Shown here piece by piece: positions 1 through 64,000 of a stretch of DNA of 64,000 nt. The stretch lies in NCBI RefSeq assembly GCF_017565705.1, contig NZ_JAGDYL010000007.1:1-64000 (forward strand), written 5' to 3'. The stretch is from Leucobacter ruminantium (GTDB lineage: Bacteria > Actinomycetota > Actinomycetes > Actinomycetales > Microbacteriaceae). The notes under the pieces were generated by a model that saw only the letters and a list, made by a program, of their open reading frames with translations, did no database searches and was not told the DNA's origin. The first letter of the stretch is position 1. Every line of letters begins with the position of its first letter. A program made the translations under genes and the position numbers.

Positions 1-124
1 CCTCGACCACACGCCGATTGTCCTCGAACGGACGACCCTTACGTCCCTCATTCGATGGCAGCAAAGGTTCAACGCGTTCCCATTGATCGTTCGTGAACTG
101 CGTGAACCTCGACCGGCGAACCAT
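1..124 (-). CDS. IS5-family transposase, N-terminal fragment (runs off left edge)
   Basis: The gene starts at ATG 124 on the minus strand and reads leftward off the window, so only the first 41 codons are visible. They encode a protein beginning MVRRSRFTQFTNDQWERVEP and continuing with LLPSNEGRKGRPFEDNRRV. This is the typical N-terminus of IS5-family (IS427 group) transposases: an HTH-like segment with 'DxQWExxxPLLP' followed by 'GRPxxDxRRV'. The DDE catalytic residues would lie beyond the edge. The next gene to the right is a host membrane protein on the other strand. Family assignment is confident; intactness is unknown. Confidence 0.8.
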   Translation of the reverse strand, partial: MVRRSRFTQFTNDQWERVEPLLPSNEGRKGRPFEDNRRVVE

Positions 125-172
125 GATCCTCAGCCTGCCCGAACTTCACCGACTCATATAGGAGACACGCCC
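1..172 (-). mobile_element. IS5-family insertion sequence, one end (truncated by window edge)
   Basis: The first 172 bases are the end of an insertion sequence. They contain the 5' part of a transposase on the minus strand and a terminus that, read on the minus strand, begins GGCGTGTCTCCTATATGAG. The outer end abuts CTAG at 172-175, which fits the TA/CTAG target preference of the IS427 group of IS5 elements. The other end and the target duplication lie outside the window, so element length and activity cannot be judged. Confidence 0.7.
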
Positions 173-215
173 TAGTCAGTAGGTGCTCTGTTCTCGCGAG
201 TTCTCGACATCTACT

Positions 216-235
216 GTCGAGCGGAGCGAGTCGAT
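216..235. repeat. dispersed GAGCGGAGCGAGTCGA intergenic repeat
   Basis: This short copy of the GTCGAGCGGAGCGAGTCGA-type intergenic repeat recurs in fuller form near 25.2, 30.8, 36.3 and 58.1 kb. It lies in the leader of the DUF4870 gene. Confidence 0.4.
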
Positions 236-327
236 GAAGGGGATGTCGTCCCGGGTCCCCTGTCGTCGTGGGCGCACCTGCTCGTCAGACCTGCAGTGTA
301 CGGTGAATACGACGATGGGAGTGCTCC

Positions 328-1113
328 GTGACCGATCAGCAGCCGCAGTCCTCTGACGCCTCCTCCGGGGCGCAGGACGAGCGGAACCGCCCGCAGGCGC
401 CGGGAATCGCGCCGCAACAAGCATCGCGCTACCTACCGCCCGGGGTTGTTCCGCCGCCCGCCGCACAGCCACCGTACGCGGCGCCCCAGCCGCCCTATGC
501 GCCGGCCCGGTCACCGCACGCGGGAGCACAGCCCCCGGCCACACCCGCCTACCCCCAGCCCGCCCCCGTTTACGCCCCCTACTCGGCGGACCGGCCGCAG
601 TACGGCCGGACGCCGACCACGCCGGCCTACCCCCAATACGCCGTCGCTCAGCCGCAATACGCCCCATACGGCTCCCCGGTTCAGCCGCCCTACCCCGGCT
701 ACCGGCTCCCCTCGGGCCGCAAGTTCTGGGCGCTTGGCTTCCTCTACTTCATCCCGTATCTCGGCTGGCTCGTCGCACCGATCGTGGCGCTGACGCTCAA
801 CGCGGGGGCCAGGCGGGATCCCTCGCCCCTGGTGCGCGAGAACGCACGATGGGCGGCGAACTGGAGCCTCACCGTGCTCATCGCGGGGGTAGTGGCCTTC
901 ATCACGATCCTCGGCTCGGCGATGGCGGGAGCCGCCACCGACGAGGCGGGCGGGAACGGCGATGTGTGGTTCCCCGTCGCGATGGTGGGGCTGCTCTTCC
1001 TGGGTATCGTCTGGCTCGCGCAGCTCGTCATCTGCATCATCGGAACCGTGCAGGCCGACCGCAGGGTGTTCGACCCGGTGGTGGTGTTCAGCTTCTTCCG
1101 TCGGGTGGATTGA
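328..1113 (+). CDS. DUF4870-like membrane protein with proline-rich cytoplasmic tail
   Basis: The protein has 261 aa. Residues 1-130 are low-complexity, rich in Pro, Gln, Tyr and Ala (PPYAAPQPPYAPA-like repeats). Residues 131-261 contain about three hydrophobic segments: FWALGFLYFIPYLGWLVAPI, SLTVLIAGVVAFITILG and WFPVAMVGLLFLGIVWLAQLVI. They end in 'ADRRVFDPVVVFSFF', resembling DUF4870 (Tic20-like small membrane proteins). The start is GTG at 328; no strong ribosome-binding site is visible. A compact hairpin follows the stop. Function is unknown; the tail suggests a protein-protein interaction role (inference). Confidence 0.7.
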   Translation: MTDQQPQSSDASSGAQDERNRPQAPGIAPQQASRYLPPGVVPPPAAQPPYAAPQPPYAPARSPHAGAQPPATPAYPQPAPVYAPYSADRPQYGRTPTTPAYPQYAVAQPQYAPYGSPVQPPYPGYRLPSGRKFWALGFLYFIPYLGWLVAPIVALTLNAGARRDPSPLVRENARWAANWSLTVLIAGVVAFITILGSAMAGAATDEAGGNGDVWFPVAMVGLLFLGIVWLAQLVICIIGTVQADRRVFDPVVVFSFFRRVD

Positions 1114-1134
1114 GAACAATCCAAGGGGTTGTTC
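1114..1134 (+). terminator. intrinsic terminator after the DUF4870 gene
   Basis: A 9-bp stem (GAACAATCC / GGGTTGTTC, one G-T pair) closes on an AAG loop directly after the stop codon. It is followed by TTTGG, so the T-run is only modest. Confidence 0.55.
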
Positions 1135-1349
1135 TTTGGCGGTTCTGCACAACGGATGCTCGCGGTGCCTCCGCCCCCGATTGTGGGGTAGGGATCCCTC
1201 GCTGGCCCGCCGCGCGAGCCGGTCGTAGCCTGAGAGGTACACGCGGGGACGTCGGCGCTCGCAGGCGCTCCGCGAGGCGCGCGTCAGCGACGCGCAGCAC
1301 ACCAGCGACCAGGGGGAGTCGTGAGCGACTCCGCATCGAAGGAGCATCG

Positions 1350-3467
1350 ATGAGTGACCACACCGCCCGCACCCAGCCCCGTATCGACATCGCCGAGGTC
1401 GGGGACGCGCTGCTCGGACGATGGAAGCAGGAGCGCCTCGAATCGCGTGCGCTCGCAGCCGACCCGCGTCTCCACACTCCGCAGGGCACCCCGATGTCCG
1501 AGCACCGGGAGCGAGTGTTCGAGCAGCTCCGTATCCTGGTCGAGGAGAACGCGATCCAGCGCGCCTACCCCGGCGACCTCGGCGGCGGAGACAACCACGG
1601 AGGCAACATCGCGGCGTTCCAAGAGCTGGTGCTCGCCGATCCCTCGCTCCAGATCAAGAGCGGCGTGCAGTGGGGCCTCTTCGGTGCGGCGATCCTGCAC
1701 CTCGGCACGCGGGCGCACCACGAGAAGTGGCTGCCCGACGTGATGGATCTGAAGCTGCCCGGAGCGTTCGCGATGACCGAGATCGGGCACGGCTCCGACG
1801 TCGCGTCCATCGGCACGACCGCGACCTACGATCCCGAGACCGAGGAGTTCGAGATCCACACCCCGTTCGCGGGCGCGTGGAAGGAGTTCCTCGGCAACGC
1901 CGCCCTGCACGGCCGCGCCGCCGTCGTCTTCGCGCAGCTGATCACCCGCGGCGTGAACCACGGCGTGCACGCCTTCTTCGTGCCGATCCGCGACGCCGAC
2001 GGAGAGATGATGCCCGGCGTCGGCAGCGAGGACGACGGAGTGAAGGGCGGGCTCAACGGCATCGACAACGGTCGGCTGCATTTCGACCGCGTCAGGATCC
2101 CTCGCGAGAATCTGCTCAACCGCTACGGCGATGTGGCGCCCGACGGCACCTACTCCTCGGCGATCGAGAGCCCGGGCCGTCGCTTCTTCACGATGATCGG
2201 CACGCTCGTGCAGGGGCGCGTCTCGCTCGACGGCTCCTCGGTGCGCGCGATGCAGGCGGCCCTCGCGATCGCGATCCGCTACGGAAGTGAGCGGAGGCAG
2301 TTCCCCGGAGCCTCGGGGCGGGAGACCGTGCTGCTCGACTACGGACAGCACCGCCGCCGCCTCATCCCGCGGCTCGCTCAGACCTACGCCATGGCCTTCG
2401 CCGACGAGCGGCTGCTCACCGTCTTCGATGAGGTCTTCTCGGGCGCGCGCGACACCGAGGAGAACCGCGAGGATCTCGAGACCCTCGCGGCTGCGCTCAA
2501 GCCGCTCTCCACCTGGGCGGCGCTCGACACCCTGCAGGAGGCGCGCGAAGCGTGCGGCGGCGCCGGATTCATCGCGAAGAACCGGCTCACTGGCCTCCGA
2601 GCAGACCTCGACATCTACGCGACCTTCGAGGGCGACAACAACGTGCTGCTGCAGCTCGTCGGCAAGCGGCTGCTCACCGACTACGCCGACCAGTTCAAGC
2701 CGGGCGACCGCGCCGCGATCGCGAAGGCGGCCGCGGCGCAGCTGGGCGATCGGGTGAGCCGCTTCGGCCTGCGCCAGATGGGACAGAGCATCGCCGATCT
2801 CGGCCAGGTGGCGCGCTCGGTCGAGAGCCTGCGCAGCACCGAGGCCCAACGCGAACTGCTCACCGACCGAGTGCAGACGATGATCTCGGAGATCGCGCTC
2901 GCGCTGCGCGAGGCGACCAAGAACGTGCCCAAGGGCGACAGGCTCGCCAAGGCGATCGCCGCGGAGGACGCGTTCAACGCCCAGCAGCACAAGCTCATCG
3001 AGGCGGCGCGCGCGCACGCCGAACTGCTGCAGTGGGAGGCCTTCACCGAGGCCGTCGAAAAGCTCGAGGGCGAGGGATCGCGCCAGGTGCTCACCTGGCT
3101 GCGCGACCTGTTCGGGCTCGGATTGATCGAGCGCAACGCCGCCTGGTATCTCACCTCCGGACGCATCTCGGGACAGCGCGCGGAGGCTGTCACCGCCTAC
3201 ATCGACCGCCTCATCGGACGGCTGCGGCCCCACGCTCTCGACCTCGTCGACGCGTTCGGGCTCACGCCCGCGCTACTGCGCGCCGAGATCGCGACCGGTA
3301 TCGAGGCCGAGCGGCAGCAGGAGGCGCACGACTACGTCGAGGCGCAGCGCGCGGCCGGCACCTGGCCGGTGCACGAGAAGGAGCTGCGGGCGCGCGCGAA
3401 GGCCGAGGCGAAGGCGGCGTCCAGGGTCGAGGCCCGGGCGGGTGCGAAGGTCGGAGCCAGATCGTAG
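1350..3467 (+). CDS. acyl-CoA oxidase / acyl-CoA dehydrogenase family flavoprotein
   Basis: The protein has 705 aa, the length of the peroxisomal-type acyl-CoA oxidase branch rather than the ~380 aa of ordinary acyl-CoA dehydrogenases. It carries the flavin/substrate motif 'GAFAMTEIGHGSDVASIGTTA', a mid-domain with FFVPIRD, and the C-terminal 'ATFEGDNNVLLQLVGKRLL' typical of ACOX proteins. It probably catalyses the first FAD-dependent alpha,beta-dehydrogenation in fatty-acid beta-oxidation. ATG 1350 is preceded by GAAGGAG; the frame is open further upstream but that stretch reads as spacer. The C-terminus (residues ~675-705) is a Lys/Ala/Arg-rich tail. Whether oxygen or ETF is the electron acceptor cannot be told. 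Confidence 0.85.
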   Translation: MSDHTARTQPRIDIAEVGDALLGRWKQERLESRALAADPRLHTPQGTPMSEHRERVFEQLRILVEENAIQRAYPGDLGGGDNHGGNIAAFQELVLADPSLQIKSGVQWGLFGAAILHLGTRAHHEKWLPDVMDLKLPGAFAMTEIGHGSDVASIGTTATYDPETEEFEIHTPFAGAWKEFLGNAALHGRAAVVFAQLITRGVNHGVHAFFVPIRDADGEMMPGVGSEDDGVKGGLNGIDNGRLHFDRVRIPRENLLNRYGDVAPDGTYSSAIESPGRRFFTMIGTLVQGRVSLDGSSVRAMQAALAIAIRYGSERRQFPGASGRETVLLDYGQHRRRLIPRLAQTYAMAFADERLLTVFDEVFSGARDTEENREDLETLAAALKPLSTWAALDTLQEAREACGGAGFIAKNRLTGLRADLDIYATFEGDNNVLLQLVGKRLLTDYADQFKPGDRAAIAKAAAAQLGDRVSRFGLRQMGQSIADLGQVARSVESLRSTEAQRELLTDRVQTMISEIALALREATKNVPKGDRLAKAIAAEDAFNAQQHKLIEAARAHAELLQWEAFTEAVEKLEGEGSRQVLTWLRDLFGLGLIERNAAWYLTSGRISGQRAEAVTAYIDRLIGRLRPHALDLVDAFGLTPALLRAEIATGIEAERQQEAHDYVEAQRAAGTWPVHEKELRARAKAEAKAASRVEARAGAKVGARS

Positions 3468-3550
3468 GGGACGCGGCGGCCGCAGCGTCTCGGCGACGCT
3501 CCTTTACGGCCGCCTCCGCGGGGCACCGGGGGAGTGGATACGATGGGCCC

Positions 3551-4522
3551 ATGGCTGAACTGCGCACACTCTACCCGCCGATCGAGCCGTACGCGTTCGG
3601 GCGGTTGCCTGTCGGCGATGATCAGCAGATCTTCTGGGAGACCTGCGGAAATCCCGACGGCAAGCCCGTCGTCTTCCTGCACGGCGGTCCGGGAGGCGGC
3701 TGCGGCCCCGACCACCGCCGCTACTTCGACCCCGAACGCTACCGCATCGTGCTGTTCGACCAGCGCGGCTGCGGTCGCAGCACACCGCACGCGAGCGACC
3801 CTCATGCCGATCTGTCGACGAACACCACCTGGCACCTCGTCGCCGATATCGAGCGGATCCGCGAGCACCTCGGCATCGAGCAGTGGCAGGTATTCGGCGG
3901 CTCGTGGGGCTCGACGCTCGCCCTGGCCTACGCTCAGAACCACCCCGAGCGCGTCACCGAGATCGTGCTGCGCGGCATCTTCACGCTGCGGAGCAGCGAG
4001 ATCCACTGGTTCTATCAGGAGGGGGCCTCGCAGCTCTTCCCCGATGCCTGGGAGGACTACCTCTCGGTGATCCCAGCCGATGAACGCGACGACCTCGTCG
4101 CGGCCTACCACCGCCGCCTCTTCGACCCCGATCCGGCGGTGCACACTCCCGCGGGCGTCGAGTGGACCGTGTGGGAGAACACGACGATCCGGCTCATCCC
4201 CGATGAGGCCGCCATCGAGGCGGCGCGGGCCGACGAGGCCGCCGCCGTCGCATTCGCGCGCATTGAGAACCACTACTTCTCGAACGGCGGATGGATGGAG
4301 GATGGCCAGCTGATCCGCGACGCGGCGCAGAAGCTGCGAGGGATCCCGGGAGTCATCGTGCAGGGCCGCTACGACACCTGCACTCCGCCGCGCACGGCCT
4401 GGGACCTGCACCGCGCGTGGCCCGACGCGGACTTCGAGCTGATCCCCGACGCGGGGCACGCGGCGAGCGAGCCGGGCATCGTCGATGCGCTCGTGCGCGC
4501 GACCGACCGCTTCGCGGGATAG
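3551..4522 (+). CDS. pip: proline iminopeptidase (peptidase S33)
   Basis: The 323-aa alpha/beta-hydrolase matches the Pip family in length. The oxyanion-hole motif HGGPGGG is at residues 44-50. The nucleophile elbow GGSWGS has Ser118, and the rest of the triad is Asp275 (GRYDTCTPP) and His303 (DAGHAASEPG). The enzyme releases N-terminal proline from peptides in the cytoplasm. ATG 3551 lacks an obvious ribosome-binding site, but TACGAT ends exactly 6 nt upstream, suggesting a leaderless transcript. It stands alone between the oxidase gene and a palindromic repeat. Confidence 0.92.
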   Translation: MAELRTLYPPIEPYAFGRLPVGDDQQIFWETCGNPDGKPVVFLHGGPGGGCGPDHRRYFDPERYRIVLFDQRGCGRSTPHASDPHADLSTNTTWHLVADIERIREHLGIEQWQVFGGSWGSTLALAYAQNHPERVTEIVLRGIFTLRSSEIHWFYQEGASQLFPDAWEDYLSVIPADERDDLVAAYHRRLFDPDPAVHTPAGVEWTVWENTTIRLIPDEAAIEAARADEAAAVAFARIENHYFSNGGWMEDGQLIRDAAQKLRGIPGVIVQGRYDTCTPPRTAWDLHRAWPDADFELIPDAGHAASEPGIVDALVRATDRFAG

Positions 4523-4528
4523 GGAGCG

Positions 4529-4576
4529 TATCGACTCGCAGGTCCGCTGGTCGGGCGAGGCGAAGCCGAGTCGATA
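4529..4576. repeat. palindromic intergenic repeat, possible terminator of pip
   Basis: Inverted arms TATCGACTCG (4529-4538) and CGAGTCGATA (4567-4576) flank GGTCGGGCGAGGCGAAGCC. It starts 6 bp after the pip stop codon and belongs to the window's dispersed GACTCG/GAGTCG palindrome family. Confidence 0.6.
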
Positions 4577-4802
4577 TGTGGGGGTCTCGGGTTCGATTCG
4601 TGGTATTGCACCGCAGCCCCAACGTTCTTCGGGTGGAATCTCGAATTTTCTGCGATGGTTCGCGCGACGCGGTGCGATTTGCTTCGGTGCTCTCCTCTCC
4701 GCGTCATGGCGTCCCGCCAATCCGGTCTCAGTACCTGAAGGGGATTTCTCTGCGCGTTGCGCGGCGAGTCTCCAGGCAGAGTTCTGAGAGAGGTGGAAGT
4801 CA

Positions 4803-7800
4803 GTGGAGAGTCCGATCCGCAGAAGGAACGGTTTCACGGGAGCGAAGCGGTGCGCGGCGGTCGTGGTGGCCATGGCGCTCGCCGTCGGTCTCGGACCGAC
4901 TGCAGCATGGGCGGCTCCGGAGCCGCCGGGCGACGGGGGAGCCCAGGAAACCCCGGCGGAGGTGCCGGGGGACGCCGCTGAAAGCGGTGCCGGGGAGACG
5001 CCGACTGAGACGGCCGCCGAGCCAGCAGAGGGTCTCGCACCGACTCCGCTCGAGGCGCCGGTACCCGCACCGTTCGCGGGCGATGAGGCATCCCTCTCGC
5101 TCACGATCACTCAGAGCACCGGCACCGAGCCGTTCCAGCTCGACAACGGCCCCGGGCATGATTCGGGCCCGGATAACAACATCGTGCGCACGAACGATAC
5201 GGTCACCTACAACCTCGGTATCCGCTACGAGGGCGACGACCAGACCGCACCGACGGTAAAGTTCGAGCTGCCGCGCGGCCAGGAACTGCTGCAGCTGCCG
5301 CCGTTCTGCCTCGCGGGCAGCTCGGTCGACCCGGCGACGCTGCCCGCACCGACCGCTCCGCTGACGGCGACTTCTTGGGAGGCGCTCCCGCGCCAGACGG
5401 TCACCTGCGTGCTCAAGGACGAGAACATGGGCACCGCGCTGAACTACGCCTTCATCGCACAGGTGCGATCCGAGGTGCCGAACGGCACCGTCATGGACGA
5501 GGTGACCTTCAGCGTGACCTCGGAGCAGGTCGCGGAACCCGCGACGATCGCACCGGAACAGGTGACGGTCTCGGCTGCCGCGGACTACGATCTGTCGAAG
5601 CGCATCGACTCTACCGACCCGAACAAGGGCTGGACCTGGCAGAACAACACCGCCTGCCCGGCTCCGAACTCCGGCGAAGCCTGCCAGAACGTGATCTACC
5701 CGCTCACCGTGACGCTGCCCGCGGGCGGCAAGGGGGCCACCCCGCTCATCGGAGACATCAGCTTCATTGAGAATCTCGATCCCGAGTCCTTCTACGGGGC
5801 GGACGTGTGGGCGCAGATGGTCGCCGCGGCCGGCTCGGTCGCAGATGCGAAGGCGAAGTACGGGCCGCAGTACCGCAGCTGGACGAGGATCACCTCCGGC
5901 AACGGCAGTCGGTCGAGCCTCCCGTACGGCGGCCTCTCGCTCGGCGACTACACCACGCCAGAGAATTCCGTGCGGGAGAGCGGCACGATCAACGCTTCAG
6001 GTACGGGACGCGGCGAGCCGACCACGATCACCATCTCGGGCATGGACACCACGGGAATCACCGTCCCCTCGACCACAGGAAACGGCAACGCGCTGCCGGC
6101 CAACCTCGGTTTCGTGGCTTCCTTCGAGCTCAGCATCGCCGTCCCCCAAGCGGCCGTGATCGAATTCGGGGGTGAGGAGAGCGGAGGATCCTTCGCCATC
6201 GAGACGCACAACGAGTTCACCGACTTCACGGCGACGGCACTCGACGGCACCCCGGTGACGGAGAGCGAGGAGAACCTCGCGAACAACGAGCGCGACCTCA
6301 CCATTCGCGTGGAACGCGGTGCCGGGGTGAACAAGGGCTTCGCCGGTATCCCGGGAGTGGACGGCAACACGCCTCCGCAGCAGTTCATGCCGGCCGATGC
6401 CGTGGCACTCCCCGGGCCGCCCGGTTCGGGGGTCTGGAAGGACGGCAATACGGTCGTGATGCCCGGCCAGGCCGTCTACTCCGTGCTCATGTCGCAGTAC
6501 TCCGGGCCCGACATGACCGGTGCGACGAATACGGTCGTGGCCTGCGATGTCTGGGACGCCGACCGTCTCTCGCTCGCGGCCCACCCCGATTGGAACGGCA
6601 AGAGCGAGGCGAGCTATCCGGGGAACAACCGCCCGGTCTTCCCCGTGCTCGTGCGATCCAACAACCTTGACAGGCCCGCGTCGCAGATCGGGGAGCCGCA
6701 GAGCGGCGTGCAGAGCCTCAAGGTCGAGTACAGCTCCGGGCCCGCCGGCCCCGGTGCCCAGTCGGACTGCTCGAGCGGCACCTGGTCGGAGAACCCCGGT
6801 GACATCGCGAATCCCACGGTCGACGCGCAGGGGCGCACCGTCTGGGACGGTGTCAACCGCGTCAGGGTCACCTGGGTGGCGAGCCACCCGGCGAACACGC
6901 TCATCGGCACGGTCTATCTGCGCATGGCGATCGGGCAGGTCGTGAAGGACTCGGACTCCACAGCTCCGATCGGCAACTGGGCTTCGCAGGCGAACACCGC
7001 CGGCACCAAGACGGCGGAGCAGGTGTTCGCCGACCCCGCGAAACGGACACTGATGCCGAGCTACAACCCGGCGACGCACCAGGGAACTCAGGGCGACCGC
7101 CTGTGGCAGGGCGATGCCCGGGTTCGCGTGCACAAGCTGGTCGAGAACCCCGGCACCGGCGAGTTCGTCGATGCCGCGGTGCCGCAGTACACCTCGGGGA
7201 ACTCGATCCGCTACCGTCTCGACCCCTCGCTCACGGGCGATGTGACCGTCGATGGCACGAAGCAGCGGGTCACGATCGAGGACTGCCTGCCGCGCTATCA
7301 GGTGTTCGAGTCCGCGATGCAGGGCGCCGGCGCACTCGCTCCTCAGACGGTGCAGATGGGTGCACCCGCGGGTGCCGAGATCACCTGCGATGCGAGTCGT
7401 CAGTACCTGAAGTGGGATCTGGGCGAACTCGCGGTCGGCGCTCCGATCGAGCCGATCGTGGTGACCGCGGAGATCCTCGACGTGGCGCGCAACGGCGTGT
7501 TCACGAACGACGTCGTGATCGCCTCGCCCGCCGACAGCTCACCGGTGTCGGTGCGTTCCGATCATCGGCAGATGCAGCTCGTCGTGCCGACGGGGCTGAA
7601 GATCTCGAAGACCGTCGATCCCGGCGTGATCGAGGTCAACCCGGACGGCGTCACGAACCCTCGCACGCTCAAGTGGAGCGTCTACTTCGCGAACATCGAC
7701 GGGCCGCCGAACGTCGCGAACGTCGACGTGATCGACGTGCTGCCGGCCGACGGCCTGAACAGCAACGTGTACACGGGCAGCCTGCGCTTCGAGTCGGCTG

Positions 7801-9404
7801 CTCCCGTCGCCGGAGACAACATCACGGTGCTCTACACGAAGACCGCTGCGGCGGCTCTGAACTCGGACCCGAGCGACGCGAGCAACGCCGCGGACGGCAG
7901 CACCGTGTGGTGCGACGCGCCGTCGGGTGGCGCCGTCGTCAGTGGCGCCGGTGATGCGGCGGTGGACTGCCCGCAGTCGAACGAGGAGGTGACGGGCCTG
8001 CGCTTCCAGCGCCCCGGTCAGTTCAACCCGGACGACGAGTTCCAGGTCGACATCCTGATGACTCCGGTCGGCAACCACTCGGGCGACGTCTACCGGAACA
8101 TCACCTCGGGCCGCGCCGACGGCGTGAGCCAGGGAGTCGGACCGGCCAGGCGTGACGCGACCGTGATCGCCTCCCAGATCGGCGACTTCGTGTGGAACGA
8201 CCTCAACGGCAACGGAGTCCAAGACGCCGGCGAGCCGGGCATCGCCGGCGTCCCGGTGAGGCTGACCGGCACCGATGTCGACGGGAACGCGGTGTCGCTT
8301 CAGACGACCACCGACGCGAACGGGAAATACCTGTTCGCCGAGCTCGCCTCGGGCGACTACCGGGTGACCTTCGACATCTCCGGACTGGCCGGGTACGTGT
8401 TCACCCAGAAGGGCGCCGGCAGCGACCCCGCCCTCGACTCGAACGCCGACCCTGCGACGGGCGAGGCCGAGGTGACGCTCGGGAAGGACACGCAGGATCT
8501 CACGATCGACGCGGGCGTCGTGCAGCGCTTCGGCGGGCTCATCATCAACAAGCAGCTCGAGGGCGTCGGCGTCAAGGACATCGCCGCCCAAGACGAGCTC
8601 GTGTTCAACGTGGTCTGCACTCTGGGAGGTGCCACCGTCTTCGAGCAGGACGTCACCCTCGCGGTCAACGGTCGGACCGCGGTCACCTCGGGCGAACTCG
8701 CCCCGATCCCAGCCGGCGCCGAGTGCGTCGTCACGGAGACCGGCGCGGGTCATTCGGATCCCGATTCGTTGCCGGATCCCGTCACGGTGACGATCCCGTG
8801 GAACCCCACCACCGGTGAATCGGGGACGGTCACGGCTTCGCTGACGAACTACTACTCGGCGGGCCGGCTCCAGCTGAAGAAGGTGCTTGAGGGCGATGCG
8901 ACCCGCCTGGCTCAGGTGAAGGACACGCAGTTCGAGTTCCTCATCACCTGCCAGGTGGAGGAGCAGAACGACTCGGGCGAGACCGTTCGCGCCGATGTCG
9001 TTTCGGGAACCTGGAAGCTGAGGGGCGGCGAGACGATCATCCTGGGATCGGACGACCGGACTCCGCTCACCATCCCCGCTGGAGCGCACTGCTTCGGTCA
9101 GGAGACCGACAACGGCGGCGCGACCAGCGCTACGATCAGCAGCGACTCGTTCGAGAACGCCGTGGTGGTGGAGGGTGGCAAGCCCGATGAACTGCAGACG
9201 CTCGCGATCACCGCGGTGAACACCTTCACCTGTGCGAACGGGGCCTGCGGGCCCGGCACCCCGGGCAAGCCCGGGACGCCCGGCGGGCTCTCCCTCACCG
9301 GTGGTTCCTTCGCCGCCGCAGCCGTCGCGGGCATCGCACTGCTCGCGGCCGGCATGCTGCTCCTCGCCCGACGGCGCCGGGGCGCCGACGCAGCGGCCGA
9401 GTAG
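4803..9404 (+). CDS. large cell-wall-anchored surface protein A (DUF11/SdrD-B-like plus DUF5979-like domains)
   Basis: The 1533-aa exported protein starts with a signal peptide (basic residues ~6-16, hydrophobic VVVAMALAVGL, cleavage near AWAAPE). A Pro/Glu/Thr-rich linker follows, then a long beta-rich stalk beginning around 'DNNIVRTNDTVTYNLGIRY' (DUF11-like). An SdrD B-like domain lies at ~1124-1243 (IGDFVWNDLNGNGVQDAGEPG), and two DUF5979-like domains begin near 1244 (GGLIINKQLEG) and 1354 (GRLQLKKVLEG). The C-terminus has LSLTG at 1496-1500, a hydrophobic helix and RRRR, a sortase sorting signal deviating from LPxTG/LAxTG. GTG 4803 is the start. It is paralogous to the protein at 42871-48168. 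An adhesive or surface-display role is inferred; no sortase gene is in the window. Confidence 0.85.
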   Translation: MESPIRRRNGFTGAKRCAAVVVAMALAVGLGPTAAWAAPEPPGDGGAQETPAEVPGDAAESGAGETPTETAAEPAEGLAPTPLEAPVPAPFAGDEASLSLTITQSTGTEPFQLDNGPGHDSGPDNNIVRTNDTVTYNLGIRYEGDDQTAPTVKFELPRGQELLQLPPFCLAGSSVDPATLPAPTAPLTATSWEALPRQTVTCVLKDENMGTALNYAFIAQVRSEVPNGTVMDEVTFSVTSEQVAEPATIAPEQVTVSAAADYDLSKRIDSTDPNKGWTWQNNTACPAPNSGEACQNVIYPLTVTLPAGGKGATPLIGDISFIENLDPESFYGADVWAQMVAAAGSVADAKAKYGPQYRSWTRITSGNGSRSSLPYGGLSLGDYTTPENSVRESGTINASGTGRGEPTTITISGMDTTGITVPSTTGNGNALPANLGFVASFELSIAVPQAAVIEFGGEESGGSFAIETHNEFTDFTATALDGTPVTESEENLANNERDLTIRVERGAGVNKGFAGIPGVDGNTPPQQFMPADAVALPGPPGSGVWKDGNTVVMPGQAVYSVLMSQYSGPDMTGATNTVVACDVWDADRLSLAAHPDWNGKSEASYPGNNRPVFPVLVRSNNLDRPASQIGEPQSGVQSLKVEYSSGPAGPGAQSDCSSGTWSENPGDIANPTVDAQGRTVWDGVNRVRVTWVASHPANTLIGTVYLRMAIGQVVKDSDSTAPIGNWASQANTAGTKTAEQVFADPAKRTLMPSYNPATHQGTQGDRLWQGDARVRVHKLVENPGTGEFVDAAVPQYTSGNSIRYRLDPSLTGDVTVDGTKQRVTIEDCLPRYQVFESAMQGAGALAPQTVQMGAPAGAEITCDASRQYLKWDLGELAVGAPIEPIVVTAEILDVARNGVFTNDVVIASPADSSPVSVRSDHRQMQLVVPTGLKISKTVDPGVIEVNPDGVTNPRTLKWSVYFANIDGPPNVANVDVIDVLPADGLNSNVYTGSLRFESAAPVAGDNITVLYTKTAAAALNSDPSDASNAADGSTVWCDAPSGGAVVSGAGDAAVDCPQSNEEVTGLRFQRPGQFNPDDEFQVDILMTPVGNHSGDVYRNITSGRADGVSQGVGPARRDATVIASQIGDFVWNDLNGNGVQDAGEPGIAGVPVRLTGTDVDGNAVSLQTTTDANGKYLFAELASGDYRVTFDISGLAGYVFTQKGAGSDPALDSNADPATGEAEVTLGKDTQDLTIDAGVVQRFGGLIINKQLEGVGVKDIAAQDELVFNVVCTLGGATVFEQDVTLAVNGRTAVTSGELAPIPAGAECVVTETGAGHSDPDSLPDPVTVTIPWNPTTGESGTVTASLTNYYSAGRLQLKKVLEGDATRLAQVKDTQFEFLITCQVEEQNDSGETVRADVVSGTWKLRGGETIILGSDDRTPLTIPAGAHCFGQETDNGGATSATISSDSFENAVVVEGGKPDELQTLAITAVNTFTCANGACGPGTPGKPGTPGGLSLTGGSFAAAAVAGIALLAAGMLLLARRRRGADAAAE

Positions 9405-9419
9405 CTCCCGGCACCAGTC

Positions 9420-9456
9420 GAGGGGCCGGTCATCGAATCTCGATGGCCGGCCCCTC
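9420..9456. terminator. hairpin terminator after surface protein A
   Basis: Arms of 17 bp (GAGGGGCCGGTCATCGA / TCGATGGCCGGCCCCTC) have one mismatch and a 3-nt loop. It starts 16 bp after the stop codon and is followed by a T-poor CGTCGTCG stretch, as usual in high-GC hosts. Confidence 0.8.
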
Positions 9457-9643
9457 TCGTCGTCGTAAGGAGCACACGGCAGACGTCAAGTTTTTCTCTC
9501 GGACGGCGTCATATTCGGTGCGCATCGGTGTCCAGGTAGATGAGGGGAGATCCCCTCGGACTCGTCGGCCGACTTTCCCAGCACCCCGGCGGCGAGCAGA
9601 CGGACTCGGCATCTTTCCCCCTACTCCATGCCCGGTCCGTCAC

Positions 9644-9677
9644 CGTGATGGCGGCGGCCCCCGCCGCCGCCATCACG
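9644..9677. terminator. hairpin terminator after the sigma-factor gene (minus strand)
   Basis: Perfect 14-bp arms (CGTGATGGCGGCGG / CCGCCGCCATCACG) with a 6-nt loop end 5 bp beyond the stop codon of the minus-strand sigma-factor gene. With the hairpin at 9420-9456 it insulates two convergent genes. Confidence 0.7.
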
Positions 9678-9681
9678 ACTC

Positions 9682-10656
9682 TCATGGTCGACTCGGCCCT
9701 CGCACCACCGGTTCCTCCTGCGGAAGCGTCTCCCACGGGCCGGGGTCGACGGGGATGGCCGACTCGCCCGTAGTCGCATGACCAGAGGAACCACGGTCGC
9801 CGTTGCGCGACTCCGTCTCTTCTTCTTCGCGATCGTCGGGTCGGCTCTCCCGCCCGCCCTCAGCGGCGGCAACCGCTTCCGAATGCGTCGGAGGGCCGGG
9901 AGCAGACGAAGGTGCGTCGGAGCTCAGGAGTGCGACCAGCACGACCGCCGCGGTGAGGGAGGCGGCGGAGCCGACGAGGAGCGCAGTCTTATGGGAGGCG
10001 ACCGAGCCCGCTCCCTGCGTCGCAGCTGCGGCGGACGAACCCCGGTCGACGAGGGGGAACAGGCAGCTCGCCGTCGACGCTCCGAGCACCACCACCAGGA
10101 TCGCGCGTCCGAGAGCGCCCTCGCCACCGTCGACGATGCTGCGGAAGCGCTTCCGCGCACGGTGTCGGATCTGCGAGACATTGTTGGCCGAGAGCCCGAG
10201 CAGCTCTGCGGTCTCGCGCGGGGTGAAACCCTCGACCTCGGTGTACCAGAGCACCGCCTGCCAACGCTCCGGGAGTGCGGTCAGCGCCTCGGCGACGATG
10301 CTCTGGTCGGCGAGTATGTCGGCCAGATCGTCGAGAGAGCGCGGGTGCACCAGGTCGACGTCATCGATCGACGTCTCGTTGCGCGCGGCGGTGACACTCG
10401 ACATGTCTATCGAGACGTTCCGTATGACCTGGTAGAGGTACGGGCGGAACGCCTCACGAGGCCCCGCCCCGTTCTCGATCGTCTGCAAGATCCTGGTGAA
10501 CGCCTCGGAGATGATGTCGTCTCGATCGATGCGCGGAGCTATACGGTAGGCTGCGGCGCGCGCCGCGTCGAGGTGCCGACGGTAGAGCTCGCCGTAGGCG
10601 GTTCGGTCGTGCCTCTCGCGCACAGCAGCGATCAGGGCCCTGTCGCTCGTATTCAA
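9682..10656 (-). CDS. ECF-like sigma factor with C-terminal membrane segments
   Basis: The protein has 324 aa. Residues ~5-90 form sigma region 2 (RRHLDAARAAAYR, DIISEAFTRILQTI) and ~125-180 region 4 (LPERWQAVLWYTEVEGFTPRETAELLGLS with an HTH). Two hydrophobic segments follow (~190-210 and ~233-250), then an acidic, presumably extracellular, tail. Unlike its paralogue at 41466-42779 it has no HxxxCxxC zinc finger. TTG 10656 is chosen because GAAGGGG lies 6 nt upstream and a candidate -10 (TATACT, 10715-10710) would place the transcript start inside any longer reading frame; TTG 10710 is the alternative. It converges on surface protein A. Membrane tethering suggests regulation by release or proteolysis (inference). 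Confidence 0.8.
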   Translation of the reverse strand: MNTSDRALIAAVRERHDRTAYGELYRRHLDAARAAAYRIAPRIDRDDIISEAFTRILQTIENGAGPREAFRPYLYQVIRNVSIDMSSVTAARNETSIDDVDLVHPRSLDDLADILADQSIVAEALTALPERWQAVLWYTEVEGFTPRETAELLGLSANNVSQIRHRARKRFRSIVDGGEGALGRAILVVVLGASTASCLFPLVDRGSSAAAATQGAGSVASHKTALLVGSAASLTAAVVLVALLSSDAPSSAPGPPTHSEAVAAAEGGRESRPDDREEEETESRNGDRGSSGHATTGESAIPVDPGPWETLPQEEPVVRGPSRP

Positions 10657-10709
10657 TTTCGCCCCTTCGAGTACCGTGCATCCCTGCCAGCGCTCTTTCC
10701 CCCGCTGCA

Positions 10710-10759
10710 AGTATAGGCAAGAAGGTGGACATGCCCCTCGGCCTCGGGCGCACTAGTAT
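10710..10759. promoter_or_regulatory. divergent promoter region, sigma factor / YpfJ-type peptidase
   Basis: Candidate -10 hexamers are TATACT on the minus strand (10715-10710, toward the sigma factor) and TAGTAT on the plus strand (10754-10759, toward the metallopeptidase). No convincing -35 boxes are seen. Confidence 0.4.
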
Positions 10760-10833
10760 CGACTTCACCGGATAGCGCGCGATCGGCACGGTTGCCGTGC
10801 GGATCGCCATGCACGAGGAAAGGCGCGGCCACC

Positions 10834-11724
10834 TTGACCTTCAACGACAACGTGCGCATCGATACGAGCAAGGTTTCGAAGCGGCGCGGGGGCGCGCGCG
10901 GCGGAATGATCGCGGGCGGGGGTGCGGGTATCGCGCTGCTGCTCTTCCTCGGCTCTCAGCTGCTCGGCATCGATCTCACGCCCTACGCCCCCGTCGTGGA
11001 GCAGGCGCTCGGCAGCGGCCCCGTCTCGGAGGAACAGGCGGGATCCCTCGAGGGCTGCGCCACCGGCGCCGACGCCAATACTGACGCCGAGTGCCGTATG
11101 GCCGCGACGAGCGACTCGCTCGACCGCTATTGGGCCTCGCAGGTCGGCAACTACCGCGGCCCGTCCGACGTCGTGCTCTACGACGGCCAGACGCAGTCTG
11201 CCTGCGGCACCGCCTCCGGGGCCACGGGTCCCTTCTACTGCCCGGCCGACGAGGCGATCTACCTCGACGTCGCATTCTTCGACACGCTCAGCAGCGACTA
11301 CGGCGCGTCCGACGGATCGCTCGCCCAGATGTATGTGCTCGCCCATGAGTGGGGGCACCACATCTCGAACCTCATCGGCTCGTTGCAGGGCGTGGGACGC
11401 GAGACCGGCCCGGCATCTGGGTCGGTGCGACTCGAGCTGCAGGCCGACTGCTTCGCCGGTGCGTGGGTGCGCGACGCCTCGACCGTGACCGACGACAGCG
11501 GCGTTCCGTTTCTGAAGCCCGTCACGAAGCAGGAGATCGCCGACGCCATGAGCGCCGCAGCTGCCGTCGGCGACGACCACATCATGGAATCGGCCGGCGT
11601 CGGCGTGAATCCCGAGCGGTTCACGCACGGCACGTCGGAGCAGCGGCAGCGCTGGTTCCAGACGGGATACCAGCAGGGGCCGACCGCCTGCGGCACCTTC
11701 GACGTTCCGGCCGCTCAGCTGTAG
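10834..11724 (+). CDS. neutral zinc metallopeptidase, YpfJ family
   Basis: The protein has 296 aa. One N-terminal transmembrane helix (~residues 25-42, IAGGGAGIALLLFLGSQLLGI) precedes an extracytoplasmic domain. The zinc site is HEWGHH, with a downstream 'ELQADCFAGAW' supplying the third ligand region; this pattern defines the YpfJ/putative neutral zinc metallopeptidase family. It ends with 'QRQRWFQTGYQQG', also typical. TTG 10834 is preferred over an in-frame ATG at 10792 because GAGGAAAGG sits 10 nt upstream. Substrate is unknown. The gene stands alone and meets a convergent gene 10 bp after its stop. Confidence 0.85.
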   Translation: MTFNDNVRIDTSKVSKRRGGARGGMIAGGGAGIALLLFLGSQLLGIDLTPYAPVVEQALGSGPVSEEQAGSLEGCATGADANTDAECRMAATSDSLDRYWASQVGNYRGPSDVVLYDGQTQSACGTASGATGPFYCPADEAIYLDVAFFDTLSSDYGASDGSLAQMYVLAHEWGHHISNLIGSLQGVGRETGPASGSVRLELQADCFAGAWVRDASTVTDDSGVPFLKPVTKQEIADAMSAAAAVGDDHIMESAGVGVNPERFTHGTSEQRQRWFQTGYQQGPTACGTFDVPAAQL

Positions 11725-11733
11725 GCGGGCCTC

Positions 11734-12561
11734 TCAGCGCCGCTTGCGCTTCTTCTCGGCCCTGCGCAGCGCCTTCGCACGCTCGGCTTTCTCTCGCGCC
11801 GCTGCGAGCTGCGCGCCGCGCGAGCCGGGTTTGGGGCCGGGCTTCTTGGCTGTGGGCTTGGGCCTCGCGGGCCGAGCGGCCTTCGTCTGCTCCGAGGAAT
11901 CTGCGGCGAGGGACGCCGAAGGGCGCGAGCTGCGGGCCGTGCGCCCGCGCATGATGCCGGCCAGCTGCTGCACGTCGGCCGCGTCGCGCGCGAGATCCCA
12001 AGTCGCCCAGATCGTGCTGCCCGCGAGTTCGGGCTCCCCGGTCAGCGGCACGACGGCGTGCTCGCGCTTCGTGGAGAGGTGACGCGCGAGCGGCAGCGGC
12101 AGCAGGATCGCGCCGGCGCCGGTGGCCACGAGCGCGAGCGCGGCCGCGGCGTCCTCGGGCTTCCAAGAGGGATCCGCCCAGGGCTGCGGCGCGGGCCAGC
12201 CCGGGGCGTGGTGCGCGTGATCGAGCAGGGCGACGAGCGCGAGGTCGTGCACGGGCAGCTCGGTCTCGCCTGCGAGTTCGTGTTCGGCGGGCACGACGAG
12301 CGCGACGGCCTCGGTGTACAGTCGCACGGCGTGACGGGTGCGATCTGGCTCGGCCGATCCCTCGGGGAACTCACCCGGCATCGCTCGCTCCAGCGTCACA
12401 TCGACCGGCTCGCCTTCGAGGGGCGAGGGATCCCTGCCGAACGCGGTCTCGAACGGTACGAGCTCGAGCGGTTCGCCGACGGCCTGCCGCCAGCGCTTCG
12501 CCCATTTGCTCGGGGCGGTGCCCCGGGTGAACCCGAGTCGCAGGGGGCGGTGTTCGCTCAC
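11734..12561 (-). CDS. LysR-type substrate-binding-domain protein without HTH, basic C-terminus
   Basis: The protein has 275 aa. It begins 'MSEHRPLRLGFTRGTAPSKW', then shows the two-lobed LysR substrate-binding layout (GEPVDVTLERAMP, LYTEAVALVVPAEHELA, LVATGAGAILLPLPLARHL). No N-terminal winged HTH precedes it. Residues ~230-275 are an Ala/Lys/Arg-rich tail ending EKKRKRR. GTG 12561 overlaps the stop of the upstream alkyltransferase-like gene by 4 bp (GTGA), so the two are translationally coupled. A ligand sensor role is possible; the tail could bind nucleic acid (inference). No function is assigned. Confidence 0.65.
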   Translation of the reverse strand: MSEHRPLRLGFTRGTAPSKWAKRWRQAVGEPLELVPFETAFGRDPSPLEGEPVDVTLERAMPGEFPEGSAEPDRTRHAVRLYTEAVALVVPAEHELAGETELPVHDLALVALLDHAHHAPGWPAPQPWADPSWKPEDAAAALALVATGAGAILLPLPLARHLSTKREHAVVPLTGEPELAGSTIWATWDLARDAADVQQLAGIMRGRTARSSRPSASLAADSSEQTKAARPARPKPTAKKPGPKPGSRGAQLAAAREKAERAKALRRAEKKRKRR

Positions 12562-12902
12562 AGGGCGACCTCCGAGTAGATCTCGTGCGTGTAGGGGAGC
12601 CGGGCCGCGGACAGCGCCAGCCGGTAGTCCTCGGGATGACGCGCGTCGACACCCCTGAGCGGTGTGCCCTCTTCGAGGTAGTGGGGGAGCGCGAGGCGGG
12701 CGTGGCCCTGCGGCGGGTGGCCGCTCGCCGGCACGACGCGCCACCACGCCACCGCGTGGCCGTAGAGCGCCATCACCCGGCCGACGGCGCGCGGCGCCTC
12801 GGAGCCGACCGCGATGCCGACGTCGCCGTAGGTCATGACGCGCCCCTTCGGGATGCGGGCGACGACGTCGAGGACGGCGTCGACGAATTCCGAGCTGGGC
12901 AT
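12558..12902 (-). CDS. MGMT-like alkyltransferase-like protein (ATL)
   Basis: The 114-aa protein corresponds to the C-terminal DNA-binding domain of O6-alkylguanine methyltransferases: 'FVDAVLDVVARIPKGRVMTYGDVGIAVGSEAPRAVGRVM'. The active-site PCHR of true MGMT reads WWRV here (AVAWWRVVPASG), so the acceptor Cys is replaced by Trp, the signature of ATL proteins. Known ATLs bind and flip O6-alkylguanine and hand lesions to nucleotide excision repair. ATG 12902 has TAACCT ending 6 nt upstream and no SD, suggesting a leaderless transcript. It is the first gene of a two-gene unit with the LysR-like protein. Confidence 0.85.
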   Translation of the reverse strand: MPSSEFVDAVLDVVARIPKGRVMTYGDVGIAVGSEAPRAVGRVMALYGHAVAWWRVVPASGHPPQGHARLALPHYLEEGTPLRGVDARHPEDYRLALSAARLPYTHEIYSEVAL

Positions 12903-12954
12903 GGGACCAGGTTACGGCAGATGGGGAGCTCCGGTCCCGGCCCCATCAGGGACC

Positions 12955-13677
12955 TCAGCCGAGCGATGAGACCCCGAGCAGCATGCCGATCGTGTAGGTC
13001 GCCGCGACGGCGATTCCGCCGAACAGCAGCTGCCGCGCCGCGCCCGCGAGCCAGTTGCGCCGCGTGACGCGCGCCGCGAGGCCGCCGGCGAGCAGCAGGC
13101 CGGCACCGCCGAACGCGAGGCCCCACCAGAGCGTGCCGAAGCCGAACACGAACGGCAGGATCGGGATCAGCGCACCCACCGAGAACGACAGGAACGACGA
13201 GATCGCCGCGACCCAGGGCGACGGGTGTCCGTCGGGGCTCAACCCCAGCTCCTGCATCAGATGCAACTGCACAGCGCTGTCGAGGTTCTCCTGCACCTGC
13301 TCCGCGGCGGTGCGCGCGATGTCGGGGGCCATGCCGTAGCGCAGAAAACGGCGTTCGAGTTCGGCGCGCTCACCCTGCGGATTGCGGGTGTGCGCCTGGG
13401 CCTCGGCCGCCATCTCGGCGTCGAACTGCTCGTTCGCCGTGCGCACCGAGGTGTACTCGCCGAGCGCCATCGACACGGCTCCCGCGATGAGACCCGAGAT
13501 GCCGGTGATCGCGACGATGCCGGGTGCCGCACCGGCGGCGGCGATGCCGGCGATGAGGCCGACGTTCGAGACGAGGCCGTCCATCGCGCCGAACACCGAG
13601 GCGCGCAGCCAGCCCGACGAGACATCGGCGTGGCTGTGATCGTACTCGTGGGGGTATGAGATGTCGACATCGTTCAT
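12955..13677 (-). CDS. VIT1/CCC1 family membrane transporter
   Basis: The 240-aa membrane protein shows the CCC1/VIT1 fold: 'WLRASVFGAMDGLVSNVGLIAGIAAAG', the 'AGAVSMALGEYTSVRTANEQ' helix, a cytoplasmic Glu-rich helical region (ERAELERRFLRYGM...AAEQVQEN) and three C-terminal helices. Family members transport Fe2+ or Mn2+ out of the cytosol. ATG 13677 follows AGGAGCACGC. The upstream 300 bp up to the ABC-F gene carry two striking inverted repeats and no gene. Metal specificity cannot be read from the sequence. Confidence 0.88.
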   Translation of the reverse strand: MNDVDISYPHEYDHSHADVSSGWLRASVFGAMDGLVSNVGLIAGIAAAGAAPGIVAITGISGLIAGAVSMALGEYTSVRTANEQFDAEMAAEAQAHTRNPQGERAELERRFLRYGMAPDIARTAAEQVQENLDSAVQLHLMQELGLSPDGHPSPWVAAISSFLSFSVGALIPILPFVFGFGTLWWGLAFGGAGLLLAGGLAARVTRRNWLAGAARQLLFGGIAVAATYTIGMLLGVSSLG

Positions 13678-13842
13678 GCGTGCTCCTGCGGTGGTGTCTC
13701 GCGGCCGGGCGGGGGACCGGGGACCCGCGGCCGGGAGGGGACTGGCTGGTGGTCTGTCGCTGTGCGACGGAGCTCCGACGCGAGACACTAGCAACTTCCG
13801 TGCGAGAGGGAGAAGCCGGGTTCAGACCTCGCCGGGCCGGCG

Positions 13843-13870
13843 CGGCGAGTTCGCCGAGCCGAACTCGCCG
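13843..13870. repeat. 11-bp-arm inverted repeat upstream of the VIT1-family gene
   Basis: Perfect arms CGGCGAGTTCG (13843-13853) and CGAACTCGCCG (13860-13870) have a 6-nt loop. It lies 166 bp upstream of the transporter start; it could be a hairpin or an operator. No regulator is known. Confidence 0.6.
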
Positions 13871-13893
13871 CTGCTGCTGCCGCCGCATCTTGT

Positions 13894-13962
13894 GATCGGG
13901 GTCACTTCTGGGGCGTGTCGCGATGTTTTCCGGCGGGACACGCCCCAGAAGTGACCCCGATC
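13894..13962. repeat. 26-bp perfect inverted repeat between the ABC-F and VIT1-family genes
   Basis: Arms 13894-13919 and 13937-13962 are perfect reverse complements over 26 bp (outer ends GATCGGGGTCACTTC / GAAGTGACCCCGATC) around a 17-nt AT-richer loop containing GTTTTCC. It begins 19 bp past the ABC-F stop, so it may terminate that gene. Arms this long are unusual for a terminator and could mark a dispersed palindromic element or a structured RNA. Confidence 0.85.
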
Positions 13963-13981
13963 GTCGGGCGTGAAGGCCGGG

Positions 13982-15904
13982 CTAGGCCGGGCGCAGCTCC
14001 AGCACCCCCCCGGCCCAGCGCGAGCGCAGGTGCCGGTCGTGAGTCGCGATCACGAGCGCTCCGCGGAAGCCGTCGAGCGCCTCCTCCAACTCCTCGACGA
14101 GCGTGAGCGAGAGGTGATTGGTGGGCTCGTCGAGCAGCAGCACCGGCGGCGGGTCGGCGACGAGCGCCGCGAGGGCGAGCCTGCGGCGCTGGCCCACGCT
14201 GAGCGCGGCGACGGGCCGACCGAGGTCGCGGGCGGCAATGAGCCCGGTGAGTTCGAGAGGGATCGTCTCCGCCAGCTCCGCGCCGACGGCGTCGCGGTAG
14301 ACGGCGGCGGCCGCGCGCTCGGGCCGGTCGAAGGAGGCCTCCTGCGGAAGGTAGCCGACGCGCGCGGCTCGCTCGACGGTGCCAGTCGCTCCTGCGGGCG
14401 CGGACTCGGCTCCGGCGAGCAGCGCGAGCAGGGTCGACTTGCCCGCGCCGTTGGGCCCCGAGAGGAGGATGCGGCCGCGCGGCTCGAGCTCGAGCGAGGT
14501 CTCGCGGAGCCGACCGGGCACCGCGACGCGTTCGGCCCGGAGCACGTGAGCAACGGCCTCCGCGTGCGGCGCAGCGCCCTGCGGGGCCTCGCCGGATCCC
14601 TCACCGAATGCGTCTGCCTCCGATCCCTCGCCCGGATCTCCGAAGCCGTGGAACCGCAGCGGCTCCGGCGGCCTCCGCACCCGCTCGCGCTCGAGCGTCT
14701 CGAGCCGCACGCGCGCGTTCCTGGCGCGACGGGCCGTCACGCGCGCGTCCTTGTCGGCGTAGAACTTGCGGGTGATGCGCGATTCCGACTTCGACTCGTG
14801 CTTGCGGTTCACCTCACGCGAGCCGACCTCGATCTCGTGCACGAGCGCATCCCGCTCGGCGCTCTCGGCCTCGTAGCGCGACCGCCACCGTGCCATCTCG
14901 GCGCGTCTCGCGGCGCGCGCAGCCGAGTAGCCGACGCCCCAGTGCCGCACGCCGAAGCCCGTGCCCGGGTCGTCGGTCGTGAGGGATCCCCCAGCCCCCG
15001 GTACGCCGGCTTCGGATGAAGCGCGCACCGGGAGGCCCTGAGCGGCGCGGCCGGCGAGCCCGGTAGGTCCGGGGACCGCGGGTTCGAGCGCGACCTCCGC
15101 GTCGGCGAGCTCGCGAGCGGCGACGGGCAGCGCATCGAGGTCGAGGATTCCCGTCGTCACCGCGTCGAGCAGCGCGCGATCGTGGCTCGCGACGATGACG
15201 ATGCCGGGCCAGCCCGCGAGCACCCGCTCGAGGTAGGCCGCGGAGGCGTCGTCGAGGTGGTTCGACGGCTCATCGAGGAGCAGGGTCTGCGGAGCGCGCA
15301 GCAGCACCGCCGCCAGCGCGAGGCGCAGCCGCTGACCGCCCGACAGCTCGCCGATCGGTCGTGAGCCGGCGAAGCCTCCGAGACCGAGGCCGGTGAGCGT
15401 CTCGCCGCGCCGTGCCTCGGCCGACCAGGCCTCGCAGCGCTCCGCCCGTTCGAGCGCTTCAGCGTAGGCCTCTGCGATGCCTGCGTCGTCGGGTCGCTCC
15501 GCGAAGCGTTCGCCCAGGCGCTCGATGCGTTCGAGCGCCGCCACGGCGTCGCGCTGGGCGTCGTCGAGCACGCGGTCGAGCGGGGTCGTGTCCGGGTAGG
15601 GGAGCTCCTGGGCGAGCAGGCCGACGGAGCCGGGCAGCACGACCGTTCCGGAGCTCGGCTCGATCTCGCCCGCGATGATGCGCAGCAGCGTGGACTTGCC
15701 GGTGCCGTTCTCGCCGATCAGGCCGAGCCGGTCTCCCGGTGCGGCCGTGAACGAGATGTCGCTCAGCACACGACGGTCGGCGAAGCCGTGCGAGACGCCG
15801 TCGACGGCGAGATGGGTGCTGGGGGAGGCGCCGGGCTCGGCGCCTCGCGTTGCCGCTCGCGCGGCGGATCGGAGGTTCGGGGTGGTGGGGTTCGATGACG
15901 TCAT
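13982..15904 (-). CDS. ABC-F family ATPase (ribosome-protection / translation factor type)
   Basis: The 640-aa protein has two ABC ATPase domains and no membrane segments. NBD1 has Walker A GENGTGKST, signature LSGGQ and Walker B LLLDEPSNHLDD. NBD2 has GPNGAGKST, a degenerate signature LSVGQ and LLLDEPTNHLS. The NBDs are joined by a long, charged linker (RRAEMARWRSRYEAESAERD, RKHESKSESRITRKFYADKDAR) as in ABC-F proteins that enter the ribosomal E site. Resistance-type members (Msr, Vga, OleB) displace antibiotics; others are housekeeping, and the sequence alone does not decide. ATG 15904 follows a ~200-nt leader with a short reading frame and a hairpin, which is suggestive of attenuation. Confidence 0.88.
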   Translation of the reverse strand: MTSSNPTTPNLRSAARAATRGAEPGASPSTHLAVDGVSHGFADRRVLSDISFTAAPGDRLGLIGENGTGKSTLLRIIAGEIEPSSGTVVLPGSVGLLAQELPYPDTTPLDRVLDDAQRDAVAALERIERLGERFAERPDDAGIAEAYAEALERAERCEAWSAEARRGETLTGLGLGGFAGSRPIGELSGGQRLRLALAAVLLRAPQTLLLDEPSNHLDDASAAYLERVLAGWPGIVIVASHDRALLDAVTTGILDLDALPVAARELADAEVALEPAVPGPTGLAGRAAQGLPVRASSEAGVPGAGGSLTTDDPGTGFGVRHWGVGYSAARAARRAEMARWRSRYEAESAERDALVHEIEVGSREVNRKHESKSESRITRKFYADKDARVTARRARNARVRLETLERERVRRPPEPLRFHGFGDPGEGSEADAFGEGSGEAPQGAAPHAEAVAHVLRAERVAVPGRLRETSLELEPRGRILLSGPNGAGKSTLLALLAGAESAPAGATGTVERAARVGYLPQEASFDRPERAAAAVYRDAVGAELAETIPLELTGLIAARDLGRPVAALSVGQRRRLALAALVADPPPVLLLDEPTNHLSLTLVEELEEALDGFRGALVIATHDRHLRSRWAGGVLELRPA

Positions 15905-16112
15905 GTCGACCGCCTCTCGGGGTGAGGGCGTCGTCGGCGCTCGGGCGGCGGGGGTCGTCGGATCCCTCGCCGGCGCCCGTACGTGCGCACGCTCGCGCGG
16001 GGCGGCGAAGGAGAAGAGGTGAGAACCGCAGCATCCCGAACTGCTCGACGATCGCGTGCGGCCGGTCGCCGGCCGCGGATCGGAGGGGATGGAGGCTGCG
16101 TTAGTTCTTCAC
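15905..16112 (-). promoter_or_regulatory. long 5' leader of the ABC-F gene with mini-ORF and hairpin
   Basis: Read on the minus strand, the leader starts with a possible four-codon frame GTG AAG AAC TAA (16112-16101). It continues with a perfect 8-bp hairpin (GCGGCCGG / CCGGCCGC, 16058-16076) and a second start ATG at 16034 (MLRFSPLLLRR...) whose frame overlaps the ABC-F start. Such leader peptides plus hairpins control several antibiotic-responsive abc-f and erm genes. No T-run follows the hairpin, so the mechanism is unproven. Confidence 0.4.
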
Positions 16113-16224
16113 GGCAGAGAGCGTACGCGGAACGGCGCCCACCGCGCAAGGCCGCGGGGGCGTAACCTTGAGCTGCGCGGGGTATCCGAGTGGACACCGC
16201 GGGCTCCGAGGCGAGGAGGACGGC

Positions 16225-16725
16225 ATGACGGTCGAAGCGAGCGGGCGCGTGATCCCGACGGAGCGCGGCAGCGATCTGGTGCTGGTGCGATCCCTCGCCC
16301 TCACCGCCGAGGAGGCGTGGGCGCATCTCACCGATTCGGAGCTCACCGAGCAGTGGTTCGGGCCCTGGGAGGGCGACGCGCGCGCCGGTGGCGCGGTGCG
16401 GGTGCGCATGCGGTTCGAGGATCACGAGCCCGCGATCCGCATCCTGATCCGCGCCTGCGAGGCGCCGAGCAGGCTCGTGCTCGAGGCCGACGACGAGGTC
16501 GGCGGCTGGAAGCTCGAACTGCTCGTGGAGGAGGACGGCGCAGACGACGCGCTCCTCACGTTCATCCACCACCTCGAGGGCGACGACGTGGGAGGCGTCG
16601 GCGAGATCGGCCCGGGCTGGGAGTACTACCTCGATCTGCTCGTCGCGGCGACCGAGGGCACCGAGCGCCCCGCCTTTGACGACTACTACCCGGCGCTGCG
16701 CGAGGCGTACCTCTCGCAGCTCTAG
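16225..16725 (+). CDS. SRPBCC (START/Bet v1-like, AHSA1-type) domain protein
   Basis: The 166-aa single-domain protein has 'LVRSLALTAEEAWAHLTDSELTEQWFGPWEGDARAGGAVRVRM', matching the AHSA1-type SRPBCC pattern of 'V...W..LT.pe.l..WfgP'. The C-terminal helix is 'GPGWEYYLDLLVAATEG'. The fold forms a hydrophobic ligand pocket; the ligand is unknown. ATG 16225 follows GAGGAGGA, a strong ribosome-binding site. In many actinobacteria these genes sit beside ArsR regulators, but none is present here. Confidence 0.82.
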   Translation: MTVEASGRVIPTERGSDLVLVRSLALTAEEAWAHLTDSELTEQWFGPWEGDARAGGAVRVRMRFEDHEPAIRILIRACEAPSRLVLEADDEVGGWKLELLVEEDGADDALLTFIHHLEGDDVGGVGEIGPGWEYYLDLLVAATEGTERPAFDDYYPALREAYLSQL

Positions 16726-16800
16726 GGGCTTCGTGGCGGCCCTGTCGATTCGGTTCGCTCGTCGTGAGGGCGGCCGGCGGCTCAACCGTAGGATGCGGCG

Positions 16801-16872
16801 ATGTCGGCCTTCTTCATGTGCTCGGCGCGCCTTCAGGCGTTGTTCGGAAGCTCCATGTGGATGATCGGATAG
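16801..16872 (+). other. possible 23-codon leaderless small ORF (antisense to the GNAT 3' end)
   Basis: ATG 16801 is preceded by TAGGAT ending 6 nt upstream, the same arrangement seen before a dozen genes in this window. The frame encodes 23 residues (MSAFFMCSARLQALF...MIG) and stops at 16870-16872, overlapping the last codons of the convergent GNAT gene. It may be the 5' stub of a lost gene whose promoter survives, a small protein, or chance. There is no homology to judge by. Confidence 0.25.
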
Positions 16873-17297
16873 GGTCGACCGTCCCCGTCGAGTTCGCTGC
16901 GACCGACCTGCACGAATCCCTTACTGACATAGAAACCGTGGGCGCCGCGGTTCTGCTCGTTCACATCGACTTCGGATACGGCCTGTCTGGTGACTACCTC
17001 GGCCAGAAGGGCCGAGCCGACACCCTGGCCGCGAGCCGAATCGGAGACGAACAGCATCTCCAGGGCACCGTCGAGCACACCCGCGAACCCGACCGGTTTC
17101 CCATCCTTTTCGGCGATGGTGAGATGCACGGCGGGGAAGTAGTCGGATGCGAGGCGGGATTCAATCCGAGCGAAGTCCGCTTCGTCGAGGAAGTCATGGG
17201 TGGCGCGTACGGCACTGCGCCAGATATCGACGAGCGCCGCGTACTCCTCGTCACCGCCGCACGCCCGGATGATGACGTCCGTGTTGCTTTGGGGCAT
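16833..17297 (-). CDS. GNAT family N-acetyltransferase
   Basis: The 154-aa protein has the GNAT acetyl-CoA loop 'SARGQGVGSALLAEVV' preceded by the beta4 strand 'GALEMLFVSD', and the C-terminal 'NRGAHGFYVSKGFVQVGRSELDGDGRPYPIIHMEL'. The C-terminal wording is close to YjaB/PhnO-like acetyltransferases. Substrate is unknown. ATG 17297 has TAGGAT ending 7 nt upstream and no SD, a leaderless configuration. Confidence 0.85.
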   Translation of the reverse strand: MPQSNTDVIIRACGGDEEYAALVDIWRSAVRATHDFLDEADFARIESRLASDYFPAVHLTIAEKDGKPVGFAGVLDGALEMLFVSDSARGQGVGSALLAEVVTRQAVSEVDVNEQNRGAHGFYVSKGFVQVGRSELDGDGRPYPIIHMELPNNA

Positions 17298-17340
17298 GCT
17301 TTCGATCCTATTGCGCCCCTCGGCGAGCCCGCACCAGTGC

Positions 17341-18390
17341 TCAGACGGGGTCGCCCTCCACCGGCCCCTCAGTGTTCGGCTTCCACCCGAGTGCCGGGGC
17401 CACCTGCTCCGCGAAGGCCTGCAGCACGTGCAGGTTGTACTCGGGGCCGAGCTGGTTCGGGATCGTGAGCATCAGGGTGTCGGCCGCCATCACGGCCTCA
17501 TCGGCGCGCAGCTGCTCGATGAGTCGATCGGGGGTGTCGGCGTAGGTCTTCCCGAACGTGGACCGGATGCCGTCGATGACGCCGATCTGGTCCTGCCCGT
17601 CGCGGCCGCGGATGCCGAAGTACATCTCGTCCTCCGCGCTGACGATCGGGAAGACGCTGCGGCTCACCGAGACCCGCGGCGATCCCGTGTGGCCGGCCTC
17701 GCGGTAGGCCTCGCGGTAGCGTTCGATCTGCTGCCGCTGCAGCACGTGGAAGGGCTCGCCCGTCGCCTCGGTGAGCAGCGTGGAGCTCATGAGGTTGAGA
17801 CCGCGGCGACCTGTGTCCTCCGCCGTGGCCCGCGATCCGGCGCCCCACCAGATGCGGTCGCGCAGACCGGCCGATCGCGGTTCGATGGCCAGCCGACCGG
17901 GCGGCGCCATCGCGGGGTCCGAGTCGACGAGCGCCTCGCCGTCGATCGCCCGCAGGAAGAGGTCGAACTTGTCGCGGGCGAGGTCGGCGCCGCGCGGATC
18001 CTCGGAACCCGTGTATCCGAAGGCCTCGTATCCGCGCAGCGCGGTCTCGGGGGATCCCCGGCTGATGCCGATGGCGATGCGGCCGTCGGCGATGTGGTCG
18101 AGTGCCGCGAGCTCCTCGGCGAGGTAGAGGGGGTTCTCGTAGCGCATGTCGATCACGCCGGTGCCGACCTCGATGCGCTTCGTGCGCGCCGCCATGGCGG
18201 TGAGCAGAGGGACGGGCGACGCGGCCTGCCTGGCGAAGTGGTGCACGCGCACGTAGGCGCCGTTGACGCCGATCTCGTCGGCGCCCTCGGCGAGCTCGAT
18301 CGTCTGCAGCAGCATGTCGCGGGCGGAGCGCACGCGCGATCCGGGCACGGGGCCGTAGTGCCCGAACGACAGGAATCCGAAAGCTCTCAT
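17341..18390 (-). CDS. LLM-class flavin-dependent oxidoreductase
   Basis: The 349-aa protein has the luciferase-like TIM-barrel pattern: 'RAFGFLSFGHYG', 'VRVHHFARQAASPVPLLTAMAARTKRIEVGTGVIDM', 'LAEELAALDHIADGRIAIGISRGSP'. These are the FMN/F420-binding monooxygenase signatures. It probably uses FMNH2 (or F420) to oxidise a small organic substrate. ATG 18390 is chosen because GAAGGGATG lies upstream and the frame before it reads as spacer. The amidohydrolase gene upstream runs in the same direction, 55 bp away. Confidence 0.85.
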   Translation of the reverse strand: MRAFGFLSFGHYGPVPGSRVRSARDMLLQTIELAEGADEIGVNGAYVRVHHFARQAASPVPLLTAMAARTKRIEVGTGVIDMRYENPLYLAEELAALDHIADGRIAIGISRGSPETALRGYEAFGYTGSEDPRGADLARDKFDLFLRAIDGEALVDSDPAMAPPGRLAIEPRSAGLRDRIWWGAGSRATAEDTGRRGLNLMSSTLLTEATGEPFHVLQRQQIERYREAYREAGHTGSPRVSVSRSVFPIVSAEDEMYFGIRGRDGQDQIGVIDGIRSTFGKTYADTPDRLIEQLRADEAVMAADTLMLTIPNQLGPEYNLHVLQAFAEQVAPALGWKPNTEGPVEGDPV

Positions 18391-18445
18391 GCGGGGTGCA
18401 ACATCCCTTCGAGAGATATATTCCCGCGCATGCACCTGCGAGGGG

Positions 18446-20107
18446 TCAGGGTGCGGCGAGCTCCTGCTCGGCATCGTAACGGAACTTCCCACCCACCATG
18501 GTCGCCCGTACCTCGATGTCCTTGATCTTCTCCGGGGAGACGGCGAGCAGGTCGTCGGAGAGCACCACGAGGTCGGCGAGCTTGCCTCGGGAGAGGGATC
18601 CCTTCAGCCGCTCCTCGTGCACCGCGTACGCGGAACCGTAGGTGTAGGCGCGCAGCGCCTGCCAGGGGGTGAGGCGTTCGTCGGGGCCGATGAGCTCGCC
18701 CCCCTCGGCGCGCCGGTTGACCATGTCGTGCAGGGAGATCAGCGGTTCCGCGGGCACCACCGGCGCATCGGTGGAGCCGGGCAGCTCGACGCCCCGGTCG
18801 ACGAAGCTGCGCATGCGATAGACCTGGTCCATGCGCTCGGGCCCCAGCGCCGACACGAAGCCGTCGCCGAGCTCGGAGATGAAGCGCCCCTGCGGCACGG
18901 GGATGTAGCCGCCGTCGGCGATCCGCTCCACCTGCTCGTCCGAGACGATCGCCGCGTGCTCGAGGCGATGACGCGCGTCGGAGCGGGGGCGCATCTTCTG
19001 CGCCTCGTCCAGTGCGTCGAGCACGAAGCCGACGGCGCGGTCGCCGATCGCGTGCGCGGCCACCTGCCAGCCGTTCACGTGGGCCGTGATGAGCATGTCG
19101 CGCAGCTCGGCCTCGTCCCACGCCATCAGCCCGGTGTTGCCGGGTTCGCCGACGTAGTCGTGGCACATGGCGGCCGTGTGTCCGATGAGGGATCCGTCGC
19201 TCAGCACCTTGGTCGGCCCGAGGCGCAGCCACTCGTTGCCGATGCCGCTGCGGAGGCCGAGGTCGATGCCCCATCCGTCGCCGTTGCCGTAGGGCGTGCC
19301 GATGGGGCCGAGCCCGTGCAGCGCGTCGATGTAGGGCATGAGCGTCAGCCTGGTGTGCAGCTTGCCCGCGTCGAGCAGATCCTGGTAGGCGCGCACGTCG
19401 CCGGGACCGTTGCCGATGCCGCGCCCCGAGACCCCGGCCTCGGTGACGCTCGTGAGGCCGTGCCGCAGGCACCAGCGCGAGGCGCGCTTGAGAGCGTCGA
19501 AGAGCATGGTCTGGGGCACGAGGCGCAGGTAGTCGTCGACGAGGCTCATCGCCTTGTCGGCGAGGAGGCCGGTATTGCGGCCGGTGTCGTCGCGGCCGAT
19601 CTCGCCGCCGACGGGGGCCTCGAGCGCGTCGGGGTCGGGGTGGCCCGCGAGCGCGAAGGCCTCGGTGTTGGCGACGCACATGTGCGCGGAGTTGTGCAGG
19701 ATGAACACAGGACGACCGCCCGAGATGCGGTCGAGCACGTCGCGGTCGGGGTGGGCGCCGATGCGGTTCTGGTCGTAGCCGTGGCCGATCACCCATGAGC
19801 CGGCGGGTCGGGTTGCGGCGTAGCGCTCGACCTTCTTGTAGAGGGCGTCGAGCGTCGGCGCCTCCTGCGCGGAGAGGTCGAGCTGGTCCATGCGCAGTCC
19901 GAGCGCAGAGAAGTGCATGTGCGCGTCGTTGAAGCCGGGCACAACGGGCGCACCGTCGAGGTCGATGCGCACCTCGGCCGAAATGCCGTCGAGCGCCTCG
20001 TCGAAACCGATGATGCGGCCCGCGAAGATGCCGAGGCGTGACGCCTGGGGGCGCTTCGGGTCCATCGTGGTGATGCGCGCATTCTCGATGATGGTGTCGA
20101 CGAGCAT
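18446..20107 (-). CDS. YtcJ-like amidohydrolase
   Basis: The 553-aa metal-dependent hydrolase has the N-terminal composite strand 'IIENARITTMDPKRP', the metal motif NDAHMH at about residues 60-65, the core 'GHGYDQNR', 'AHAIGDRAV', 'RHRLEHAAIVS' and the terminal 'GSTDAPVVP...PWQALRAYTYGSAYA'. This order is diagnostic of the YtcJ/amidohydrolase-3 family, whose members cleave N-formyl or N-acyl amide bonds. ATG 20107 has AAAGGGG upstream. It may be cotranscribed with the LLM oxidoreductase; a joint catabolic role is only an inference. Confidence 0.85.
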   Translation of the reverse strand: MLVDTIIENARITTMDPKRPQASRLGIFAGRIIGFDEALDGISAEVRIDLDGAPVVPGFNDAHMHFSALGLRMDQLDLSAQEAPTLDALYKKVERYAATRPAGSWVIGHGYDQNRIGAHPDRDVLDRISGGRPVFILHNSAHMCVANTEAFALAGHPDPDALEAPVGGEIGRDDTGRNTGLLADKAMSLVDDYLRLVPQTMLFDALKRASRWCLRHGLTSVTEAGVSGRGIGNGPGDVRAYQDLLDAGKLHTRLTLMPYIDALHGLGPIGTPYGNGDGWGIDLGLRSGIGNEWLRLGPTKVLSDGSLIGHTAAMCHDYVGEPGNTGLMAWDEAELRDMLITAHVNGWQVAAHAIGDRAVGFVLDALDEAQKMRPRSDARHRLEHAAIVSDEQVERIADGGYIPVPQGRFISELGDGFVSALGPERMDQVYRMRSFVDRGVELPGSTDAPVVPAEPLISLHDMVNRRAEGGELIGPDERLTPWQALRAYTYGSAYAVHEERLKGSLSRGKLADLVVLSDDLLAVSPEKIKDIEVRATMVGGKFRYDAEQELAAP

Positions 20108-20275
20108 GAATGCCCCTTTGCATGGTCCGCGGTCGAAAGCTCTTCAGCACAGTACCGGAGATCGGGGGCGAACCTCGAACCGGGCCTCGGGCGGGCGCGG
20201 GTCGGTACCGGGGTACGACGCCCGGGGCACCGGGGTCCGATCCCTCGCCCCTCATCGGTCCGTAGCGTCGATGAC

Positions 20276-21037
20276 ATGGAGATTCGAACGAGCGAGATGG
20301 GGCTGGTGGCGCGCGTCGCCCGCCTGGGGAAGCACTACGGAGAAGGGGAGCACCGGGTCACGGCGCTCGACGACGTGTCGATAGGGATCAGGCGAGGCCA
20401 GTTCACCGCCATCATGGGGCCGTCGGGCTCGGGCAAGTCGACGCTCATGCACGTCATGGCCGGTCTCGATACCCCGAGCGAGGGGCGCGCGTGGCTGGGC
20501 GACGACGAGATCACGGGCCTCGGCGACGCCGAGCTCACCAGGCTGCGCCGCCGCCGCATCGGGTTCGTGTTCCAGGCCTTCAACCTCGTGCCCACGCTCG
20601 ACGCGATGGACAACATCCGGCTGCCGTTCGAACTCGACGGCCGCCGCCCCTCCGCTGAGGAGCGGGAGCGGATCGACGCGCTGATCGGCGCGCTCGGGCT
20701 CGTGGGCCGCACCGGCCACCGCCCGCACGAGCTCTCCGGCGGCCAGCAGCAGCGCGTGGCGATCGCCAGGGCGCTCGCGACCAGGCCCGACGTGATCTTC
20801 GCCGACGAGCCGACGGGTGCGCTCGACTCGCGCACGAGCCGGGAGGTGCTGCAGCTGCTGCGCGCCGCCGTCGTCGAGCGCGGGCAGAGCATCGCGATGG
20901 TCACACACGATCCGGTCGCGGCGAGCCACGCCGACCGCATCCTGTTCCTCGCCGACGGGCGCATCGTCTCCGACTGCGGGGCGATGTCGGCGGAGCAGAT
21001 CTCCGAGACCATGCTGCACCTCGAGCGGGTGGCCTGA
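20276..21037 (+). CDS. ABC transporter ATP-binding protein (LolD/MacB type)
   Basis: The 253-aa ATPase has Walker A GPSGSGKST, Q-loop 'FVFQAFNLVPTLDAMDNI', signature [15 protein letters not shown] and Walker B VIFADEPTGALDS. The 'FNLVPTL' and 'EPTGALDS' wording marks the LolD/MacB/FtsE-like export subfamily. Its partner FtsX-type permease overlaps it by one base (TGATG). TAGCGT ends 7 nt before ATG 20276, so the operon may be leaderless. The substrate is unknown; such pairs often export peptides or lipoproteins or sense cell-envelope antibiotics. Confidence 0.9.
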   Translation: MEIRTSEMGLVARVARLGKHYGEGEHRVTALDDVSIGIRRGQFTAIMGPSGSGKSTLMHVMAGLDTPSEGRAWLGDDEITGLGDAELTRLRRRRIGFVFQAFNLVPTLDAMDNIRLPFELDGRRPSAEERERIDALIGALGLVGRTGHRPHELSGGQQQRVAIARALATRPDVIFADEPTGALDSRTSREVLQLLRAAVVERGQSIAMVTHDPVAASHADRILFLADGRIVSDCGAMSAEQISETMLHLERVA

Positions 21038-22431
21038 TGCGCGTCGGGGCAGGGATTCGCGAGCACGCCTCAACCGTCGTCGTCGCAGCGCTGTCATCGC
21101 TGTTCGCGGTCGCGCTGATCCTGTTCACCGGCATACTGACGGCTTCGATCGAACCCGCGGTCATCGAGTCGAGCGGCACCTTCCGGGTCGTGCTGATGAT
21201 GGTGGCGCTCGTCTTCATCCTCATCGCGCTCTACGTCGGCGCGATCGTCACGGCGAACACCTTCTCCACGATCATCGCCGGTCGCACCCGTACGATCGCG
21301 CTGCTGCGGCTGATCGGCTCGACCTCCGCTCGCGTGCGCGGCCGCGTCGCGGGCGAGGGGCTCGTCGTCGGTCTCGTCGGCGCGATCATCGGGTTCGCGC
21401 TCGCCGAGGGGCTCTGCGCTGCGGTCGTCGCCCTGGGGCCCGGCCTCGGCTGGCTGCCCGCCGAGCGCGACTATCCGCTGTTCGACCCGCTCGCGGTCGT
21501 CGCCGTCGCGGTCGTCGCGCTCACCACGTGGGCCGCGGCGTGGACCGGTTCGCGCCGGGTCGCCGGCGTCTCGCCGATCGCCGCGACCGGGGCGGCTGTC
21601 GAACTCGCGCCCGAGCGCTCGCGCCGTCGCCCGGCGCGCACCGTGTGGTCGGTCGTTCTGATGATCCTCGGAGCCTCGCTGCTCGCGATCGGGCTGGTGC
21701 TCGGCTTCGTGACACCGCTCGCGCTCTTCATCGCGTTCTGGGGAGGGCTGTTCTCGTTCACCGGCATCGCACTGGGAGCGCACCTCGTGATGCCGCCCCT
21801 GCTGGGCATCTCGGGCCGGATGCTCGGGCGCGGGGTCGCCGGGCGGCTCGCGGCGGCGAACACGCTGCGGCATCCCGAGCGCAGCGCGCGCTCCACGATC
21901 GGTCTCGTGATCGGCGTGACGCTCGTGACGATGTTCGCCGTGGCGCTCTCGAGCTACGAGACGATGGCTCTGCACGCGTTCGCGAGCGACGCCGAACTCG
22001 AGGCGCAGATGTCGGACACGCTCACCGTCACGACCGCGATCTTCACGGGACTCGTCGGCTTCTCGGCGGTGATCGCAGCTGTCGGGCTGGTGAACACGCT
22101 CTCGCTCAGCGTGCTGCAGCGCACCCGCGAGCTCGGGCTGCTGCGAGTGCTCGGCCTCACCGGTGCGCAGATGCGGCGGATGGTGCTGGCCGAGAGCGCG
22201 CAGATGACGGTCACGGCCCTCGGTCTTGGACTGCTGCTCGGCGTGTTCTACGGCTGGACGGCCGCGCAGTCGCTCATGGGTTCCCAGGCCGGCCTGATGG
22301 CGCCCACGATCCCGTGGCCGATCCTCGCGGGGGTGGCGGTGTTCGGCGGATCGCTCGCGCTCGTCGCCGCCGCGGCGCCCGCGCGCCGTGCGATCCGCGT
22401 GTCGCCGGTCGAGGCACTCGCCCTCGATTGA
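21037..22431 (+). CDS. FtsX-like ABC transporter permease
   Basis: The 464-aa protein is rich in membrane helices. An N-terminal helix near residues 15-35 is followed by FtsX-type helices ('IALYVGAIVTANTFSTIIAGRTRTIALLRLIGST', 'GLVNTLSLSVLQRTRELGLLRVLGLTGAQMRRMVLAES'), which occur twice, as in eight-to-ten-helix two-module permeases. It lacks the large extracytoplasmic MacB domain. ATG 21037 overlaps the stop codon of the ATPase gene, indicating translational coupling. Together they form a complete exporter. Confidence 0.88.
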   Translation: MRVGAGIREHASTVVVAALSSLFAVALILFTGILTASIEPAVIESSGTFRVVLMMVALVFILIALYVGAIVTANTFSTIIAGRTRTIALLRLIGSTSARVRGRVAGEGLVVGLVGAIIGFALAEGLCAAVVALGPGLGWLPAERDYPLFDPLAVVAVAVVALTTWAAAWTGSRRVAGVSPIAATGAAVELAPERSRRRPARTVWSVVLMILGASLLAIGLVLGFVTPLALFIAFWGGLFSFTGIALGAHLVMPPLLGISGRMLGRGVAGRLAAANTLRHPERSARSTIGLVIGVTLVTMFAVALSSYETMALHAFASDAELEAQMSDTLTVTTAIFTGLVGFSAVIAAVGLVNTLSLSVLQRTRELGLLRVLGLTGAQMRRMVLAESAQMTVTALGLGLLLGVFYGWTAAQSLMGSQAGLMAPTIPWPILAGVAVFGGSLALVAAAAPARRAIRVSPVEALALD

Positions 22432-22440
22432 GGCTCCGGC

Positions 22441-22908
22441 TCAGACGTGCTCGACGAGGGCCGTGGCGATCGCCGCCACGCCCTCGCCGCGGCCCGTGAA
22501 GCCGAGGCCGTCGCTCGTGGTGGCGCCGACCGAGACGGGGGCTCCGAGCAGCGCGGTCAGCACGCCTTCGGCCTCGGCGCGGCGCGGGGCGAAGCGGGGG
22601 CGGTTGCAGACGAGCTGCACGGAGACGTTGATGGGGCGCCAGCCGTGCTGCGCGAGCCGGTCGAGCGCGAGGAGCACGAAGCCGGTGCTCGGGGCCCCGG
22701 CGGTCCCGGGCTCGTCGACACCGACGAGGGATCCGATGTCTCCGAGGCCGGCGGCCGAGAGCAGCGCGTCGACGATGGCGTGGCAGGCGGCGTCGCCGTC
22801 GCTGTGGCCGGAGAGGCCGATCTCGCCCGGCCAGTCGAGGCCGGCGAGACGCAGCGGCGATCCCTCATCGAATGCGTGCACGTCGACGCCGGTGCCGACG
22901 CGGATCAC
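22441..22908 (-). CDS. ispF: 2-C-methyl-D-erythritol 2,4-cyclodiphosphate synthase
   Basis: The 155-aa enzyme of the MEP isoprenoid pathway forms the cyclodiphosphate from CDP-ME 2-phosphate, releasing CMP. It carries the metal motif DVHAF (Asp9, His11), '[29 protein letters not shown]' with His44-region ligands, and the C-terminal '[20 protein letters not shown]'. GTG 22908 overlaps the ispD stop by 4 bp (GTGA), so ispD and ispF are coupled. The 3' end faces the convergent FtsX gene with only 9 bp between them. Confidence 0.95.
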
Positions 22909-23696
22909 GGGCCCTCCAGCGCCTCTGCCGCGTTCGCGGCCAGGATCGACTCGAGCACGGTCAGGTCGTCGGCTGTGGTGAGCTTGTGCGCCCGGCGCTC
23001 GCCGGGCACCGTGCGCACGGTGCCGCCCGCGCGCTGGACTACCTCGGCATCGTCGGTAGGGGCGCCGTGCTCGCCGCCCTCCTGCAACTGCACGGTCTCG
23101 TGCGCCGACGCAAGGGCCTCTCGCGGGAAGCCCTGCGGGGTCTGCACGGCGACGAGCGGCGCACGGTCGACGGTCTCGTGCACGACGCCGTCTGCGTCGA
23201 CCCGCTTGAGCGTGTCGGAGACCGCGAGCGCCGGCACGACGGCGTCTCCGGTGCGGCGCACCTCGGCGAGCACGCGCTCGAAGAGCTCGGCGCTCGCGAA
23301 CGGACGGGCCGCGTCGTGCACGAGCACGGTGTCGACCGAGTCGGGCAGCGCGGCGATGCCGAAGCGAACCGACTCGTGCCGCTCGCGCCCGCCCGGCGTG
23401 ACCGTCGCCTCCCACGGCGAGTTCGCCGGGAGCACGCGCTCGACGAGTTCGAGCGCCTCCGCCGCGCGGTCTTCGGGGACCACGACCACGAGGTGCCCGG
23501 CGTGGGGCAGCGAGGTCGCGGTCGCGATCGCGAACTCGAGCAGCGCACGGCCGTGCAGTCGCACGAACGCCTTGGGCACGCCCGCGCCCAGGCGCTCGCC
23601 CCGGCCGGCGGCGACGACCACGACACCGAGTTTCGCGAGGGCGTGAGGCGCGGTGCCGAGGGGCGTGCGCTCGTTTGCGAGGGGTGAGCTGCTCAT
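22905..23696 (-). CDS. ispD: 2-C-methyl-D-erythritol 4-phosphate cytidylyltransferase
   Basis: The 263-aa nucleotidyltransferase shows '[19 protein letters not shown]' (CTP-binding G-rich loop with Lys), '[10 protein letters not shown]' and '[13 protein letters not shown]', the IspD signatures, and ends with '[19 protein letters not shown]'. It makes CDP-ME in the MEP pathway. ATG 23696 has TACGCT ending 7 nt upstream, consistent with a leaderless transcript starting within the carD-ispD spacer; read-through past the carD hairpin is the alternative. Confidence 0.95.
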
Positions 23697-23775
23697 GCGC
23701 CCCAGCGTACCCCCGGGCTCCGACACTCGGAAGCGAGGGATCCTACCGAGCGACGCGCTCCGTAAGAACGCGAAA

Positions 23776-23830
23776 GCCCGCCGGCCGCCCGGCCCGCAGC
23801 GTTGAGCTGCGGAGCGGGCCACCGGCGGGC
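23776..23830. terminator. composite GC-rich hairpin downstream of carD
   Basis: Outer arms GCCCGCCGG (23776-23784) and CCGGCGGGC (23822-23830) enclose an inner imperfect stem (GGCCCGCAGC / GCGGAGCGGGCC). It lies 26 bp beyond the carD stop (minus strand), before the ispD promoter. Confidence 0.7.
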
Positions 23831-23855
23831 GGCGCCGTTCAGCGACGGCGAGGGA

Positions 23856-24356
23856 TCAGACCGCTGCCTCCGAGGCGAGCACGTCGTCGAGGATCTGCGA
23901 AGCCTTCTCCTCATCGGTGTTCTCGGCGAGGGCGAGCTCCGAGACGAGGATCTGGCGGGCCTTCGCGAAGAGGCCCTTCTCGCCCGCCGACAGCGAGCGG
24001 GATCCCTGGCTGCGGCGCCACAGGTCGCGCACGACCTCCGAGATCTTGATGATGTCGCCCGACGACAGCTTCTCGTTGTTCAGCTTGAAGCGGCGCGACC
24101 AGTTGCTCGGCTCCTCCGTGAACGGGGCGCGGAGCACCTCGAAGACGCGCTGCAGACCCTCGGGGTCGATCACATCGCGGATGCCCACGAGCTCGGCGCT
24201 GTCGGCGGGGATCTCGATGTCGACCGGAGTCGGCTGGCTCGCGTGGAGCTTGAGGAAGGTCTTCTCTTCGCCACCGATCTTGACCTTTCGGACTCCGACG
24301 ATCTTGGACGGTCCGTGGTGGGGGTAGACGACAGTCTCTCCGACCTCAAATTGCAT
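23856..24356 (-). CDS. carD: CarD-family transcriptional regulator
   Basis: The 166-aa protein has an N-terminal RNA-polymerase-interacting Tudor-like domain ([25 protein letters not shown]) and a C-terminal helical DNA-binding domain ([31 protein letters not shown]). It matches mycobacterial CarD in length and layout. CarD binds the RNAP beta subunit and stabilises open complexes at rRNA and many other promoters. ATG 24356 is preceded by GAAGGAG; an in-frame ATG eight codons earlier has no such site. The neighbours ispD-ispF downstream and a divergent lipoprotein match the conserved mycobacterial order. Confidence 0.95.
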
Positions 24357-24410
24357 CGAGTCGCTCCTTCTTTTCTCCAACCGCTAGGATAACATATGCC
24401 CCCGCTCCGG

Positions 24411-24441
24411 TTGGCGGGCGCTGGCCCTGCGCGGCTATGAT
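24411..24441 (+). promoter_or_regulatory. candidate promoter of the LpqE-like lipoprotein
   Basis: A TTGGCG box (24411-24416) and TATGAT (24436-24441) are separated by 19 bp, upstream of TTG 24505. The spacer is slightly longer than the 17 bp optimum. Confidence 0.4.
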
Positions 24442-24504
24442 GATGCTGAACTGCGTGTCGCAAGACGGCGAGCGCGGCGCGAAACCACGGCTCGGAGGAC
24501 CACC

Positions 24505-25149
24505 TTGAAGATTCGGATCGCCTCTTCCATCGCTCTTGCGGCGGGTCTCATGCTCGGAGCGACCGGCTGCGGCCTGATCGCTCCCCAGGCCACCACCGAG
24601 GCGTACGCGCCCAGCGACGGGATCGATGTGAACGTCGGCGACGTCGAGCTCCGCAACGTGCTGCTCATCGCCGACGAGACCGGCGAGAACTTCAACGTCG
24701 TCTTCTCGGCCGTGAACACGACCGGTTCGCCCGTCGACCTCTCGATCAGCTTCGTGGGCGAGGGATCGCAGAAGGCCCGCGCCGAGTTCACCGTGCCGAC
24801 CGGCAGCACCGAGTTCGGCAATCCCGAGGGCGAGATCGAGCCCGTGCTCGTGACGATCCCGAACCTCATCCCGGGTGCCACCGCGCGCGCCTACTTCCAG
24901 ACCCCCGGCGCGAGCGAGGTCAAGTACGACGTGCCCGCGCTCGACGACGAGAAGCTCGTCGAGTACCGCGACTACGTGCTCCCCGCCGACTTCGGCGCAG
25001 AGGAGGACGAGCAGGAGGCGAAGGCCGACGCGTCGTCTTCGACGGGGGGCGAGGGATCCTCGGCGGCCGCTTCGTCGGGCGAGACCTCTGCTGCGGGCGA
25101 GACCTCTTCGGCCGACGCCTCGGCGACCGAGACGCACACCGCCGAATAG
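24505..25149 (+). CDS. LpqE-like lipoprotein
   Basis: The 214-aa exported lipoprotein has a signal peptide with lipobox LGATGC, lipidated Cys at residue 22. An all-beta domain (residues ~35-165: 'VGDVELRNVLLIADETGENFNVVFSAVNTTGSPVDL') matches the LpqE-type architecture. The tail (170-214) is Ser/Ala/Glu-rich and probably disordered. Divergence from carD is the conserved position of lpqE (Rv3584) in mycobacteria. The TTG 24505 start lies near GGAGGACCACC, a good ribosome-binding site. Molecular function is unknown. Confidence 0.75.
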   Translation: MKIRIASSIALAAGLMLGATGCGLIAPQATTEAYAPSDGIDVNVGDVELRNVLLIADETGENFNVVFSAVNTTGSPVDLSISFVGEGSQKARAEFTVPTGSTEFGNPEGEIEPVLVTIPNLIPGATARAYFQTPGASEVKYDVPALDDEKLVEYRDYVLPADFGAEEDEQEAKADASSSTGGEGSSAAASSGETSAAGETSSADASATETHTAE

Positions 25150-25158
25150 ACTGACCAT

Positions 25159-25199
25159 CGCGTGCGGCCCTCCCCGGAATCCGGGGAGGGCCGCACGCG
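25159..25199 (+). terminator. strong terminator after the lipoprotein gene
   Basis: Near-perfect 20-bp arms (CGCGTGCGGCCCTCCCCGGA / its complement) meet at a one-base centre, 9 bp after the stop codon. It is one of the strongest hairpins in the window. Confidence 0.85.
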
Positions 25200-25204
25200 T
25201 GTGT

Positions 25205-25385
25205 GGGCGCCCCTTTCCGCTGGTCGAACGGAGCGTCCCTTCCGCTGGCTGAGCGGAGCGGAGCGCCCCCTCCGCTGGTTGAGCGAGCGGAGCGAGTCGA
25301 AACCCGGGTCGGTCCCTTGATTTCGACTCGGCTGCGCCTCGCTCGATCAGCGGGGTGGGCTGCGCCTCGCTCGATCGGCGGGGAC
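25205..25385. repeat. cluster of dispersed GAGCGAGCGGAGCGAGTCGA / CGCTCGATCAGCGG repeats
   Basis: Three direct copies of CCGCTGGTNGA(G)CGGAGCG occupy 25217-25300. They are followed by inverted copies TTTCGACTCGGCTGCGCCTCGCTCGATCAGCGG and GGCTGCGCCTCGCTCGATCGGCGG up to 25385. The two halves are largely complementary. No gene is seen in this 200-bp spacer between the terminator and regX3. Confidence 0.7.
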
Positions 25386-25400
25386 GGCTGACACCCGCTC

Positions 25401-26090
25401 CTAACCGAAGCGGTAGCCGACGCCCCGCACGGTGGAGATGAGGCGAGGCTTCGAGGGCTCCTCCTCGATGCGGGCGCGGATGCGCTTGACGTGCACGTCG
25501 AGGGTCTTGGTGTCGCCGTAGTAGTTGCTGCCCCAGACCCTGTCGATGAGCTGGCCGCGGGTCAGCACCCGGCCCGAGTGCCGCATCAGCATCTCCAGCA
25601 GTTCGAACTCTCGCAGCGGCATCGCGATCTCCTCGCCCCGAACGCTCACCGCGTGACGTTCGGGGTCGAGTCGCACCCCGTGCTCCTCGAGCACGGGCGA
25701 GTCCTTGACACGATCGTCCTCATCGCCGCCGACGCGGCGAAGCGCGGCGCGCACCCGTGCGAGCAGTTCGCGCGCGGAGTAGGGCTTCGTGATGTAGTCG
25801 TCGGCGCCGAGCTCGAGGCCGACCACGATGTCGATCTCGCTGTCCTTCGCGCTCAGCATGATCACCGGCACGCGGGACTTCACGCGGATCGCGCGGCACA
25901 CCTCGGTACCCGGTATGCCGGGGAGCATGAGGTCGAGCAGCACCAGATCGGGCGAGACCTCGCCGAACAGTTCGACCGCGGCGTTGCCGTTGTCGGCCAC
26001 CGTCACCCGGTATCCCTCGCGCTCGAGCAGGAACGCGAGCGGCTTCGAGATCGACTCCTCGTCCTCGACGAGCAGGATGTGATGCGCCAC
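25401..26090 (-). CDS. regX3: OmpR-family response regulator RegX3 (phosphate)
   Basis: The 229-aa protein has a receiver domain (VEDEESISKPLAFLLEREGY; phospho-acceptor Asp in VLLDLMLPG; K in ITKPYS) and an OmpR winged helix (REFELLEMLMRHSGRVLTRGQLIDRVWG...VHVKRIRARIE...VRGVGYRFG). GTG 26090 shares one base with the senX3 stop (TAGTG), so the pair is coupled. With phoU divergent next to senX3, the context indicates the phosphate-starvation system of actinobacteria. Regulation is likely through the 11-bp GTTCA repeats in the senX3-phoU spacer. Confidence 0.9.
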   Translation of the reverse strand: MAHHILLVEDEESISKPLAFLLEREGYRVTVADNGNAAVELFGEVSPDLVLLDLMLPGIPGTEVCRAIRVKSRVPVIMLSAKDSEIDIVVGLELGADDYITKPYSARELLARVRAALRRVGGDEDDRVKDSPVLEEHGVRLDPERHAVSVRGEEIAMPLREFELLEMLMRHSGRVLTRGQLIDRVWGSNYYGDTKTLDVHVKRIRARIEEEPSKPRLISTVRGVGYRFG

Positions 26091-27331
26091 TAGCTGGCTC
26101 CCTTCGTTCCGGTGGCGGCCTCGGCGGCCGATCCCTCGCCCGAGACCTCGGCCGCACGGGCCTGCCGCAGCGCGCGCTTCGCCTTCTTGAGTCGCTTCGT
26201 GCTCTTCTCCGCATCCTCTGCGTCGTGCCGGGGGAAGGTCAGGCTGAAGCTCGAACCGACGCCCTGCTGCGACCAGACGTCGATGTCGCCGCCGTGCGCG
26301 CGCATGGTGTGCCTGGCGATGCTGAGGCCGAGGCCGGTGCCGCCCTCGCCGCGTGTGCGCGCTCCGTCGACCCGGTAGAAGCGCTCGAAAATGCGGCCGA
26401 GATGCTCGGGCGCGATCCCTTCGCCCTGATCGGTGACGGTGACGACGAAGCTGTTGCGCTTCACCTCCATGCCAACACCGACGCGACCGCCCTCGGGGGA
26501 GTGGCGGATGGCGTTGCTCAGCAGGTTGGCCACCGCGGCGGAGAGCGAGGCCGCGCGCCCCTGGATCACCGCGTCGAGGCCGTTGTCGCCCGTGACGACG
26601 AGCTCCACGCCGTGCTGCGACGCGAACTCCCGGTGCGATTCGACTTCCCTGCGTACGAGCGCGGGCAGTGAGACCGCCTGGCGGTCCTCGGGTCGCAGCG
26701 TCGACTGGGCCTCCGACAGCTGGATGATGTCTCGCGACAGCTCGCCGAGCCGGCGGGACTCCTTCACGAGGCTCTTCGCGAAGCCGCGCACCGTCTCGGA
26801 ATCATCGGCAGCCTCCTGCGTGGCCTCCGCGAGCAGCCCGATCGCCGCGATCGGGGTCTTCAACTCGTGGCTGACGTTCGCGATGAAGTCGCGCCGCATC
26901 GCGTTCACGCGCTGCTCCTCGCCGATATCCTCGGCGAGGACGGCGAGGAAGCGGGCCTGGATACGGATGATGTGGACGCGGATCGAGTCGCCCGGCACCG
27001 AGGTATCCGGTTCGCGGGTGTCGGGGATCCCCGTGGTCATCACGCGCCGCGCACGGCGCAGGAACTCGGGGTCCGAGAGTTCCTCGCCGCTGATGAAGCG
27101 CTCGTATCGCGCGGTCGGGTTGGCGTAGACCGGTGTGAGCGAAGCGTCGAGGATCACGGCGAAGGTCTCGATCTCGTCGAGTATGGTCGTGGCGATCTCG
27201 GGCAGTTCGGGGCGCATGGCCTCGGCCCTCCGGCGCCCGGCGCGGCGGGCGGCCACGATGGCGAGCGAAGTGCCCGCGCCGATGAGGATGCCGAGCGCGG
27301 TGGCGGCCAGCAGGAGCGCGGTCGGTGTCAT
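26090..27331 (-). CDS. senX3: sensor histidine kinase SenX3 (phosphate)
   Basis: The 413-aa protein has one N-terminal membrane helix (residues ~4-28) and a PAS-like region (~45-135: 'FAVILDASLTPVYANPTARYERF'). The HisKA box is FIANVSHELKTPIAAIG, and the ATPase has N box NLLSNAIRHSPEGG, G1 DQGEGI and G2 GGTGLGLSIA. The tail is Lys/Arg/Ala-rich. This matches SenX3/PhoR of actinobacteria. TACGAT ends 6 nt before ATG 27331, a leaderless arrangement, and the operator repeats sit just upstream. It phosphorylates RegX3; PhoU from the divergent gene is its usual modulator. Confidence 0.9.
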   Translation of the reverse strand: MTPTALLLAATALGILIGAGTSLAIVAARRAGRRRAEAMRPELPEIATTILDEIETFAVILDASLTPVYANPTARYERFISGEELSDPEFLRRARRVMTTGIPDTREPDTSVPGDSIRVHIIRIQARFLAVLAEDIGEEQRVNAMRRDFIANVSHELKTPIAAIGLLAEATQEAADDSETVRGFAKSLVKESRRLGELSRDIIQLSEAQSTLRPEDRQAVSLPALVRREVESHREFASQHGVELVVTGDNGLDAVIQGRAASLSAAVANLLSNAIRHSPEGGRVGVGMEVKRNSFVVTVTDQGEGIAPEHLGRIFERFYRVDGARTRGEGGTGLGLSIARHTMRAHGGDIDVWSQQGVGSSFSLTFPRHDAEDAEKSTKRLKKAKRALRQARAAEVSGEGSAAEAATGTKGAS

Positions 27332-27371
27332 GGCTTCATCGTATTCGGTCGTGCCGAGGGGGAGGCCGCGA

Positions 27372-27415
27372 GTTCAACTGCTGTTCACTCTGCGGTGCGG
27401 TGGGGTTCATCTGCC
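27372..27415. promoter_or_regulatory. PHO-box-like operator in the senX3/phoU spacer
   Basis: GTTCAACTGCT (27372), GTTCACTCTGC (27383) and GTTCATCTGCC (27405) fall on an exact 11-bp register, with one degenerate unit at 27394. This is the direct-repeat pattern of RegX3/PhoP binding sites (GTTCACC repeats). It lies between the divergent senX3 and phoU starts. Confidence 0.7.
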
Positions 27416-27483
27416 GGGGCGACACTTGAGGTGATGCGGGCCGAACGGGTGCCGCCACCCCTGAACGAGGAGACACCAGAAGA

Positions 27484-28125
27484 ATGCGTGAGGTCTTTCA
27501 GCAGTCGCTGCGCGACGTGCAGAACCGGCTCGTGGAGATCGCGGAGCTCGTCGAGGCGTCGATCGAGAACGCGACGACCGCGTTCAGCAGCTCCGATGCA
27601 TCCCTCGCGGAGAGCGTGATCGACGAGGGCGAGCAGATCGAGCGGCTCGCGAACGAGCTCGACCAGCAGACGATCGACATCCTCGCGCTGCAGCAGCCCG
27701 TCGCCTCCGACCTGCGGCTGATGGTCGGCGCGCTCCGCATGAGCGCGTCGCTCGAGCGCATGGCCGATCTGGCGCAGCACATCGCGCAGCTCGCCCGCTA
27801 CCGCTACCCCGAGAGCGCGATCCCGAAGGGGCTCAAGAAGACCTTCATCCGTATGGGCGCGCTCGACGTGGAGATGGCTCAGAAGATCGTCGAGCTGCTG
27901 CGCACTCAGAACGCAGCGGTGATCGACGAGGTGCGCGATCTCGACGACGACCTGGACGAGCTGCACGCCAAGGTGTTCGAGAAGGTGCTCAGCGATCGGG
28001 TCGCCGAGACCCCGGTCGGCGTCGTCGACGCGACGCTCGCGAGCCGCTACCACGAGCGTTTCGGTGACCACGCCGTCAGCGTCGCGAAGCAGATGCAGTT
28101 CTTCCTCAGCGGCTCGACCGACTGA
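27484..28125 (+). CDS. phoU: phosphate signalling protein PhoU
   Basis: The 213-aa all-helical protein has two PhoU repeats, each with the metal-binding pattern: 'LIVGALRMSASLERMADLAQHIAQLA'-like in repeat 1 and 'LASRYHERFGDHAVSVAKQMQFF' in repeat 2. It links the Pst transporter to the SenX3 kinase so that signalling is off when phosphate is plentiful. ATG 27484 follows GAGGAGACACCAGAAG. It is divergent from senX3-regX3 across the PHO-box-like repeats; pst genes are 25 kb away. Confidence 0.93.
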   Translation: MREVFQQSLRDVQNRLVEIAELVEASIENATTAFSSSDASLAESVIDEGEQIERLANELDQQTIDILALQQPVASDLRLMVGALRMSASLERMADLAQHIAQLARYRYPESAIPKGLKKTFIRMGALDVEMAQKIVELLRTQNAAVIDEVRDLDDDLDELHAKVFEKVLSDRVAETPVGVVDATLASRYHERFGDHAVSVAKQMQFFLSGSTD

Positions 28126-28179
28126 GAGCGCTGCGCGGTCCCGGTCTCTCGGCGGTGCTCCCCGAGCAGGAGATCGTCG

Positions 28180-28217
28180 CCCATGCGGGTCGATTCCCCG
28201 GAAAGTTCCCGCATGGG
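28180..28217 (+). terminator. inverted repeat between phoU and cysS
   Basis: Arms CCCATGCGGG (28180-28189) and CCCGCATGGG (28208-28217) are perfect, with an 18-nt spacer. It is a probable phoU terminator; no T-run follows. Confidence 0.5.
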
Positions 28218-28286
28218 TGGGGATCGCCTGCCTGGACGTGACTCTTCTCCGGGGAACGGGGAGCCGGCCGCGGGTAGGCTTAGAGG

Positions 28287-29795
28287 GTGAAACAACGCAT
28301 CTACGATTCGCGCGCGCAGCAGGTCGTCGACTTCGCGCCCCGCGAACCCGGCCGCGTCGGCATGTACGTGTGCGGTCCGACCGTGCAGTCGGCCCCGCAC
28401 ATCGGGCACCTGCGCAGCGCGCTCGTCTACGACCAGATGCGGCGCTGGTTCCAGGCGACCGGCCACGACGTGACCCTGATCCGCAACGTCACCGACATCG
28501 ACGACAAGATCCTCGACAACGCGCGCATCGCGCAGGGCGAGGGATCGAGCGAGCAGTGGTGGGCGCTGGCCTACCGCGTGGAGCGGGAGTTCACCGCGGC
28601 GTACGACGCCCTCGGCGTTCTCGCTCCCACCTACGAACCGCGCGCGACCGCGAACATCCGCGAGATGATCGAGCTGATCGAGCGGCTGATCGAGCGCGGG
28701 CACGCCTACCGGGCCGCCGACGGCACGGCGAGCGTCTACTTCGACACCGCGAGCTGGCCCGACTACGGGGCGCTCACGCGGCAGCGGCGCGAGCAGATGG
28801 AGGACGCCGCCGACTCGGCGAACGCCCGCGAGAAGCGGAACCCTCAGGACTTCGCGCTCTGGAAGGCGCATCGCGAGCACGAACCGGAGAGCGCGTCGTG
28901 GCCCTCGCCGTGGGGTCGCGGGCGGCCGGGCTGGCACATCGAGTGCTCGGCGATGGCGACCCGCTACCTCGGCGCGGAGTTCGACATCCACGGCGGCGGG
29001 CTCGACCTGCGCTTCCCGCACCACGAGAACGAGCTCGCCCAGTCGTCCGCGGCCGGCCACCCCTTCGCGCGGCATTGGATCCACAACGGCCTCGTGAACA
29101 CAGGCGGTCAGAAGATGTCGAAGTCGCTCGGCAACTCGCTGTTCGCCGCAGACCTCCTGGCGGCGGCCCGACCCATCGTGCTGCGCTACTTCCTGGGTTC
29201 CGCCCACTACCGCTCGGTGCTCGAGTTCTCCGAGAACTCGCTCGCGGAGGCCGCCGCCGCCTTCGAACGGATCGAGGGGTTCCTGGAGCGCGCCCGCGAG
29301 GCGCTACGCGATCCGTCCCTGAACCAGGTGCAGGTCGCCGAGGACGGTCGTAGCGCTACCTCCAGCACGATGTACGGCTCTGACACCCGCACCTTCGGGC
29401 ACGCGGAGGTGCCCGAGGCATTCGCCGACGCGATGCGCGACGACTTCGCGATCCCGCAGGCGCTCGCGGTGCTGCATGACACCGTGCGCGCGGGTAACAC
29501 AGCACTCGACGCGGGCGACGACGAGGCCGCATCGGCGCGCGCCGCGGAGGTGGAGGCGATGCTCGACGTGTTGGGGATCAACCCGCTCGACCCGGCTTGG
29601 CGGAGCTCCGGCGACGACGAGGCCGGTGCTGCGCGCGCCGCGCTGGAAGCGCTTGTCACGGGGTTCATCGTCGACCGAGCGGACGCACGCAAGAACAAGG
29701 ACTTCGCCGCGAGCGACGCGATCCGAGACCGCCTGCTGGCGGCGGGGATCGCGCTCGAAGACGGCCCGAACGGAACACGCTGGAGCATCGTATGA
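28287..29795 (+). CDS. cysS: cysteine--tRNA ligase
   Basis: The 502-aa class I synthetase has the HIGH motif HIGHLRS (residues ~37), zinc ligands including CGPTV Cys and 'HIECSAMA', the '[11 protein letters not shown]' motif and KMSKSLGNS. It charges tRNA-Cys. GTG 28287 has TAGGCT ending 6 nt upstream and no SD, suggesting a leaderless message. It overlaps rlmB by 4 bp (ATGA), and the cysS-rlmB order is conserved in actinobacteria. Confidence 0.96.
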
Positions 29796-30796
29796 GCAAC
29801 AAGAAGAGTCGCACCGGAGCCGTGCGAAAGAAGGGCCTCGGCAAGGCCGTCGGCTCCGGCGGTCAGGGGCGTCAGGCGCTCGAAGGCCGAGGGCCGACGC
29901 CGAAGGCCGAGGACCGCGAGTATCACGCCGCGCACAAGGCGAAGAAGGCGCGGGAGCGCCACGAGGCGGCCAGGCAGCGGCACGGACTGGATCCGCGCGG
30001 CCGCGGCGACGCGCGCTCCTCGCGCCCGGCGCGCAAGGGCGACGACAGCGAGCTCGTGACGGGCCGCAACGCGGTGCTCGAGGCGCTGCGGACGAAGATC
30101 CCGGCGACAGCGCTGTACGTGGCCGCGCGGGTCGAGATGGACGACCGCATGCGCGAGATCCTGCGCCTCGCGACCAACCGCCAGGTGCCGGTGCTCGAGG
30201 TCATGCGCCCCGAGCTCGACCGCATGACCGACCGCGACACCGTGCACCAGGGCGTGGTGCTCAAGGTGCCGCCGATGGAGTACGCGCATCCGATGGAGAT
30301 GCTCGACCAGATCGTCGACCGCGACGAGACGCCGCTCATCGTGGCCCTCGACGGGGTCACCGACCCGCGCAACCTCGGGGCGATCATCCGCTCGGTCGCC
30401 GCGTTCGGCGGTCAGGGCGTGGTGATCCCTCAGCGGCGCTCGGCGAGCCTCAACTCGGCCGCGTGGAAGACGTCGGCGGGGGCGGCGGCGCGCATCCCGG
30501 TCGCGATGGCGTCGAACCTGACCCAGACGATCAAGGAGTTCAAGAAGCAGGGGCTCTTCGTCGTGGGTCTCGACGGCGGCGGCGACGTGGAACTGCCCGG
30601 TCTCGAACTGGCGGAGCGCCCCCTGGTCATCGTGATCGGCAGCGAGGGCAAGGGCCTGTCGCGCCTCGTCACCGAGACCTGCGATGCCATCGTCTCGATT
30701 CCCATCTCCGCCGCCACCGAGTCGTTGAACGCCGGAATCGCCGCGAGTGTCGCCCTCTACGAGGTGTCGAAGCTGCGGGCCGACTCCGCAGAGTAG
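29792..30796 (+). CDS. rlmB: 23S rRNA (guanosine-2'-O)-methyltransferase RlmB (SpoU/TrmH family)
   Basis: The 334-aa protein has a basic, disordered N-terminal extension (residues 1-80, Lys/Arg-rich) common in actinobacterial homologues. A substrate-binding domain follows ('[23 protein letters not shown]'), then the SPOUT knot with motifs '[22 protein letters not shown]', '[15 protein letters not shown]' and '[23 protein letters not shown]'. It 2'-O-methylates G2251-equivalent of 23S rRNA. ATG 29792 overlaps the cysS stop, so the pair is translationally coupled. A hairpin directly follows. Confidence 0.93.
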
Positions 30797-30799
30797 GCG

Positions 30800-30829
30800 G
30801 TGAGGGATCCCTGTCGATCCCTCACCGCA
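30800..30829. terminator. terminator after rlmB built from two inverted GAGGGATC motifs
   Basis: Perfect 12-bp arms CGGTGAGGGATC / GATCCCTCACCG have a 6-nt loop, immediately after the stop codon. Both arms contain the window's over-represented octamer in opposite orientation. Confidence 0.8.
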
Positions 30830-30837
30830 CAGAGAGT

Positions 30838-30912
30838 TCCGACTCGCTTCGCTCGCTCACCCAAGGCTCGCTCGATCGGTGGAACGGGCTTCGCTCGTTC
30901 AATCGGCGGAAG
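30838..30912. repeat. dispersed CGACTCGCTTCGCTCGCTCA / GCTCGATCGGTGG repeats
   Basis: Tandem degenerate copies are CCGACTCGCTTCGCTCGCTCACC, GCTCGCTCGATCGGTGG and GGGCTTCGCTCGTTCAATCGGCGG. They fill the spacer between rlmB and the convergent Rv3235-family gene and match the cluster at 25205-25385. Confidence 0.65.
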
Positions 30913-30927
30913 ACGGGCACCCGTCGC

Positions 30928-31425
30928 TCACAGCACCGTCAGGTGCGTGGCCTGCCAGCGGTCTCGCCGGATCTCCAGGCGGAATGCCACAGCGGTGCAG
31001 CGGGGCTCGGCCTGCAGCACGACCACCCCCTCGATGACGTTCGGCAGCGGGCGGTCGAGGCGGGGCCGACCGGGCGTCGGCACGACTCGTCTGCGGTCTC
31101 TGATCATCGACCTGAGCTCCACGCGGGCGCGCCGCCGCTCCGCGAGCGCATCGATGACCTCGGCCGAGACGAGCGAGCCGAGCTGGGCGATCGGGCGGTG
31201 ACCCTCGACGACCTCGAAGGCGAGGAGCGCGAGCCGACGGATCGCCGAGGCTGGCGGGGGCTCGGGCTGCTCCTGGCAGACGGGCCGGGGTGCGGCAGCG
31301 GGCGGCTGTTCATCGGCCGGCGGCGGTTCGGCTGAGGGCAGGTCCTCGACGCGGCGCAGATGCCTGCGAGAAGGCCTCCGACGATCGTCGGCGGGTTCCA
31401 GGCGGAAGGTGAGGGGAATCGACAT
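30928..31425 (-). CDS. Rv3235 family protein
   Basis: The 165-aa protein has a Pro/Arg-rich N-terminal half (residues 20-60). The conserved C-terminal domain is 'LALLAFEVVEGHRPIAQLGSLVSAEVIDALAERRRARVEL...VRVVPTPGRP'-like and ends with the beta-rich 'VEGVVVLQAEPRCTAVAFRLEIRRDRWQATHLTVL'. This is the pattern of the actinobacterial Rv3235 family (usually near secA), of unknown function. ATG 31425 follows GAGGTGCCCG. No secA is seen here. Confidence 0.65.
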   Translation of the reverse strand: MSIPLTFRLEPADDRRRPSRRHLRRVEDLPSAEPPPADEQPPAAAPRPVCQEQPEPPPASAIRRLALLAFEVVEGHRPIAQLGSLVSAEVIDALAERRRARVELRSMIRDRRRVVPTPGRPRLDRPLPNVIEGVVVLQAEPRCTAVAFRLEIRRDRWQATHLTVL

Positions 31426-31630
31426 CGGGCACCTCTCGATCTCTCCGGCGATGCCCCGTGGTTAACCCCTGCCGCTCGGATATGCGTGTGAATGGACTCT
31501 CACCTTACGAAGGGATGCTTGGACGGTGTCAAGAGTTTTCTTCGCTCTGAGCTTTTATGGCGCGTTCGAGCGGTCGGGCGCGCAACTGCGCACTCGGGTG
31601 TCGTCGCGGCACCCGTCTTATGCTGGTGTC

Positions 31631-32152
31631 GTGAACGACGAACGCATGCCGCAGATCGACGAAGCGCTCAAAGACGGATCCCATGCCGAATGGCGGCGGG
31701 TCTCGCCGAAGTACGCGATCGCCGACCTGGTGCTGAACCTGCTGCTCGACGCGGCAGTGCTCGTGGTGCTGATCGTGGTGCTGGTGGTGGCGAGAGATGA
31801 CGCGCCCGTCGTCGTGCCGATCGCCCTCGCAGCGCTCTTCGTCGCGCTGCTCGTCAATTCGCTGCTCGCCTTCCGCCGGGTGCGCGCGATCGGCTACATC
31901 CTGCGCGAGGACGACCTGCTCTTCCGACGAGGCATCATGTTCGAGCGCATCATCGCCGTGCCCTACGGGCGGCTGCAGCTGGTCGATGTGACGCGGGGGC
32001 CGCTGCTGCGCGCCCTCGGCCTCGCCACCCTGAAGTTCGTGACGGCCTCGGCCGCGACCGGCGTCAATCTGCCCGGTCTGAAGGTCGAGGATGCGGAACA
32101 GCTGCGCGACCGTCTCGTGCAGCTCGCCGAGTCGCGGAGGTCGGGTCTGTGA
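31631..32152 (+). CDS. PH domain-containing membrane protein (YdbS-like)
   Basis: The 173-aa protein has two adjacent membrane helices (residues ~28-80) followed by one bacterial PH (bPH2) domain: 'GYILREDDLLFRRGIMFERIIAVPYGRLQLVDVTRGPLLRALGLATLKFVTAS'. GTG 31631 has TATGCT ending 6 nt upstream, a leaderless pattern. It overlaps the next PH gene by 4 bp (GTGA). YdbS/YdbT pairs are widespread in Gram-positives; their biochemical role is unclear. Confidence 0.85.
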   Translation: MNDERMPQIDEALKDGSHAEWRRVSPKYAIADLVLNLLLDAAVLVVLIVVLVVARDDAPVVVPIALAALFVALLVNSLLAFRRVRAIGYILREDDLLFRRGIMFERIIAVPYGRLQLVDVTRGPLLRALGLATLKFVTASAATGVNLPGLKVEDAEQLRDRLVQLAESRRSGL

Positions 32153-33951
32153 CCGACGACGACCAGCGCGGACTCGACCCGGTGCCTGCCGGCGGATCCC
32201 TATCCGATACGGCGGAGGCGTCCCTGCTCGGAATTGCCGAGGGATCCCTGCCCGGCACGGCCGATGCCGAAGGCTGGCGACGGCTGCACCCGCTGTCGCC
32301 GCTGCTGCGCGGCGGGCTCGTGCTGCTCGTGATCGTCGGCGTCGTCGTCGCGAATTTCCGCGACCGCTTCGTCGAGCTCTTCTTCGCCGACCGCGTGTTC
32401 GAGGGATCGGGGGTCGACGTCGATGTCGACCCGAGCGGCGACATCGTGAGTCTGATCGAGTATCTGGCTGGTCAGGGCCTGCTGCTCCTGGTGCTCGGCG
32501 CCCTGCTCGCCGTGCTGCTGCTGATCGTGCTGTTCGCGTGGATCGCGTGGCGGTTCTCGACCTACCGCATCACGGACGAGGCGGTCGAGGCGCGTCGCGG
32601 TGTGCTCTTCCGCACGCACCGTCGCGCGCCGCTCGAACGCATTCAGAGCGTCAACCTGCAGCGCTCGCTGCCGGCCCGCGTGCTGGGCCTCACGAAGATC
32701 GAGGTGCTCACCGCCGGGCAGGGCGGCAAGGTCGAGCTGGCCTATCTCGGGTATCGGGACGCCAAGACCGTGCGCGAGCAGATCGTGCGACGCGCCGCTA
32801 TGAAGCGCGGCGGCAGGCCTGCGGTCGCGGCTGCCCTGCCCCAGGCCGCCGCCGGCATCGCAGGGCGGGGCGTGCTCGCGAACGTTGGGGACCGTCTGTC
32901 GGAGCGGGCGATCGACTTCGCAGACGCCGACATCGACCCCGAGGCGATCGCGGCCGACGCGCTCGTGAGGGTGCCGGTGGGTCGTCTGCTCGGCGGCATC
33001 GCGCTCGGCTGGGAGGCCGTCGTCACCCTCGTGCTGATGGTAGCTGTCATCGTCGGCGGATCCCTCATCGCTCCCGGAGTGCTGTTCGGCATCGTGCCGC
33101 TCATCCTGGTCATGGCGAGCATCCTCTTCACCCAGTTCAACAAGGGCTTCAACTTCACGCTCTCCCGCGACGGCGATTCGGTGCGCACGGGCGCCGGCCT
33201 CACGGCGACGGCGACCGAGACCATCCCCTTCGGCCGCATCCACGCCGTCGAAGCCCGGCAGCCACTGCTGTGGCGCCCCCTCGGCTGGTGGCGCGTGCGC
33301 ATCACCGTCGCAGGGCACTCCGTCGCGCAGGGCGGTCAGAACACATCGCAGAACGTCGTGCTGCCGGTCGGCCCGGAGGCCGACGTGCTGCGCGTCATCG
33401 AGACGCTGCTGCCGGGGGTCGGCGACGACGAGCACGAGATGGCCGCGCTCCGCGACGGCCTGATGGGATCGGGCGAGGGGTATCTGCGAGCGGGGCCCCG
33501 TGCGGCCTGGGTGCTGCTGTGGGGGCGCAGACGGGCGGGCATCCGCATCGCGGACGAGGGCACGGCTCAGGCGACCTTGCGCGTGCGCAGGGGAGTGCTC
33601 ACCCGATCCCTCGCGATCATGCCGATCGTGCGCGCCCAGTCGGTGCAGCTGCGCCGCCCGCTGCTGCACCGGCTCCTCGGCCTCGCCTCGCTGCAGGCGC
33701 ACACGGTGCTCGGACCGGTGCGGATGGAGATGCGAGGGATCGAACTCGAAGCGGCCCGCTCGGCCTTCGACGAGCTCGCCGCCGAGGTGCTGCGCGTGCA
33801 GGGAACGGAGGCGCGCGAGTTGCGCGAGGAGATCCGGGAGCGCACGGCAGAGGGATCGGGCGAAGGGTCGGCTGAGGGATCGGGCGAGGGTTCGGCCAAG
33901 GGTCCGTGGGAAGCAACCCCGCCCGGAGACGACGGCGAGGAGACACGGTGA
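32149..33951 (+). CDS. multi-PH-domain membrane protein (YdbT-like)
   Basis: The 600-aa protein has three bPH2 domains separated by membrane helix pairs. PH1 follows helices at ~60-80 and ~105-135 ('TYRITDEAVEARRGVLFRTHRRAPLERIQSVNLQRSLPARVLGL'), PH2 follows helices at ~290-330 ('FNFTLSRDGDSVRTGAGL'), and PH3 is near residues 465-555 ('RAQSVQLRRPLLHRLLGLASLQAHTV'). The C-terminal tail is EGSGEGSAEGSGEGS-like, encoded largely by repeated GAGGGATCG octamers. It is translationally coupled to the upstream single-PH gene and overlaps the DUF2520 gene (GTGA). Confidence 0.87.
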   Translation: MTDDDQRGLDPVPAGGSLSDTAEASLLGIAEGSLPGTADAEGWRRLHPLSPLLRGGLVLLVIVGVVVANFRDRFVELFFADRVFEGSGVDVDVDPSGDIVSLIEYLAGQGLLLLVLGALLAVLLLIVLFAWIAWRFSTYRITDEAVEARRGVLFRTHRRAPLERIQSVNLQRSLPARVLGLTKIEVLTAGQGGKVELAYLGYRDAKTVREQIVRRAAMKRGGRPAVAAALPQAAAGIAGRGVLANVGDRLSERAIDFADADIDPEAIAADALVRVPVGRLLGGIALGWEAVVTLVLMVAVIVGGSLIAPGVLFGIVPLILVMASILFTQFNKGFNFTLSRDGDSVRTGAGLTATATETIPFGRIHAVEARQPLLWRPLGWWRVRITVAGHSVAQGGQNTSQNVVLPVGPEADVLRVIETLLPGVGDDEHEMAALRDGLMGSGEGYLRAGPRAAWVLLWGRRRAGIRIADEGTAQATLRVRRGVLTRSLAIMPIVRAQSVQLRRPLLHRLLGLASLQAHTVLGPVRMEMRGIELEAARSAFDELAAEVLRVQGTEARELREEIRERTAEGSGEGSAEGSGEGSAKGPWEATPPGDDGEETR

Positions 33952-34664
33952 GCGCGGCGGCGCAGGCATCGCGACTCGGCGTCGGTGTCATCGGCTCAGG
34001 CCGCGTCGGCCCGGTGCTCGGGCGCGCGCTCGCCGGTGCGGGGCACGCCATCACGGGCATCAGCGCGATCAGCGAGGAGAGCCGCGAGCGAGCCGAGTCC
34101 ATGCTGCCCGGTGCGCCCATCCTCGAAGTCGCCGAGGTCGTGCGCCGATCCGAACTCGTGCTGTTCGCGGTCCCGGGATCCGAGCTGCCCGATCTCGTGA
34201 GCGGTCTCGCCGCGACCGGCGCCTGGCAACCGGGGCAGCTCGCGGTCCACACCGCCCCCGAGCACGGCTACGGCGTGTTCGCGCCCGCGCTCGCCGCCGG
34301 CGTGATCCCGCTCGCACTGCACCCGGCCGTGGTGTTCACCGGCACGAGCCTCGACCTCACCCGCCTCGCCGGAGCCGCCGTCGCGGTCACCGCGCCCGGT
34401 CCCGTGCTGCCGATCGGACAGGCGCTCGCAGTCGAGATGGGGGGCGAGCCGGTGATCGTGAGCGAGCAGGATCGTCCGGCCTACGCCGAGGCGGTGGCCG
34501 CGGCGGGCGAGCTGTCGCGGGCGGTCGTGCGCAATGCGCTCGACGGCCTCGACGAGTTGGGTATCGAGGACGCCGCGCGGATCGTCGGCGGCATCGTGCG
34601 CGCGAGCATCGAGGAGGAACTGCGCGCGGCGGGGCAGAGGCCCGGCGAGGAACTCGCCGGGTGA
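33948..34664 (+). CDS. DUF2520 / Rossmann-like oxidoreductase-fold protein
   Basis: The 238-aa protein has an N-terminal NAD(P)-binding motif [23 protein letters not shown], then '[19 protein letters not shown]' and '[25 protein letters not shown]', typical of Rossmann plus DUF2520 proteins. GTG 33948 overlaps the upstream PH gene. In mycobacteria the homologue (Rv3603c) precedes panC; here lysS follows after 85 bp and no panC is present. Function is unproven; a link to pantothenate metabolism is only context from other genomes. Confidence 0.78.
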
Positions 34665-34749
34665 GCGCGCTCGACCGGCAGGATCCCTCGCCCCGGCATC
34701 GCGGGTAGACTTGCTCGGTACGCCCAAAACACTGGAGGAACCCGCCACC

Positions 34750-36279
34750 ATGAGCGAGCAGCCCGCAGCCGCGCCCGTCGCGACCGAAGAGGAGATCTTC
34801 GAGCAGAAGCGGGTGCGCCTCGACAAGCGCGACAAGCTGAACGAGGGCGCCGAGCTCGGCGGGGGCGCCTACCCGGTCGCCGTGCCCGTCACCACCACCA
34901 TCGCCGAGGTGCGAGCCAAGTGGGGCCACCTCGAGACCGGCGCCGAGAGCGGAGAGACGGTCGGTGTCGCGGGCCGCGTCGTGTTCCAGCGCAACACCGG
35001 CAAGCTCTGCTTCGGCAGCATCCAGGCGGGAGACGGCGAGCGCATCCAGGTGATGCTGAGCCTCGCCGAGGTCGGAGAGGAATCGCTCGCGGCCTACAAG
35101 GAACTCGTCGATCTGGGCGACCACCTCTTCGTGCGCGGCCAGGTCATCTCGAGCCGCCGCGGCGAGCTCTCCATCATGGTCGAGGAGTGGCGGATCGCCG
35201 CCAAGGCGCTCGCCCCGCTCCCCAACATGTACGCCGAGCTGAACGAGGAGACGCGGGTGCGCCAGCGCTACCTCGACCTCATCCAGCGCCCGCAGGCCCG
35301 AACCAACGTCATCACGCGCGCCCGCACGATGGCGAGCCTGCGCAGCACCTTCGCCGATCGCGGCTTCATCGAGGTCGAGACCCCGATGCTGCAGACGATG
35401 CACGGCGGCGCCTCGGCGCGTCCGTTCGTGACGCACTCGAACGCCTTCGACACCGATCTCTACCTGCGCATCGCGCCCGAGCTCTACCTGAAGCGCGCGG
35501 TCGTCGGCGGTCTGGAGCGCGTCTTCGAGATCAACCGCAACTTCCGCAACGAGGGCGCCGACTCGACGCACAGCCCCGAGTTCGCGATGCTCGAGGCCTA
35601 CCAGGCCTACACGGACTACAACGGCATCGCCGATCTCACCCAGGAGCTGGTGCAGAACGCGGCGCTCGCAGTGAACAAGGGCACCGAGCGCGCTGGCACC
35701 CACGTCGTGCAGTGGGCGGACGGCGCCCTCTTCGACCTCGGCGGCGATTGGGATCGCATCTCGATGTACGGCACCCTTTCGGAGGCCGCCGGTCGCGAGA
35801 TCACCCCTGCGACGCCCGTGTCCGAGCTGCTCGAGATCGCCGAGGCGGAGGGCGTGCAGGTGAAGCTCCCCAACCACGGCAAGCTCGTCGAGGAGCTGTG
35901 GGAGCACTTCGTGAAGGACGGCCTCACGCGGCCCACCTTCGTGATGGACTTCCCCGTCGAGACGAGCCCGCTCACCCGCCACCACCGCTCGATCGACGGC
36001 GTCGTCGAGAAATGGGATCTCTACGTGCGCGGCTTCGAGCTGGCGACCGGCTACTCCGAACTCGTCGACCCGGTCGTGCAGCGCGAGCGCTTCGTGCAGC
36101 AGGCCGCCGAGGCCGCGCGCGGCGACGACGAGGCCATGGGCGTCGATGAGGAGTTCCTGCGCGCGCTCGAGCACGGCATGCCTCCGGCGGGCGGCATGGG
36201 CATGGGCATGGACCGCCTGCTGATGGCGCTGACGGGTCTCGGCATCCGCGAGACCATCCTCTTCCCGCTCGTCAAGTAG
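34750..36279 (+). CDS. lysS: lysine--tRNA ligase (class II)
   Basis: The 509-aa protein has an N-terminal OB-fold anticodon-binding domain (residues ~60-165: '[22 protein letters not shown]...[21 protein letters not shown]'). The class II core has motif 1 '[14 protein letters not shown]', motif 2 '[20 protein letters not shown]' and motif 3 '[15 protein letters not shown]'. ATG 34750 is preceded by GGAGGAAC and, further up, a -10-like TAGACT. It stands between the DUF2520 gene and a small membrane protein. Confidence 0.97.
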
Positions 36280-36297
36280 CGGGCGGGGAGCTCCCGC

Positions 36298-36362
36298 CCG
36301 CTGATTGAGCGAGGAGCTTGTCGAGGGACCGGGTCCCCGATTCGCGCCGGGCCGACGGGGTG
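36298..36362. repeat. dispersed GATTGAGCGAGGAGC...CGAG palindromic repeat
   Basis: CCGCTGATTGAGCGAGGAGCTTGTCGAGGGACCGGGTCCCCGATTC is a diverged copy of the window's intergenic repeat. Internal GGGACCGGGTCCC is a perfect palindrome. It begins ~20 bp after the lysS stop and may terminate it. Confidence 0.5.
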
Positions 36363-36443
36363 GGGCTTCGCCTCGCCGGACCGGCCGCGAGGGGTGGCGA
36401 TCGCACAGGAAGCGCGCGGTGCGCGACCGGTAGACTGTGCAGC

Positions 36444-36623
36444 ATGGATAACTGGTGGCTGAACGCGGTGTGGTCGTTGACCCCGACCGTGCTGATCGGC
36501 CTGTTCTTCTTCTTCGTGCTGCGATCGATCCTGCGAGCGGATCGCACCGAGCGCCGCATCTACCAGCAGATCGAAGACGAGGAGCGGGCCAAGGCCGGCC
36601 TTCCCCTGCGAGAGGACTCCTGA
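36444..36623 (+). CDS. small membrane protein of unknown function
   Basis: The 59-aa protein is a single membrane helix (residues ~7-27: 'VWSLTPTVLIGLFFFFVLRSI') followed by a charged amphipathic tail (RADRTERRIYQQIEDEERAKAGL). TAGACT ends 7 nt before ATG 36444, a leaderless arrangement that supports the short form. Similar small proteins are common in Microbacteriaceae between lysS and cls-like genes (recollection, not checked). Confidence 0.75.
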   Translation: MDNWWLNAVWSLTPTVLIGLFFFFVLRSILRADRTERRIYQQIEDEERAKAGLPLREDS

Positions 36624-36685
36624 CCCCGCTCCCGGTAGAGTGAGTGCAGCCGGATACGGCGGCATACACGAACGGCGGGACATCC

Positions 36686-38167
36686 ATGGACCTCGAGTGG
36701 TTCGGCTTCAACTGGCCCTACCTCTGGACGCTGACGGTACTCATCGTCGATAACCTGATCCGCATCGTCGCGCTCTTCGTCGTGCCGCGCAATCGCCGCC
36801 CCACCGCGGGCATGGCCTGGCTGCTCGCCATCTTCGCGCTGCCGGTGCCCGGCCTGCTGCTCTTCCTTATCATCGGCAGCAAACGTCTTCCGAAGCAGCG
36901 CGAGCAGAAGCAGGAGGCCATCAACCAGCTCGTCGCCGATCTCGCCCAGCGCGAGGAGAAGAGCCTGGTCACCGTGAGCGACGACCTCGACCCGGCGGTC
37001 GAGAACGCCGTGCGGCTGGGGCGATCCCTCGGAGCGCAGCCGATGCTGCTCGGCAACACGGCCTCGATCTGCATCGATTACGAGGAATCGATCGCCCGCA
37101 TGGCCGCAGCCATCGACGAGGCCAGGGAGTACGTGCACGTCGAGTTCTACATCCTCGTGCACGATGAGGCCACCGACGGCGTATTCACGGCGATGCGCAA
37201 CGCCGTCGCCCGCGGGGTCAAGGTGCGCGTGCTGCTCGACCACATCTCGGCCGTGCGCAACCCCGGCACGAAGCGCACGGCGCAGAGCCTCACCGACCTC
37301 GGAGCGGAGTGGGCCTACATGCTGCCCGTGCGTCCCTGGCGCGGCGAGTACCAGCGCCCCGACCTGCGCAATCACCGCAAACTGCTCGTCATCGACGGGC
37401 GCGTGGGCTTCATGGGCTCCCAGAACCTCGTCGACTCGAGCTACAACAAGCCGTCGAACCGCCGCCGCGGCCTGCACTGGCGCGATCTCATGGTGCGCGT
37501 CGAAGGCCCGATCGTGCTGGGTCTCGAGGCGGTCTTCCAGGGCGACTGGTTCCTGGAGACCGGCGAGTTCCTGCGGCACCTCGCGGAAGCCGACTTCGAG
37601 GCTGAGAAGCCGGGCGAGCTCGACTGCCAGATCGTGCCGAGCGGGCCCGGTTACGCCGGCGAGAACAATCTGCAGGTCTTCGTGGCACTGCTCTATGCGG
37701 CCAGGCGCCGCATCAGCATCACGAGCCCCTACTTCGTGCCGGACGGCTCCATCATGAATGCGCTCCGGGCCGCGACCGCCCGCGGCGTCGACGTGGAGTT
37801 GTTCGTCTCTGAGATCGGCGATCAGGCCGTGGTCTATCACGCCCAGCGCTCCTACTACGAGGAGCTGCTCCGGGCCGGGGTGCGCATCTGGATGTACCGG
37901 CCGCCCTACATCCTCCACTCCAAGCACTTCACGATCGACGACACCGTCGCCGTCGTGGGGTCGTCGAACATGGATCAGCGATCCTTCGGCCTCAACATGG
38001 AGATCTCCATGGTCGTGCACGGGAAAGGCTTCATCGAGGACCTCGACCGGGTGAACGACCACTATCGAGCAAATTCCCGAGAACTCACGATCGACGAGTG
38101 GTCGCGCCAACCGCTGCGCTCGCAGCTGCTCGACGGGCTCGCGCGGCTCTCGTCCGCGCTGCAGTAG
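36686..38167 (+). CDS. cls: cardiolipin synthase (phospholipase D family)
   Basis: The 493-aa protein has two N-terminal membrane helices (~13-35 and ~45-66) and two PLD catalytic HKD motifs: 'NHRKLLVIDGRVGFMGSQN' (~235) and 'HSKHFTIDDTVAVVGSSNMDQRSF' (~418). This is the ClsA layout, forming cardiolipin from two phosphatidylglycerols at the membrane. The start is ATG 36686; an in-frame ATG 14 codons earlier reads as spacer. TAGAGT about 50 bp upstream could be the -10. Confidence 0.9.
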   Translation: MDLEWFGFNWPYLWTLTVLIVDNLIRIVALFVVPRNRRPTAGMAWLLAIFALPVPGLLLFLIIGSKRLPKQREQKQEAINQLVADLAQREEKSLVTVSDDLDPAVENAVRLGRSLGAQPMLLGNTASICIDYEESIARMAAAIDEAREYVHVEFYILVHDEATDGVFTAMRNAVARGVKVRVLLDHISAVRNPGTKRTAQSLTDLGAEWAYMLPVRPWRGEYQRPDLRNHRKLLVIDGRVGFMGSQNLVDSSYNKPSNRRRGLHWRDLMVRVEGPIVLGLEAVFQGDWFLETGEFLRHLAEADFEAEKPGELDCQIVPSGPGYAGENNLQVFVALLYAARRRISITSPYFVPDGSIMNALRAATARGVDVELFVSEIGDQAVVYHAQRSYYEELLRAGVRIWMYRPPYILHSKHFTIDDTVAVVGSSNMDQRSFGLNMEISMVVHGKGFIEDLDRVNDHYRANSRELTIDEWSRQPLRSQLLDGLARLSSALQ

Positions 38168-38364
38168 CGCCGGAGCGGCTCGAGCCCTCGCCCGATCGTG
38201 AGGGCCGACGTCTCGAGCCTGACGATGAACTCGAAATCGGTAGGTTCAGCCCGCTCTCACACCTTCGCACACGAGGAGCCGCAAAACTCCCGGCTCGGCT
38301 CGTTTTGGAATCGCGACGGATTCGTGCAACGATGCCTCTACCGAATCCGATGGAAGGAAACGCA

Positions 38365-40179
38365 ATGGCGCGTCAAACGGCTTCTCAGTCAACCCTGAAC
38401 ACCGATCCTGTGGAGCAGAGTCCCGCCGAATCGCAGACCTCGCAGGAGGCGAAGAAGGCCCCGGCCAAGAAGCCCGCTGCGAAGGCTCCGGCGAAGCGCG
38501 CGGCCTCGAAGACCTCCTCGAAGACCGCGGCGAAGCCTGCTGCGAAGGCCCCCGCGAAGCCTGCTGCCAAGGCCCCGCAGATGAAGGACGAGGCCGCGAA
38601 GGCCGATGCCGTGAGCACCGCTGCTCCGGCCCCGAAGCCGGCGGCGGAGAAGAAGTCGCTCGCCCGCCGCAAGCGTCCGCGCAAGGCGCCCGCCACCGGC
38701 CCCGTGACCATCGGCCGCAGCGGCTTCACCAAGCTCAAGAACATCTCCGAGATCCGCCACTACCTGCGCACGAGCGACACTCCGGTGTTCTTCGTCGGCG
38801 CGACGGCGTTCAACCTGCTCGGCCTCGACCGCTGGGTGCGCGGCTTCTCCTACATCAGCTACTACGACAGCTGGGACGGAACGCACCCGCGCGTCTTCTG
38901 CCCGAAGGACAAGCCCTACGTCGAGTTCGAGAGCGGCGAGCAGATCAACAACTGGCTGCTGCGCAACCACGAGGTCCGCGCGCACATCGAGCGCCGCACG
39001 CCTCCGGGCAAGCGCCCCCAGGTCGTGATGGTCTTCTTCGACGAGGAGACCGAGCGGATCTGCGAGGAGCTCGACTACGAGCTGATCCTGCCGAGCCACG
39101 CACTGCGTGAGCGGCTCGACTCCAAGATCGTGACCACGCAGATCGCCGACTCCGTCGGTGTGCCGAGCGTGCCGAACGTGCTCACGACCGTCAAGGACTG
39201 GGACGAGCTCGTCAAGGTCACGAACAAGGCGAAGCTCGGCCAGGATCTCGTCATCCAGACCGCCTACGGCGACTCGGGCAAGACCACCTACTTCGTGACG
39301 AGCGAGGCGGAGTTCGCCGCGATCGCCGACGAGGTGGTGGGCGTCGAGATCAAGGTGATGAAGCGCATCAACAACCGTCCGATCGCGATCGAGGCCGTGA
39401 ACACCCGTCACGGCACCGTGGTGGGCCCCTGCATGACCGAGATCACCGGTCACGCGGACCTGACGCCGTACCGCGGCGGCTGGGCGGGCAACGAGATGTT
39501 CCCGACCGTGCTCGACGACGAGAGCCGTCACGCGGCCGTGCAGCTCGTGCGCAAACTCGGCGACCGCCTCGGCAAGGAGGGGTACCGCGGCTTCTTCGAG
39601 GTCGACGTGCTGCTCGACACCGATACCGGCGATGTCTACCTCGGCGAGCTCAACCCACGGGTCAGCGGCGCCTCGGCGATCACGAACGTCACGGCGGGTG
39701 CCTACGCCGACGTGCCGCTGTTCGCCTTCCACCTGCTCGAGTACTCCGGCATCGACTTCGAGATCGATGTCGACGAGATCAACGCCCGCTGGGAGGAGCT
39801 CGCCTCGGAGGACGAGTGGAGCCACATGGTCATCAAGCACACGACCAACTCGGTGGAGCGCATCGACGCGGCGCCGCGTACCGGCCGCTACGTGCTCGAC
39901 CACTTCGGCAACCTCGTCTACAGCCACGGCGATCTCGACTGGCACCTCCTGACCAACGAGTCGGAGGCGTTCTTCCTCCGCATCTACCCGGAGGGCGAGT
40001 ACCGCTGGAAGGGCGCCGACCTCGGCATCCTCGTCACGAAGGCGCACCTCGAGAACAGTCACGGGGGGCTCACGCTGCACGCGAAGTACCTCATCGACGC
40101 GATCCGCGGCATGTACCGCACGACGCTCATCGAGGGAGACGAGCCGCAGCCCAAGCCTGCCCCCGCGAAGGGCAAGTAG
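38365..40179 (+). CDS. ATP-grasp (biotin carboxylase-like) protein with histone-H1-like N-terminal tail
   Basis: The 604-aa protein has residues ~25-110 as a Lys/Ala/Pro-rich tail of PAKKPAAKAPAK-type repeats, like histone H1 or HupB C-terminal tails. The rest is an ATP-grasp enzyme: 'SKIVTTQIADSVGVPSVPNV', 'YGDSGKTTYFVTS', 'EVDVLLDTDTGDVYLGELNPRVSGASAITN' (metal/ATP motif). It lacks a biotin-carrier domain, so the substrate is probably not biotin. ATG 38365 follows GGAAGGAAACGCA. A serine hydrolase gene follows 23 bp after the stop, suggesting a ligase-hydrolase pair. Product and substrate are unknown. Confidence 0.75.
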   Translation: MARQTASQSTLNTDPVEQSPAESQTSQEAKKAPAKKPAAKAPAKRAASKTSSKTAAKPAAKAPAKPAAKAPQMKDEAAKADAVSTAAPAPKPAAEKKSLARRKRPRKAPATGPVTIGRSGFTKLKNISEIRHYLRTSDTPVFFVGATAFNLLGLDRWVRGFSYISYYDSWDGTHPRVFCPKDKPYVEFESGEQINNWLLRNHEVRAHIERRTPPGKRPQVVMVFFDEETERICEELDYELILPSHALRERLDSKIVTTQIADSVGVPSVPNVLTTVKDWDELVKVTNKAKLGQDLVIQTAYGDSGKTTYFVTSEAEFAAIADEVVGVEIKVMKRINNRPIAIEAVNTRHGTVVGPCMTEITGHADLTPYRGGWAGNEMFPTVLDDESRHAAVQLVRKLGDRLGKEGYRGFFEVDVLLDTDTGDVYLGELNPRVSGASAITNVTAGAYADVPLFAFHLLEYSGIDFEIDVDEINARWEELASEDEWSHMVIKHTTNSVERIDAAPRTGRYVLDHFGNLVYSHGDLDWHLLTNESEAFFLRIYPEGEYRWKGADLGILVTKAHLENSHGGLTLHAKYLIDAIRGMYRTTLIEGDEPQPKPAPAKGK

Positions 40180-40202
40180 CCCCCGCGTGGGATACTGAAA
40201 GG

Positions 40203-41420
40203 ATGACTGCCGAGACCGAATACGGGATGAGCACGGCCTCCGGATACGGGATCGAGGTGCCGCCGCTGGACCAGTGGCAGTTCGCTCCCTACCTGCAGTG
40301 GTCGATGCAGAACATCCAGACATTCCTTCCCGTGCATCAGATTCGCCGGGGGGTGCGCGTCGCAGAGTTCGCGCACCGCCCGACGGCCCTCGAATCGTTG
40401 TCCGTGCCGCATCCCTGGGAGGATCGCAGGGCCTCCTTCACCGAGGTGATGGGGGCTACCCACACCGACGGGTGGATGGTGACCCACCGGGGAACGGTGG
40501 TCGGCGAGGAGTACCTCGGAACTCTGGCACCCGGCAGCATGCACCTGCTGATGTCGGTGTCGAAGTCGCTGACCGCGACCGTCGCGGGGCTGCTCGCGGC
40601 GAGCGGCGAGCTCGACCTCGAGCGCGAGGTCACGCACTACGTCCCGCGGCTGGCGGGTTCGGGCTACGACGGCGCGCTCGTGCGCCATCTCGTCGATATG
40701 CGCACCGGGGTGCGCTTCTCGGAGGAGTATCTGAACGAGGACGCCGAGGTGCGCCTGCTCGAGGAGGCGATCGGCTGGGCGCCGAAGAAGCATCCCGAGG
40801 TGCCCGACACGCTGCTCGCCTTTCTCGCGACCCTCGAGAAGGATGCTCCGCACGGCGGCCCGTTCTCGTACAAATCGTGCGAGACCGACGCCCTCGGCTT
40901 CGTCATCGAGGGAGCGGCGGGCGTGCACGCGGCCGAGGTGATGTCTGAGCGGCTGTGGCAGCCGATGGGTGCCGAGTTCGACGCGCACGTGGGCATCGAC
41001 ACGGCCGGCGGCGGGATGTTCGACGGCGGTGTGTCGGCGGGGGTGAGGGATCTCGCCCGCTTCGGCAATCTGTTCGTGAACGGAGGCCGCGCGCTCGACG
41101 GGGCTGCCGTGCTGCCCGGGTGGTGGGTCGCCGACACCTTCGCGGGCGGCGAGGACTCCCGGGAGGCCTTCGCGCGGGCGGAATCGCCCACTCTGATGCC
41201 GGGAGGCATGTACCGCAACGGCTTCTGGTTCCCGGGGGAGAGCGGTGACGTGATGCTCGCTCTCGGCATTCACGGCCAGATGATCTACATGAACCGCGCG
41301 ACGGGCGTGGTCGGTGTGAAGGTGTCGAGCTGGCCCACGCCTCAGGACGCCGAGAAGCTGTTCTGGACCGTGCGCGCGTTCGAGACCGCCTCTTGGGCGC
41401 TCAACCGCGGCGAGGTCTGA
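40203..41420 (+). CDS. serine hydrolase, beta-lactamase class C / NylB-like family
   Basis: The 405-aa protein has the SxxK nucleophile SVSK (LLMSVSKSLTATVAGLL, ~residue 119-122), a Tyr motif in 'FSYKSCETDALGFVIEGAAG' and C-terminal 'LALGIHGQMIYMN' replacing KTG. This order matches 6-aminohexanoate-dimer hydrolase-like enzymes, which cleave small amides or esters. No signal peptide is seen, so it is probably cytoplasmic. GATACT ends 6 nt before ATG 40203. It directly follows the ATP-grasp gene, and the two may act on the same amide-bonded metabolite (inference). Confidence 0.8.
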   Translation: MTAETEYGMSTASGYGIEVPPLDQWQFAPYLQWSMQNIQTFLPVHQIRRGVRVAEFAHRPTALESLSVPHPWEDRRASFTEVMGATHTDGWMVTHRGTVVGEEYLGTLAPGSMHLLMSVSKSLTATVAGLLAASGELDLEREVTHYVPRLAGSGYDGALVRHLVDMRTGVRFSEEYLNEDAEVRLLEEAIGWAPKKHPEVPDTLLAFLATLEKDAPHGGPFSYKSCETDALGFVIEGAAGVHAAEVMSERLWQPMGAEFDAHVGIDTAGGGMFDGGVSAGVRDLARFGNLFVNGGRALDGAAVLPGWWVADTFAGGEDSREAFARAESPTLMPGGMYRNGFWFPGESGDVMLALGIHGQMIYMNRATGVVGVKVSSWPTPQDAEKLFWTVRAFETASWALNRGEV

Positions 41421-41465
41421 CGCGGGGCTTCGTGCTCGACCCGGTCCTCGAAGCCGTTCGATGTT

Positions 41466-42779
41466 ATGGTTTCGACAGGGAGTGGAAGTGAAACGGGTCG
41501 GGGGGACCGTTCAGTCGTATCCGGTAGTAGGGACGGATCTGTGCGGAACGAAGGAAGGGCGGTCTCGTCGACCGCTGCGAAGGGGCGGGAAGACGGAGGC
41601 TCGTTCGCGGGCCTGAGCGACGTGGAGCTGTGCGTTCGCGTCGCAGCGGCGGGCTCGGACTCGGAGGAAGGCCGCGCGGCCTTCGCCGAACTGTACCGGC
41701 GATACCGCGACGCTGCGCTGTCTCGAGCCGTGGCGGCGGCGCGCCCACCGGTCTCCCCGGAGGATGTGGTCTCCGAGGCCTTCGCGAAGACTCTGCAGGC
41801 GATGGACCGCGGGCTCGGCCCCAGGGAATCGTTCGTCGGCTATCTCTTCACCGCGATCCGTTCCGAAGGGCGGCGGCGCACGAAGGTCGAGGGAGCCACC
41901 GACCTCGTGCCGGATGAGGAGCTCGACGTGCTGGCGAGCACGTCCGCCGAGGACGCGGCGGAGCGTCACGGCGAGCTCGATCAGCTGCAGCGCGCCTTCG
42001 CCTCGCTGCCCGGCGACTGGCAGCAGCTGCTGTGGCTCGTGGAGGTGGAGGGCATTCCGCAGGAGCGGGCTGCGACCCGCATCGGCGCGACACCCTCCGC
42101 GATGATCTCGCGCCTCGCTCGGGCGCGCGAGGCGCTGCGCACCGCGTATCTGCAGCAGTACGTCGACCGGGCGCCCGTCGGCTGCGGGGAGGCTCCGATG
42201 CTCCTCGCCGGTTTCGTGCGGGGCTCGCTGGGGAAGCGGCAGCACCGCGCCGTGCAGGCGCACACCGAGGAGTGCGCCGAGTGCGCCGAACAGGCGCGCC
42301 GACTGCGCACGCTGAACGGGCAACTGCGATCCTGGCTCGGGCCAGTGGTGGTCGGGGCAGCCGCGGCCGGTGGCGGCGCGGCGGCGGGGAGTGCCGCTCC
42401 CGCGTCCGCGGTCGAGGGATCGAGCCCCTCGGAAACGGCTCCGGGTGCCGCGGAGGTCCACCGGATTCCTACGGCCTTGCTCTGGGGGAGTCTCGGCGGT
42501 GCTGCGGCGCTGCTCGCCCTCGGCCTGTTCCTCCTGCTGAGCCCGGGTGGGGCTCCGCCAGCGGAGCGGGATCTCTCGCCGGTCGTGGAAGCCGAGGCCG
42601 ACCGCCCCGACGATGAGAGGGAGCCGCTCGACGATGAACAGAAGGTCGAGGGCGCCGGCGGCGAGCGCGTCGTGCAGCGCGCGGCGGATCCCTCGCGGCC
42701 TTCTCAGGTCGGGGGCGATGATCGCACGCCGCACTGGCGCCTGCTCGAGGACCGCCTGAAGCACCTGCGCGAAAAATAA
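41466..42779 (+). CDS. sigma-70 (ECF-like) factor fused to a zinc-finger anti-sigma domain and membrane segment
   Basis: The 437-aa protein has sigma region 2 at ~70-140 (FAELYRRYRDAALSRAV, DVVSEAFAKTLQAM) and region 4 at ~170-230 (LPGDWQQLLWLVEVEGIPQERAATRIG). A ZAS-like zinc finger has Cys240, His266, Cys270 and Cys273 (HxxxCxxC). An Ala/Gly-rich linker, a membrane helix at ~336-358 and an acidic outside tail follow. The usual two-protein ECF/anti-sigma pair is thus one polypeptide. ATG 41466 has no SD and overlaps a -10-like TATGGT; GTG 41541 with TAGGGACGG upstream is a plausible alternative start. Surface protein B begins 91 bp downstream, the likely target or partner. It is paralogous to the factor at 9682-10656. 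Confidence 0.85.
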   Translation: MVSTGSGSETGRGDRSVVSGSRDGSVRNEGRAVSSTAAKGREDGGSFAGLSDVELCVRVAAAGSDSEEGRAAFAELYRRYRDAALSRAVAAARPPVSPEDVVSEAFAKTLQAMDRGLGPRESFVGYLFTAIRSEGRRRTKVEGATDLVPDEELDVLASTSAEDAAERHGELDQLQRAFASLPGDWQQLLWLVEVEGIPQERAATRIGATPSAMISRLARAREALRTAYLQQYVDRAPVGCGEAPMLLAGFVRGSLGKRQHRAVQAHTEECAECAEQARRLRTLNGQLRSWLGPVVVGAAAAGGGAAAGSAAPASAVEGSSPSETAPGAAEVHRIPTALLWGSLGGAAALLALGLFLLLSPGGAPPAERDLSPVVEAEADRPDDEREPLDDEQKVEGAGGERVVQRAADPSRPSQVGGDDRTPHWRLLEDRLKHLREK

Positions 42780-42870
42780 TCTCGGAACGCTGCATGACTT
42801 CGTCGCCCGACGGGTCTCTATATGTGGGGAAGGCCTCGGCTCTACGAGGCGATCGGGTGAAAGGGACGAG

Positions 42871-45800
42871 ATGTCAGTCAATGGTGCGCGCGTGTGGAAG
42901 CGCAGAAGCGGTGGGGGAGTAGCGGCGGCGCTGGCGCTGGTGCTCGCGGTCACGCTGTCGCCCGTCGGAACGGCGTGGGCGAACGAGGAGACGCCCGCTG
43001 CGGAGACCGACGTCGTGACCGAGCAGCCAGGCGGAGAGACCGGTGCCACTGCAGGCGAGAAGTTGGCGGCCGAGGGTGAGGGATCCGGCGAGACGCCGAG
43101 CGAGTCCGGTCCCGCCGACGACGTGACGAACGACCCCCACGCGGGGCACGACGCCGTCGGGCCGCACGCGGACTACCCGAACGACCCGCACGACAGCTAC
43201 GCCGACTGCGTCGAGAAGTCGGACGCCTTCGGCCACGGGCTCTGCGCATTCCTCGAGCAGACCGACGGCACGCCCGACTGGGATCACCTCGACGACGCGA
43301 ACGACAACGGCGTCGTGCGCACGAACGACCTGATCACCTACACGGTGAGCGTCTGGTCGAAGGGCGGGCACGCGAACGGGTGGTTCACGCTCGAGCTGCC
43401 CCGGGGCGTCGTGCTCGAGTCGATCCCCGGCAACTGTCTCGCCGATTCGACGTTGACGCCTACGGCCGCGCAGATCGGCGAGCCCGCTGTGCCGCTCACG
43501 GGCACGTCATGGCAGGATCTGCCCGCGCAGACACTCGTCTGCAACGTCGGTCCGCAGGGCGACTCGGTGAACAAGTACGACGTCACGGTCAAGGTGCGCC
43601 CCGAGGTGCCCGCGGGCACCGAGCTCGAGGCCACCGCGCACGTGCAGTGCTCGACGGGCGGCGACCACTTCACGAACCCGGTCGAAGCCGACGTCGTCGC
43701 CGAGCCCCGCTACGACATCTCGAAGAACAGCTTCAACCCGCTGCCCGACGACGGCAGCGACCTGAACAACGGCCCGATCAACTTCGACAATGCCCGCGTC
43801 TTCCCGTGCTCCTTCGACGCGTCGATGACCTGCACGAACATCATGTACTCGCTGTGGATCTCCACACCGAAGGGCGGCAAGGGCGTCTCGCCGGCGACCG
43901 AGCTCTCGTTCGTCGAGGATCTGAGCCCCGAGAGCTTCTACGGCGATCCCGACATCACGAGCCACCCGAACTGGAGCGACGACTTCCGCCCGCGGTTGAA
44001 GATCACCAACGGTACTACGGGTGGTCGTGCGATCAACGGTGTGAACACGCGGAGCTATCCGAGCACTCGCGAGAAGGGCGTGCGTTTCAGCGGAACCCCG
44101 CAGCTCACCCCGGGGCCGACGGAGGATCCGGGCGACGGGCGCTACGAGGTGCGTATCACCGACGCCGACCTCTCTGCTTGGACGGTGCCCACCACGAACG
44201 ACTGGGGGCAGCCCATCCCGAACACGGGCGGCGGCGTCGTCAATCTCGACGCCATCGTCGAGATTCCGCGCGAGGCACTGTTCGCGCTCGGCACGCCGAA
44301 CGGCGATGGCAGCTCGACGCTGCGCACCGTCAACAGCTACACCGACTTCGAGGTCACCGACATCGCGGGTCAGCCGAACGCCGCAGACGCCGACACCCCG
44401 CGCAACAACACCCGCACCGCCGATCTGCGCGCGGCCCGCGGGCAGGGCGACCGCGGATTCGGCAAGAGCTTCGTCGGCATCCCGAACGTCACCCAGAACG
44501 GGACCGACATCAACCTGTCTCCTGACCGGCCGTGGCAGAAGCCCTACGTGATCGGAGAGGGCCAGCTCGTCGGATCGCGGCTGCAGATCAACCGGACCCG
44601 CGCGGCCGAGGCCGACCGGCCGGGCATGACCGCGCTCGCCTGCGACTACTGGGACCCGGCTCAGTTCACGATCGAGCCCGGCAGCTACGGGCCGATGACC
44701 TCGCCCTCGAACGGCGAGCCCGTGTGGAACATGACGCGGAACACCGGCACGACCGAGCTGCGCAGGGTGCAGTACGGCGTGCACGACTTCACCCCCGACC
44801 CGGCGCTGCCGGGCGGCGTGACGAGCCCGATGCCCTCTAACTGCGAAGACTCGCGCATCATCTGGTACGACTCGCTCGACGCGGTGCCGACCGGTCGACA
44901 GGCCGTGGGCGCCGTGCGCGTGCTCGTGACACTCACCCCCGATGCGCAGGGCAACGCCTACGCCAACATCGGCATCGCGCTGCGCTCGACGACGACTCAG
45001 CGCCCCGACAACACGGTCATGCCGAACTACGCCGGCTACCGCTTCGACTACCACACGGTCGACGACGAGCCGACGTGGGAGGAGGGGCTCGCCATGCCCA
45101 GCAAGGGCAACGGGCGCCAGCCGATCAACGGTGACCCTGGCGACTACCGTGCCGACAACCACACCGGAACCTTCGGCGATCGCGTGGTCTCGGGTGCGCT
45201 CTACTCGTTCATCGAGAAAGAGGTCAAGAACCGGACGGGCGAATGGCGCAGCTCGGTTCAGTCGTTCGCCGGCGGACAGACCGCCGACTTCCGCCTGATA
45301 CCGCGGCTGTACTCGGTTGCACCGACGGCCCGCTCCGAGAGGGCCGTGGTCGAAGACTGCATTCCGGCCGGCTTCACGATCGAGTCGTCGAACCGCTCGT
45401 ACAGCCTCGTGCGCCCGAGCACGGCGACTCTCACCTGCTCCGCCGACGCGACCTACGTCTCCTGGGATCTCGGCGCGCACGACGTCACGACGAGCGGCCT
45501 CACGCTCCCCGCCATCGAATACACCGTGAGCATCTCGCGCTTCGCGGCGACGGGGCTGCACCGCAACACGGCGCGCGTGCTCGCCCAGGGAGATCCCGCG
45601 TCGAGCAACCCCGCGGCTTTCCCGCGCGTCACCGACACGCTCGACGTGCAGATCGACGCGAGCCGGGGCGTCTTCCTCGAGAAGTCGACCCTGCCCGACT
45701 CGCTCGTGACGAGCGCGAACCGGCCGGGGCAGGCGACGAACCAGCTCACCTCGTGGGAAGTACGCCTCGGCAACCTCGGCTTCACGGGGCCGGGCAACGT

Positions 45801-48168
45801 CGACATCATCGACACGCTGCCGACCGCATCGGGCAGCGAGGGCAATGAGTTCCACGGCACCATGCGCTTCGCGGGTGTCTCGCTCACCGACCCCGGTACG
45901 GGCGACCCGTCGGGTGCGCGTTCGACGTTCTACTACACGACCGCGGCGTCGTTCGACGAGAACCCCGAGCACGCCTCGAACTGGGAGAACGGCGACGTGA
46001 CCGCGATGTGGCAGCCGATTCCGGCCGCGGGGCTCGCGCCCGAGGTCGCCGCGCAGGTCACGGGCATCCGCCTCATGCGCACCGGATCCTTCGACAACGG
46101 CGAGCAGCTCGCCTTCCGCCTCGACATGACGGGCGTCGGCAACCGGGCCGGCGACACCTACCGCAACACCACGCGGGCGGTGGCGCACCAGGGCCTCGAG
46201 AACCTCGTGATGAGCAGTCGTGCGAACTCCGAGGTCGTCTCGTCGACGATCGGCGACATCGTGTGGTGGGATCTGAACCGCAACGGCGTGCAAGACGACT
46301 ACGCGGGCCAGCCCGAGCCGGGCGCCGCCGGTGTCACCGTGCGCCTGACCGGCACCGACGACCTCGGCAACACGATCTCGCTCGAGACCGCGACGAACGC
46401 AGACGGCAAGTACGACTTCGGCGCGCTGCGCCCGTCGAGCGGCGCCGGATACGTCGTGACCTTCGTCGCACCGAACGGCGCGACGTTCACGCAGAAGCAT
46501 GCCGCCGCGGCGACGCCCGGAACCGACTCCGACGCGACCCCCGCGACCGGTGCCTCCGACGCCGTGGTGCTCGCCGCCGACTCGTCGAACCTCGACATCG
46601 ACGCCGGTCTGCTGGCGAACGGATCCCTCGTGATCGACAAGCAGTTCCGCGGAGTCGGCGTGCAGCCCTTCGCTGGCGGCGACTCGTTGACCTTCGACGT
46701 GGTCTGCACCTTCGAGGGCGCGCCCGTGTACGACGACGAGGTGACGCTCGAGGTACCCGCCGGGGCGAGCGCGGTGCAGTCGCAGCCCATCGCGGGCCTG
46801 CCGGCCTTCGCCGAGTGCACGATCACCGAGACCGGCGCGGGCAAGGCCGACGAGGCCGCGGCTCCGGTGACGGTCACGATCCCTCGCGGCGGTCAGACGC
46901 AGCAGGTCACCGCGTCGCTGACGAACTACTACTCGGCGGGAACCATCCGGATCACCAAGCTGCTCGAGGGCGGCGAGACCGCGGTCGAGGCCGCAGCCGA
47001 GCGCAGCTTCGAGATCCTCGTGACCTGCCAGGTGGAGCGCGACGGCGACAGGGTCGACGTGCACTCTCAGCGCGTGACCTTCACCGGCGCTGGGTCGAAG
47101 CTGCTCGAAGACGCGAACGGGGATCCCGTGCGTCTGCCGCTCGGCGCGACCTGCTTCGCTGAGGAGACGGAGAACGGCGGCGCGTCCGGGGTGGAGATCG
47201 ACCACGACTCCTTCGACACAGGAGTGGAGGTCGTCTCCGGCAACCCCGACCGGCTGCAGGAGCTCGCAATCACCGCGCTCAACACCTTCGAACTGCCCGA
47301 GGGATCGCTCCTGATCAACAAGCTGCTCGAAGGCGAGGGCGTGAAGCCCTTCGCCGGCGGCGACAGCCTCGTCTTCGACGTGGCGTGCACGCTCGACGGT
47401 GAGACGGTGTTCGAGCAGGAGGTCACCCTCGAGGCCGCCGCCGGTGCGACCGCGGTGCTCTCGGGCACCCTGGGGCCGATCCCGGCGTCCGCCTCGTGCA
47501 CGATCACGGAGATCGGGCACGGCGATGCCGACGGCCCGGCCGCACCCGTGACGGTCGAGATCCCCTGGAACGCGACCGCCTGGACCTCGGGCGAGGCGAC
47601 CGCATCGCTGACGAACTACTACTCCGTGGGCACTGTCGCGCTCACGAAGGAGCTCGCCGGCGAGCAGCAGGCGATCTCTGCCGTGGCCGACACCGTCTTC
47701 GAGATCCGAGTCACCTGCCAGGTGGAGGAGACCGGACCCGAGGGCGTGGTGCGCTCGACCCTGTACTCGGGGCCGGTGAAGATCAGAGGCGGCCAGACCA
47801 AGCTGCTCGTCGATGACGCCGACGAGCCTCGTTACCTGCCGCTCGACGCCCGCTGTTTCGGAGTCGAGACCGATGACGGCGGTGCCGTGAAGAAGTCGAT
47901 CGATCGGGATTCGTTCGAGAACGCCGCGACGGTGACCTCGGGCAGCCCGGATGAGCTGCAGCAGCTCACCATCACGGCGGTCAACACTTTCGAGTGCACC
48001 GAGGCCCTCTGCCCGAAGCCGAGGGGGCCGATTCCCGGCCTGGCGGCGACGGGTGCACAGCTCGGCGGTATCGCGAGTATCGCAGCGGCTCTGCTCGCTG
48101 CGGGCGCGATCCTGCTGATCAGGCGACGCCGGGAGGTTTCCTCAGGCCCCCACCCCGGAAACCTCTGA
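42871..48168 (+). CDS. large cell-wall-anchored surface protein B (SdrD-B-like plus four DUF5979-like domains)
   Basis: The 1765-aa exported protein has a signal peptide (basic start, AAALALVLAVTLSPVGTAWA). A Glu/Thr-rich linker leads to a DUF11-like domain (NDNGVVRTNDLITYTVSVWSK, ~148) and a long beta stalk. An SdrD B-like domain (IGDIVWWDLNRNGVQDDYAG) begins near 1127. Four DUF5979-like domains start near 1251, 1357, 1478 and 1587, in an A-B-A-B pattern. The sorting signal LAATG is at 1724-1728, followed by a hydrophobic helix and RRRR, a sortase-E-type LAxTG motif. It is homologous to protein A, which has one A-B pair. It follows the fused sigma factor. A rod-like surface adhesin is inferred. 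Confidence 0.87.
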   Translation: MSVNGARVWKRRSGGGVAAALALVLAVTLSPVGTAWANEETPAAETDVVTEQPGGETGATAGEKLAAEGEGSGETPSESGPADDVTNDPHAGHDAVGPHADYPNDPHDSYADCVEKSDAFGHGLCAFLEQTDGTPDWDHLDDANDNGVVRTNDLITYTVSVWSKGGHANGWFTLELPRGVVLESIPGNCLADSTLTPTAAQIGEPAVPLTGTSWQDLPAQTLVCNVGPQGDSVNKYDVTVKVRPEVPAGTELEATAHVQCSTGGDHFTNPVEADVVAEPRYDISKNSFNPLPDDGSDLNNGPINFDNARVFPCSFDASMTCTNIMYSLWISTPKGGKGVSPATELSFVEDLSPESFYGDPDITSHPNWSDDFRPRLKITNGTTGGRAINGVNTRSYPSTREKGVRFSGTPQLTPGPTEDPGDGRYEVRITDADLSAWTVPTTNDWGQPIPNTGGGVVNLDAIVEIPREALFALGTPNGDGSSTLRTVNSYTDFEVTDIAGQPNAADADTPRNNTRTADLRAARGQGDRGFGKSFVGIPNVTQNGTDINLSPDRPWQKPYVIGEGQLVGSRLQINRTRAAEADRPGMTALACDYWDPAQFTIEPGSYGPMTSPSNGEPVWNMTRNTGTTELRRVQYGVHDFTPDPALPGGVTSPMPSNCEDSRIIWYDSLDAVPTGRQAVGAVRVLVTLTPDAQGNAYANIGIALRSTTTQRPDNTVMPNYAGYRFDYHTVDDEPTWEEGLAMPSKGNGRQPINGDPGDYRADNHTGTFGDRVVSGALYSFIEKEVKNRTGEWRSSVQSFAGGQTADFRLIPRLYSVAPTARSERAVVEDCIPAGFTIESSNRSYSLVRPSTATLTCSADATYVSWDLGAHDVTTSGLTLPAIEYTVSISRFAATGLHRNTARVLAQGDPASSNPAAFPRVTDTLDVQIDASRGVFLEKSTLPDSLVTSANRPGQATNQLTSWEVRLGNLGFTGPGNVDIIDTLPTASGSEGNEFHGTMRFAGVSLTDPGTGDPSGARSTFYYTTAASFDENPEHASNWENGDVTAMWQPIPAAGLAPEVAAQVTGIRLMRTGSFDNGEQLAFRLDMTGVGNRAGDTYRNTTRAVAHQGLENLVMSSRANSEVVSSTIGDIVWWDLNRNGVQDDYAGQPEPGAAGVTVRLTGTDDLGNTISLETATNADGKYDFGALRPSSGAGYVVTFVAPNGATFTQKHAAAATPGTDSDATPATGASDAVVLAADSSNLDIDAGLLANGSLVIDKQFRGVGVQPFAGGDSLTFDVVCTFEGAPVYDDEVTLEVPAGASAVQSQPIAGLPAFAECTITETGAGKADEAAAPVTVTIPRGGQTQQVTASLTNYYSAGTIRITKLLEGGETAVEAAAERSFEILVTCQVERDGDRVDVHSQRVTFTGAGSKLLEDANGDPVRLPLGATCFAEETENGGASGVEIDHDSFDTGVEVVSGNPDRLQELAITALNTFELPEGSLLINKLLEGEGVKPFAGGDSLVFDVACTLDGETVFEQEVTLEAAAGATAVLSGTLGPIPASASCTITEIGHGDADGPAAPVTVEIPWNATAWTSGEATASLTNYYSVGTVALTKELAGEQQAISAVADTVFEIRVTCQVEETGPEGVVRSTLYSGPVKIRGGQTKLLVDDADEPRYLPLDARCFGVETDDGGAVKKSIDRDSFENAATVTSGSPDELQQLTITAVNTFECTEALCPKPRGPIPGLAATGAQLGGIASIAAALLAAGAILLIRRRREVSSGPHPGNL
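46621..47994 (+). repeat. tandem A-B module duplication inside surface protein B
   Basis: Codons 1251-1477 and 1478-1708 encode two successive A-B pairs of DUF5979-like domains. Each A domain ends in 'ASLTNYYS', each B domain contains 'F-EI-VTCQVE', and each ends 'ITA(L/V)NTFE'. The DNA TGACGAACTACTACTC recurs at 46919, 47609 and also at 8842 in surface protein A. Confidence 0.75.
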
Positions 48169-48199
48169 CGTCGAACGGGAGCCGAACTTCAACTCTCGA

Positions 48200-48241
48200 C
48201 ATCATCCTCCCACCCGGGCGCTCCCAGCCCGGTGGATGATG
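48200..48241. terminator. terminator after surface protein B
   Basis: CATCATCC-CCACCCGGGC pairs with GCCCGGTGGATGATG (bulged), loop GCTCCCA, 31 bp after the stop codon. Confidence 0.7.
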
Positions 48242-48261
48242 CCGAGTGCGGACCCCGAGGG

Positions 48262-48297
48262 CCGCACGACGACCGCCCCCCAAAGGTCGTCGTGCGG
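48262..48297. terminator. second strong hairpin upstream of tRNA-Lys
   Basis: Perfect 13-bp arms CCGCACGACGACC / GGTCGTCGTGCGG have a 10-nt loop. It may be a back-up terminator for surface protein B or a structure insulating the tRNA promoter. Confidence 0.6.
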
Positions 48298-48427
48298 TCC
48301 GTCCGCGTATTCGACGAGGTGACGCGGAGATCCGGTAACGGCGCCCAGCGTCACCCTGTCGCGTCTCGAGCGACGGCCTGCGCCCGCGCCGGGCGGGACT
48401 CCCTCCATGCTCTAAGCTAGAGCGAGC

Positions 48428-48500
48428 GCCCCTATAGCTCAGTTGGTAGAGCTGCTGACTTTTAATCAGTAGGTCCCGGGTTCGAGTCCTGGTGGGGGCA
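48428..48500 (+). tRNA. tRNA-Lys (anticodon TTT)
   Basis: The 73-nt cloverleaf has acceptor GCCCCTA / TGGGGGC with one G-T pair, D-arm AGCTCAGTTGGTAGAGCT, anticodon stem-loop CTGACTTTTAATCAG (loop CTTTTAA, anticodon TTT), T-arm CCCGGGTTCGAGTCCTGG and discriminator A. The CCA tail is not encoded. A hairpin follows within 12 bp. Confidence 0.95.
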
Positions 48501-48511
48501 CAGGTTTCAGG

Positions 48512-48532
48512 GGGTGAAGCAGCGCTTCACCC
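48512..48532 (+). terminator. terminator after tRNA-Lys
   Basis: A perfect 9-bp stem GGGTGAAGC / GCTTCACCC with a 3-nt loop starts 12 bp past the tRNA. The remaining ~180 bp to the aldo/keto reductase gene hold small GC-rich hairpins but no gene that I can support. Confidence 0.75.
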
Positions 48533-48712
48533 AAGCTGTGCCCGCGGGCCCACTGGCCCGCCCCAAGTGGCGAGGCTCGAACTTTGCCCCGTCCGGGGCA
48601 CTGTTCGGGCCTCGTCTGCACCTGCCGCCCAGTTCAGGCGTTCTGACAACGGCTCTAACGCCGAACCGCAGCTCGGGCCGCGGATTCGGTGCCCGGCTAG
48701 GTCCACCGCCGA

Positions 48713-49537
48713 TCACCCGTTGAAGGTCGAGGGGTGGGGGCCGGTGCGGCCGTCGCGCTCGAGGCCGTCGAGCGCGGCGAGCTCGTCGGCGGTGAGCTCG
48801 AAGTCGAAGACGTCGAGGTTCTCGGCGATGCGCGCGGGCGTGACCGACTTCGGGATCACGACGCGACCCTGCTGCAGGTGCCAGCGGAGCACCACCTGGG
48901 CGGGTGTCCTGCCGTGGCGCTCGGCGATCGTGACGACCGCCTCCTCGCGCAGCACTGAGCCCTGCGCGAGCGGGCTCCACGCCTCGGTCACGATCCCGCG
49001 GGCGGCGTTCGCGGCCACGGTCTCGCGATTCTGCAGCGCAGGGTGCAGCTCGATCTGATTGATCGCGGGTACGAGATCGCTCACCGTGGCGAGCCGGTCG
49101 AGGTGCTCGGGGAGGAAGTTCGAGACGCCGACCGCGCCCACGCGGCCGTCGGCGGCGAGCTGCGCGAGCGCCCGCCAAGCCTCGAGGTAGGAGTCGCTCG
49201 CGGGGGCCGGCCAGTGGATGAGGAACAGGTCGAGCCGATCGAGACCGAGCCGCTGGAGCGAGGCCTCGTATCCGCGCAGCGCGTGGTCGTAATCGAGCGA
49301 GTCGATCCAGAGCTTCGATGTGACGAACAGTTCGTCGCGGGCGATGCCCGACTCGGCGATCGCGCGGCCGACGCCCGACTCGTTGCCGTAGATGGCCGCC
49401 GTGTCGATGCTGCGGTAGCCTGCCTCGAGCGCAGCGGTGACGGCCGCGGTCGTCTCGGCGTCGGGCACCTGGAAGACGCCGAAGCCGAGCTGGGGCATCT
49501 CGAGGCCGTTGTTCAGGGTGATGGTGGGGATGGTCAT
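48713..49537 (-). CDS. aldo/keto reductase (2,5-diketo-gluconate reductase-like)
   Basis: The 274-aa AKR barrel has the catalytic tetrad visible as Asp45 and Tyr50 (SIDTAAIYGNE), Lys75 region (VTSKLW) and His108 region (DLFLIHWP). The NADPH-binding end is 'VVIPKSVTPARIAENLDVFDFEL'. It reduces aldehydes or ketones with NADPH; the substrate is unknown. ATG 49537 follows AGAAGGAGCCATC. The MFS gene lies upstream in the same direction, so the two could be cotranscribed under the MarR regulator. Confidence 0.92.
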   Translation of the reverse strand: MTIPTITLNNGLEMPQLGFGVFQVPDAETTAAVTAALEAGYRSIDTAAIYGNESGVGRAIAESGIARDELFVTSKLWIDSLDYDHALRGYEASLQRLGLDRLDLFLIHWPAPASDSYLEAWRALAQLAADGRVGAVGVSNFLPEHLDRLATVSDLVPAINQIELHPALQNRETVAANAARGIVTEAWSPLAQGSVLREEAVVTIAERHGRTPAQVVLRWHLQQGRVVIPKSVTPARIAENLDVFDFELTADELAALDGLERDGRTGPHPSTFNG

Positions 49538-49563
49538 GATGGCTCCTTCTGAGGGTGGGATGG

Positions 49564-49592
49564 ATCCTGCGACTCGCTTCGCTCGCGCAGGA
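49564..49592. repeat. dispersed GACTCGCTTCGCTCGCGCA repeat
   Basis: GCGACTCGCTTCGCTCGCGCAGGACGAC, a short copy of the intergenic repeat family, lies between the MFS and aldo/keto reductase genes. Confidence 0.4.
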
Positions 49593-49603
49593 CGACGGTG
49601 GGA

Positions 49604-50797
49604 TCAGGCGGCGGCGAGCACGGGCTCGGGCACCACGGGCGCTGCCGAGGCGCGTGCGCGGGCGGAGACCGCGGCGATCATCATGACGACAAGGGCCGCG
49701 GCGGTGATGCCGGCTCCGATCCAGATGGGGGAGGTGTAGCCGAGGCCCGCGGCGATGCCGAGGCCGCCCGCCCAGGCGCCGAGCGCGTTGCCGACGTTGA
49801 AGGCTCCGATGTTCGCGCCGGAGGCGAGGGTCGGCGCCCCGCCGGCATACCGCATGATGCGGCTCTGCAGGCCGGGGACGGTGCCGAAGCCGAAGCCGCC
49901 CATGAGCACGAGGATCGCGACGACCGCCGGCTGCGACCCGGCAAGCAGGCCGAACGCGACGAGCACGACGGCGAGCGCGGTGATGAAGCCGATGAGCGTT
50001 CCGTCGATCGAACGGTCTGCGAGCTTGCCGCCCGCCCAGTTCCCCACGACGAGTCCGGCACCGAAGAGCACGAGCAGCCACGGCACGGCCGAGCTCGCGA
50101 ACCCGGTGACGCCCGTGAGCGTGTACGCGATGTAGGTGAACGCGCCGAACATGCCGCCGTAGGCGAGCACCGTGACGGTGAGCGAGGACCAGACCTGGCC
50201 CGATCGGAACGCCCCGAGTTCGCTGCGCAGGCTGACCTGCTCGCTCGTGGGGCGCGGCGCGGTGACGAGCGCGGCAATGCCGGCGAAGGCGAGCACGCCG
50301 ATGCCCGAGATGGCCCAGAACGTCGCACGCCAACCGAACTGCTGTCCGAGGAAGGTGCCGAACGGCACGCCGAACACGTTGGCGGCGGTGAGGCCCGTGA
50401 ACATGATCGCGATCGCACCGGCCTGCTTCTCGGGGGCGACGAGGCCCGCGGCGACGACGGAGCCGATCCCGAAGAACGCCCCGTGACTGAGCGCGGCGAC
50501 CACGCGGCCGACCATCGCGAGCTCGTAGCCCGTCGCGGTGGCGGTGAGCAGGTTGCCGACGATGAAGAGCACGACGAGCCCGAGCAGCACGGGTTTGCGC
50601 GGCAGCCGGGTCGTCGCGGCCGTCAGCCCGAGGGCGCCGGCGACCACGCCGAGCGCGTATCCCGAGATGAGCCAGCCCGCGGCCGACTCCGTGACGCCGA
50701 GGTCGGTCGCGACCTCGGGCAGCAGGCCCATGATGACAAACTCGGTGAGGCCGATCCCGAACGCTCCGAGCGCGAGGGCGATGAGTCCCAGTGGCAT
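49604..50797 (-). CDS. MFS transporter, DHA1 drug-exporter type (AraJ-like)
   Basis: The 397-aa protein has twelve predicted helices. It opens with 'ALALGAFGIGLTEFVIMGLLPEVATDLG', the DHA1 pattern of AraJ/YdhP/Cmx-like exporters. The loop 2-3 motif is 'ATTRLPRKPVLLGLV' and helix 4 reads 'RVVAALSHGAFFGIGSVVAAGLV'. ATG 50797 is chosen over an upstream in-frame start because homologues begin here; it lies close to the divergent marR promoter. The putative substrate is a hydrophobic drug or sugar-like compound; specificity is not readable. Confidence 0.88.
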   Translation of the reverse strand: MPLGLIALALGAFGIGLTEFVIMGLLPEVATDLGVTESAAGWLISGYALGVVAGALGLTAATTRLPRKPVLLGLVVLFIVGNLLTATATGYELAMVGRVVAALSHGAFFGIGSVVAAGLVAPEKQAGAIAIMFTGLTAANVFGVPFGTFLGQQFGWRATFWAISGIGVLAFAGIAALVTAPRPTSEQVSLRSELGAFRSGQVWSSLTVTVLAYGGMFGAFTYIAYTLTGVTGFASSAVPWLLVLFGAGLVVGNWAGGKLADRSIDGTLIGFITALAVVLVAFGLLAGSQPAVVAILVLMGGFGFGTVPGLQSRIMRYAGGAPTLASGANIGAFNVGNALGAWAGGLGIAAGLGYTSPIWIGAGITAAALVVMMIAAVSARARASAAPVVPEPVLAAA

Positions 50798-50826
50798 GTG
50801 ATGTTCCCGTTTCCTCTGGTAAAGTA

Positions 50827-50877
50827 TTTGCAAACGCGGGATATTGCGTCGCTGTACATGATCATTGCACACGCAAT
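50827..50877. promoter_or_regulatory. candidate MarR operator region between MFS and marR genes
   Basis: TTTGCAAA (50827-50834) and the palindrome ATTGC-ACAC-GCAAT (50864-50877) lie in an unusually AT-rich divergent spacer. Further TTGC/GCAA half-sites occur (TTGCGTC at 50844, GCAAGCAA near 50887). MarR proteins typically bind such palindromes overlapping both promoters. Confidence 0.5.
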
Positions 50878-50939
50878 TAATCTGCGCAAGCAACTATTGT
50901 TGGGCGCTCGACCGAGCGGGTGCCGGAAAGTCGGGAATC

Positions 50940-51389
50940 ATGGGTATCGCAGACGACGCCGTTGAGGTCCGTGCACGCGGGTGGCGCACCCTCGCCGCCC
51001 TGCACGCGCTCATCGAAGCGGAACTCGAGCGCGCGCTCACGGAATCGGCGCAGTTGTCTGTGGTGGAGTACACGGTGCTCGATGCGCTCAGCCGCCAGGA
51101 CGGATGGCACATGCGCATGCTGCAGCTCTCGCGTGCGACCGCGCTGAGCGCGAGTGCGACGACGCGTCTCGTGACCCGGCTCGAGGACCGCGGGTTGCTC
51201 ACCCGGGTCCTCTGCGCCGACGACCGGCGCGGCATCTACACCGAGCTCACCCAGGCCGGGCGAGAGCTCTACGAGCAGGCCCACCCGATCCACGACGAGA
51301 CCCTCGAGCGCACGCTCTCCGAGGCTGAGGAGCGGCCCGAGCTGGCTCCCGTCGTGCACGCGCTGCAGGAGGCCGGCATTCGAGCATGA
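50940..51389 (+). CDS. MarR-family transcriptional regulator
   Basis: The 149-aa winged-helix regulator contains 'LSVVEYTVLDALSRQDGWHMRMLQLSRATALSASATTRLVTRLEDRGLLTRVLCADDRRGIYTELTQAG', the MarR HTH and wing with the DRRG turn. It is divergent from the MFS exporter, a classic local-repressor arrangement, with palindromes between them. ATG 50940 is chosen because the frame before it runs through the operator region. The inducer is unknown. Confidence 0.9.
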   Translation: MGIADDAVEVRARGWRTLAALHALIEAELERALTESAQLSVVEYTVLDALSRQDGWHMRMLQLSRATALSASATTRLVTRLEDRGLLTRVLCADDRRGIYTELTQAGRELYEQAHPIHDETLERTLSEAEERPELAPVVHALQEAGIRA

Positions 51390-51413
51390 GGGCGCCGTCT
51401 CGGCAGGAGCGAG

Positions 51414-51524
51414 TCAGAAGATTCCGTCGACCGTGATGCCGCCGTCGACTCTGAGCACCTCGCCGTGTGCGAACGACGCATCGTTGGAGAGCGGGAAGGC
51501 GATGGCCTCACGACCGAATGGAGG
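51414..51524 (-). pseudogene. C-terminal remnant of an SDR-family oxidoreductase
   Basis: On the minus strand the last ~36 codons read PPFGREAIAFPLSNDASFAHG then EVLRVDGGITVDGIF, ending in a stop. This is the C-terminal helix and 'S(D/N)DASF..G.VL.VDGG' signature of short-chain dehydrogenases. The Rossmann core and catalytic YxxxK are absent upstream, so it is a decayed fragment. It lies in the spacer between marR and the 209-aa gene. Confidence 0.65.
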
Positions 51525-51672
51525 AAGCGCTCGGCGAAGATGCGGAGGACCCGCCGCTCTGCGCTCCGGGCCTCCTCCCAATCTAGCGCGTTCACCTGGG
51601 CCTCCGATCCACGCGCTGGGCTCGTTCCGGGCGTAGACTCGCCGGGTCCGTTCGAACCGCGAGAGGAGCATC

Positions 51673-52302
51673 GTGACGCGAGACCATCAGCGCCCCGTGC
51701 TGCAGCCCGGCACCGCCTTCGACTGGGTGATCGGCTCAGACGAGCCCGGTGCGGCGCACCGACTCGCCCAGGAGACCTCGTGGGCACTGCTCGACCGGGT
51801 GCGCAGCGTGGCCGATCCCGACGTGGTCGACCGCGTCGTCGGCCTGGCCTCGGGCAGCGGTATCGACGACATCGCGGAGCTGTGGGCGCACGAGGGCACT
51901 CACTCGCTCGCGGGCGTGCTCTGGAGGCTGTACCTGCTGCGCCGCGTGGTCGCGGCGGACCCCGAGGGATCCGCCGAACTCTTCAGACGGGGCGCCGCGG
52001 CGGCGGCGACGATCGACCCCGTCGTGGCCGGCGCAGCCGAACCCGTCACCCCGGGATCGATCGCCCAGCTGTGCGACACCATCCTGCGCGGCGCGTTCGC
52101 GGGCGACATGGGCGGAGCGCTCGACCGCGCCGCGAGCTACTGCCGCATCATGGCGCTCGGCTCGGCCGATCTCGCCGACACCCGCGACGCCCACGACGAC
52201 GCGCACGCGTCGGAGCTCACCACCCGCGCCCTGCGCTACTCGGCGACTGCCCACGAGCTGCACGCCGGCGCTCGCCGCTGGCGCGACGGCACGCTCGCCT
52301 GA
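51673..52302 (+). CDS. unrecognised 209-aa actinobacterial protein
   Basis: I do not recognise this protein. It appears mostly helical and soluble, with no signal peptide or membrane segment. Features are 'FDWVIGSDEPGAAHRLAQETSWALLDRVR', 'AHEGTHSLAGVLWRLYLLRRVVAADPEGSAELFRRGAAA' and a C-terminal 'SELTTRALRYSATAHELHAGARRWRDG'. GTG 51673 follows GAGAGGAGCATC, a good ribosome-binding site, with a -10-like TAGACT ~35 bp upstream. It converges on pstB with a hairpin between. High-GC third positions and a strong SD support a real gene. Confidence 0.7.
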   Translation: MTRDHQRPVLQPGTAFDWVIGSDEPGAAHRLAQETSWALLDRVRSVADPDVVDRVVGLASGSGIDDIAELWAHEGTHSLAGVLWRLYLLRRVVAADPEGSAELFRRGAAAAATIDPVVAGAAEPVTPGSIAQLCDTILRGAFAGDMGGALDRAASYCRIMALGSADLADTRDAHDDAHASELTTRALRYSATAHELHAGARRWRDGTLA

Positions 52303-52321
52303 GGTCGTCGCGCTCACTCCG

Positions 52322-52373
52322 CCGCACTCGGATGAGGAGATCGCTCTCGGAGTAGGAGAAAATCTCCGAGTGC
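52322..52373. terminator. hairpin between the 209-aa gene and pstB (convergent)
   Basis: Perfect outer arms CGCACTCGGA / TCCGAGTGCG (52322-52331, 52364-52373) enclose a second pairing (CTCGGAG / CTCCGAG). It starts 20 bp after the plus-strand stop; it may also serve the pst operon, whose last stop is 216 bp away. The rest of the spacer shows nothing I can support. Confidence 0.65.
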
Positions 52374-52588
52374 GCCCGCGTGGATGTGGATCTCCTCCCT
52401 GGGGCGCGGGGAATGCGCACCATGAGATGCGCCGCGCCCGGTGTCGCGCCGACCCATGCTGCGATACACTGGTTCGCGCCGGGCCGCAGTAACCCCGGGC
52501 TCCAATTTTCGCCGCTTCGAGCGGCCTTCCGCCGAGAGGCGTTCTGCGGTCCGGTTCTTTCGTGCCCGGAGTCACCGGAGACGGAACC

Positions 52589-53368
52589 CTACCCGAAGCG
52601 GCCCGAGACGTAGTCCTCGGTCGCCTGCACCGACGGGGTGGAGAAGATGGTCTTCGTCTCGTCGTACTCGATGAGCTTGCCCGGCTTGCCCGTGCCCGCG
52701 ATGTTGAAGAACGCGGTGCGGTCGGAGACGCGCGAGGCCTGCTGCATGTTGTGGGTCACGATGACGATCGTGTACTCCTGCTTGAGCTCGTCGATGAGGT
52801 CCTCGATCGCGAGCGTCGAGATGGGGTCGAGCGCCGAGCAGGGCTCGTCCATGAGCAGCACCTCGGGGGAGACGGCGATGGCGCGGGCGATGCAGAGGCG
52901 CTGCTGCTGACCGCCGGAGAGGCTCGAGCCGGGCCTGTCGAGGCGGTCCTTGACCTCGTTCCAGAGGTTGGCGCCCGAGAGCGAGCGCTCCACGAGGTCG
53001 TCGGCGTCGCTCTTGGAGATGCGGCGGTCGTTGAGTCGCACCCCTGCGAGCACGTTCTCGCGGATCGACATCGTGGGGAAGGGGTTGGGGCGCTGGAACA
53101 CCATGCCCACCTGACGTCGCACGAGAACGGGATCGACGCCCGGCCCGTAGAGGTCCTCGCCGTCGAGCAGCACCTCGCCCTCGACACGGGCGCCGGGGAT
53201 GGCCTCGTGCATGCGGTTGAGGGTGCGCAGGAAGGTCGACTTGCCGCAGCCCGACGGGCCGATGAAGGCGGTGACGCTGCGGGGCTCGATGTTCATCGAC
53301 ACCCCCTCGACGGCGAGGAACTTCGAGTAGTAGACGTTGAGGTCGGAGACCTCGATGCGCTTGGACAT
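52589..53368 (-). CDS. pstB: phosphate ABC transporter ATP-binding protein
   Basis: The 259-aa ATPase has Walker [10 protein letters not shown], '[25 protein letters not shown]', signature [14 protein letters not shown], Walker [14 protein letters not shown]-loop '[20 protein letters not shown]' and C-terminal '[19 protein letters not shown]', all diagnostic of PstB. It energises high-affinity phosphate import. ATG 53368 has AAAGAACACCGC upstream. It is the last gene of pstSCAB, 62 bp after pstA. Confidence 0.96.
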
Positions 53369-53430
53369 GCGGTGTTCTTTCGTTCGGTGTCTGAGAAGTC
53401 TGCGAGGGATCGGCGCCGACGGATGTGCGC

Positions 53431-54510
53431 CTAGCGCCCGGTCTTCGGGGCGAACCACTTCGCGATGAGACGTGCGAGGAGGTTGAGCGCCATGACGATG
53501 AGAATCAGGAGGAGCGCTGCAGCCCAGGCGCGCTCGAGGAACGCGAAGGCGGGGTTGCCCTGGTTCGCGAACTGCGTGTAGACGTAGACGGGCAGCGACT
53601 GCATGCGGTCCTGGAACAGGTTGTAGTTCATCGATGCGGTGAAGCCGGCGGTGATGAGCAGGGGCGCGGTCTCTCCGATGACGCGGGCGATGGCGAGCAT
53701 GATGCCGGTAGTGATGCCGGCGATCGAGGTCGGCAGCACGACCTTCACGATCGTGCGCCACTTCGGCACGCCGAGCGCGTAGGAGGCCTCGCGCAGCTCG
53801 TTCGGCACGAGGCGCAGCATCTCCTCGCTCGAGCGCACGACGACGGGGATCATCAGCACCGACAGCGCGACTGCGCCGACGATGCCCATGCGCACGCCGG
53901 GTCCGAGGAACAGGGCGAACGCCGCGTATGCGAAGAGGCCGGCGACGATCGAGGGGATGCCCGTCATCACGTCGACGAGGAAGGTGATGGTCTTCGCGAG
54001 GCGGCCGCGGCCGTACTCGACGAGGTAGATCGAGGTCATCAGGCCGAGCGGAACCGAGATGATCGTCGCCGCGAGCGTGATGAGCAGCGTGCCGACCATG
54101 GCGTGCAGCGCTCCGCCGCCCTCGCCCGTGACGTTGCGCATCGAGGAGTTGAAGAACTCGCCGTCGAAGCGGGCGAGGCCGTTGCCGATCACCGTGATGC
54201 CGACGGAGATGAGCGGCACCATCGCGAGCAGGAAGGCGCCCGAGACCAGCCCTGTGATGAAGCGATCGACCGCCTGGCGACCGCCCTCGACCGACAGAGA
54301 GAGCACCGTGATCACGATGAGGTAGCCGATGGCCCCGACGAGCACGGCGCCCACTGTCTGGAAGGCGCTTCCGGAGGCCGCCGCGAGCAGCGCGAAGAGC
54401 GCGAAGGAGGCGGCGAGGCTGGCGGCGAGCACGACCCACGGGGTGCGCTTCGAGAGCCGGTTGCCCGCGAGTGCGGAGCCTGCGCTGACCGGACGGACGG
54501 TGAGAGCCAC
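53431..54510 (-). CDS. pstA: phosphate ABC transporter permease PstA
   Basis: The 359-aa permease has an extended N-terminal part with three extra helices (~25-130) typical of actinobacterial PstA. The BPD permease core carries the EAA-like loop '[29 protein letters not shown]' and '[15 protein letters not shown]'. GTG 54510 is preferred (AGAGGA 8 nt upstream, homologue-like N-terminus); ATG 54552, overlapping the pstC stop as TGATG, is the alternative. It forms the channel with PstC. Confidence 0.93.
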
Positions 54511-54551
54511 GGGAGGGATCCTCTTTTCTTTCCTTGACGAGCGCTGCAGCA

Positions 54552-55490
54552 TCAGTTGGCGGCCGAGAACTCTGCGCGACGGCTGATGATCCAGCGGGCG
54601 ACCGCGTTCACGAGGAAGGTGACGATGAACAGGATGAGGCCGGTGGCGATGAGCACGTTGATGTTCTCCCCGTAGGCCTCGGGGAACGAGAGCGCGATGT
54701 TCGCCGCGATCGTCGAGGGGTTCTCCGAGGTGAGCAGGCGGAAGCTGACGACGCCCGTTGCGGAGAGCACCATGGCGACGGCCATGGTCTCGCCGAGCGC
54801 CCGGCCGAGGCCCAGCATGGCGGCGGAGACGATGCCGGGGCGCCCGAACGGGAGCACCGCGAGGCGGATCATCTCCCAGCGGGTGGCGCCGAGCGCGAGC
54901 GCGGCCTCCTCGTGCAGTGCGGGCGCCTGGAGGAACACCTCGCGGCAGATCGCCGTCATGATCGGGAGGATCATCACGGCGAGCACGAGGGCGGCCGTGA
55001 GGATGGTGCGGCCGGTGCCCGTGACCGCGCCGCCGAAGAGCGGGATCCAGCCGAGATATTCGCCCAGCCAGGCGTAGACCGGTTGGGCGGCGGGGGCGAG
55101 CACGCCGATGCCCCAGAGGCCGAAGACGACGCTCGGTACCGCGGCGAGCAGATCGACGACGTAGCCGAGCACCTGCGCGAGCCTGCGGGGCGCGTAGTGG
55201 GAGATGAAGAGAGCGATTCCGATCGAGAGCGGGAGCGCGATGAGCAGAGCGAGCGCGGCGGCCCAGACCGTGCCGAAGACGAGGGGGCCGACGTAGGCCC
55301 AGAAGTTCGACGTGAGGAGCGAGGCGCTCTCTCCCGTCGCGACGAAGGCGGGGAGACTGCGGAGGATCAGGAAGATCGCCACGGCCGCGAGCGTCACGAG
55401 GATCATGCTCCCCGCGAAGAGCGCGGAACGGGAGAACACGCGGTCGCCGAGGCTCAGCACCGGCTTGGAAGGGGCGGACGTCGAGGTCAC
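54552..55490 (-). CDS. pstC: phosphate ABC transporter permease PstC
   Basis: The 312-aa permease has six helices, with '[43 protein letters not shown]', '[18 protein letters not shown]' and the EAA loop '[45 protein letters not shown]', the PstC signature. It lies 79 bp after pstS; the gap contains a palindromic repeat that may set the pstS:pstCAB expression ratio. ATG 55490 has CAGGAGACCGAGTG upstream. Confidence 0.95.
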
Positions 55491-55528
55491 TCGGTCTCCT
55501 GGGTCGGGTCGGATGGGGGTATGCCGCC

Positions 55529-55558
55529 GGTCGAGCGAGGGATCCCGCCCGCTCGACC
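55529..55558. repeat. palindromic repeat between pstS and pstC
   Basis: GGTCGAGCG (55529-55537) and CGCTCGACC (55550-55558) flank a loop containing GAGGGATCCC. It is a copy of the dispersed intergenic palindrome with the over-represented octamer at its centre, and a possible partial terminator after pstS. Confidence 0.65.
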
Positions 55559-55569
55559 AGCGGCGATGA

Positions 55570-56655
55570 TCACTTGATCGAGTCGATCGCGGTCTGCACC
55601 TTGCCGCGCAGATCCTCGGAGATGGGAGCGCTGCCGGCCGACTCCGCCGCGGCCTGCTGGCCCTCCTCGCTCACGATGTAGCCGAAGTACTCCTTGACGA
55701 GCTCCGCGTTCGCGGCGTCGGCGTACTCTTCGCAGCCGATGAGGTAGCTCACGAGCACGATCGGGTAGACGCCCTTCTCGGTCGTGGTGCGGTCGAGCTC
55801 GATCGCGAGATCGTGCTCGGTGCGCCCTTCCTCGAGGGTCGAGGCGTCGACGATCGCCGAGGCGGCCTCGGGCGTGTACTCGACGAATTCGTCCCCGACC
55901 TTGATCTTGACGGTGCCGAGTTCGCCGGCCTTCGACGCGTCGGCGTAGCCGATGGTGCCGACGCCGTTGGTGACGGCCTCGACGACGCCGGAGGTGCCCT
56001 GCGCGCCCTCGCCGCCGAGCTCGGTCGGCCACTCCTCGACCGAGCCGACGGTCCACGACTCGGGAGCCGCGGCCTCCAGGTACTCGGTGAAGTTGCCGGT
56101 GGTGCCCGACTTGTCGGAGCGGTGCACGGCCGAGATCGCCTGGTCGGGCAGCGTGACGTCGGGGTTGAGGGCAGCGATGGCCTGATCGTTCCAGTTGGTG
56201 ATCTTGCCCGAGAAGATGTCGGCGACGGTCTTCGCATCCATGTTCAGGCTGTCGACGCCGTCGATGTTGAAGACGATCGCGATGGGGGAGATGTAGGCGG
56301 GGACCTCGACGATGTCGCTCGTGGCGCAGCCGTCGAAGGGGCCGGCCGAGATCTCATCGGTCTTGAACGCGCGGTCGGAACCAGCGAACGCAGAGGCGCC
56401 CTGCTGGAAGGTCTCGCGGCCCGCACCCGAGCCGGTGGGGTCGTAGTTGACGGTCACGTCGGGGTTCGCGGTCTGGAAGCCTGCGATCCAGGCCTCCTGC
56501 GCCGCGCCCTGCGAGGAGGCGCCCGCTCCGGAGAGCTCGCCGGAGAGGCCGCTCGAGTCGGCCGGGCCGGATGCCTCGTTGGCCGCGCAGGAGGTCAGGG
56601 CGAGGAGCGCAATGCCGCCGATCGCGGCGGTCTTGATCACGGGTGAGAACTTCAC
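55570..56655 (-). CDS. pstS: phosphate ABC transporter substrate-binding lipoprotein PstS
   Basis: The 361-aa lipoprotein has signal peptide and lipobox LALTSC (Cys ~23). The mature protein starts near 'LSGELSGAGASSQGAAQEAW', with the phosphate-binding motifs 'GSGAGRETFQQGASAFAGSDRAF' and 'SDKSGTTGNFTEYL'. It delivers phosphate to PstCA. GTG 56655 is the start; the visible ribosome-binding site (CAGAAG) is weak. Upstream GTTCACC repeats in an 11-bp register indicate phosphate control. First gene of pstSCAB. Confidence 0.94.
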   Translation of the reverse strand: MKFSPVIKTAAIGGIALLALTSCAANEASGPADSSGLSGELSGAGASSQGAAQEAWIAGFQTANPDVTVNYDPTGSGAGRETFQQGASAFAGSDRAFKTDEISAGPFDGCATSDIVEVPAYISPIAIVFNIDGVDSLNMDAKTVADIFSGKITNWNDQAIAALNPDVTLPDQAISAVHRSDKSGTTGNFTEYLEAAAPESWTVGSVEEWPTELGGEGAQGTSGVVEAVTNGVGTIGYADASKAGELGTVKIKVGDEFVEYTPEAASAIVDASTLEEGRTEHDLAIELDRTTTEKGVYPIVLVSYLIGCEEYADAANAELVKEYFGYIVSEEGQQAAAESAGSAPISEDLRGKVQTAIDSIK

Positions 56656-56736
56656 TTCTGATCGTGTCCATTTCTCGATGTGTGCGTGGTGTGTCGAGCG
56701 CTTGTCCGGCCCAACAGCATTCACGCTATGCACCCC

Positions 56737-56777
56737 GGGTGACGGCCGCTCTGCCGAGGGGTGAACGGAAGGTGAAC
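56737..56777. promoter_or_regulatory. PHO-box-like operator in the pstS/capA spacer
   Basis: On the minus strand, GTTCACC units at 56777-56771 and 56766-56760 are spaced exactly 11 bp, with a degenerate third (GTCACCC, 56743-56737) about two repeats further on. They lie ~110 bp before pstS and ~85 bp before the divergent CapA-like gene. Confidence 0.75.
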
Positions 56778-56860
56778 GTCGACCGACGCATCGGCACCGA
56801 TCCCTGGGCGAGGCGAGGGATCGACATCGGCGAGGGATCCGCCCGGGTAGACTCCTGGAC

Positions 56861-58114
56861 ATGGTGCAACGAGGACTGCGGGCGATGGCGACGACGGGGA
56901 TGGCGGCGCTGCTGCTCTTCGGGGCGGCGGCATGCGCCGCCGAGGAGGAGCCGCAGAAGACGACGCCGCCCGCGACGGAGGCTCCGGAGCCGGAGCCCGA
57001 ACCGGAGCCGCAGCCCCAGCCTGGGGCGGGCCCGGCCTGCCCCACCGAGCACTGCGTGTCGGTCGCGGTCGCAGGCGATCTGCTCTTCCATGAGGGACTG
57101 TGGTCGCCGTTCGCCATTCCGACCAACGAGGCCGGGCAGAACTTCGACTTCATGCCGCTGCTCGAGGGAGCAAAGCCCTACCTCGATCGCAGCGATCTCG
57201 CGATCTGCCAGATGGAGACGCCGCTGTCGGTGCCGGGCGGCCCATACGCGGGGTACCCGAACTTCAACACCCCGCCCGAGGTCGCCGACGCCGCGAAGGC
57301 GATTGGATTCGACGTCTGCACCACCGCATCGAACCACAGCGTGGACATGGGCACGGAGGGGCTGCTGCGCACTCTCGACAAGCTCGACGCGGTGGGCCTC
57401 GCGCACACGGGGACCTACCGTGCGGAGACCGACCGCGACGTGCCGCTCATCGTCGAGGCGAACGGGGTCAAGGTCGCCGTCATCACGTCGACGTTCTCGG
57501 TGAACGGCAACTACAACGAGCACTGGTGGCAGGTCGACTATCGCGAGGAGGAGCCCCGCGTCGACCCCGAGCGCACGATCGCGAAGGCTCAGAAGGCACG
57601 GGATATGGGCGCCGAGCTCGTGATCGGCGTGCAGCACATCGGCGAGGAGTACTGGAGCGAGCCGACGCCGGGGCAGCGCGACCTCGCCCTGCAGCTGCAC
57701 GCCAGCGGCCTGTTCGACTTCGTCTACCAGCACCACGCCCACGCGGTCCAGCCGCTCGAGAATGTGAACGGCAAGTGGGTGCTCTACGGCACCGGCAACT
57801 TCATCAGCGAGTCGGCGCCGCCCGCCAATCGGGTGAACAACGAGTTCCTGCTGACCCGGGTGCAGTTCGCGAAGCAGGCCGACGGCACCTGGACGACCAA
57901 CGACGTCGCCTGGACCGCGGCGACGAACATGCAGAACGGCGGCTACAAGTGGTGCTCGGTGGCCTCCGACGCGCCGCAGGGCGCGTGCCAGGGCGCCGAC
58001 TTCGACGCCGGCGTGCGGGAGCGCACCCGCGCCACGGTTGACTCGATGGGAGCGGCGGCGGCCGGGGCCCACGAGTGGTTGATCACGCAGGATCCGGCGC
58101 CGGCCGCGGGGTGA
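56861..58114 (+). CDS. CapA-family (poly-gamma-glutamate synthesis-like) lipoprotein
   Basis: The 417-aa protein has a signal peptide with lipobox LFGAAAC (Cys ~25) and a Pro/Glu linker (PEPEPEPEPQPQPG). A CapA metallophosphoesterase-like domain follows: 'VAGDLLFHEGLW', 'AICQMETPLS', 'TTASNHSVDMGTEGLLRTLD', 'VIGVQHIGEEY' and 'QHHAHAVQPLENVNGKWVLYGTGNFI'. CapA proteins act in poly-gamma-glutamate anchoring in Bacillus, but no capBC genes are here, so another envelope phosphoesterase role is possible. TAGACT ends 7 nt before ATG 56861 (leaderless). It shares its promoter region with pstS, suggesting phosphate control. Confidence 0.82.
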   Translation: MVQRGLRAMATTGMAALLLFGAAACAAEEEPQKTTPPATEAPEPEPEPEPQPQPGAGPACPTEHCVSVAVAGDLLFHEGLWSPFAIPTNEAGQNFDFMPLLEGAKPYLDRSDLAICQMETPLSVPGGPYAGYPNFNTPPEVADAAKAIGFDVCTTASNHSVDMGTEGLLRTLDKLDAVGLAHTGTYRAETDRDVPLIVEANGVKVAVITSTFSVNGNYNEHWWQVDYREEEPRVDPERTIAKAQKARDMGAELVIGVQHIGEEYWSEPTPGQRDLALQLHASGLFDFVYQHHAHAVQPLENVNGKWVLYGTGNFISESAPPANRVNNEFLLTRVQFAKQADGTWTTNDVAWTAATNMQNGGYKWCSVASDAPQGACQGADFDAGVRERTRATVDSMGAAAAGAHEWLITQDPAPAAG

Positions 58115-58131
58115 GCGCGCGTTCCCCCGCT

Positions 58132-58197
58132 TGATCTCGACTCGCTGGCGCTCGCTCGATCAGCGGTGCGGGGCTTCGCCGCGCTCAATCAGCCGTG
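58132..58197. repeat. dispersed CTCGACTCGCTGGCGCTCGCTCGATCAGCGG repeat pair
   Basis: Two tandem copies, GATCTCGACTCGCTGGCGCTCGC followed by TCGATCAGCGG, and GGGCTTCGCCGCGCTCAATCAGCCG, fill the spacer between the convergent CapA-like and NUDIX genes. Confidence 0.6.
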
Positions 58198-58210
58198 GGG
58201 CGACCACCGC

Positions 58211-59167
58211 TCACTCGACGTGCTTGAGGGGGTAGGTCTCCACGCCGAGGATGCCCGAACCGGGGTGCTTGCGCGAGAGGTGGAACACCGAGAATCCACC
58301 GGGCGGTAGCGCGGCCGCCTCGCGCAGGTAGTCGCCGAGCAGGCTGCCGGTCGCGAGCGCGAGCTCGCGCGCCGCATCGGGCAGCACGGGGCGGTGCGTG
58401 CAGAGGATCGCGTTCTTGCCCTTCCGCACGATCTTGCCGATGGTGCGTCGCAGCTCCGCCGTTTCGCCCGCGTCCCAGGCGTCCTGGCTCAGAGCCTCTC
58501 GCACCCGCACCGTCTTCCGCAGGTGGTGGGCGATCGGTGCGACGGTGCGCAGGCAGCGCTCGGCGTTCGACGACATGATCCTCGCGGGGGCGAAGGCGGC
58601 GAGGGTCGGCACGAGGGTCTCCGCCTGGTCCTCGCCGGCGTCTGAGAGCGGTCGCAGCCGATCCTCGGGGTAGGCGTCGCCGCGCGGCTCGGCCTTGGCG
58701 TGGCGCAGCAGCGTCACCGAGAACGTCTCGGCCGCATCGCGCTCGGCGAGTCTGCGGAAGACGTCGAGGATCTCGCGGTCGGCGCGGTAGCTGAGGCGCT
58801 TGCGCGCCTGTTCGAGGGGTGTCCACTCGAGGGCCTCGACCTCTCGGTTCGGCACGAACGACGACACGTGCACGGCGGTCTCGTCGACCTCGGCGGCCCA
58901 GTACTGCACCGTCTTCTCGGCGCCATTCGGGAGCTCGTAGTGCACCGTGCCCAGGTTGACGCCGAGCGGCACGGCGAGCCCGGTCTCCTCGAGGGTCTCG
59001 CGCACGGCCGCCTGCGGCATGCTCTCACCGGGGTCGAGCTTGCCTTTCGGGAACGACACGTCGCGCTGCTTGGTGCGGTGGATCAGCAGCACCATGATGC
59101 GCTCGCCGTCGGGCATGGGCACGCGCCGCCAGCAGACGGTGCCGGCGGCCAGCACGCGTCGCGTCAT
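58211..59167 (-). CDS. NUDIX hydrolase / histidine phosphatase (SixA-like) fusion
   Basis: The 318-aa protein has an N-terminal NUDIX domain with box 'GKLDPGESMPQAAVRETLEETGLAV' (~43-66) and a C-terminal histidine phosphatase with 'VTLLRHAKAEPRGD' (~150) and second His in 'ILCTHRPVLPDAA'. It resembles mycobacterial MutT1, which sanitises 8-oxo-dGTP and diadenosine polyphosphates. ATG 59167 overlaps the ppk stop by 4 bp (ATGA), so it is coupled to ppk, fitting a role in nucleotide or polyphosphate housekeeping. Confidence 0.9.
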   Translation of the reverse strand: MTRRVLAAGTVCWRRVPMPDGERIMVLLIHRTKQRDVSFPKGKLDPGESMPQAAVRETLEETGLAVPLGVNLGTVHYELPNGAEKTVQYWAAEVDETAVHVSSFVPNREVEALEWTPLEQARKRLSYRADREILDVFRRLAERDAAETFSVTLLRHAKAEPRGDAYPEDRLRPLSDAGEDQAETLVPTLAAFAPARIMSSNAERCLRTVAPIAHHLRKTVRVREALSQDAWDAGETAELRRTIGKIVRKGKNAILCTHRPVLPDAARELALATGSLLGDYLREAAALPPGGFSVFHLSRKHPGSGILGVETYPLKHVE

Positions 59168-61287
59168 CGCGACCGCCTCGCGCGCGCCTCCGTGCGGTCG
59201 GTCATCACGAGATCCTGCAGGTCGGGGAGGGGCTCGCCGTTCTCGCCGACCGTGCGGCGCTCCCACGAGCCGTCGGGCAGCATGCGCCACGAGGAGACGT
59301 CGTCGCTGAAGCAGAAGCCGAAGAAGCGGTCGATGCGGGCGAGGTGCTCGCGTTCGACGATGCGCGCCAGCACCTCGATGCGGCGGTCGAGGTTGCGGTG
59401 CATGAGGTCGGCGCTGCCGATGAAGACCTCGGGTTCGCCGCCGCCCGCGAAGGCGTAGATGCGCGAGTGCTCCAGGTAGCGGCCCAGCACCGAGCGCACC
59501 CGGATGTTCTCGGAGAGCCCGGGCACGCCCGCCCGGATCGAGCAGATGCCGCGTATCCAGATGTCGATCGGCACGCCCGCCTGGCTCGCGCGGTAGAGGG
59601 CGTCGATGATCTGCTCGTCGACCATCGAGTTGGCCTTGAGTCTGATGCCGCTCGGCCTGCCCGCTCGCGCGTGCTCGGCCTCGCGCTCGATGCGTTCGAG
59701 CAGCCCGCGGCGCAGGCCCTCCGGGGCCACCAGCAGCCGGTCGTAGTTCGTCTCGATCGCGTAGCCCGAGAGCACGTTGAAGAGCTTGGTCACGTCGCGG
59801 CCCACCTCGGGCGACGAGGTGAAGAGACCGAAGTCCTCGTAGATGCGGCTCGTCTTCGGGTTGTAGTTGCCGGTGCCGATGTGGCAGTAGTGGGCGAGCT
59901 TGCCCTGCTCCTCGCGGATCACGTGCACGAGCTTGCAGTGCGTCTTGAGGCCGACGAGGCCGTAGACGACGTGCACGCCCGCCTGCTCGAGCTTGCGGGC
60001 CCAGGTGATGTTCGCCTCCTCGTCGAAGCGGGCCTTGATCTCGACGAGAGCGAGCACCTGCTTGCCGGCCTCGGCCGCCTTGATGAGGGAGGCGACGATG
60101 GGGCTGTCGCCCGAGGTGCGGTAGAGGGTCTGCTTGATGGCGAGCACGTCGGGGTCGGTGGCGGCCTGCTCCACGAAGGCCTGCACGCTCGTCGCGAACG
60201 ACTCGTAGGGGTGGTGCACGAGCACCTCGCGCCGGGCGATCGCGCCCAGCACGTCGGGCTTGTCGCTCGAGGAGCTCGAGCGGAACTGGGGGGCCGTCAC
60301 CGGGATGTGCGGCTTGAACCGGAGATCCGGACGGCGCAGGCCGGAGAGCGCGAAGAGTCCGCTGAGGTCGAGCGGGGAGGGCAGCGTGTAGACCTGCTGC
60401 TCGTCGATGTCGAACTCGCTCACGAGCAGTTCGAGCGTCGCCTCGTCCATGTCGTCGGAGATCTCGAGGCGGATCGGGGGCCCGAAGCGGCGGCGCAGCA
60501 GCTCCTTCTCGAGCGCCTGGATGAGGTTCTCGGTCTCGTCCTCCTCGATCTCCATGTCCTCGTTGCGTGTGACGCGGAACACGTGGTGGTCGATGACCTC
60601 CATGCCCGGGAAGAGCCCGTCGAGCTGATTCGCGATGAGCACCTCGAGCGGGATGAACCGCACATCGTCGAGCGCCTCACGGCGGTCCACGCGCACGTAG
60701 CGAGGGATCATCTGCGGCACCTTGAGGCGTGCGAACTCGACCTTGTCGGTCCGCGGGTTGCGCACGCGGATGGAGAGGTTCAGCGCGCGGCCGGAGATGT
60801 AGGGGAAGGGGTGGGCCGGGTCGACCGCGAGCGGCATGAGCACGGGGTAGATGTGCTGCTCGTAGTACTCGGTGAGCACGGCGCGGTCGGCGTCGTCGAG
60901 CTGATCCCATTCGACGATGCGCACGCCGGCGGACGCGAGCGCGGGCTTCACGTCCTCCGCGAAGCAGCGCGCGTGCCGCAGCTGCAGCTCGTAGGCCTTT
61001 GCGTTGATGCCGGCGAGCACGTCGACGGGGGCGCGGCCCACATTGGTCGGAACGGCGAGGCCGGTGACGATGCGCCGCTTCAGGCCGGCGACGCGCACCA
61101 TGAAGAATTCGTCGAGGTTGGAGGCGAAGATGGCGAGGAAGTTCGCGCGCTCGAGCAGCGGGACCGTCGGATCCTCGGCGAGTTCGAGCACCCGCTGGTT
61201 GAACGCGAGCCAGCTGAGTTCGCGGTCGATGTAGCGGTCCGCGGGGAGTTCGATCTCGCCGGTCGGTTCGCTCGTGTCGTCGTTCAT
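59164..61287 (-). CDS. ppk: polyphosphate kinase 1
   Basis: The 707-aa protein has the four PPK1 domains: N-domain 'DRELSWLAFNQRVLELAED', head domain, and C1/C2 catalytic domains with 'LYRTSGDSPIVASLIKAAEAGKQVLALVEIKARFDEEANI'. The autophosphorylated His is in 'GLKTHCKLVHVIREE', and 'HIGTGNYNPKTSRIYEDFGLFT' is present. It makes polyphosphate from ATP. ATG 61287 has CAGAAT ending 6 nt upstream. Downstream is the coupled NUDIX/phosphatase gene; mshD and glnR precede it. Confidence 0.96.
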   Translation of the reverse strand: MNDDTSEPTGEIELPADRYIDRELSWLAFNQRVLELAEDPTVPLLERANFLAIFASNLDEFFMVRVAGLKRRIVTGLAVPTNVGRAPVDVLAGINAKAYELQLRHARCFAEDVKPALASAGVRIVEWDQLDDADRAVLTEYYEQHIYPVLMPLAVDPAHPFPYISGRALNLSIRVRNPRTDKVEFARLKVPQMIPRYVRVDRREALDDVRFIPLEVLIANQLDGLFPGMEVIDHHVFRVTRNEDMEIEEDETENLIQALEKELLRRRFGPPIRLEISDDMDEATLELLVSEFDIDEQQVYTLPSPLDLSGLFALSGLRRPDLRFKPHIPVTAPQFRSSSSSDKPDVLGAIARREVLVHHPYESFATSVQAFVEQAATDPDVLAIKQTLYRTSGDSPIVASLIKAAEAGKQVLALVEIKARFDEEANITWARKLEQAGVHVVYGLVGLKTHCKLVHVIREEQGKLAHYCHIGTGNYNPKTSRIYEDFGLFTSSPEVGRDVTKLFNVLSGYAIETNYDRLLVAPEGLRRGLLERIEREAEHARAGRPSGIRLKANSMVDEQIIDALYRASQAGVPIDIWIRGICSIRAGVPGLSENIRVRSVLGRYLEHSRIYAFAGGGEPEVFIGSADLMHRNLDRRIEVLARIVEREHLARIDRFFGFCFSDDVSSWRMLPDGSWERRTVGENGEPLPDLQDLVMTDRTEARARRSR

Positions 61288-61303
61288 ATGTCCATTCTGG
61301 CAG

Positions 61304-61331
61304 TTCGGCTCGCGGAGCGAGCGAAGCGGAG
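61304..61331. repeat. dispersed GGCTCGCGGAGCGAGCGAAGCGG repeat
   Basis: A short palindromic copy (CTCGCGGAGCGAG) of the intergenic family lies in the 62-bp spacer between ppk and mshD. Confidence 0.4.
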
Positions 61332-61349
61332 GTGAATGACAGGTTCCGG

Positions 61350-62273
61350 TCAGCGCCGCCACTGCCGGCTGCGGGAGTCGATCGTGAAGCCGGCGCGCTC
61401 GTACATGCCGACGGCGACCTCGTTCTCGCCGTCGACGTAGAGCTCGACCTTCGCCGGACGGTGCTGCGCCATCCGCGCGAGCGTCGCTTCGAGCAGCGCG
61501 CGGCCGAGGCCGTGCCCCGAGCGCGCGGGATCGACCCCGATGGCGTAGAGCTCGGCGATGGGGGCGGATCCCTCGCCCGGAACGGTCTTGACCCAGGTGT
61601 AGCCCGCGACTCCCTCCGCGTCCTCGATGAAGAGCAGATCGGCCGGATCGAACCAGGGCTCCTCGCGCATCAGGGCGAAGTCGGCCTCGGTGATGCGCCC
61701 CTGCTCGGGGTGCGAGGCGAACGCGGCGGCGTTGAGCCGCACCCAGTCCGCCGCGTCCTCGGGCAGCTCGGGGTCGAAGGCGCGCAGCGCGAAGCCGGTG
61801 GGCATGGGGAGGGCGAGGGGATCGGATGATGGATCGGGCAGCCGCGAGGGATCGAGGGCCATGCGGTAGAGGGATCGCACCGGCTCGAACCCCGCGCGCG
61901 CGAGGAGCGCGTCGGCCGCGGGGTTGTCGCCGTGCGCCCAGGCCTTCAGCTCGCCGGGGGCCGCACGGTCGAGCAGCACGTCGAGGGCGGCTGAGCCGAT
62001 CCCTCTCCCGCGTGCCGAGGGATCGACGACGAGGTCGACCTCTCCCTCGCCGACGATGCCGACGGCGACGGTGCGCTCCGGGTCCGCCGCCTCGGCGAAG
62101 CGCCGCAGTGCGCGTCGGCCCTGCGAGGCCGCGAGCAGCGCCTGATCCGACACCGGGGGCCGGCCGTCTGCGCTCTCCGCGGCCGCGATCACCGCTCGCG
62201 CGTCGGCGAGCGCCCGGGTTCCCGGCTCTCCTGAGCTTCCCGGATCGATCTCGATGAGCTCGGCCTCGGTCAT
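61350..62273 (-). CDS. mshD: mycothiol synthase
   Basis: The 307-aa protein has two GNAT domains. The first has 'DLVVDPSARGRGIGSAALDVLLDRA' and the second 'LYAIGVDPARSGHGLGRALLEATL', ending 'VELYVDGENEVAVGMYERAGFTI'. This is the MshD pattern; it acetylates Cys-GlcN-Ins in the last step of mycothiol synthesis. ATG 62273 follows GGAGGACGACC. The order glnR-mshD resembles mycobacterial Rv0818-Rv0819 beside phosphate genes. Confidence 0.93.
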   Translation of the reverse strand: MTEAELIEIDPGSSGEPGTRALADARAVIAAAESADGRPPVSDQALLAASQGRRALRRFAEAADPERTVAVGIVGEGEVDLVVDPSARGRGIGSAALDVLLDRAAPGELKAWAHGDNPAADALLARAGFEPVRSLYRMALDPSRLPDPSSDPLALPMPTGFALRAFDPELPEDAADWVRLNAAAFASHPEQGRITEADFALMREEPWFDPADLLFIEDAEGVAGYTWVKTVPGEGSAPIAELYAIGVDPARSGHGLGRALLEATLARMAQHRPAKVELYVDGENEVAVGMYERAGFTIDSRSRQWRR

Positions 62274-62344
62274 GGTCGTCCTCCTGCCGTGCGCGCCCGG
62301 GCGAACCGCCGTCGGCACCCGCTCAGCTGCGAGGGCGCGGCGCG

Positions 62345-63013
62345 TCAGTCGTCATCGTAGTCGCGTTCGCGGGCGAAGCCGTAGCCGACACCGCGCACCG
62401 TGCTGATCAGCCCCTCGTGCTCGCCGAGCTTGGCGCGCAGGCGCCGCACGTGCACGTCGACCGTGCGGGTGCCGCCGAAGTAGTCGGTGCCCCAGACATC
62501 GCTGAGCAACTGCTCGCGCGTGAACACGCGGCCGGGATGCGCGGCGAGGAAGTGCAGCAGTTCGAACTCCTTGTAGGTGAGGTCGAGGGTGCGGCCGTGC
62601 ACGCGGGCGATGAAGTTCGACTCGTCGATCACGACGCCCGCGGCCTGCACCTCCGCGACGGGCGCGTCGGCGGCGGAGCCGCGCTCCAGCAGGCGCAGCC
62701 GCGACTCCACCTCGGCCGGGCTCGCACCGGGCAGCAGCAGCTCGCTCACCCCCCAGTCGGCGGTGAGCGCGGTGAGGGCGACCTCGGGCAGGATCACGAC
62801 GCGGGGCGTCTGCGTCGTACCGGCGAGGGCCTGGCAGGCCGTGCGAGCGCGGCGCGCGTCGAGGGTGCCGTCGATGAGCACCGCGTCGAAGCGCGACGGC
62901 ATCGTGTCGGGAACCCTGAGCGACAGCGGGGAGGTGCGCACCTCGTGCGGCAGGAGGTCGAGCGCGGGCAGCGATTCGGCCGGATCCCTATCGGCGAGGC
63001 AGAGCAGCTGCAT
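62345..63013 (-). CDS. glnR: GlnR-type winged-helix orphan response regulator
   Basis: The 222-aa protein has an atypical N-terminal receiver-like domain ('FDAVLIDGTLDARRARTACQAL', 'VTLTALTADWGVSELLLPGASPAEVESRLRLL'-like) without a partner kinase gene. The OmpR-type DNA-binding domain is 'LDLTYKEFELLHFLAAHPGRVFTREQLLSDVWG...RTVDVHVRRLRAKLG'. The ADWG/LLLPG wording and neighbours (mshD, ppk) match actinobacterial GlnR, which controls nitrogen assimilation genes. ATG 63013 is preceded by AAGGGAGCGGGAG. Confidence 0.82.
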   Translation of the reverse strand: MQLLCLADRDPAESLPALDLLPHEVRTSPLSLRVPDTMPSRFDAVLIDGTLDARRARTACQALAGTTQTPRVVILPEVALTALTADWGVSELLLPGASPAEVESRLRLLERGSAADAPVAEVQAAGVVIDESNFIARVHGRTLDLTYKEFELLHFLAAHPGRVFTREQLLSDVWGTDYFGGTRTVDVHVRRLRAKLGEHEGLISTVRGVGYGFARERDYDDD

Positions 63014-63096
63014 CTCCCGCTCCCTTCGGCTGTCGAACCGTTGCAATTCTACTGCCGGGCCTGTTTCCCGCCGGTTTCGGGAGTGTTACCCGCGGT

Positions 63097-63108
63097 GAGG
63101 GATCCCTC
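63097..63108. repeat. self-complementary copy of the over-represented octamer
   Basis: GAGGGATCCCTC is a perfect 12-bp palindrome formed by overlapping forward (63097) and reverse (63101) copies of GAGGGATC. It lies in the glnR/phoH divergent spacer and is the clearest example of the motif on both strands. Confidence 0.8.
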
Positions 63109-63234
63109 GCGGGCACGGGGCGCAACCCCCGCGCAACCGGATGTTCACCGTTCTTCACTCGGATCGGTGTGTGTCGCTTCGACGCATCGAGCGGCGCGAG
63201 CGTAGCGTGAGAGGCACCGGACGAAGGAGACACT

Positions 63235-64000
63235 GTGACCGAGTTCCCGCATTCCGAACCCCTCTCGGCCGAAGCGCACGAGGGCCGTGATCGCTCGACG
63301 GAGCGTCTGCGCACCTATGTGCTCGACACCTCGGTGCTGCTGAGCGATCCCTCGGCGCTCTTCCGCTTCGCCGAGCACGCGGTCGTGCTGCCCATCGTGG
63401 TCGTCATGGAACTCGAGAAGAAACGGCACGACCCCGAGATCGGCTACTTCGCGCGGCGCGCGCTCCGCATCCTCGACGAGCTGCGGGAGCGCCACCTTCG
63501 CCTCGACTTCCCCGTGCCCGTCGGCGACTCCGGCGGCACGGTGCGTGTCGAGCTCAACCACTCGAGCGCCGAGGCGCTGCCGAGCGGCATGCGGCTGGGC
63601 GACAACGACACCCGCATCCTCGCCGTCGCCCAGAGCCTCGCCTCGGACGGCCTCGACGTCACCGTCGTGTCGAAGGACCTCCCCATGCGGCTCAAGGCCG
63701 CGGCGCTCGGGCTCGGCTCCGAGGAGTACCGCGCCGAGCTCGCCCACGACGACGCCTACACCGGAACCGCGACGATCGAGCTCGCCGAGCACGAGATGCA
63801 GTCGCTCTGGGACCAGGAGCGGCTCGACGACGTCGACGACGTCGAGGGGCTGACCCGCGGCACCGGTCTCATCATCACCTCCGCGCGCGGCTCGGCGCTC
63901 GGGCGCGTCGACGGCCCGCGCTCGCTGCACCTCGTGCGCGGCGACCGGGAGGTCTTCGGAGTCACGGGCCGCAGCGCCGAGCAGCGGCTCGCGATCGACC
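63235..64000 (+). CDS. PhoH-family protein with N-terminal PIN domain (runs off right edge)
   Basis: The first 255 codons are visible. A PIN-domain ribonuclease segment covers residues ~25-165: 'YVLDTSVLLSDPSALFRFAEH', 'LPIVVVMELEKKRHD', 'LGDNDTRILAVAQSL' and 'VTVVSKDLPMRLKAAALGL' give the acidic cluster. A linker follows; the PhoH P-loop ATPase would lie beyond the edge. This layout is that of PhoH2 proteins (PIN-PhoH). GTG 63235 follows GAAGGAGACACT. It is divergent from glnR. Confidence 0.85.
   Translation, partial: MTEFPHSEPLSAEAHEGRDRSTERLRTYVLDTSVLLSDPSALFRFAEHAVVLPIVVVMELEKKRHDPEIGYFARRALRILDELRERHLRLDFPVPVGDSGGTVRVELNHSSAEALPSGMRLGDNDTRILAVAQSLASDGLDVTVVSKDLPMRLKAAALGLGSEEYRAELAHDDAYTGTATIELAEHEMQSLWDQERLDDVDDVEGLTRGTGLIITSARGSALGRVDGPRSLHLVRGDREVFGVTGRSAEQRLAID

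Follow-up and report, generated by a model that had tools for sequence, protein, structure and literature searches.

Uptake signals of proven function are described from the Pasteurellaceae and the Neisseriaceae (PMC1939737). The DUS of the Neisseriaceae is a short, asymmetric word that lies in permissive and intergenic places about once per kilobase (about 1,900 copies in 2.2-2.3 Mb) and has forms in related species that lie one or a few letters apart (PMC3630211), and its atypical distribution marks mobile elements (PMC7371117). The USS of the Pasteurellaceae is likewise short, asymmetric and present in high copy number; its published model is accumulation by point mutation, and one-mismatch forms are reported to be in excess in H. 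influenzae and N. gonorrhoeae (PMC1939737). Cyanobacterial HIP1 and the alternate HIPs also reach about one copy per kilobase, and a single genome may swap its word (PMC4390886).

The octamer GAGGGATC (core AGGGATC) of Leucobacter ruminantium shares with DUS and USS the short asymmetric form and the high copy number, and with DUS and the HIPs the density of nearly one site per kilobase. Unlike the Neisseriaceae DUS, it occurs in a Gram-positive actinobacterium with no evidence of ComP; the machinery of the Pasteurellaceae also differs from that found here. Among the matches listed in searches of an open literature library, there was no report of such an iterated motif or uptake signal in Actinomycetota, and the 20 papers listed out of 1,596 that contain the octamer string gave no sign of the iterated-motif topic. 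Should the proposal of a family of self-tag words made below be true, it would be the first such system of Gram-positive bacteria known to us.

Abundance of the octamer in the window and in the genome

The window analysed is a stretch of 64,000 nucleotides of L. ruminantium (GCF_017565705.1, contig NZ_JAGDYL010000007.1, positions 1 to 64,000, forward strand). An exact count gave 61 sites, 35 on the forward strand and 26 on the reverse strand, where the word is read as GATCCCTC. Forward sites other than those in inverted pairs are located at 3072..3079, 4338..4345, 12167..12174, 12425..12432, 14257..14264, 14981..14988, 18593..18600, 19187..19194, 22726..22733, 23735..23742, 23850..23857, 24760..24767, 25051..25058, 28539..28546, 32239..32246, 32401..32408, 33734..33741, 33850..33857, 33874..33881, 41045..41052, 42414..42421, 43078..43085, 47299..47306, 51964..51971, 53404..53411, 54513..54520, 55537..55544, 56815..56822, 56832..56839, 60702..60709, 61846..61853, and 61869..61876. 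Those on the reverse strand are at 817..824, 1193..1200, 1638..1645, 2096..2103, 11042..11049, 12356..12363, 14595..14602, 14622..14629, 15961..15968, 16289..16296, 20239..20246, 22859..22866, 26130..26137, 30424..30431, 33059..33066, 33605..33612, 34682..34689, 37023..37030, 42687..42694, 46622..46629, 46878..46885, 61567..61574, and 63346..63353. The others form inverted pairs, one convergent (30802..30809 forward, 30816..30823 reverse) and one divergent (61998..62005 reverse, 62017..62024 forward), or overlap to form the palindrome GAGGGATCCCTC (63097..63104 forward, 63101..63108 reverse).

Markov models of order 1, 2 and 3 predicted 5.0, 5.2 and 6.7 sites on both strands of the window, an excess of 9- to 12-fold. 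The original prediction had counted about 34 forward and 25 reverse copies, which the exact figures bear out, and its 28 example positions are all correct; its 25-fold excess holds only against base composition (expectation about 2.3), although the over-representation itself stands and was understated. The genome contains 2,548 copies (1,282 forward and 1,266 reverse) in 3,305,448 bp, or one per 1,297 bp. This genome-wide count had been set beforehand as the test; it shows that the excess is not local, and excludes both a frequency near the Markov expectation and confinement to one duplicated region. When octamers were ranked by order-3 excess, both in the window and in a sample covering 414 kb of the genome, GAGGGATC came first, as a DUS or USS would. 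The other 813 genomes of the same genus, family and order harbored at most 388 copies each; the iterated word was confined to one species among the genomes compared.

Placement, orientation and spacing of the sites

Coding sites exceeded a frame-aware expectation in each of the six frames, by 8- to 32-fold, and the 170 intergenic sites corresponded to a 21-fold excess (8.2 expected). Codon or dipeptide usage might be thought to produce such a count, and the commonest coding frame, Glu-Gly-Ser, accounted for 97 of 409 coding sites. However, usage of this kind is refuted by the excess in six frames and between genes, and relatives of similar composition lack the iterated word. A repeat family is opposed by the little further conservation in the flanks, and either source has next to no probability. 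A long repeat or mobile element was likewise rejected as the source, as the flanks of 579 sites were nearly uninformative beyond the octamer. The description of the word as a highly iterated motif rather than a gene family was upheld by the window, genome and frame-aware counts. The sites are concentrated in permissive (variable) and intergenic sequence, as are those of DUS and USS.

Strand polarity was absent, as in DUS and USS: seven contigs or parts of contigs, which had between 12 and 168 sites, were all near 1:1. The forward/reverse ratios were 77/80 in contig C26, 85/83 in C13, 40/41 in C2, 33/36 in C1, 16/15 in C11 and 35/26 in the window, and the binomial p for the five contigs or parts with at least 30 sites ranged from 0.31 to 0.87. 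Chi sites are G-rich, species-specific words of octamer scale, as GAGGGATC is, but they are strand-polar. A Chi-like recombination hotspot (for AddAB, RecBCD or AdnAB), or a KOPS/AIMS-like word that directs DNA translocation by its polarity, would agree with a very frequent, G-rich 8-mer and with the variation of Chi words between species (PMC3630211). The lack of orientation bias, which extends to the related word CGGGATC (241/277 in 18 spaced 20-kb samples of a one-contig relative, heterogeneity p 0.067), and the strong intergenic enrichment, which such sites would not be expected to have, make this explanation very unlikely.

The spacing of the core was approximately random and not even, with an excess of gaps shorter than 30 bp (63 vs. 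17.7). Sites that selection keeps at about every kilobase could serve a nucleoid protein or one that organises the chromosome, or some DNA-binding factor of another kind outside uptake; the density and placement would fit, and a changing protein would likewise yield dialects. On the other hand, near-random spacing with surplus short gaps forms no regular lattice, and sites in variable positions resemble drive more than need, so that we consider such a factor quite improbable. In DUS and USS, intergenic inverted pairs form the stems of terminators. For GAGGGATC, pairs within 60 bp were convergent in 48 cases, direct in 24 and divergent in 7. Of the convergent pairs, 30 were self-overlapping GAGGGATCCCTC palindromes, after removal of which inverted pairs were just mildly favoured, and 19 of the 48 were in coding sequence. 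A preference for inverted pairs was clearer for GGATGCC, a third word that is iterated in Microbacterium (23 convergent, 5 direct, 2 divergent).

The flanks had been predicted to favour G or C on both sides, which was only partly right. The base after the octamer (+9) was C or G in 88% of sites (C 49%, G 39%) vs. 69% after other GGATC, whereas the base before it (-1) was C in 63% vs. 58% before other GAGGG. Mobile islands (those with genes for transfer, an integrase, a recombinase or restriction) contained 10 sites vs. about 124 expected, a comparison that is partly circular in that site-free gaps helped to define the limits of the islands; this scarcity recalls the behaviour of DUS in mobile elements. 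Carriage by phages was rejected, as 37 viral contig stretches with CGAGGGATCCCTCG held 2 to 4 copies of GAGGGATC each and none was enriched.

Origin of the sites and the words of related genomes

The sites are lineage-specific gains by substitution. In alignments with relatives, GAGGGATC was conserved at 5 of 86 gap-free sites, compared with 1,292 of 4,677 permuted-octamer positions; this set supersedes a smaller first one, in which 0 of 15 were conserved. Insertion of the octamer as a unit was considered and rejected: it was gapped in 28 of 114 aligned sites vs. 320 of 4,997 permuted-octamer controls, and by eye these were mostly cases of poor alignment. One clean insertion-like case was seen (L198:2551). 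The precursors of most sites were octamers at least two letters away, and gains from single-letter neighbours of AGGGATC other than CGGGATC were few (9 vs. approximately 5 expected).

One-mismatch forms had no general excess: they stood at 0.91 of the level of relatives and below the Markov expectation (407 observed, 561 expected), and position 1 alone was clearly raised, by 2- to 9-fold. A strong depletion of near-cognates was also rejected, since it was mostly due to GCGGGATC, the word of the relatives; without position 1 and GCGGGATC, the forms were at 0.99 of the relatives' level. This differs from DUS, as does the only about 2-fold iteration of the relatives' word, and from the excess of one-mismatch forms described for H. 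influenzae and N. gonorrhoeae. As near-cognates are not enriched, GAGGGATC is a candidate and not an established member of the DUS/USS class.

CGGGATC was iterated in many other Leucobacter, and most of the sets examined had it at 1.6- to 2.1-fold. In each of four Leucobacter sets it exceeded expectation in every one of the six frames as well as in intergenic sequence. It is not iterated in every relative (10 vs. 8.3 expected in the sample of genome G024), and 16 of 53 congeners had fewer copies per Mb than this genome in counts without GC correction. Where relatives carried CGGGATC, this genome had AGGGATC at 18 of 171 positions, compared with a mean of 0.65% for 505 control 7-mers, none of which was as high; this change was 16 times commoner than C to A elsewhere. 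CGGGATC itself was kept at 27 of 171 positions (control mean 31%). An apparent agreement of CGGGATC with its baseline in this genome (374 vs. 378) was rejected, as masking of the GAGGGATC sites gave 374 vs. 287 (1.3-fold), with TCGGGATC at 119 vs. 73. CGGGATC is probably the older Leucobacter word, and the tag of L. ruminantium looks like one that recently changed dialect, by one letter from the weaker word of its relatives. GAGGGATC, CGGGATC and GGATGCC look like dialects of one recognition system, a likeness to the DUS of related Neisseriaceae.

Candidate recognition systems and a proposed family of words

The genome harbors a gene for ComEA that adjoins the N-half of comEC, and a tad cluster with matches to T2SSE, T2SSF, DUF4244 and TadE. 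A ComEC match was present in 52 of 54 Leucobacter. In this genome, comEC is split by an integrated element, and the isolate may therefore not transform now. Transformation of Micrococcus luteus is reported to require tad genes, and actinobacteria are said to possess tad together with ComEA/ComEC frequently (PMC4322843). No reader of GAGGGATC was found.

We see about an even chance that GAGGGATC is a self tag akin to a DNA uptake sequence, specific to the species, which biased uptake or recombination has spread. Some component of a path for DNA acquisition or recombination that binds DNA sequence-specifically, most plausibly part of a Tad-pilus/ComEA-ComEC transformation machine, would prefer DNA carrying the word. 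Point mutations that create it would then spread back into the population by copying more often than mutations that remove it, and copies would pile up where the genome tolerates them, that is, between genes and where the protein sequence varies, irrespective of frame and strand. In this lineage the reader may have shifted its preference from C to A at a single letter and strengthened it, after which the genome would have been rewritten, with CGGGATC falling towards background and AGGGATC rising.

A HIP1-like process, in which mismatch repair or conversion is biased in connection with a methyltransferase that recognises GAGGGATC, would need no uptake, and the abundance might be a by-product. 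The density and word swaps of HIPs are similar, the octamer contains GATC, and Type I and MmeI-type modification enzymes are encoded in this genome, although the methyltransferase survey covered the D12 family only. However, HIPs are palindromes with cognate methyltransferases, whereas GAGGGATC is asymmetric and followed by C in about half of the sites and by G in many others, and this genome gave no D12 (Dam-type) match, which 11 of 54 Leucobacter have. The Type I genes sit in a stretch free of the octamer (L277), and the MmeI-type gene lies in a site-poor stretch with a single site at the gene start. In an alignment, the MmeI relative keeps residues that go with C as the last base following the methylated A, a misfit to GAGGGATC. 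The gains, moreover, arose from many octamers and positions and not from one mismatch type, and we regard the HIP1-like process as unlikely. Among the analogies first drawn for the word, the uptake signal fits best, as an unproven likeness; Chi fails for want of polarity and HIP1 for the asymmetric word and the missing D12 match, and these, as well as KOPS, fit GAGGGATC worse than an uptake-like tag does.

On the reading as an uptake-like tag, a further proposal, to which we lend less than even confidence, is that one evolving Tad-pilus uptake receptor reads the dialects of the Microbacteriaceae, and perhaps of other Actinomycetota: GGATGCC, CGGGATC, GAGGGATC, and perhaps GGATGCG in other genera. 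The present genome would then be seen soon after a switch, with some of the old word still left in it. If uptake is not the cause, the octamer would pose the puzzle of HIP1 again in a different phylum, where its evolution is recorded more sharply. A genomic anatomy like that of DUS in an actinobacterium, together with a one-letter difference from its relatives, offers a natural experiment on how specificity arises and changes, in which a candidate reader can be sought by comparing species that have the word with species that lack it.

Abundance and Placement of the Octamer

The window contained 35 copies of the octamer GAGGGATC and 26 of GATCCCTC, its reverse-strand form, against a Markov expectation of 5.0 to 6.7 for both strands (order-1 to order-3). 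The original prediction of a massive over-representation, with about 34 and 25 copies counted by hand, was thus close to exact, and all 28 positions that it listed were among these sites. The excess also held for the complete source genome (3,305,448 bp in 69 contigs, with the window on contig C59), which harbored 1,282 forward and 1,266 reverse copies, or one per 1,297 bp. In a 414-kb sample of this genome, GAGGGATC was the most deviant octamer (368 vs. 43.5 expected), and its expectation fell to 27.8 once the sites were masked. The pattern read backwards was counted 7 times, but is a poor control because it contains the rare CTAG; Markov and relative-based expectations were therefore relied on instead. 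The source genome was placed in Leucobacter, since its top-ranked lysS neighbors among named records mostly belonged to this genus. Uncorrected for GC content or genome size, counts of GAGGGATC ranged from 9 to 388 in the 53 other Leucobacter genomes. In broader samples of the family (398 genomes) and the order (396 genomes), each including the source genome and some genomes already counted, the count was at most 376 apart from the source genome. Each of the 813 other genomes in all samples together (G001 to G813) had at most 388 raw copies.

Placement was analyzed for 579 sites in 679,597 bp, using our own codon-based gene calls. The density of GAGGGATC was 0.70 per kb in coding sequence vs. 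1.62 to 2.61 per kb in intergenic sequence, with the highest value between convergent genes. Under a frame-aware second-order model, the coding-strand frames contained 97, 44, and 58 copies (11.9, 1.9, and 1.8 expected) and the opposite-strand frames 76, 86, and 48 (8.4, 3.8, and 2.1 expected), and a second-order model gave 170 vs. 8.2 for intergenic sequence. Since the octamer was raised in every frame and between genes, codon usage and dipeptides were rejected as the cause of its excess. Strand polarity was absent on the seven contigs or contig parts tested, which disfavors a role as Chi or KOPS. Site pairs at most 60 bp apart were in excess (79 vs. 29 expected), and 30 of them formed the self-overlapping palindrome GAGGGATCCCTC; core spacing was otherwise approximately random, so that a nucleoid-protein lattice is likewise disfavored. 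The flanks beyond the octamer were weak, with G, G, and C at -3 to -1 in 60, 67, and 63% of sites and C or G at +9 in 88%. Position 1 of the octamer was the softest, as AAGGGATC, CAGGGATC, and TAGGGATC occurred at 2.1, 3.35, and 8.7 times the frequency in relatives, which leaves AGGGATC as the core with G strongly preferred ahead of it. A short near-repeat run of GAGGGATCGGGCGAAGGGTCGGCT, a low-complexity tail with two sites inside, was observed at 33850-33900 of the window, near the end of a bacterial-PH-domain gene (32149-33951).

Origin of the Sites and the Related Word CGGGATC

An aligned relative was available for 114 of the 579 sites, and 86 were compared after removal of 28 with gaps in the octamer. 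GAGGGATC was identical in the best-aligned relative at only 5 of these 86, compared with 1,292 of 4,677 gap-free positions for permuted octamers of the same composition (320 gapped positions dropped). At the other 81 sites the relatives' octamer was one to six letters off, indicating that the sites arose by substitution at variable places; the commonest predecessor was GCGGGATC (11 cases).

Relatives carried an excess of CGGGATC, one letter from AGGGATC. Observed and order-3 expected counts were 310 and 178 in G053, 144 and 83 in G005, 125 and 69 in G049, 94 and 57 in G032 with G016, 521 and 253 in G050, 253 and 124 in ten named Leucobacter loci, and 322 and 191 in twenty 20-kb Leucobacter samples. 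These sets corresponded to 1.6- to 2.1-fold for CGGGATC and 1.9- to 3.2-fold for TCGGGATC, and in the four Leucobacter sets tested CGGGATC exceeded expectation in every frame and in intergenic sequence. The excess was not universal, as a nearer relative (G024) had 10 copies vs. 8.3 expected in a 36.5-kb sample. Per Mb and uncorrected for GC, CGGGATC was more frequent than in the source genome in 37 of 53 congeners and less frequent in 16; whole-genome counts were 4,353 in G053, 5,811 in G025, 669 in G015, 168 in G034, and 1,855 in the source genome. Under a plain model, the source genome appeared to be at background (374 vs. 378) because the model was inflated by the GAGGGATC sites; with these masked, the values were 374 vs. 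287 for CGGGATC and 119 vs. 73 for TCGGGATC. CGGGATC in the source genome is a residue weaker than that of most relatives, reduced but not exactly to background.

This background level has no effect on the comparison made site by site. Among 171 aligned CGGGATC copies of relatives, the source genome had AGGGATC at 18 (10.5%), whereas the C-to-A control averaged 0.65% over 505 7-mers starting with C, none of which reached 10.5%. CGGGATC was kept at 27 of the 171 (16%), vs. a control mean of 31%. Gains from the remaining single-letter neighbors of AGGGATC were modest (9 vs. about 5 expected). The C-to-A change at CGGGATC is the outstanding route, while the majority of sites derived from octamers further away in sequence. 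On the simplest reading, CGGGATC would be the ancestral word.

Site-Poor Islands and Competence Genes

Four mobile islands, which ranked with the longest site-poor stretches, together contained 10 sites in 130 kb vs. 124 expected at the rate of the remaining 652 kb, a contrast that overstates the test because island bounds were drawn partly from site gaps; gene content is independent of them. The islands comprised a region on C11 (integrase, T4SS coupling protein, ParB-like protein, and ArdC-like protein), a second T4SS coupling region on C1, a restriction and second-messenger defense region on C26, and an element inside comEC on C15 and C48, to which all of C15:1-28741 was assigned by assumption. 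The C11 region (L111, L192, and L193; about 4.8-43 kb) resembled an integrative conjugative element, with 30.5 kb lacking GAGGGATC, and also encoded an M23 peptidase and another DprA homologue. The site-poor, lower-GC C26 region encoded a helicase, a SMODS-type nucleotidyltransferase, and an MmeI-type restriction-modification enzyme (L103:2837-5497; C26:102837-105497 of G000, the source genome). Two further gaps above 6.5 kb lay outside the island tally, at C2:70-77 kb and at 4338-11042 of the window, the latter being its largest site-free gap and spanning a large SdrD_B-domain surface protein gene. The gene at 4803-9404 encodes a 1,533-aa SdrD_B/DUF5979 surface protein. Site scarcity is used here as in Neisseria, in which integrated elements were found through atypical DUS distribution (PMC7371117).

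A ComEC match was present in 52 of 54 Leucobacter. In the source genome, comEA was intact and immediately preceded the N-terminal half of comEC, and a tad cluster had T2SSE, T2SSF, DUF4244, and TadE matches. Transformation of Micrococcus luteus needs tad genes, and actinobacteria are reported to combine tad with ComEA/ComEC often (PMC4322843). However, comEC was in two pieces, with the N-terminal half on C15 (L278:8742-9593) and the C-terminal half on C48 (L184:9614-11269) beside a serine recombinase gene. On the C48 side, the large integrated element that splits comEC carried this recombinase and a D5-like primase gene; its C15 side (L277/L278) encoded a Type I restriction system, an Mrr nuclease, an Abi_C protein, and a DprA homologue. 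A TGA within the C15 comEC match precedes the likely comEC start and lies at the end of comEA. The C-terminal ComEC match started at query residue 570 here and at 572-573 in G049, G015, and G026 (L186, L187, and L188), which suggests a common attachment site in comEC; among these three relatives, a related recombinase adjoined the comEC part in G015 only. Seven of the 52 ComEC matches started at profile position 26-28 (source genome, G049, G015, G026, G003, G018, and G028). The isolate may be unable to transform at present, comEC being split; this has no bearing on how the sites accumulated, but calls for caution.

Words in Other Genera and a Possible Reader

Of sixteen Microbacterium loci, L026 (16 copies of GGATGCC) and L032 (7 copies, no excess) were left out of the pools. 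GGATGCC occurred 421 times vs. 83 expected in the 14 pooled loci, and its iteration was about 5-fold across L028-L042, L062, and L091, L032 excepted. In 13 of these, intergenic copies numbered 115 vs. 15.7 expected, and inverted pairs were convergent in 23, direct in 5, and divergent in 2 cases. Inside genes, GGATGCC was not raised in all frames (1 vs. 1.1 in one). GGATGCG-like words (CGCATCCG, CGCATCC) were over-represented in single 20-kb samples of other Microbacteriaceae genera (L156 from G404, L163 from G389, L169 from G078, and L159 from G313). A 20-kb sample of G025 (L147) had an over-represented longer GATCCGGGCAC-like word (ATCCGGGCA, 15 vs. 0.5), either a local repeat or another dialect. 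In Demequina (L045, L047, and L051), CGATGCCG, CATCGGCC, and GCATCGGC were among the commonest octamers, several-fold above second-order expectation.

Related words that each occur on both strands and favor tolerant sequence suggest that a sequence-specific reader, itself evolving and acting with drive, would stand behind the whole set. Uptake signals are the best-known systems of this kind. GAGGGATC appears to work like an uptake signal, by analogy, and is not assigned to that class because its one-mismatch forms were not enriched, the finding that weighs most against uptake. In contrast, such forms are enriched in H. influenzae and N. gonorrhoeae (PMC1939737). The lack of near-cognate enrichment could reflect a recent switch, with decay products not yet built up. 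Biased repair with a methyltransferase, as for HIP1, is a possible alternative. The MmeI-type gene, of a class that methylates asymmetric words, is located where sites are scarce, with a single site at the gene start; no D12 match was found in the source genome. The published HIP model accounts for a density of 1 per kb and for word replacement, but concerns palindromes (PMC4390886).

A highly iterated, lineage-specific word is a known kind of object. Relative to the literature searched, which yielded no such case for any actinobacterium, what is new here is an asymmetric iterated word in an actinobacterium with its one-letter replacement traced between relatives.
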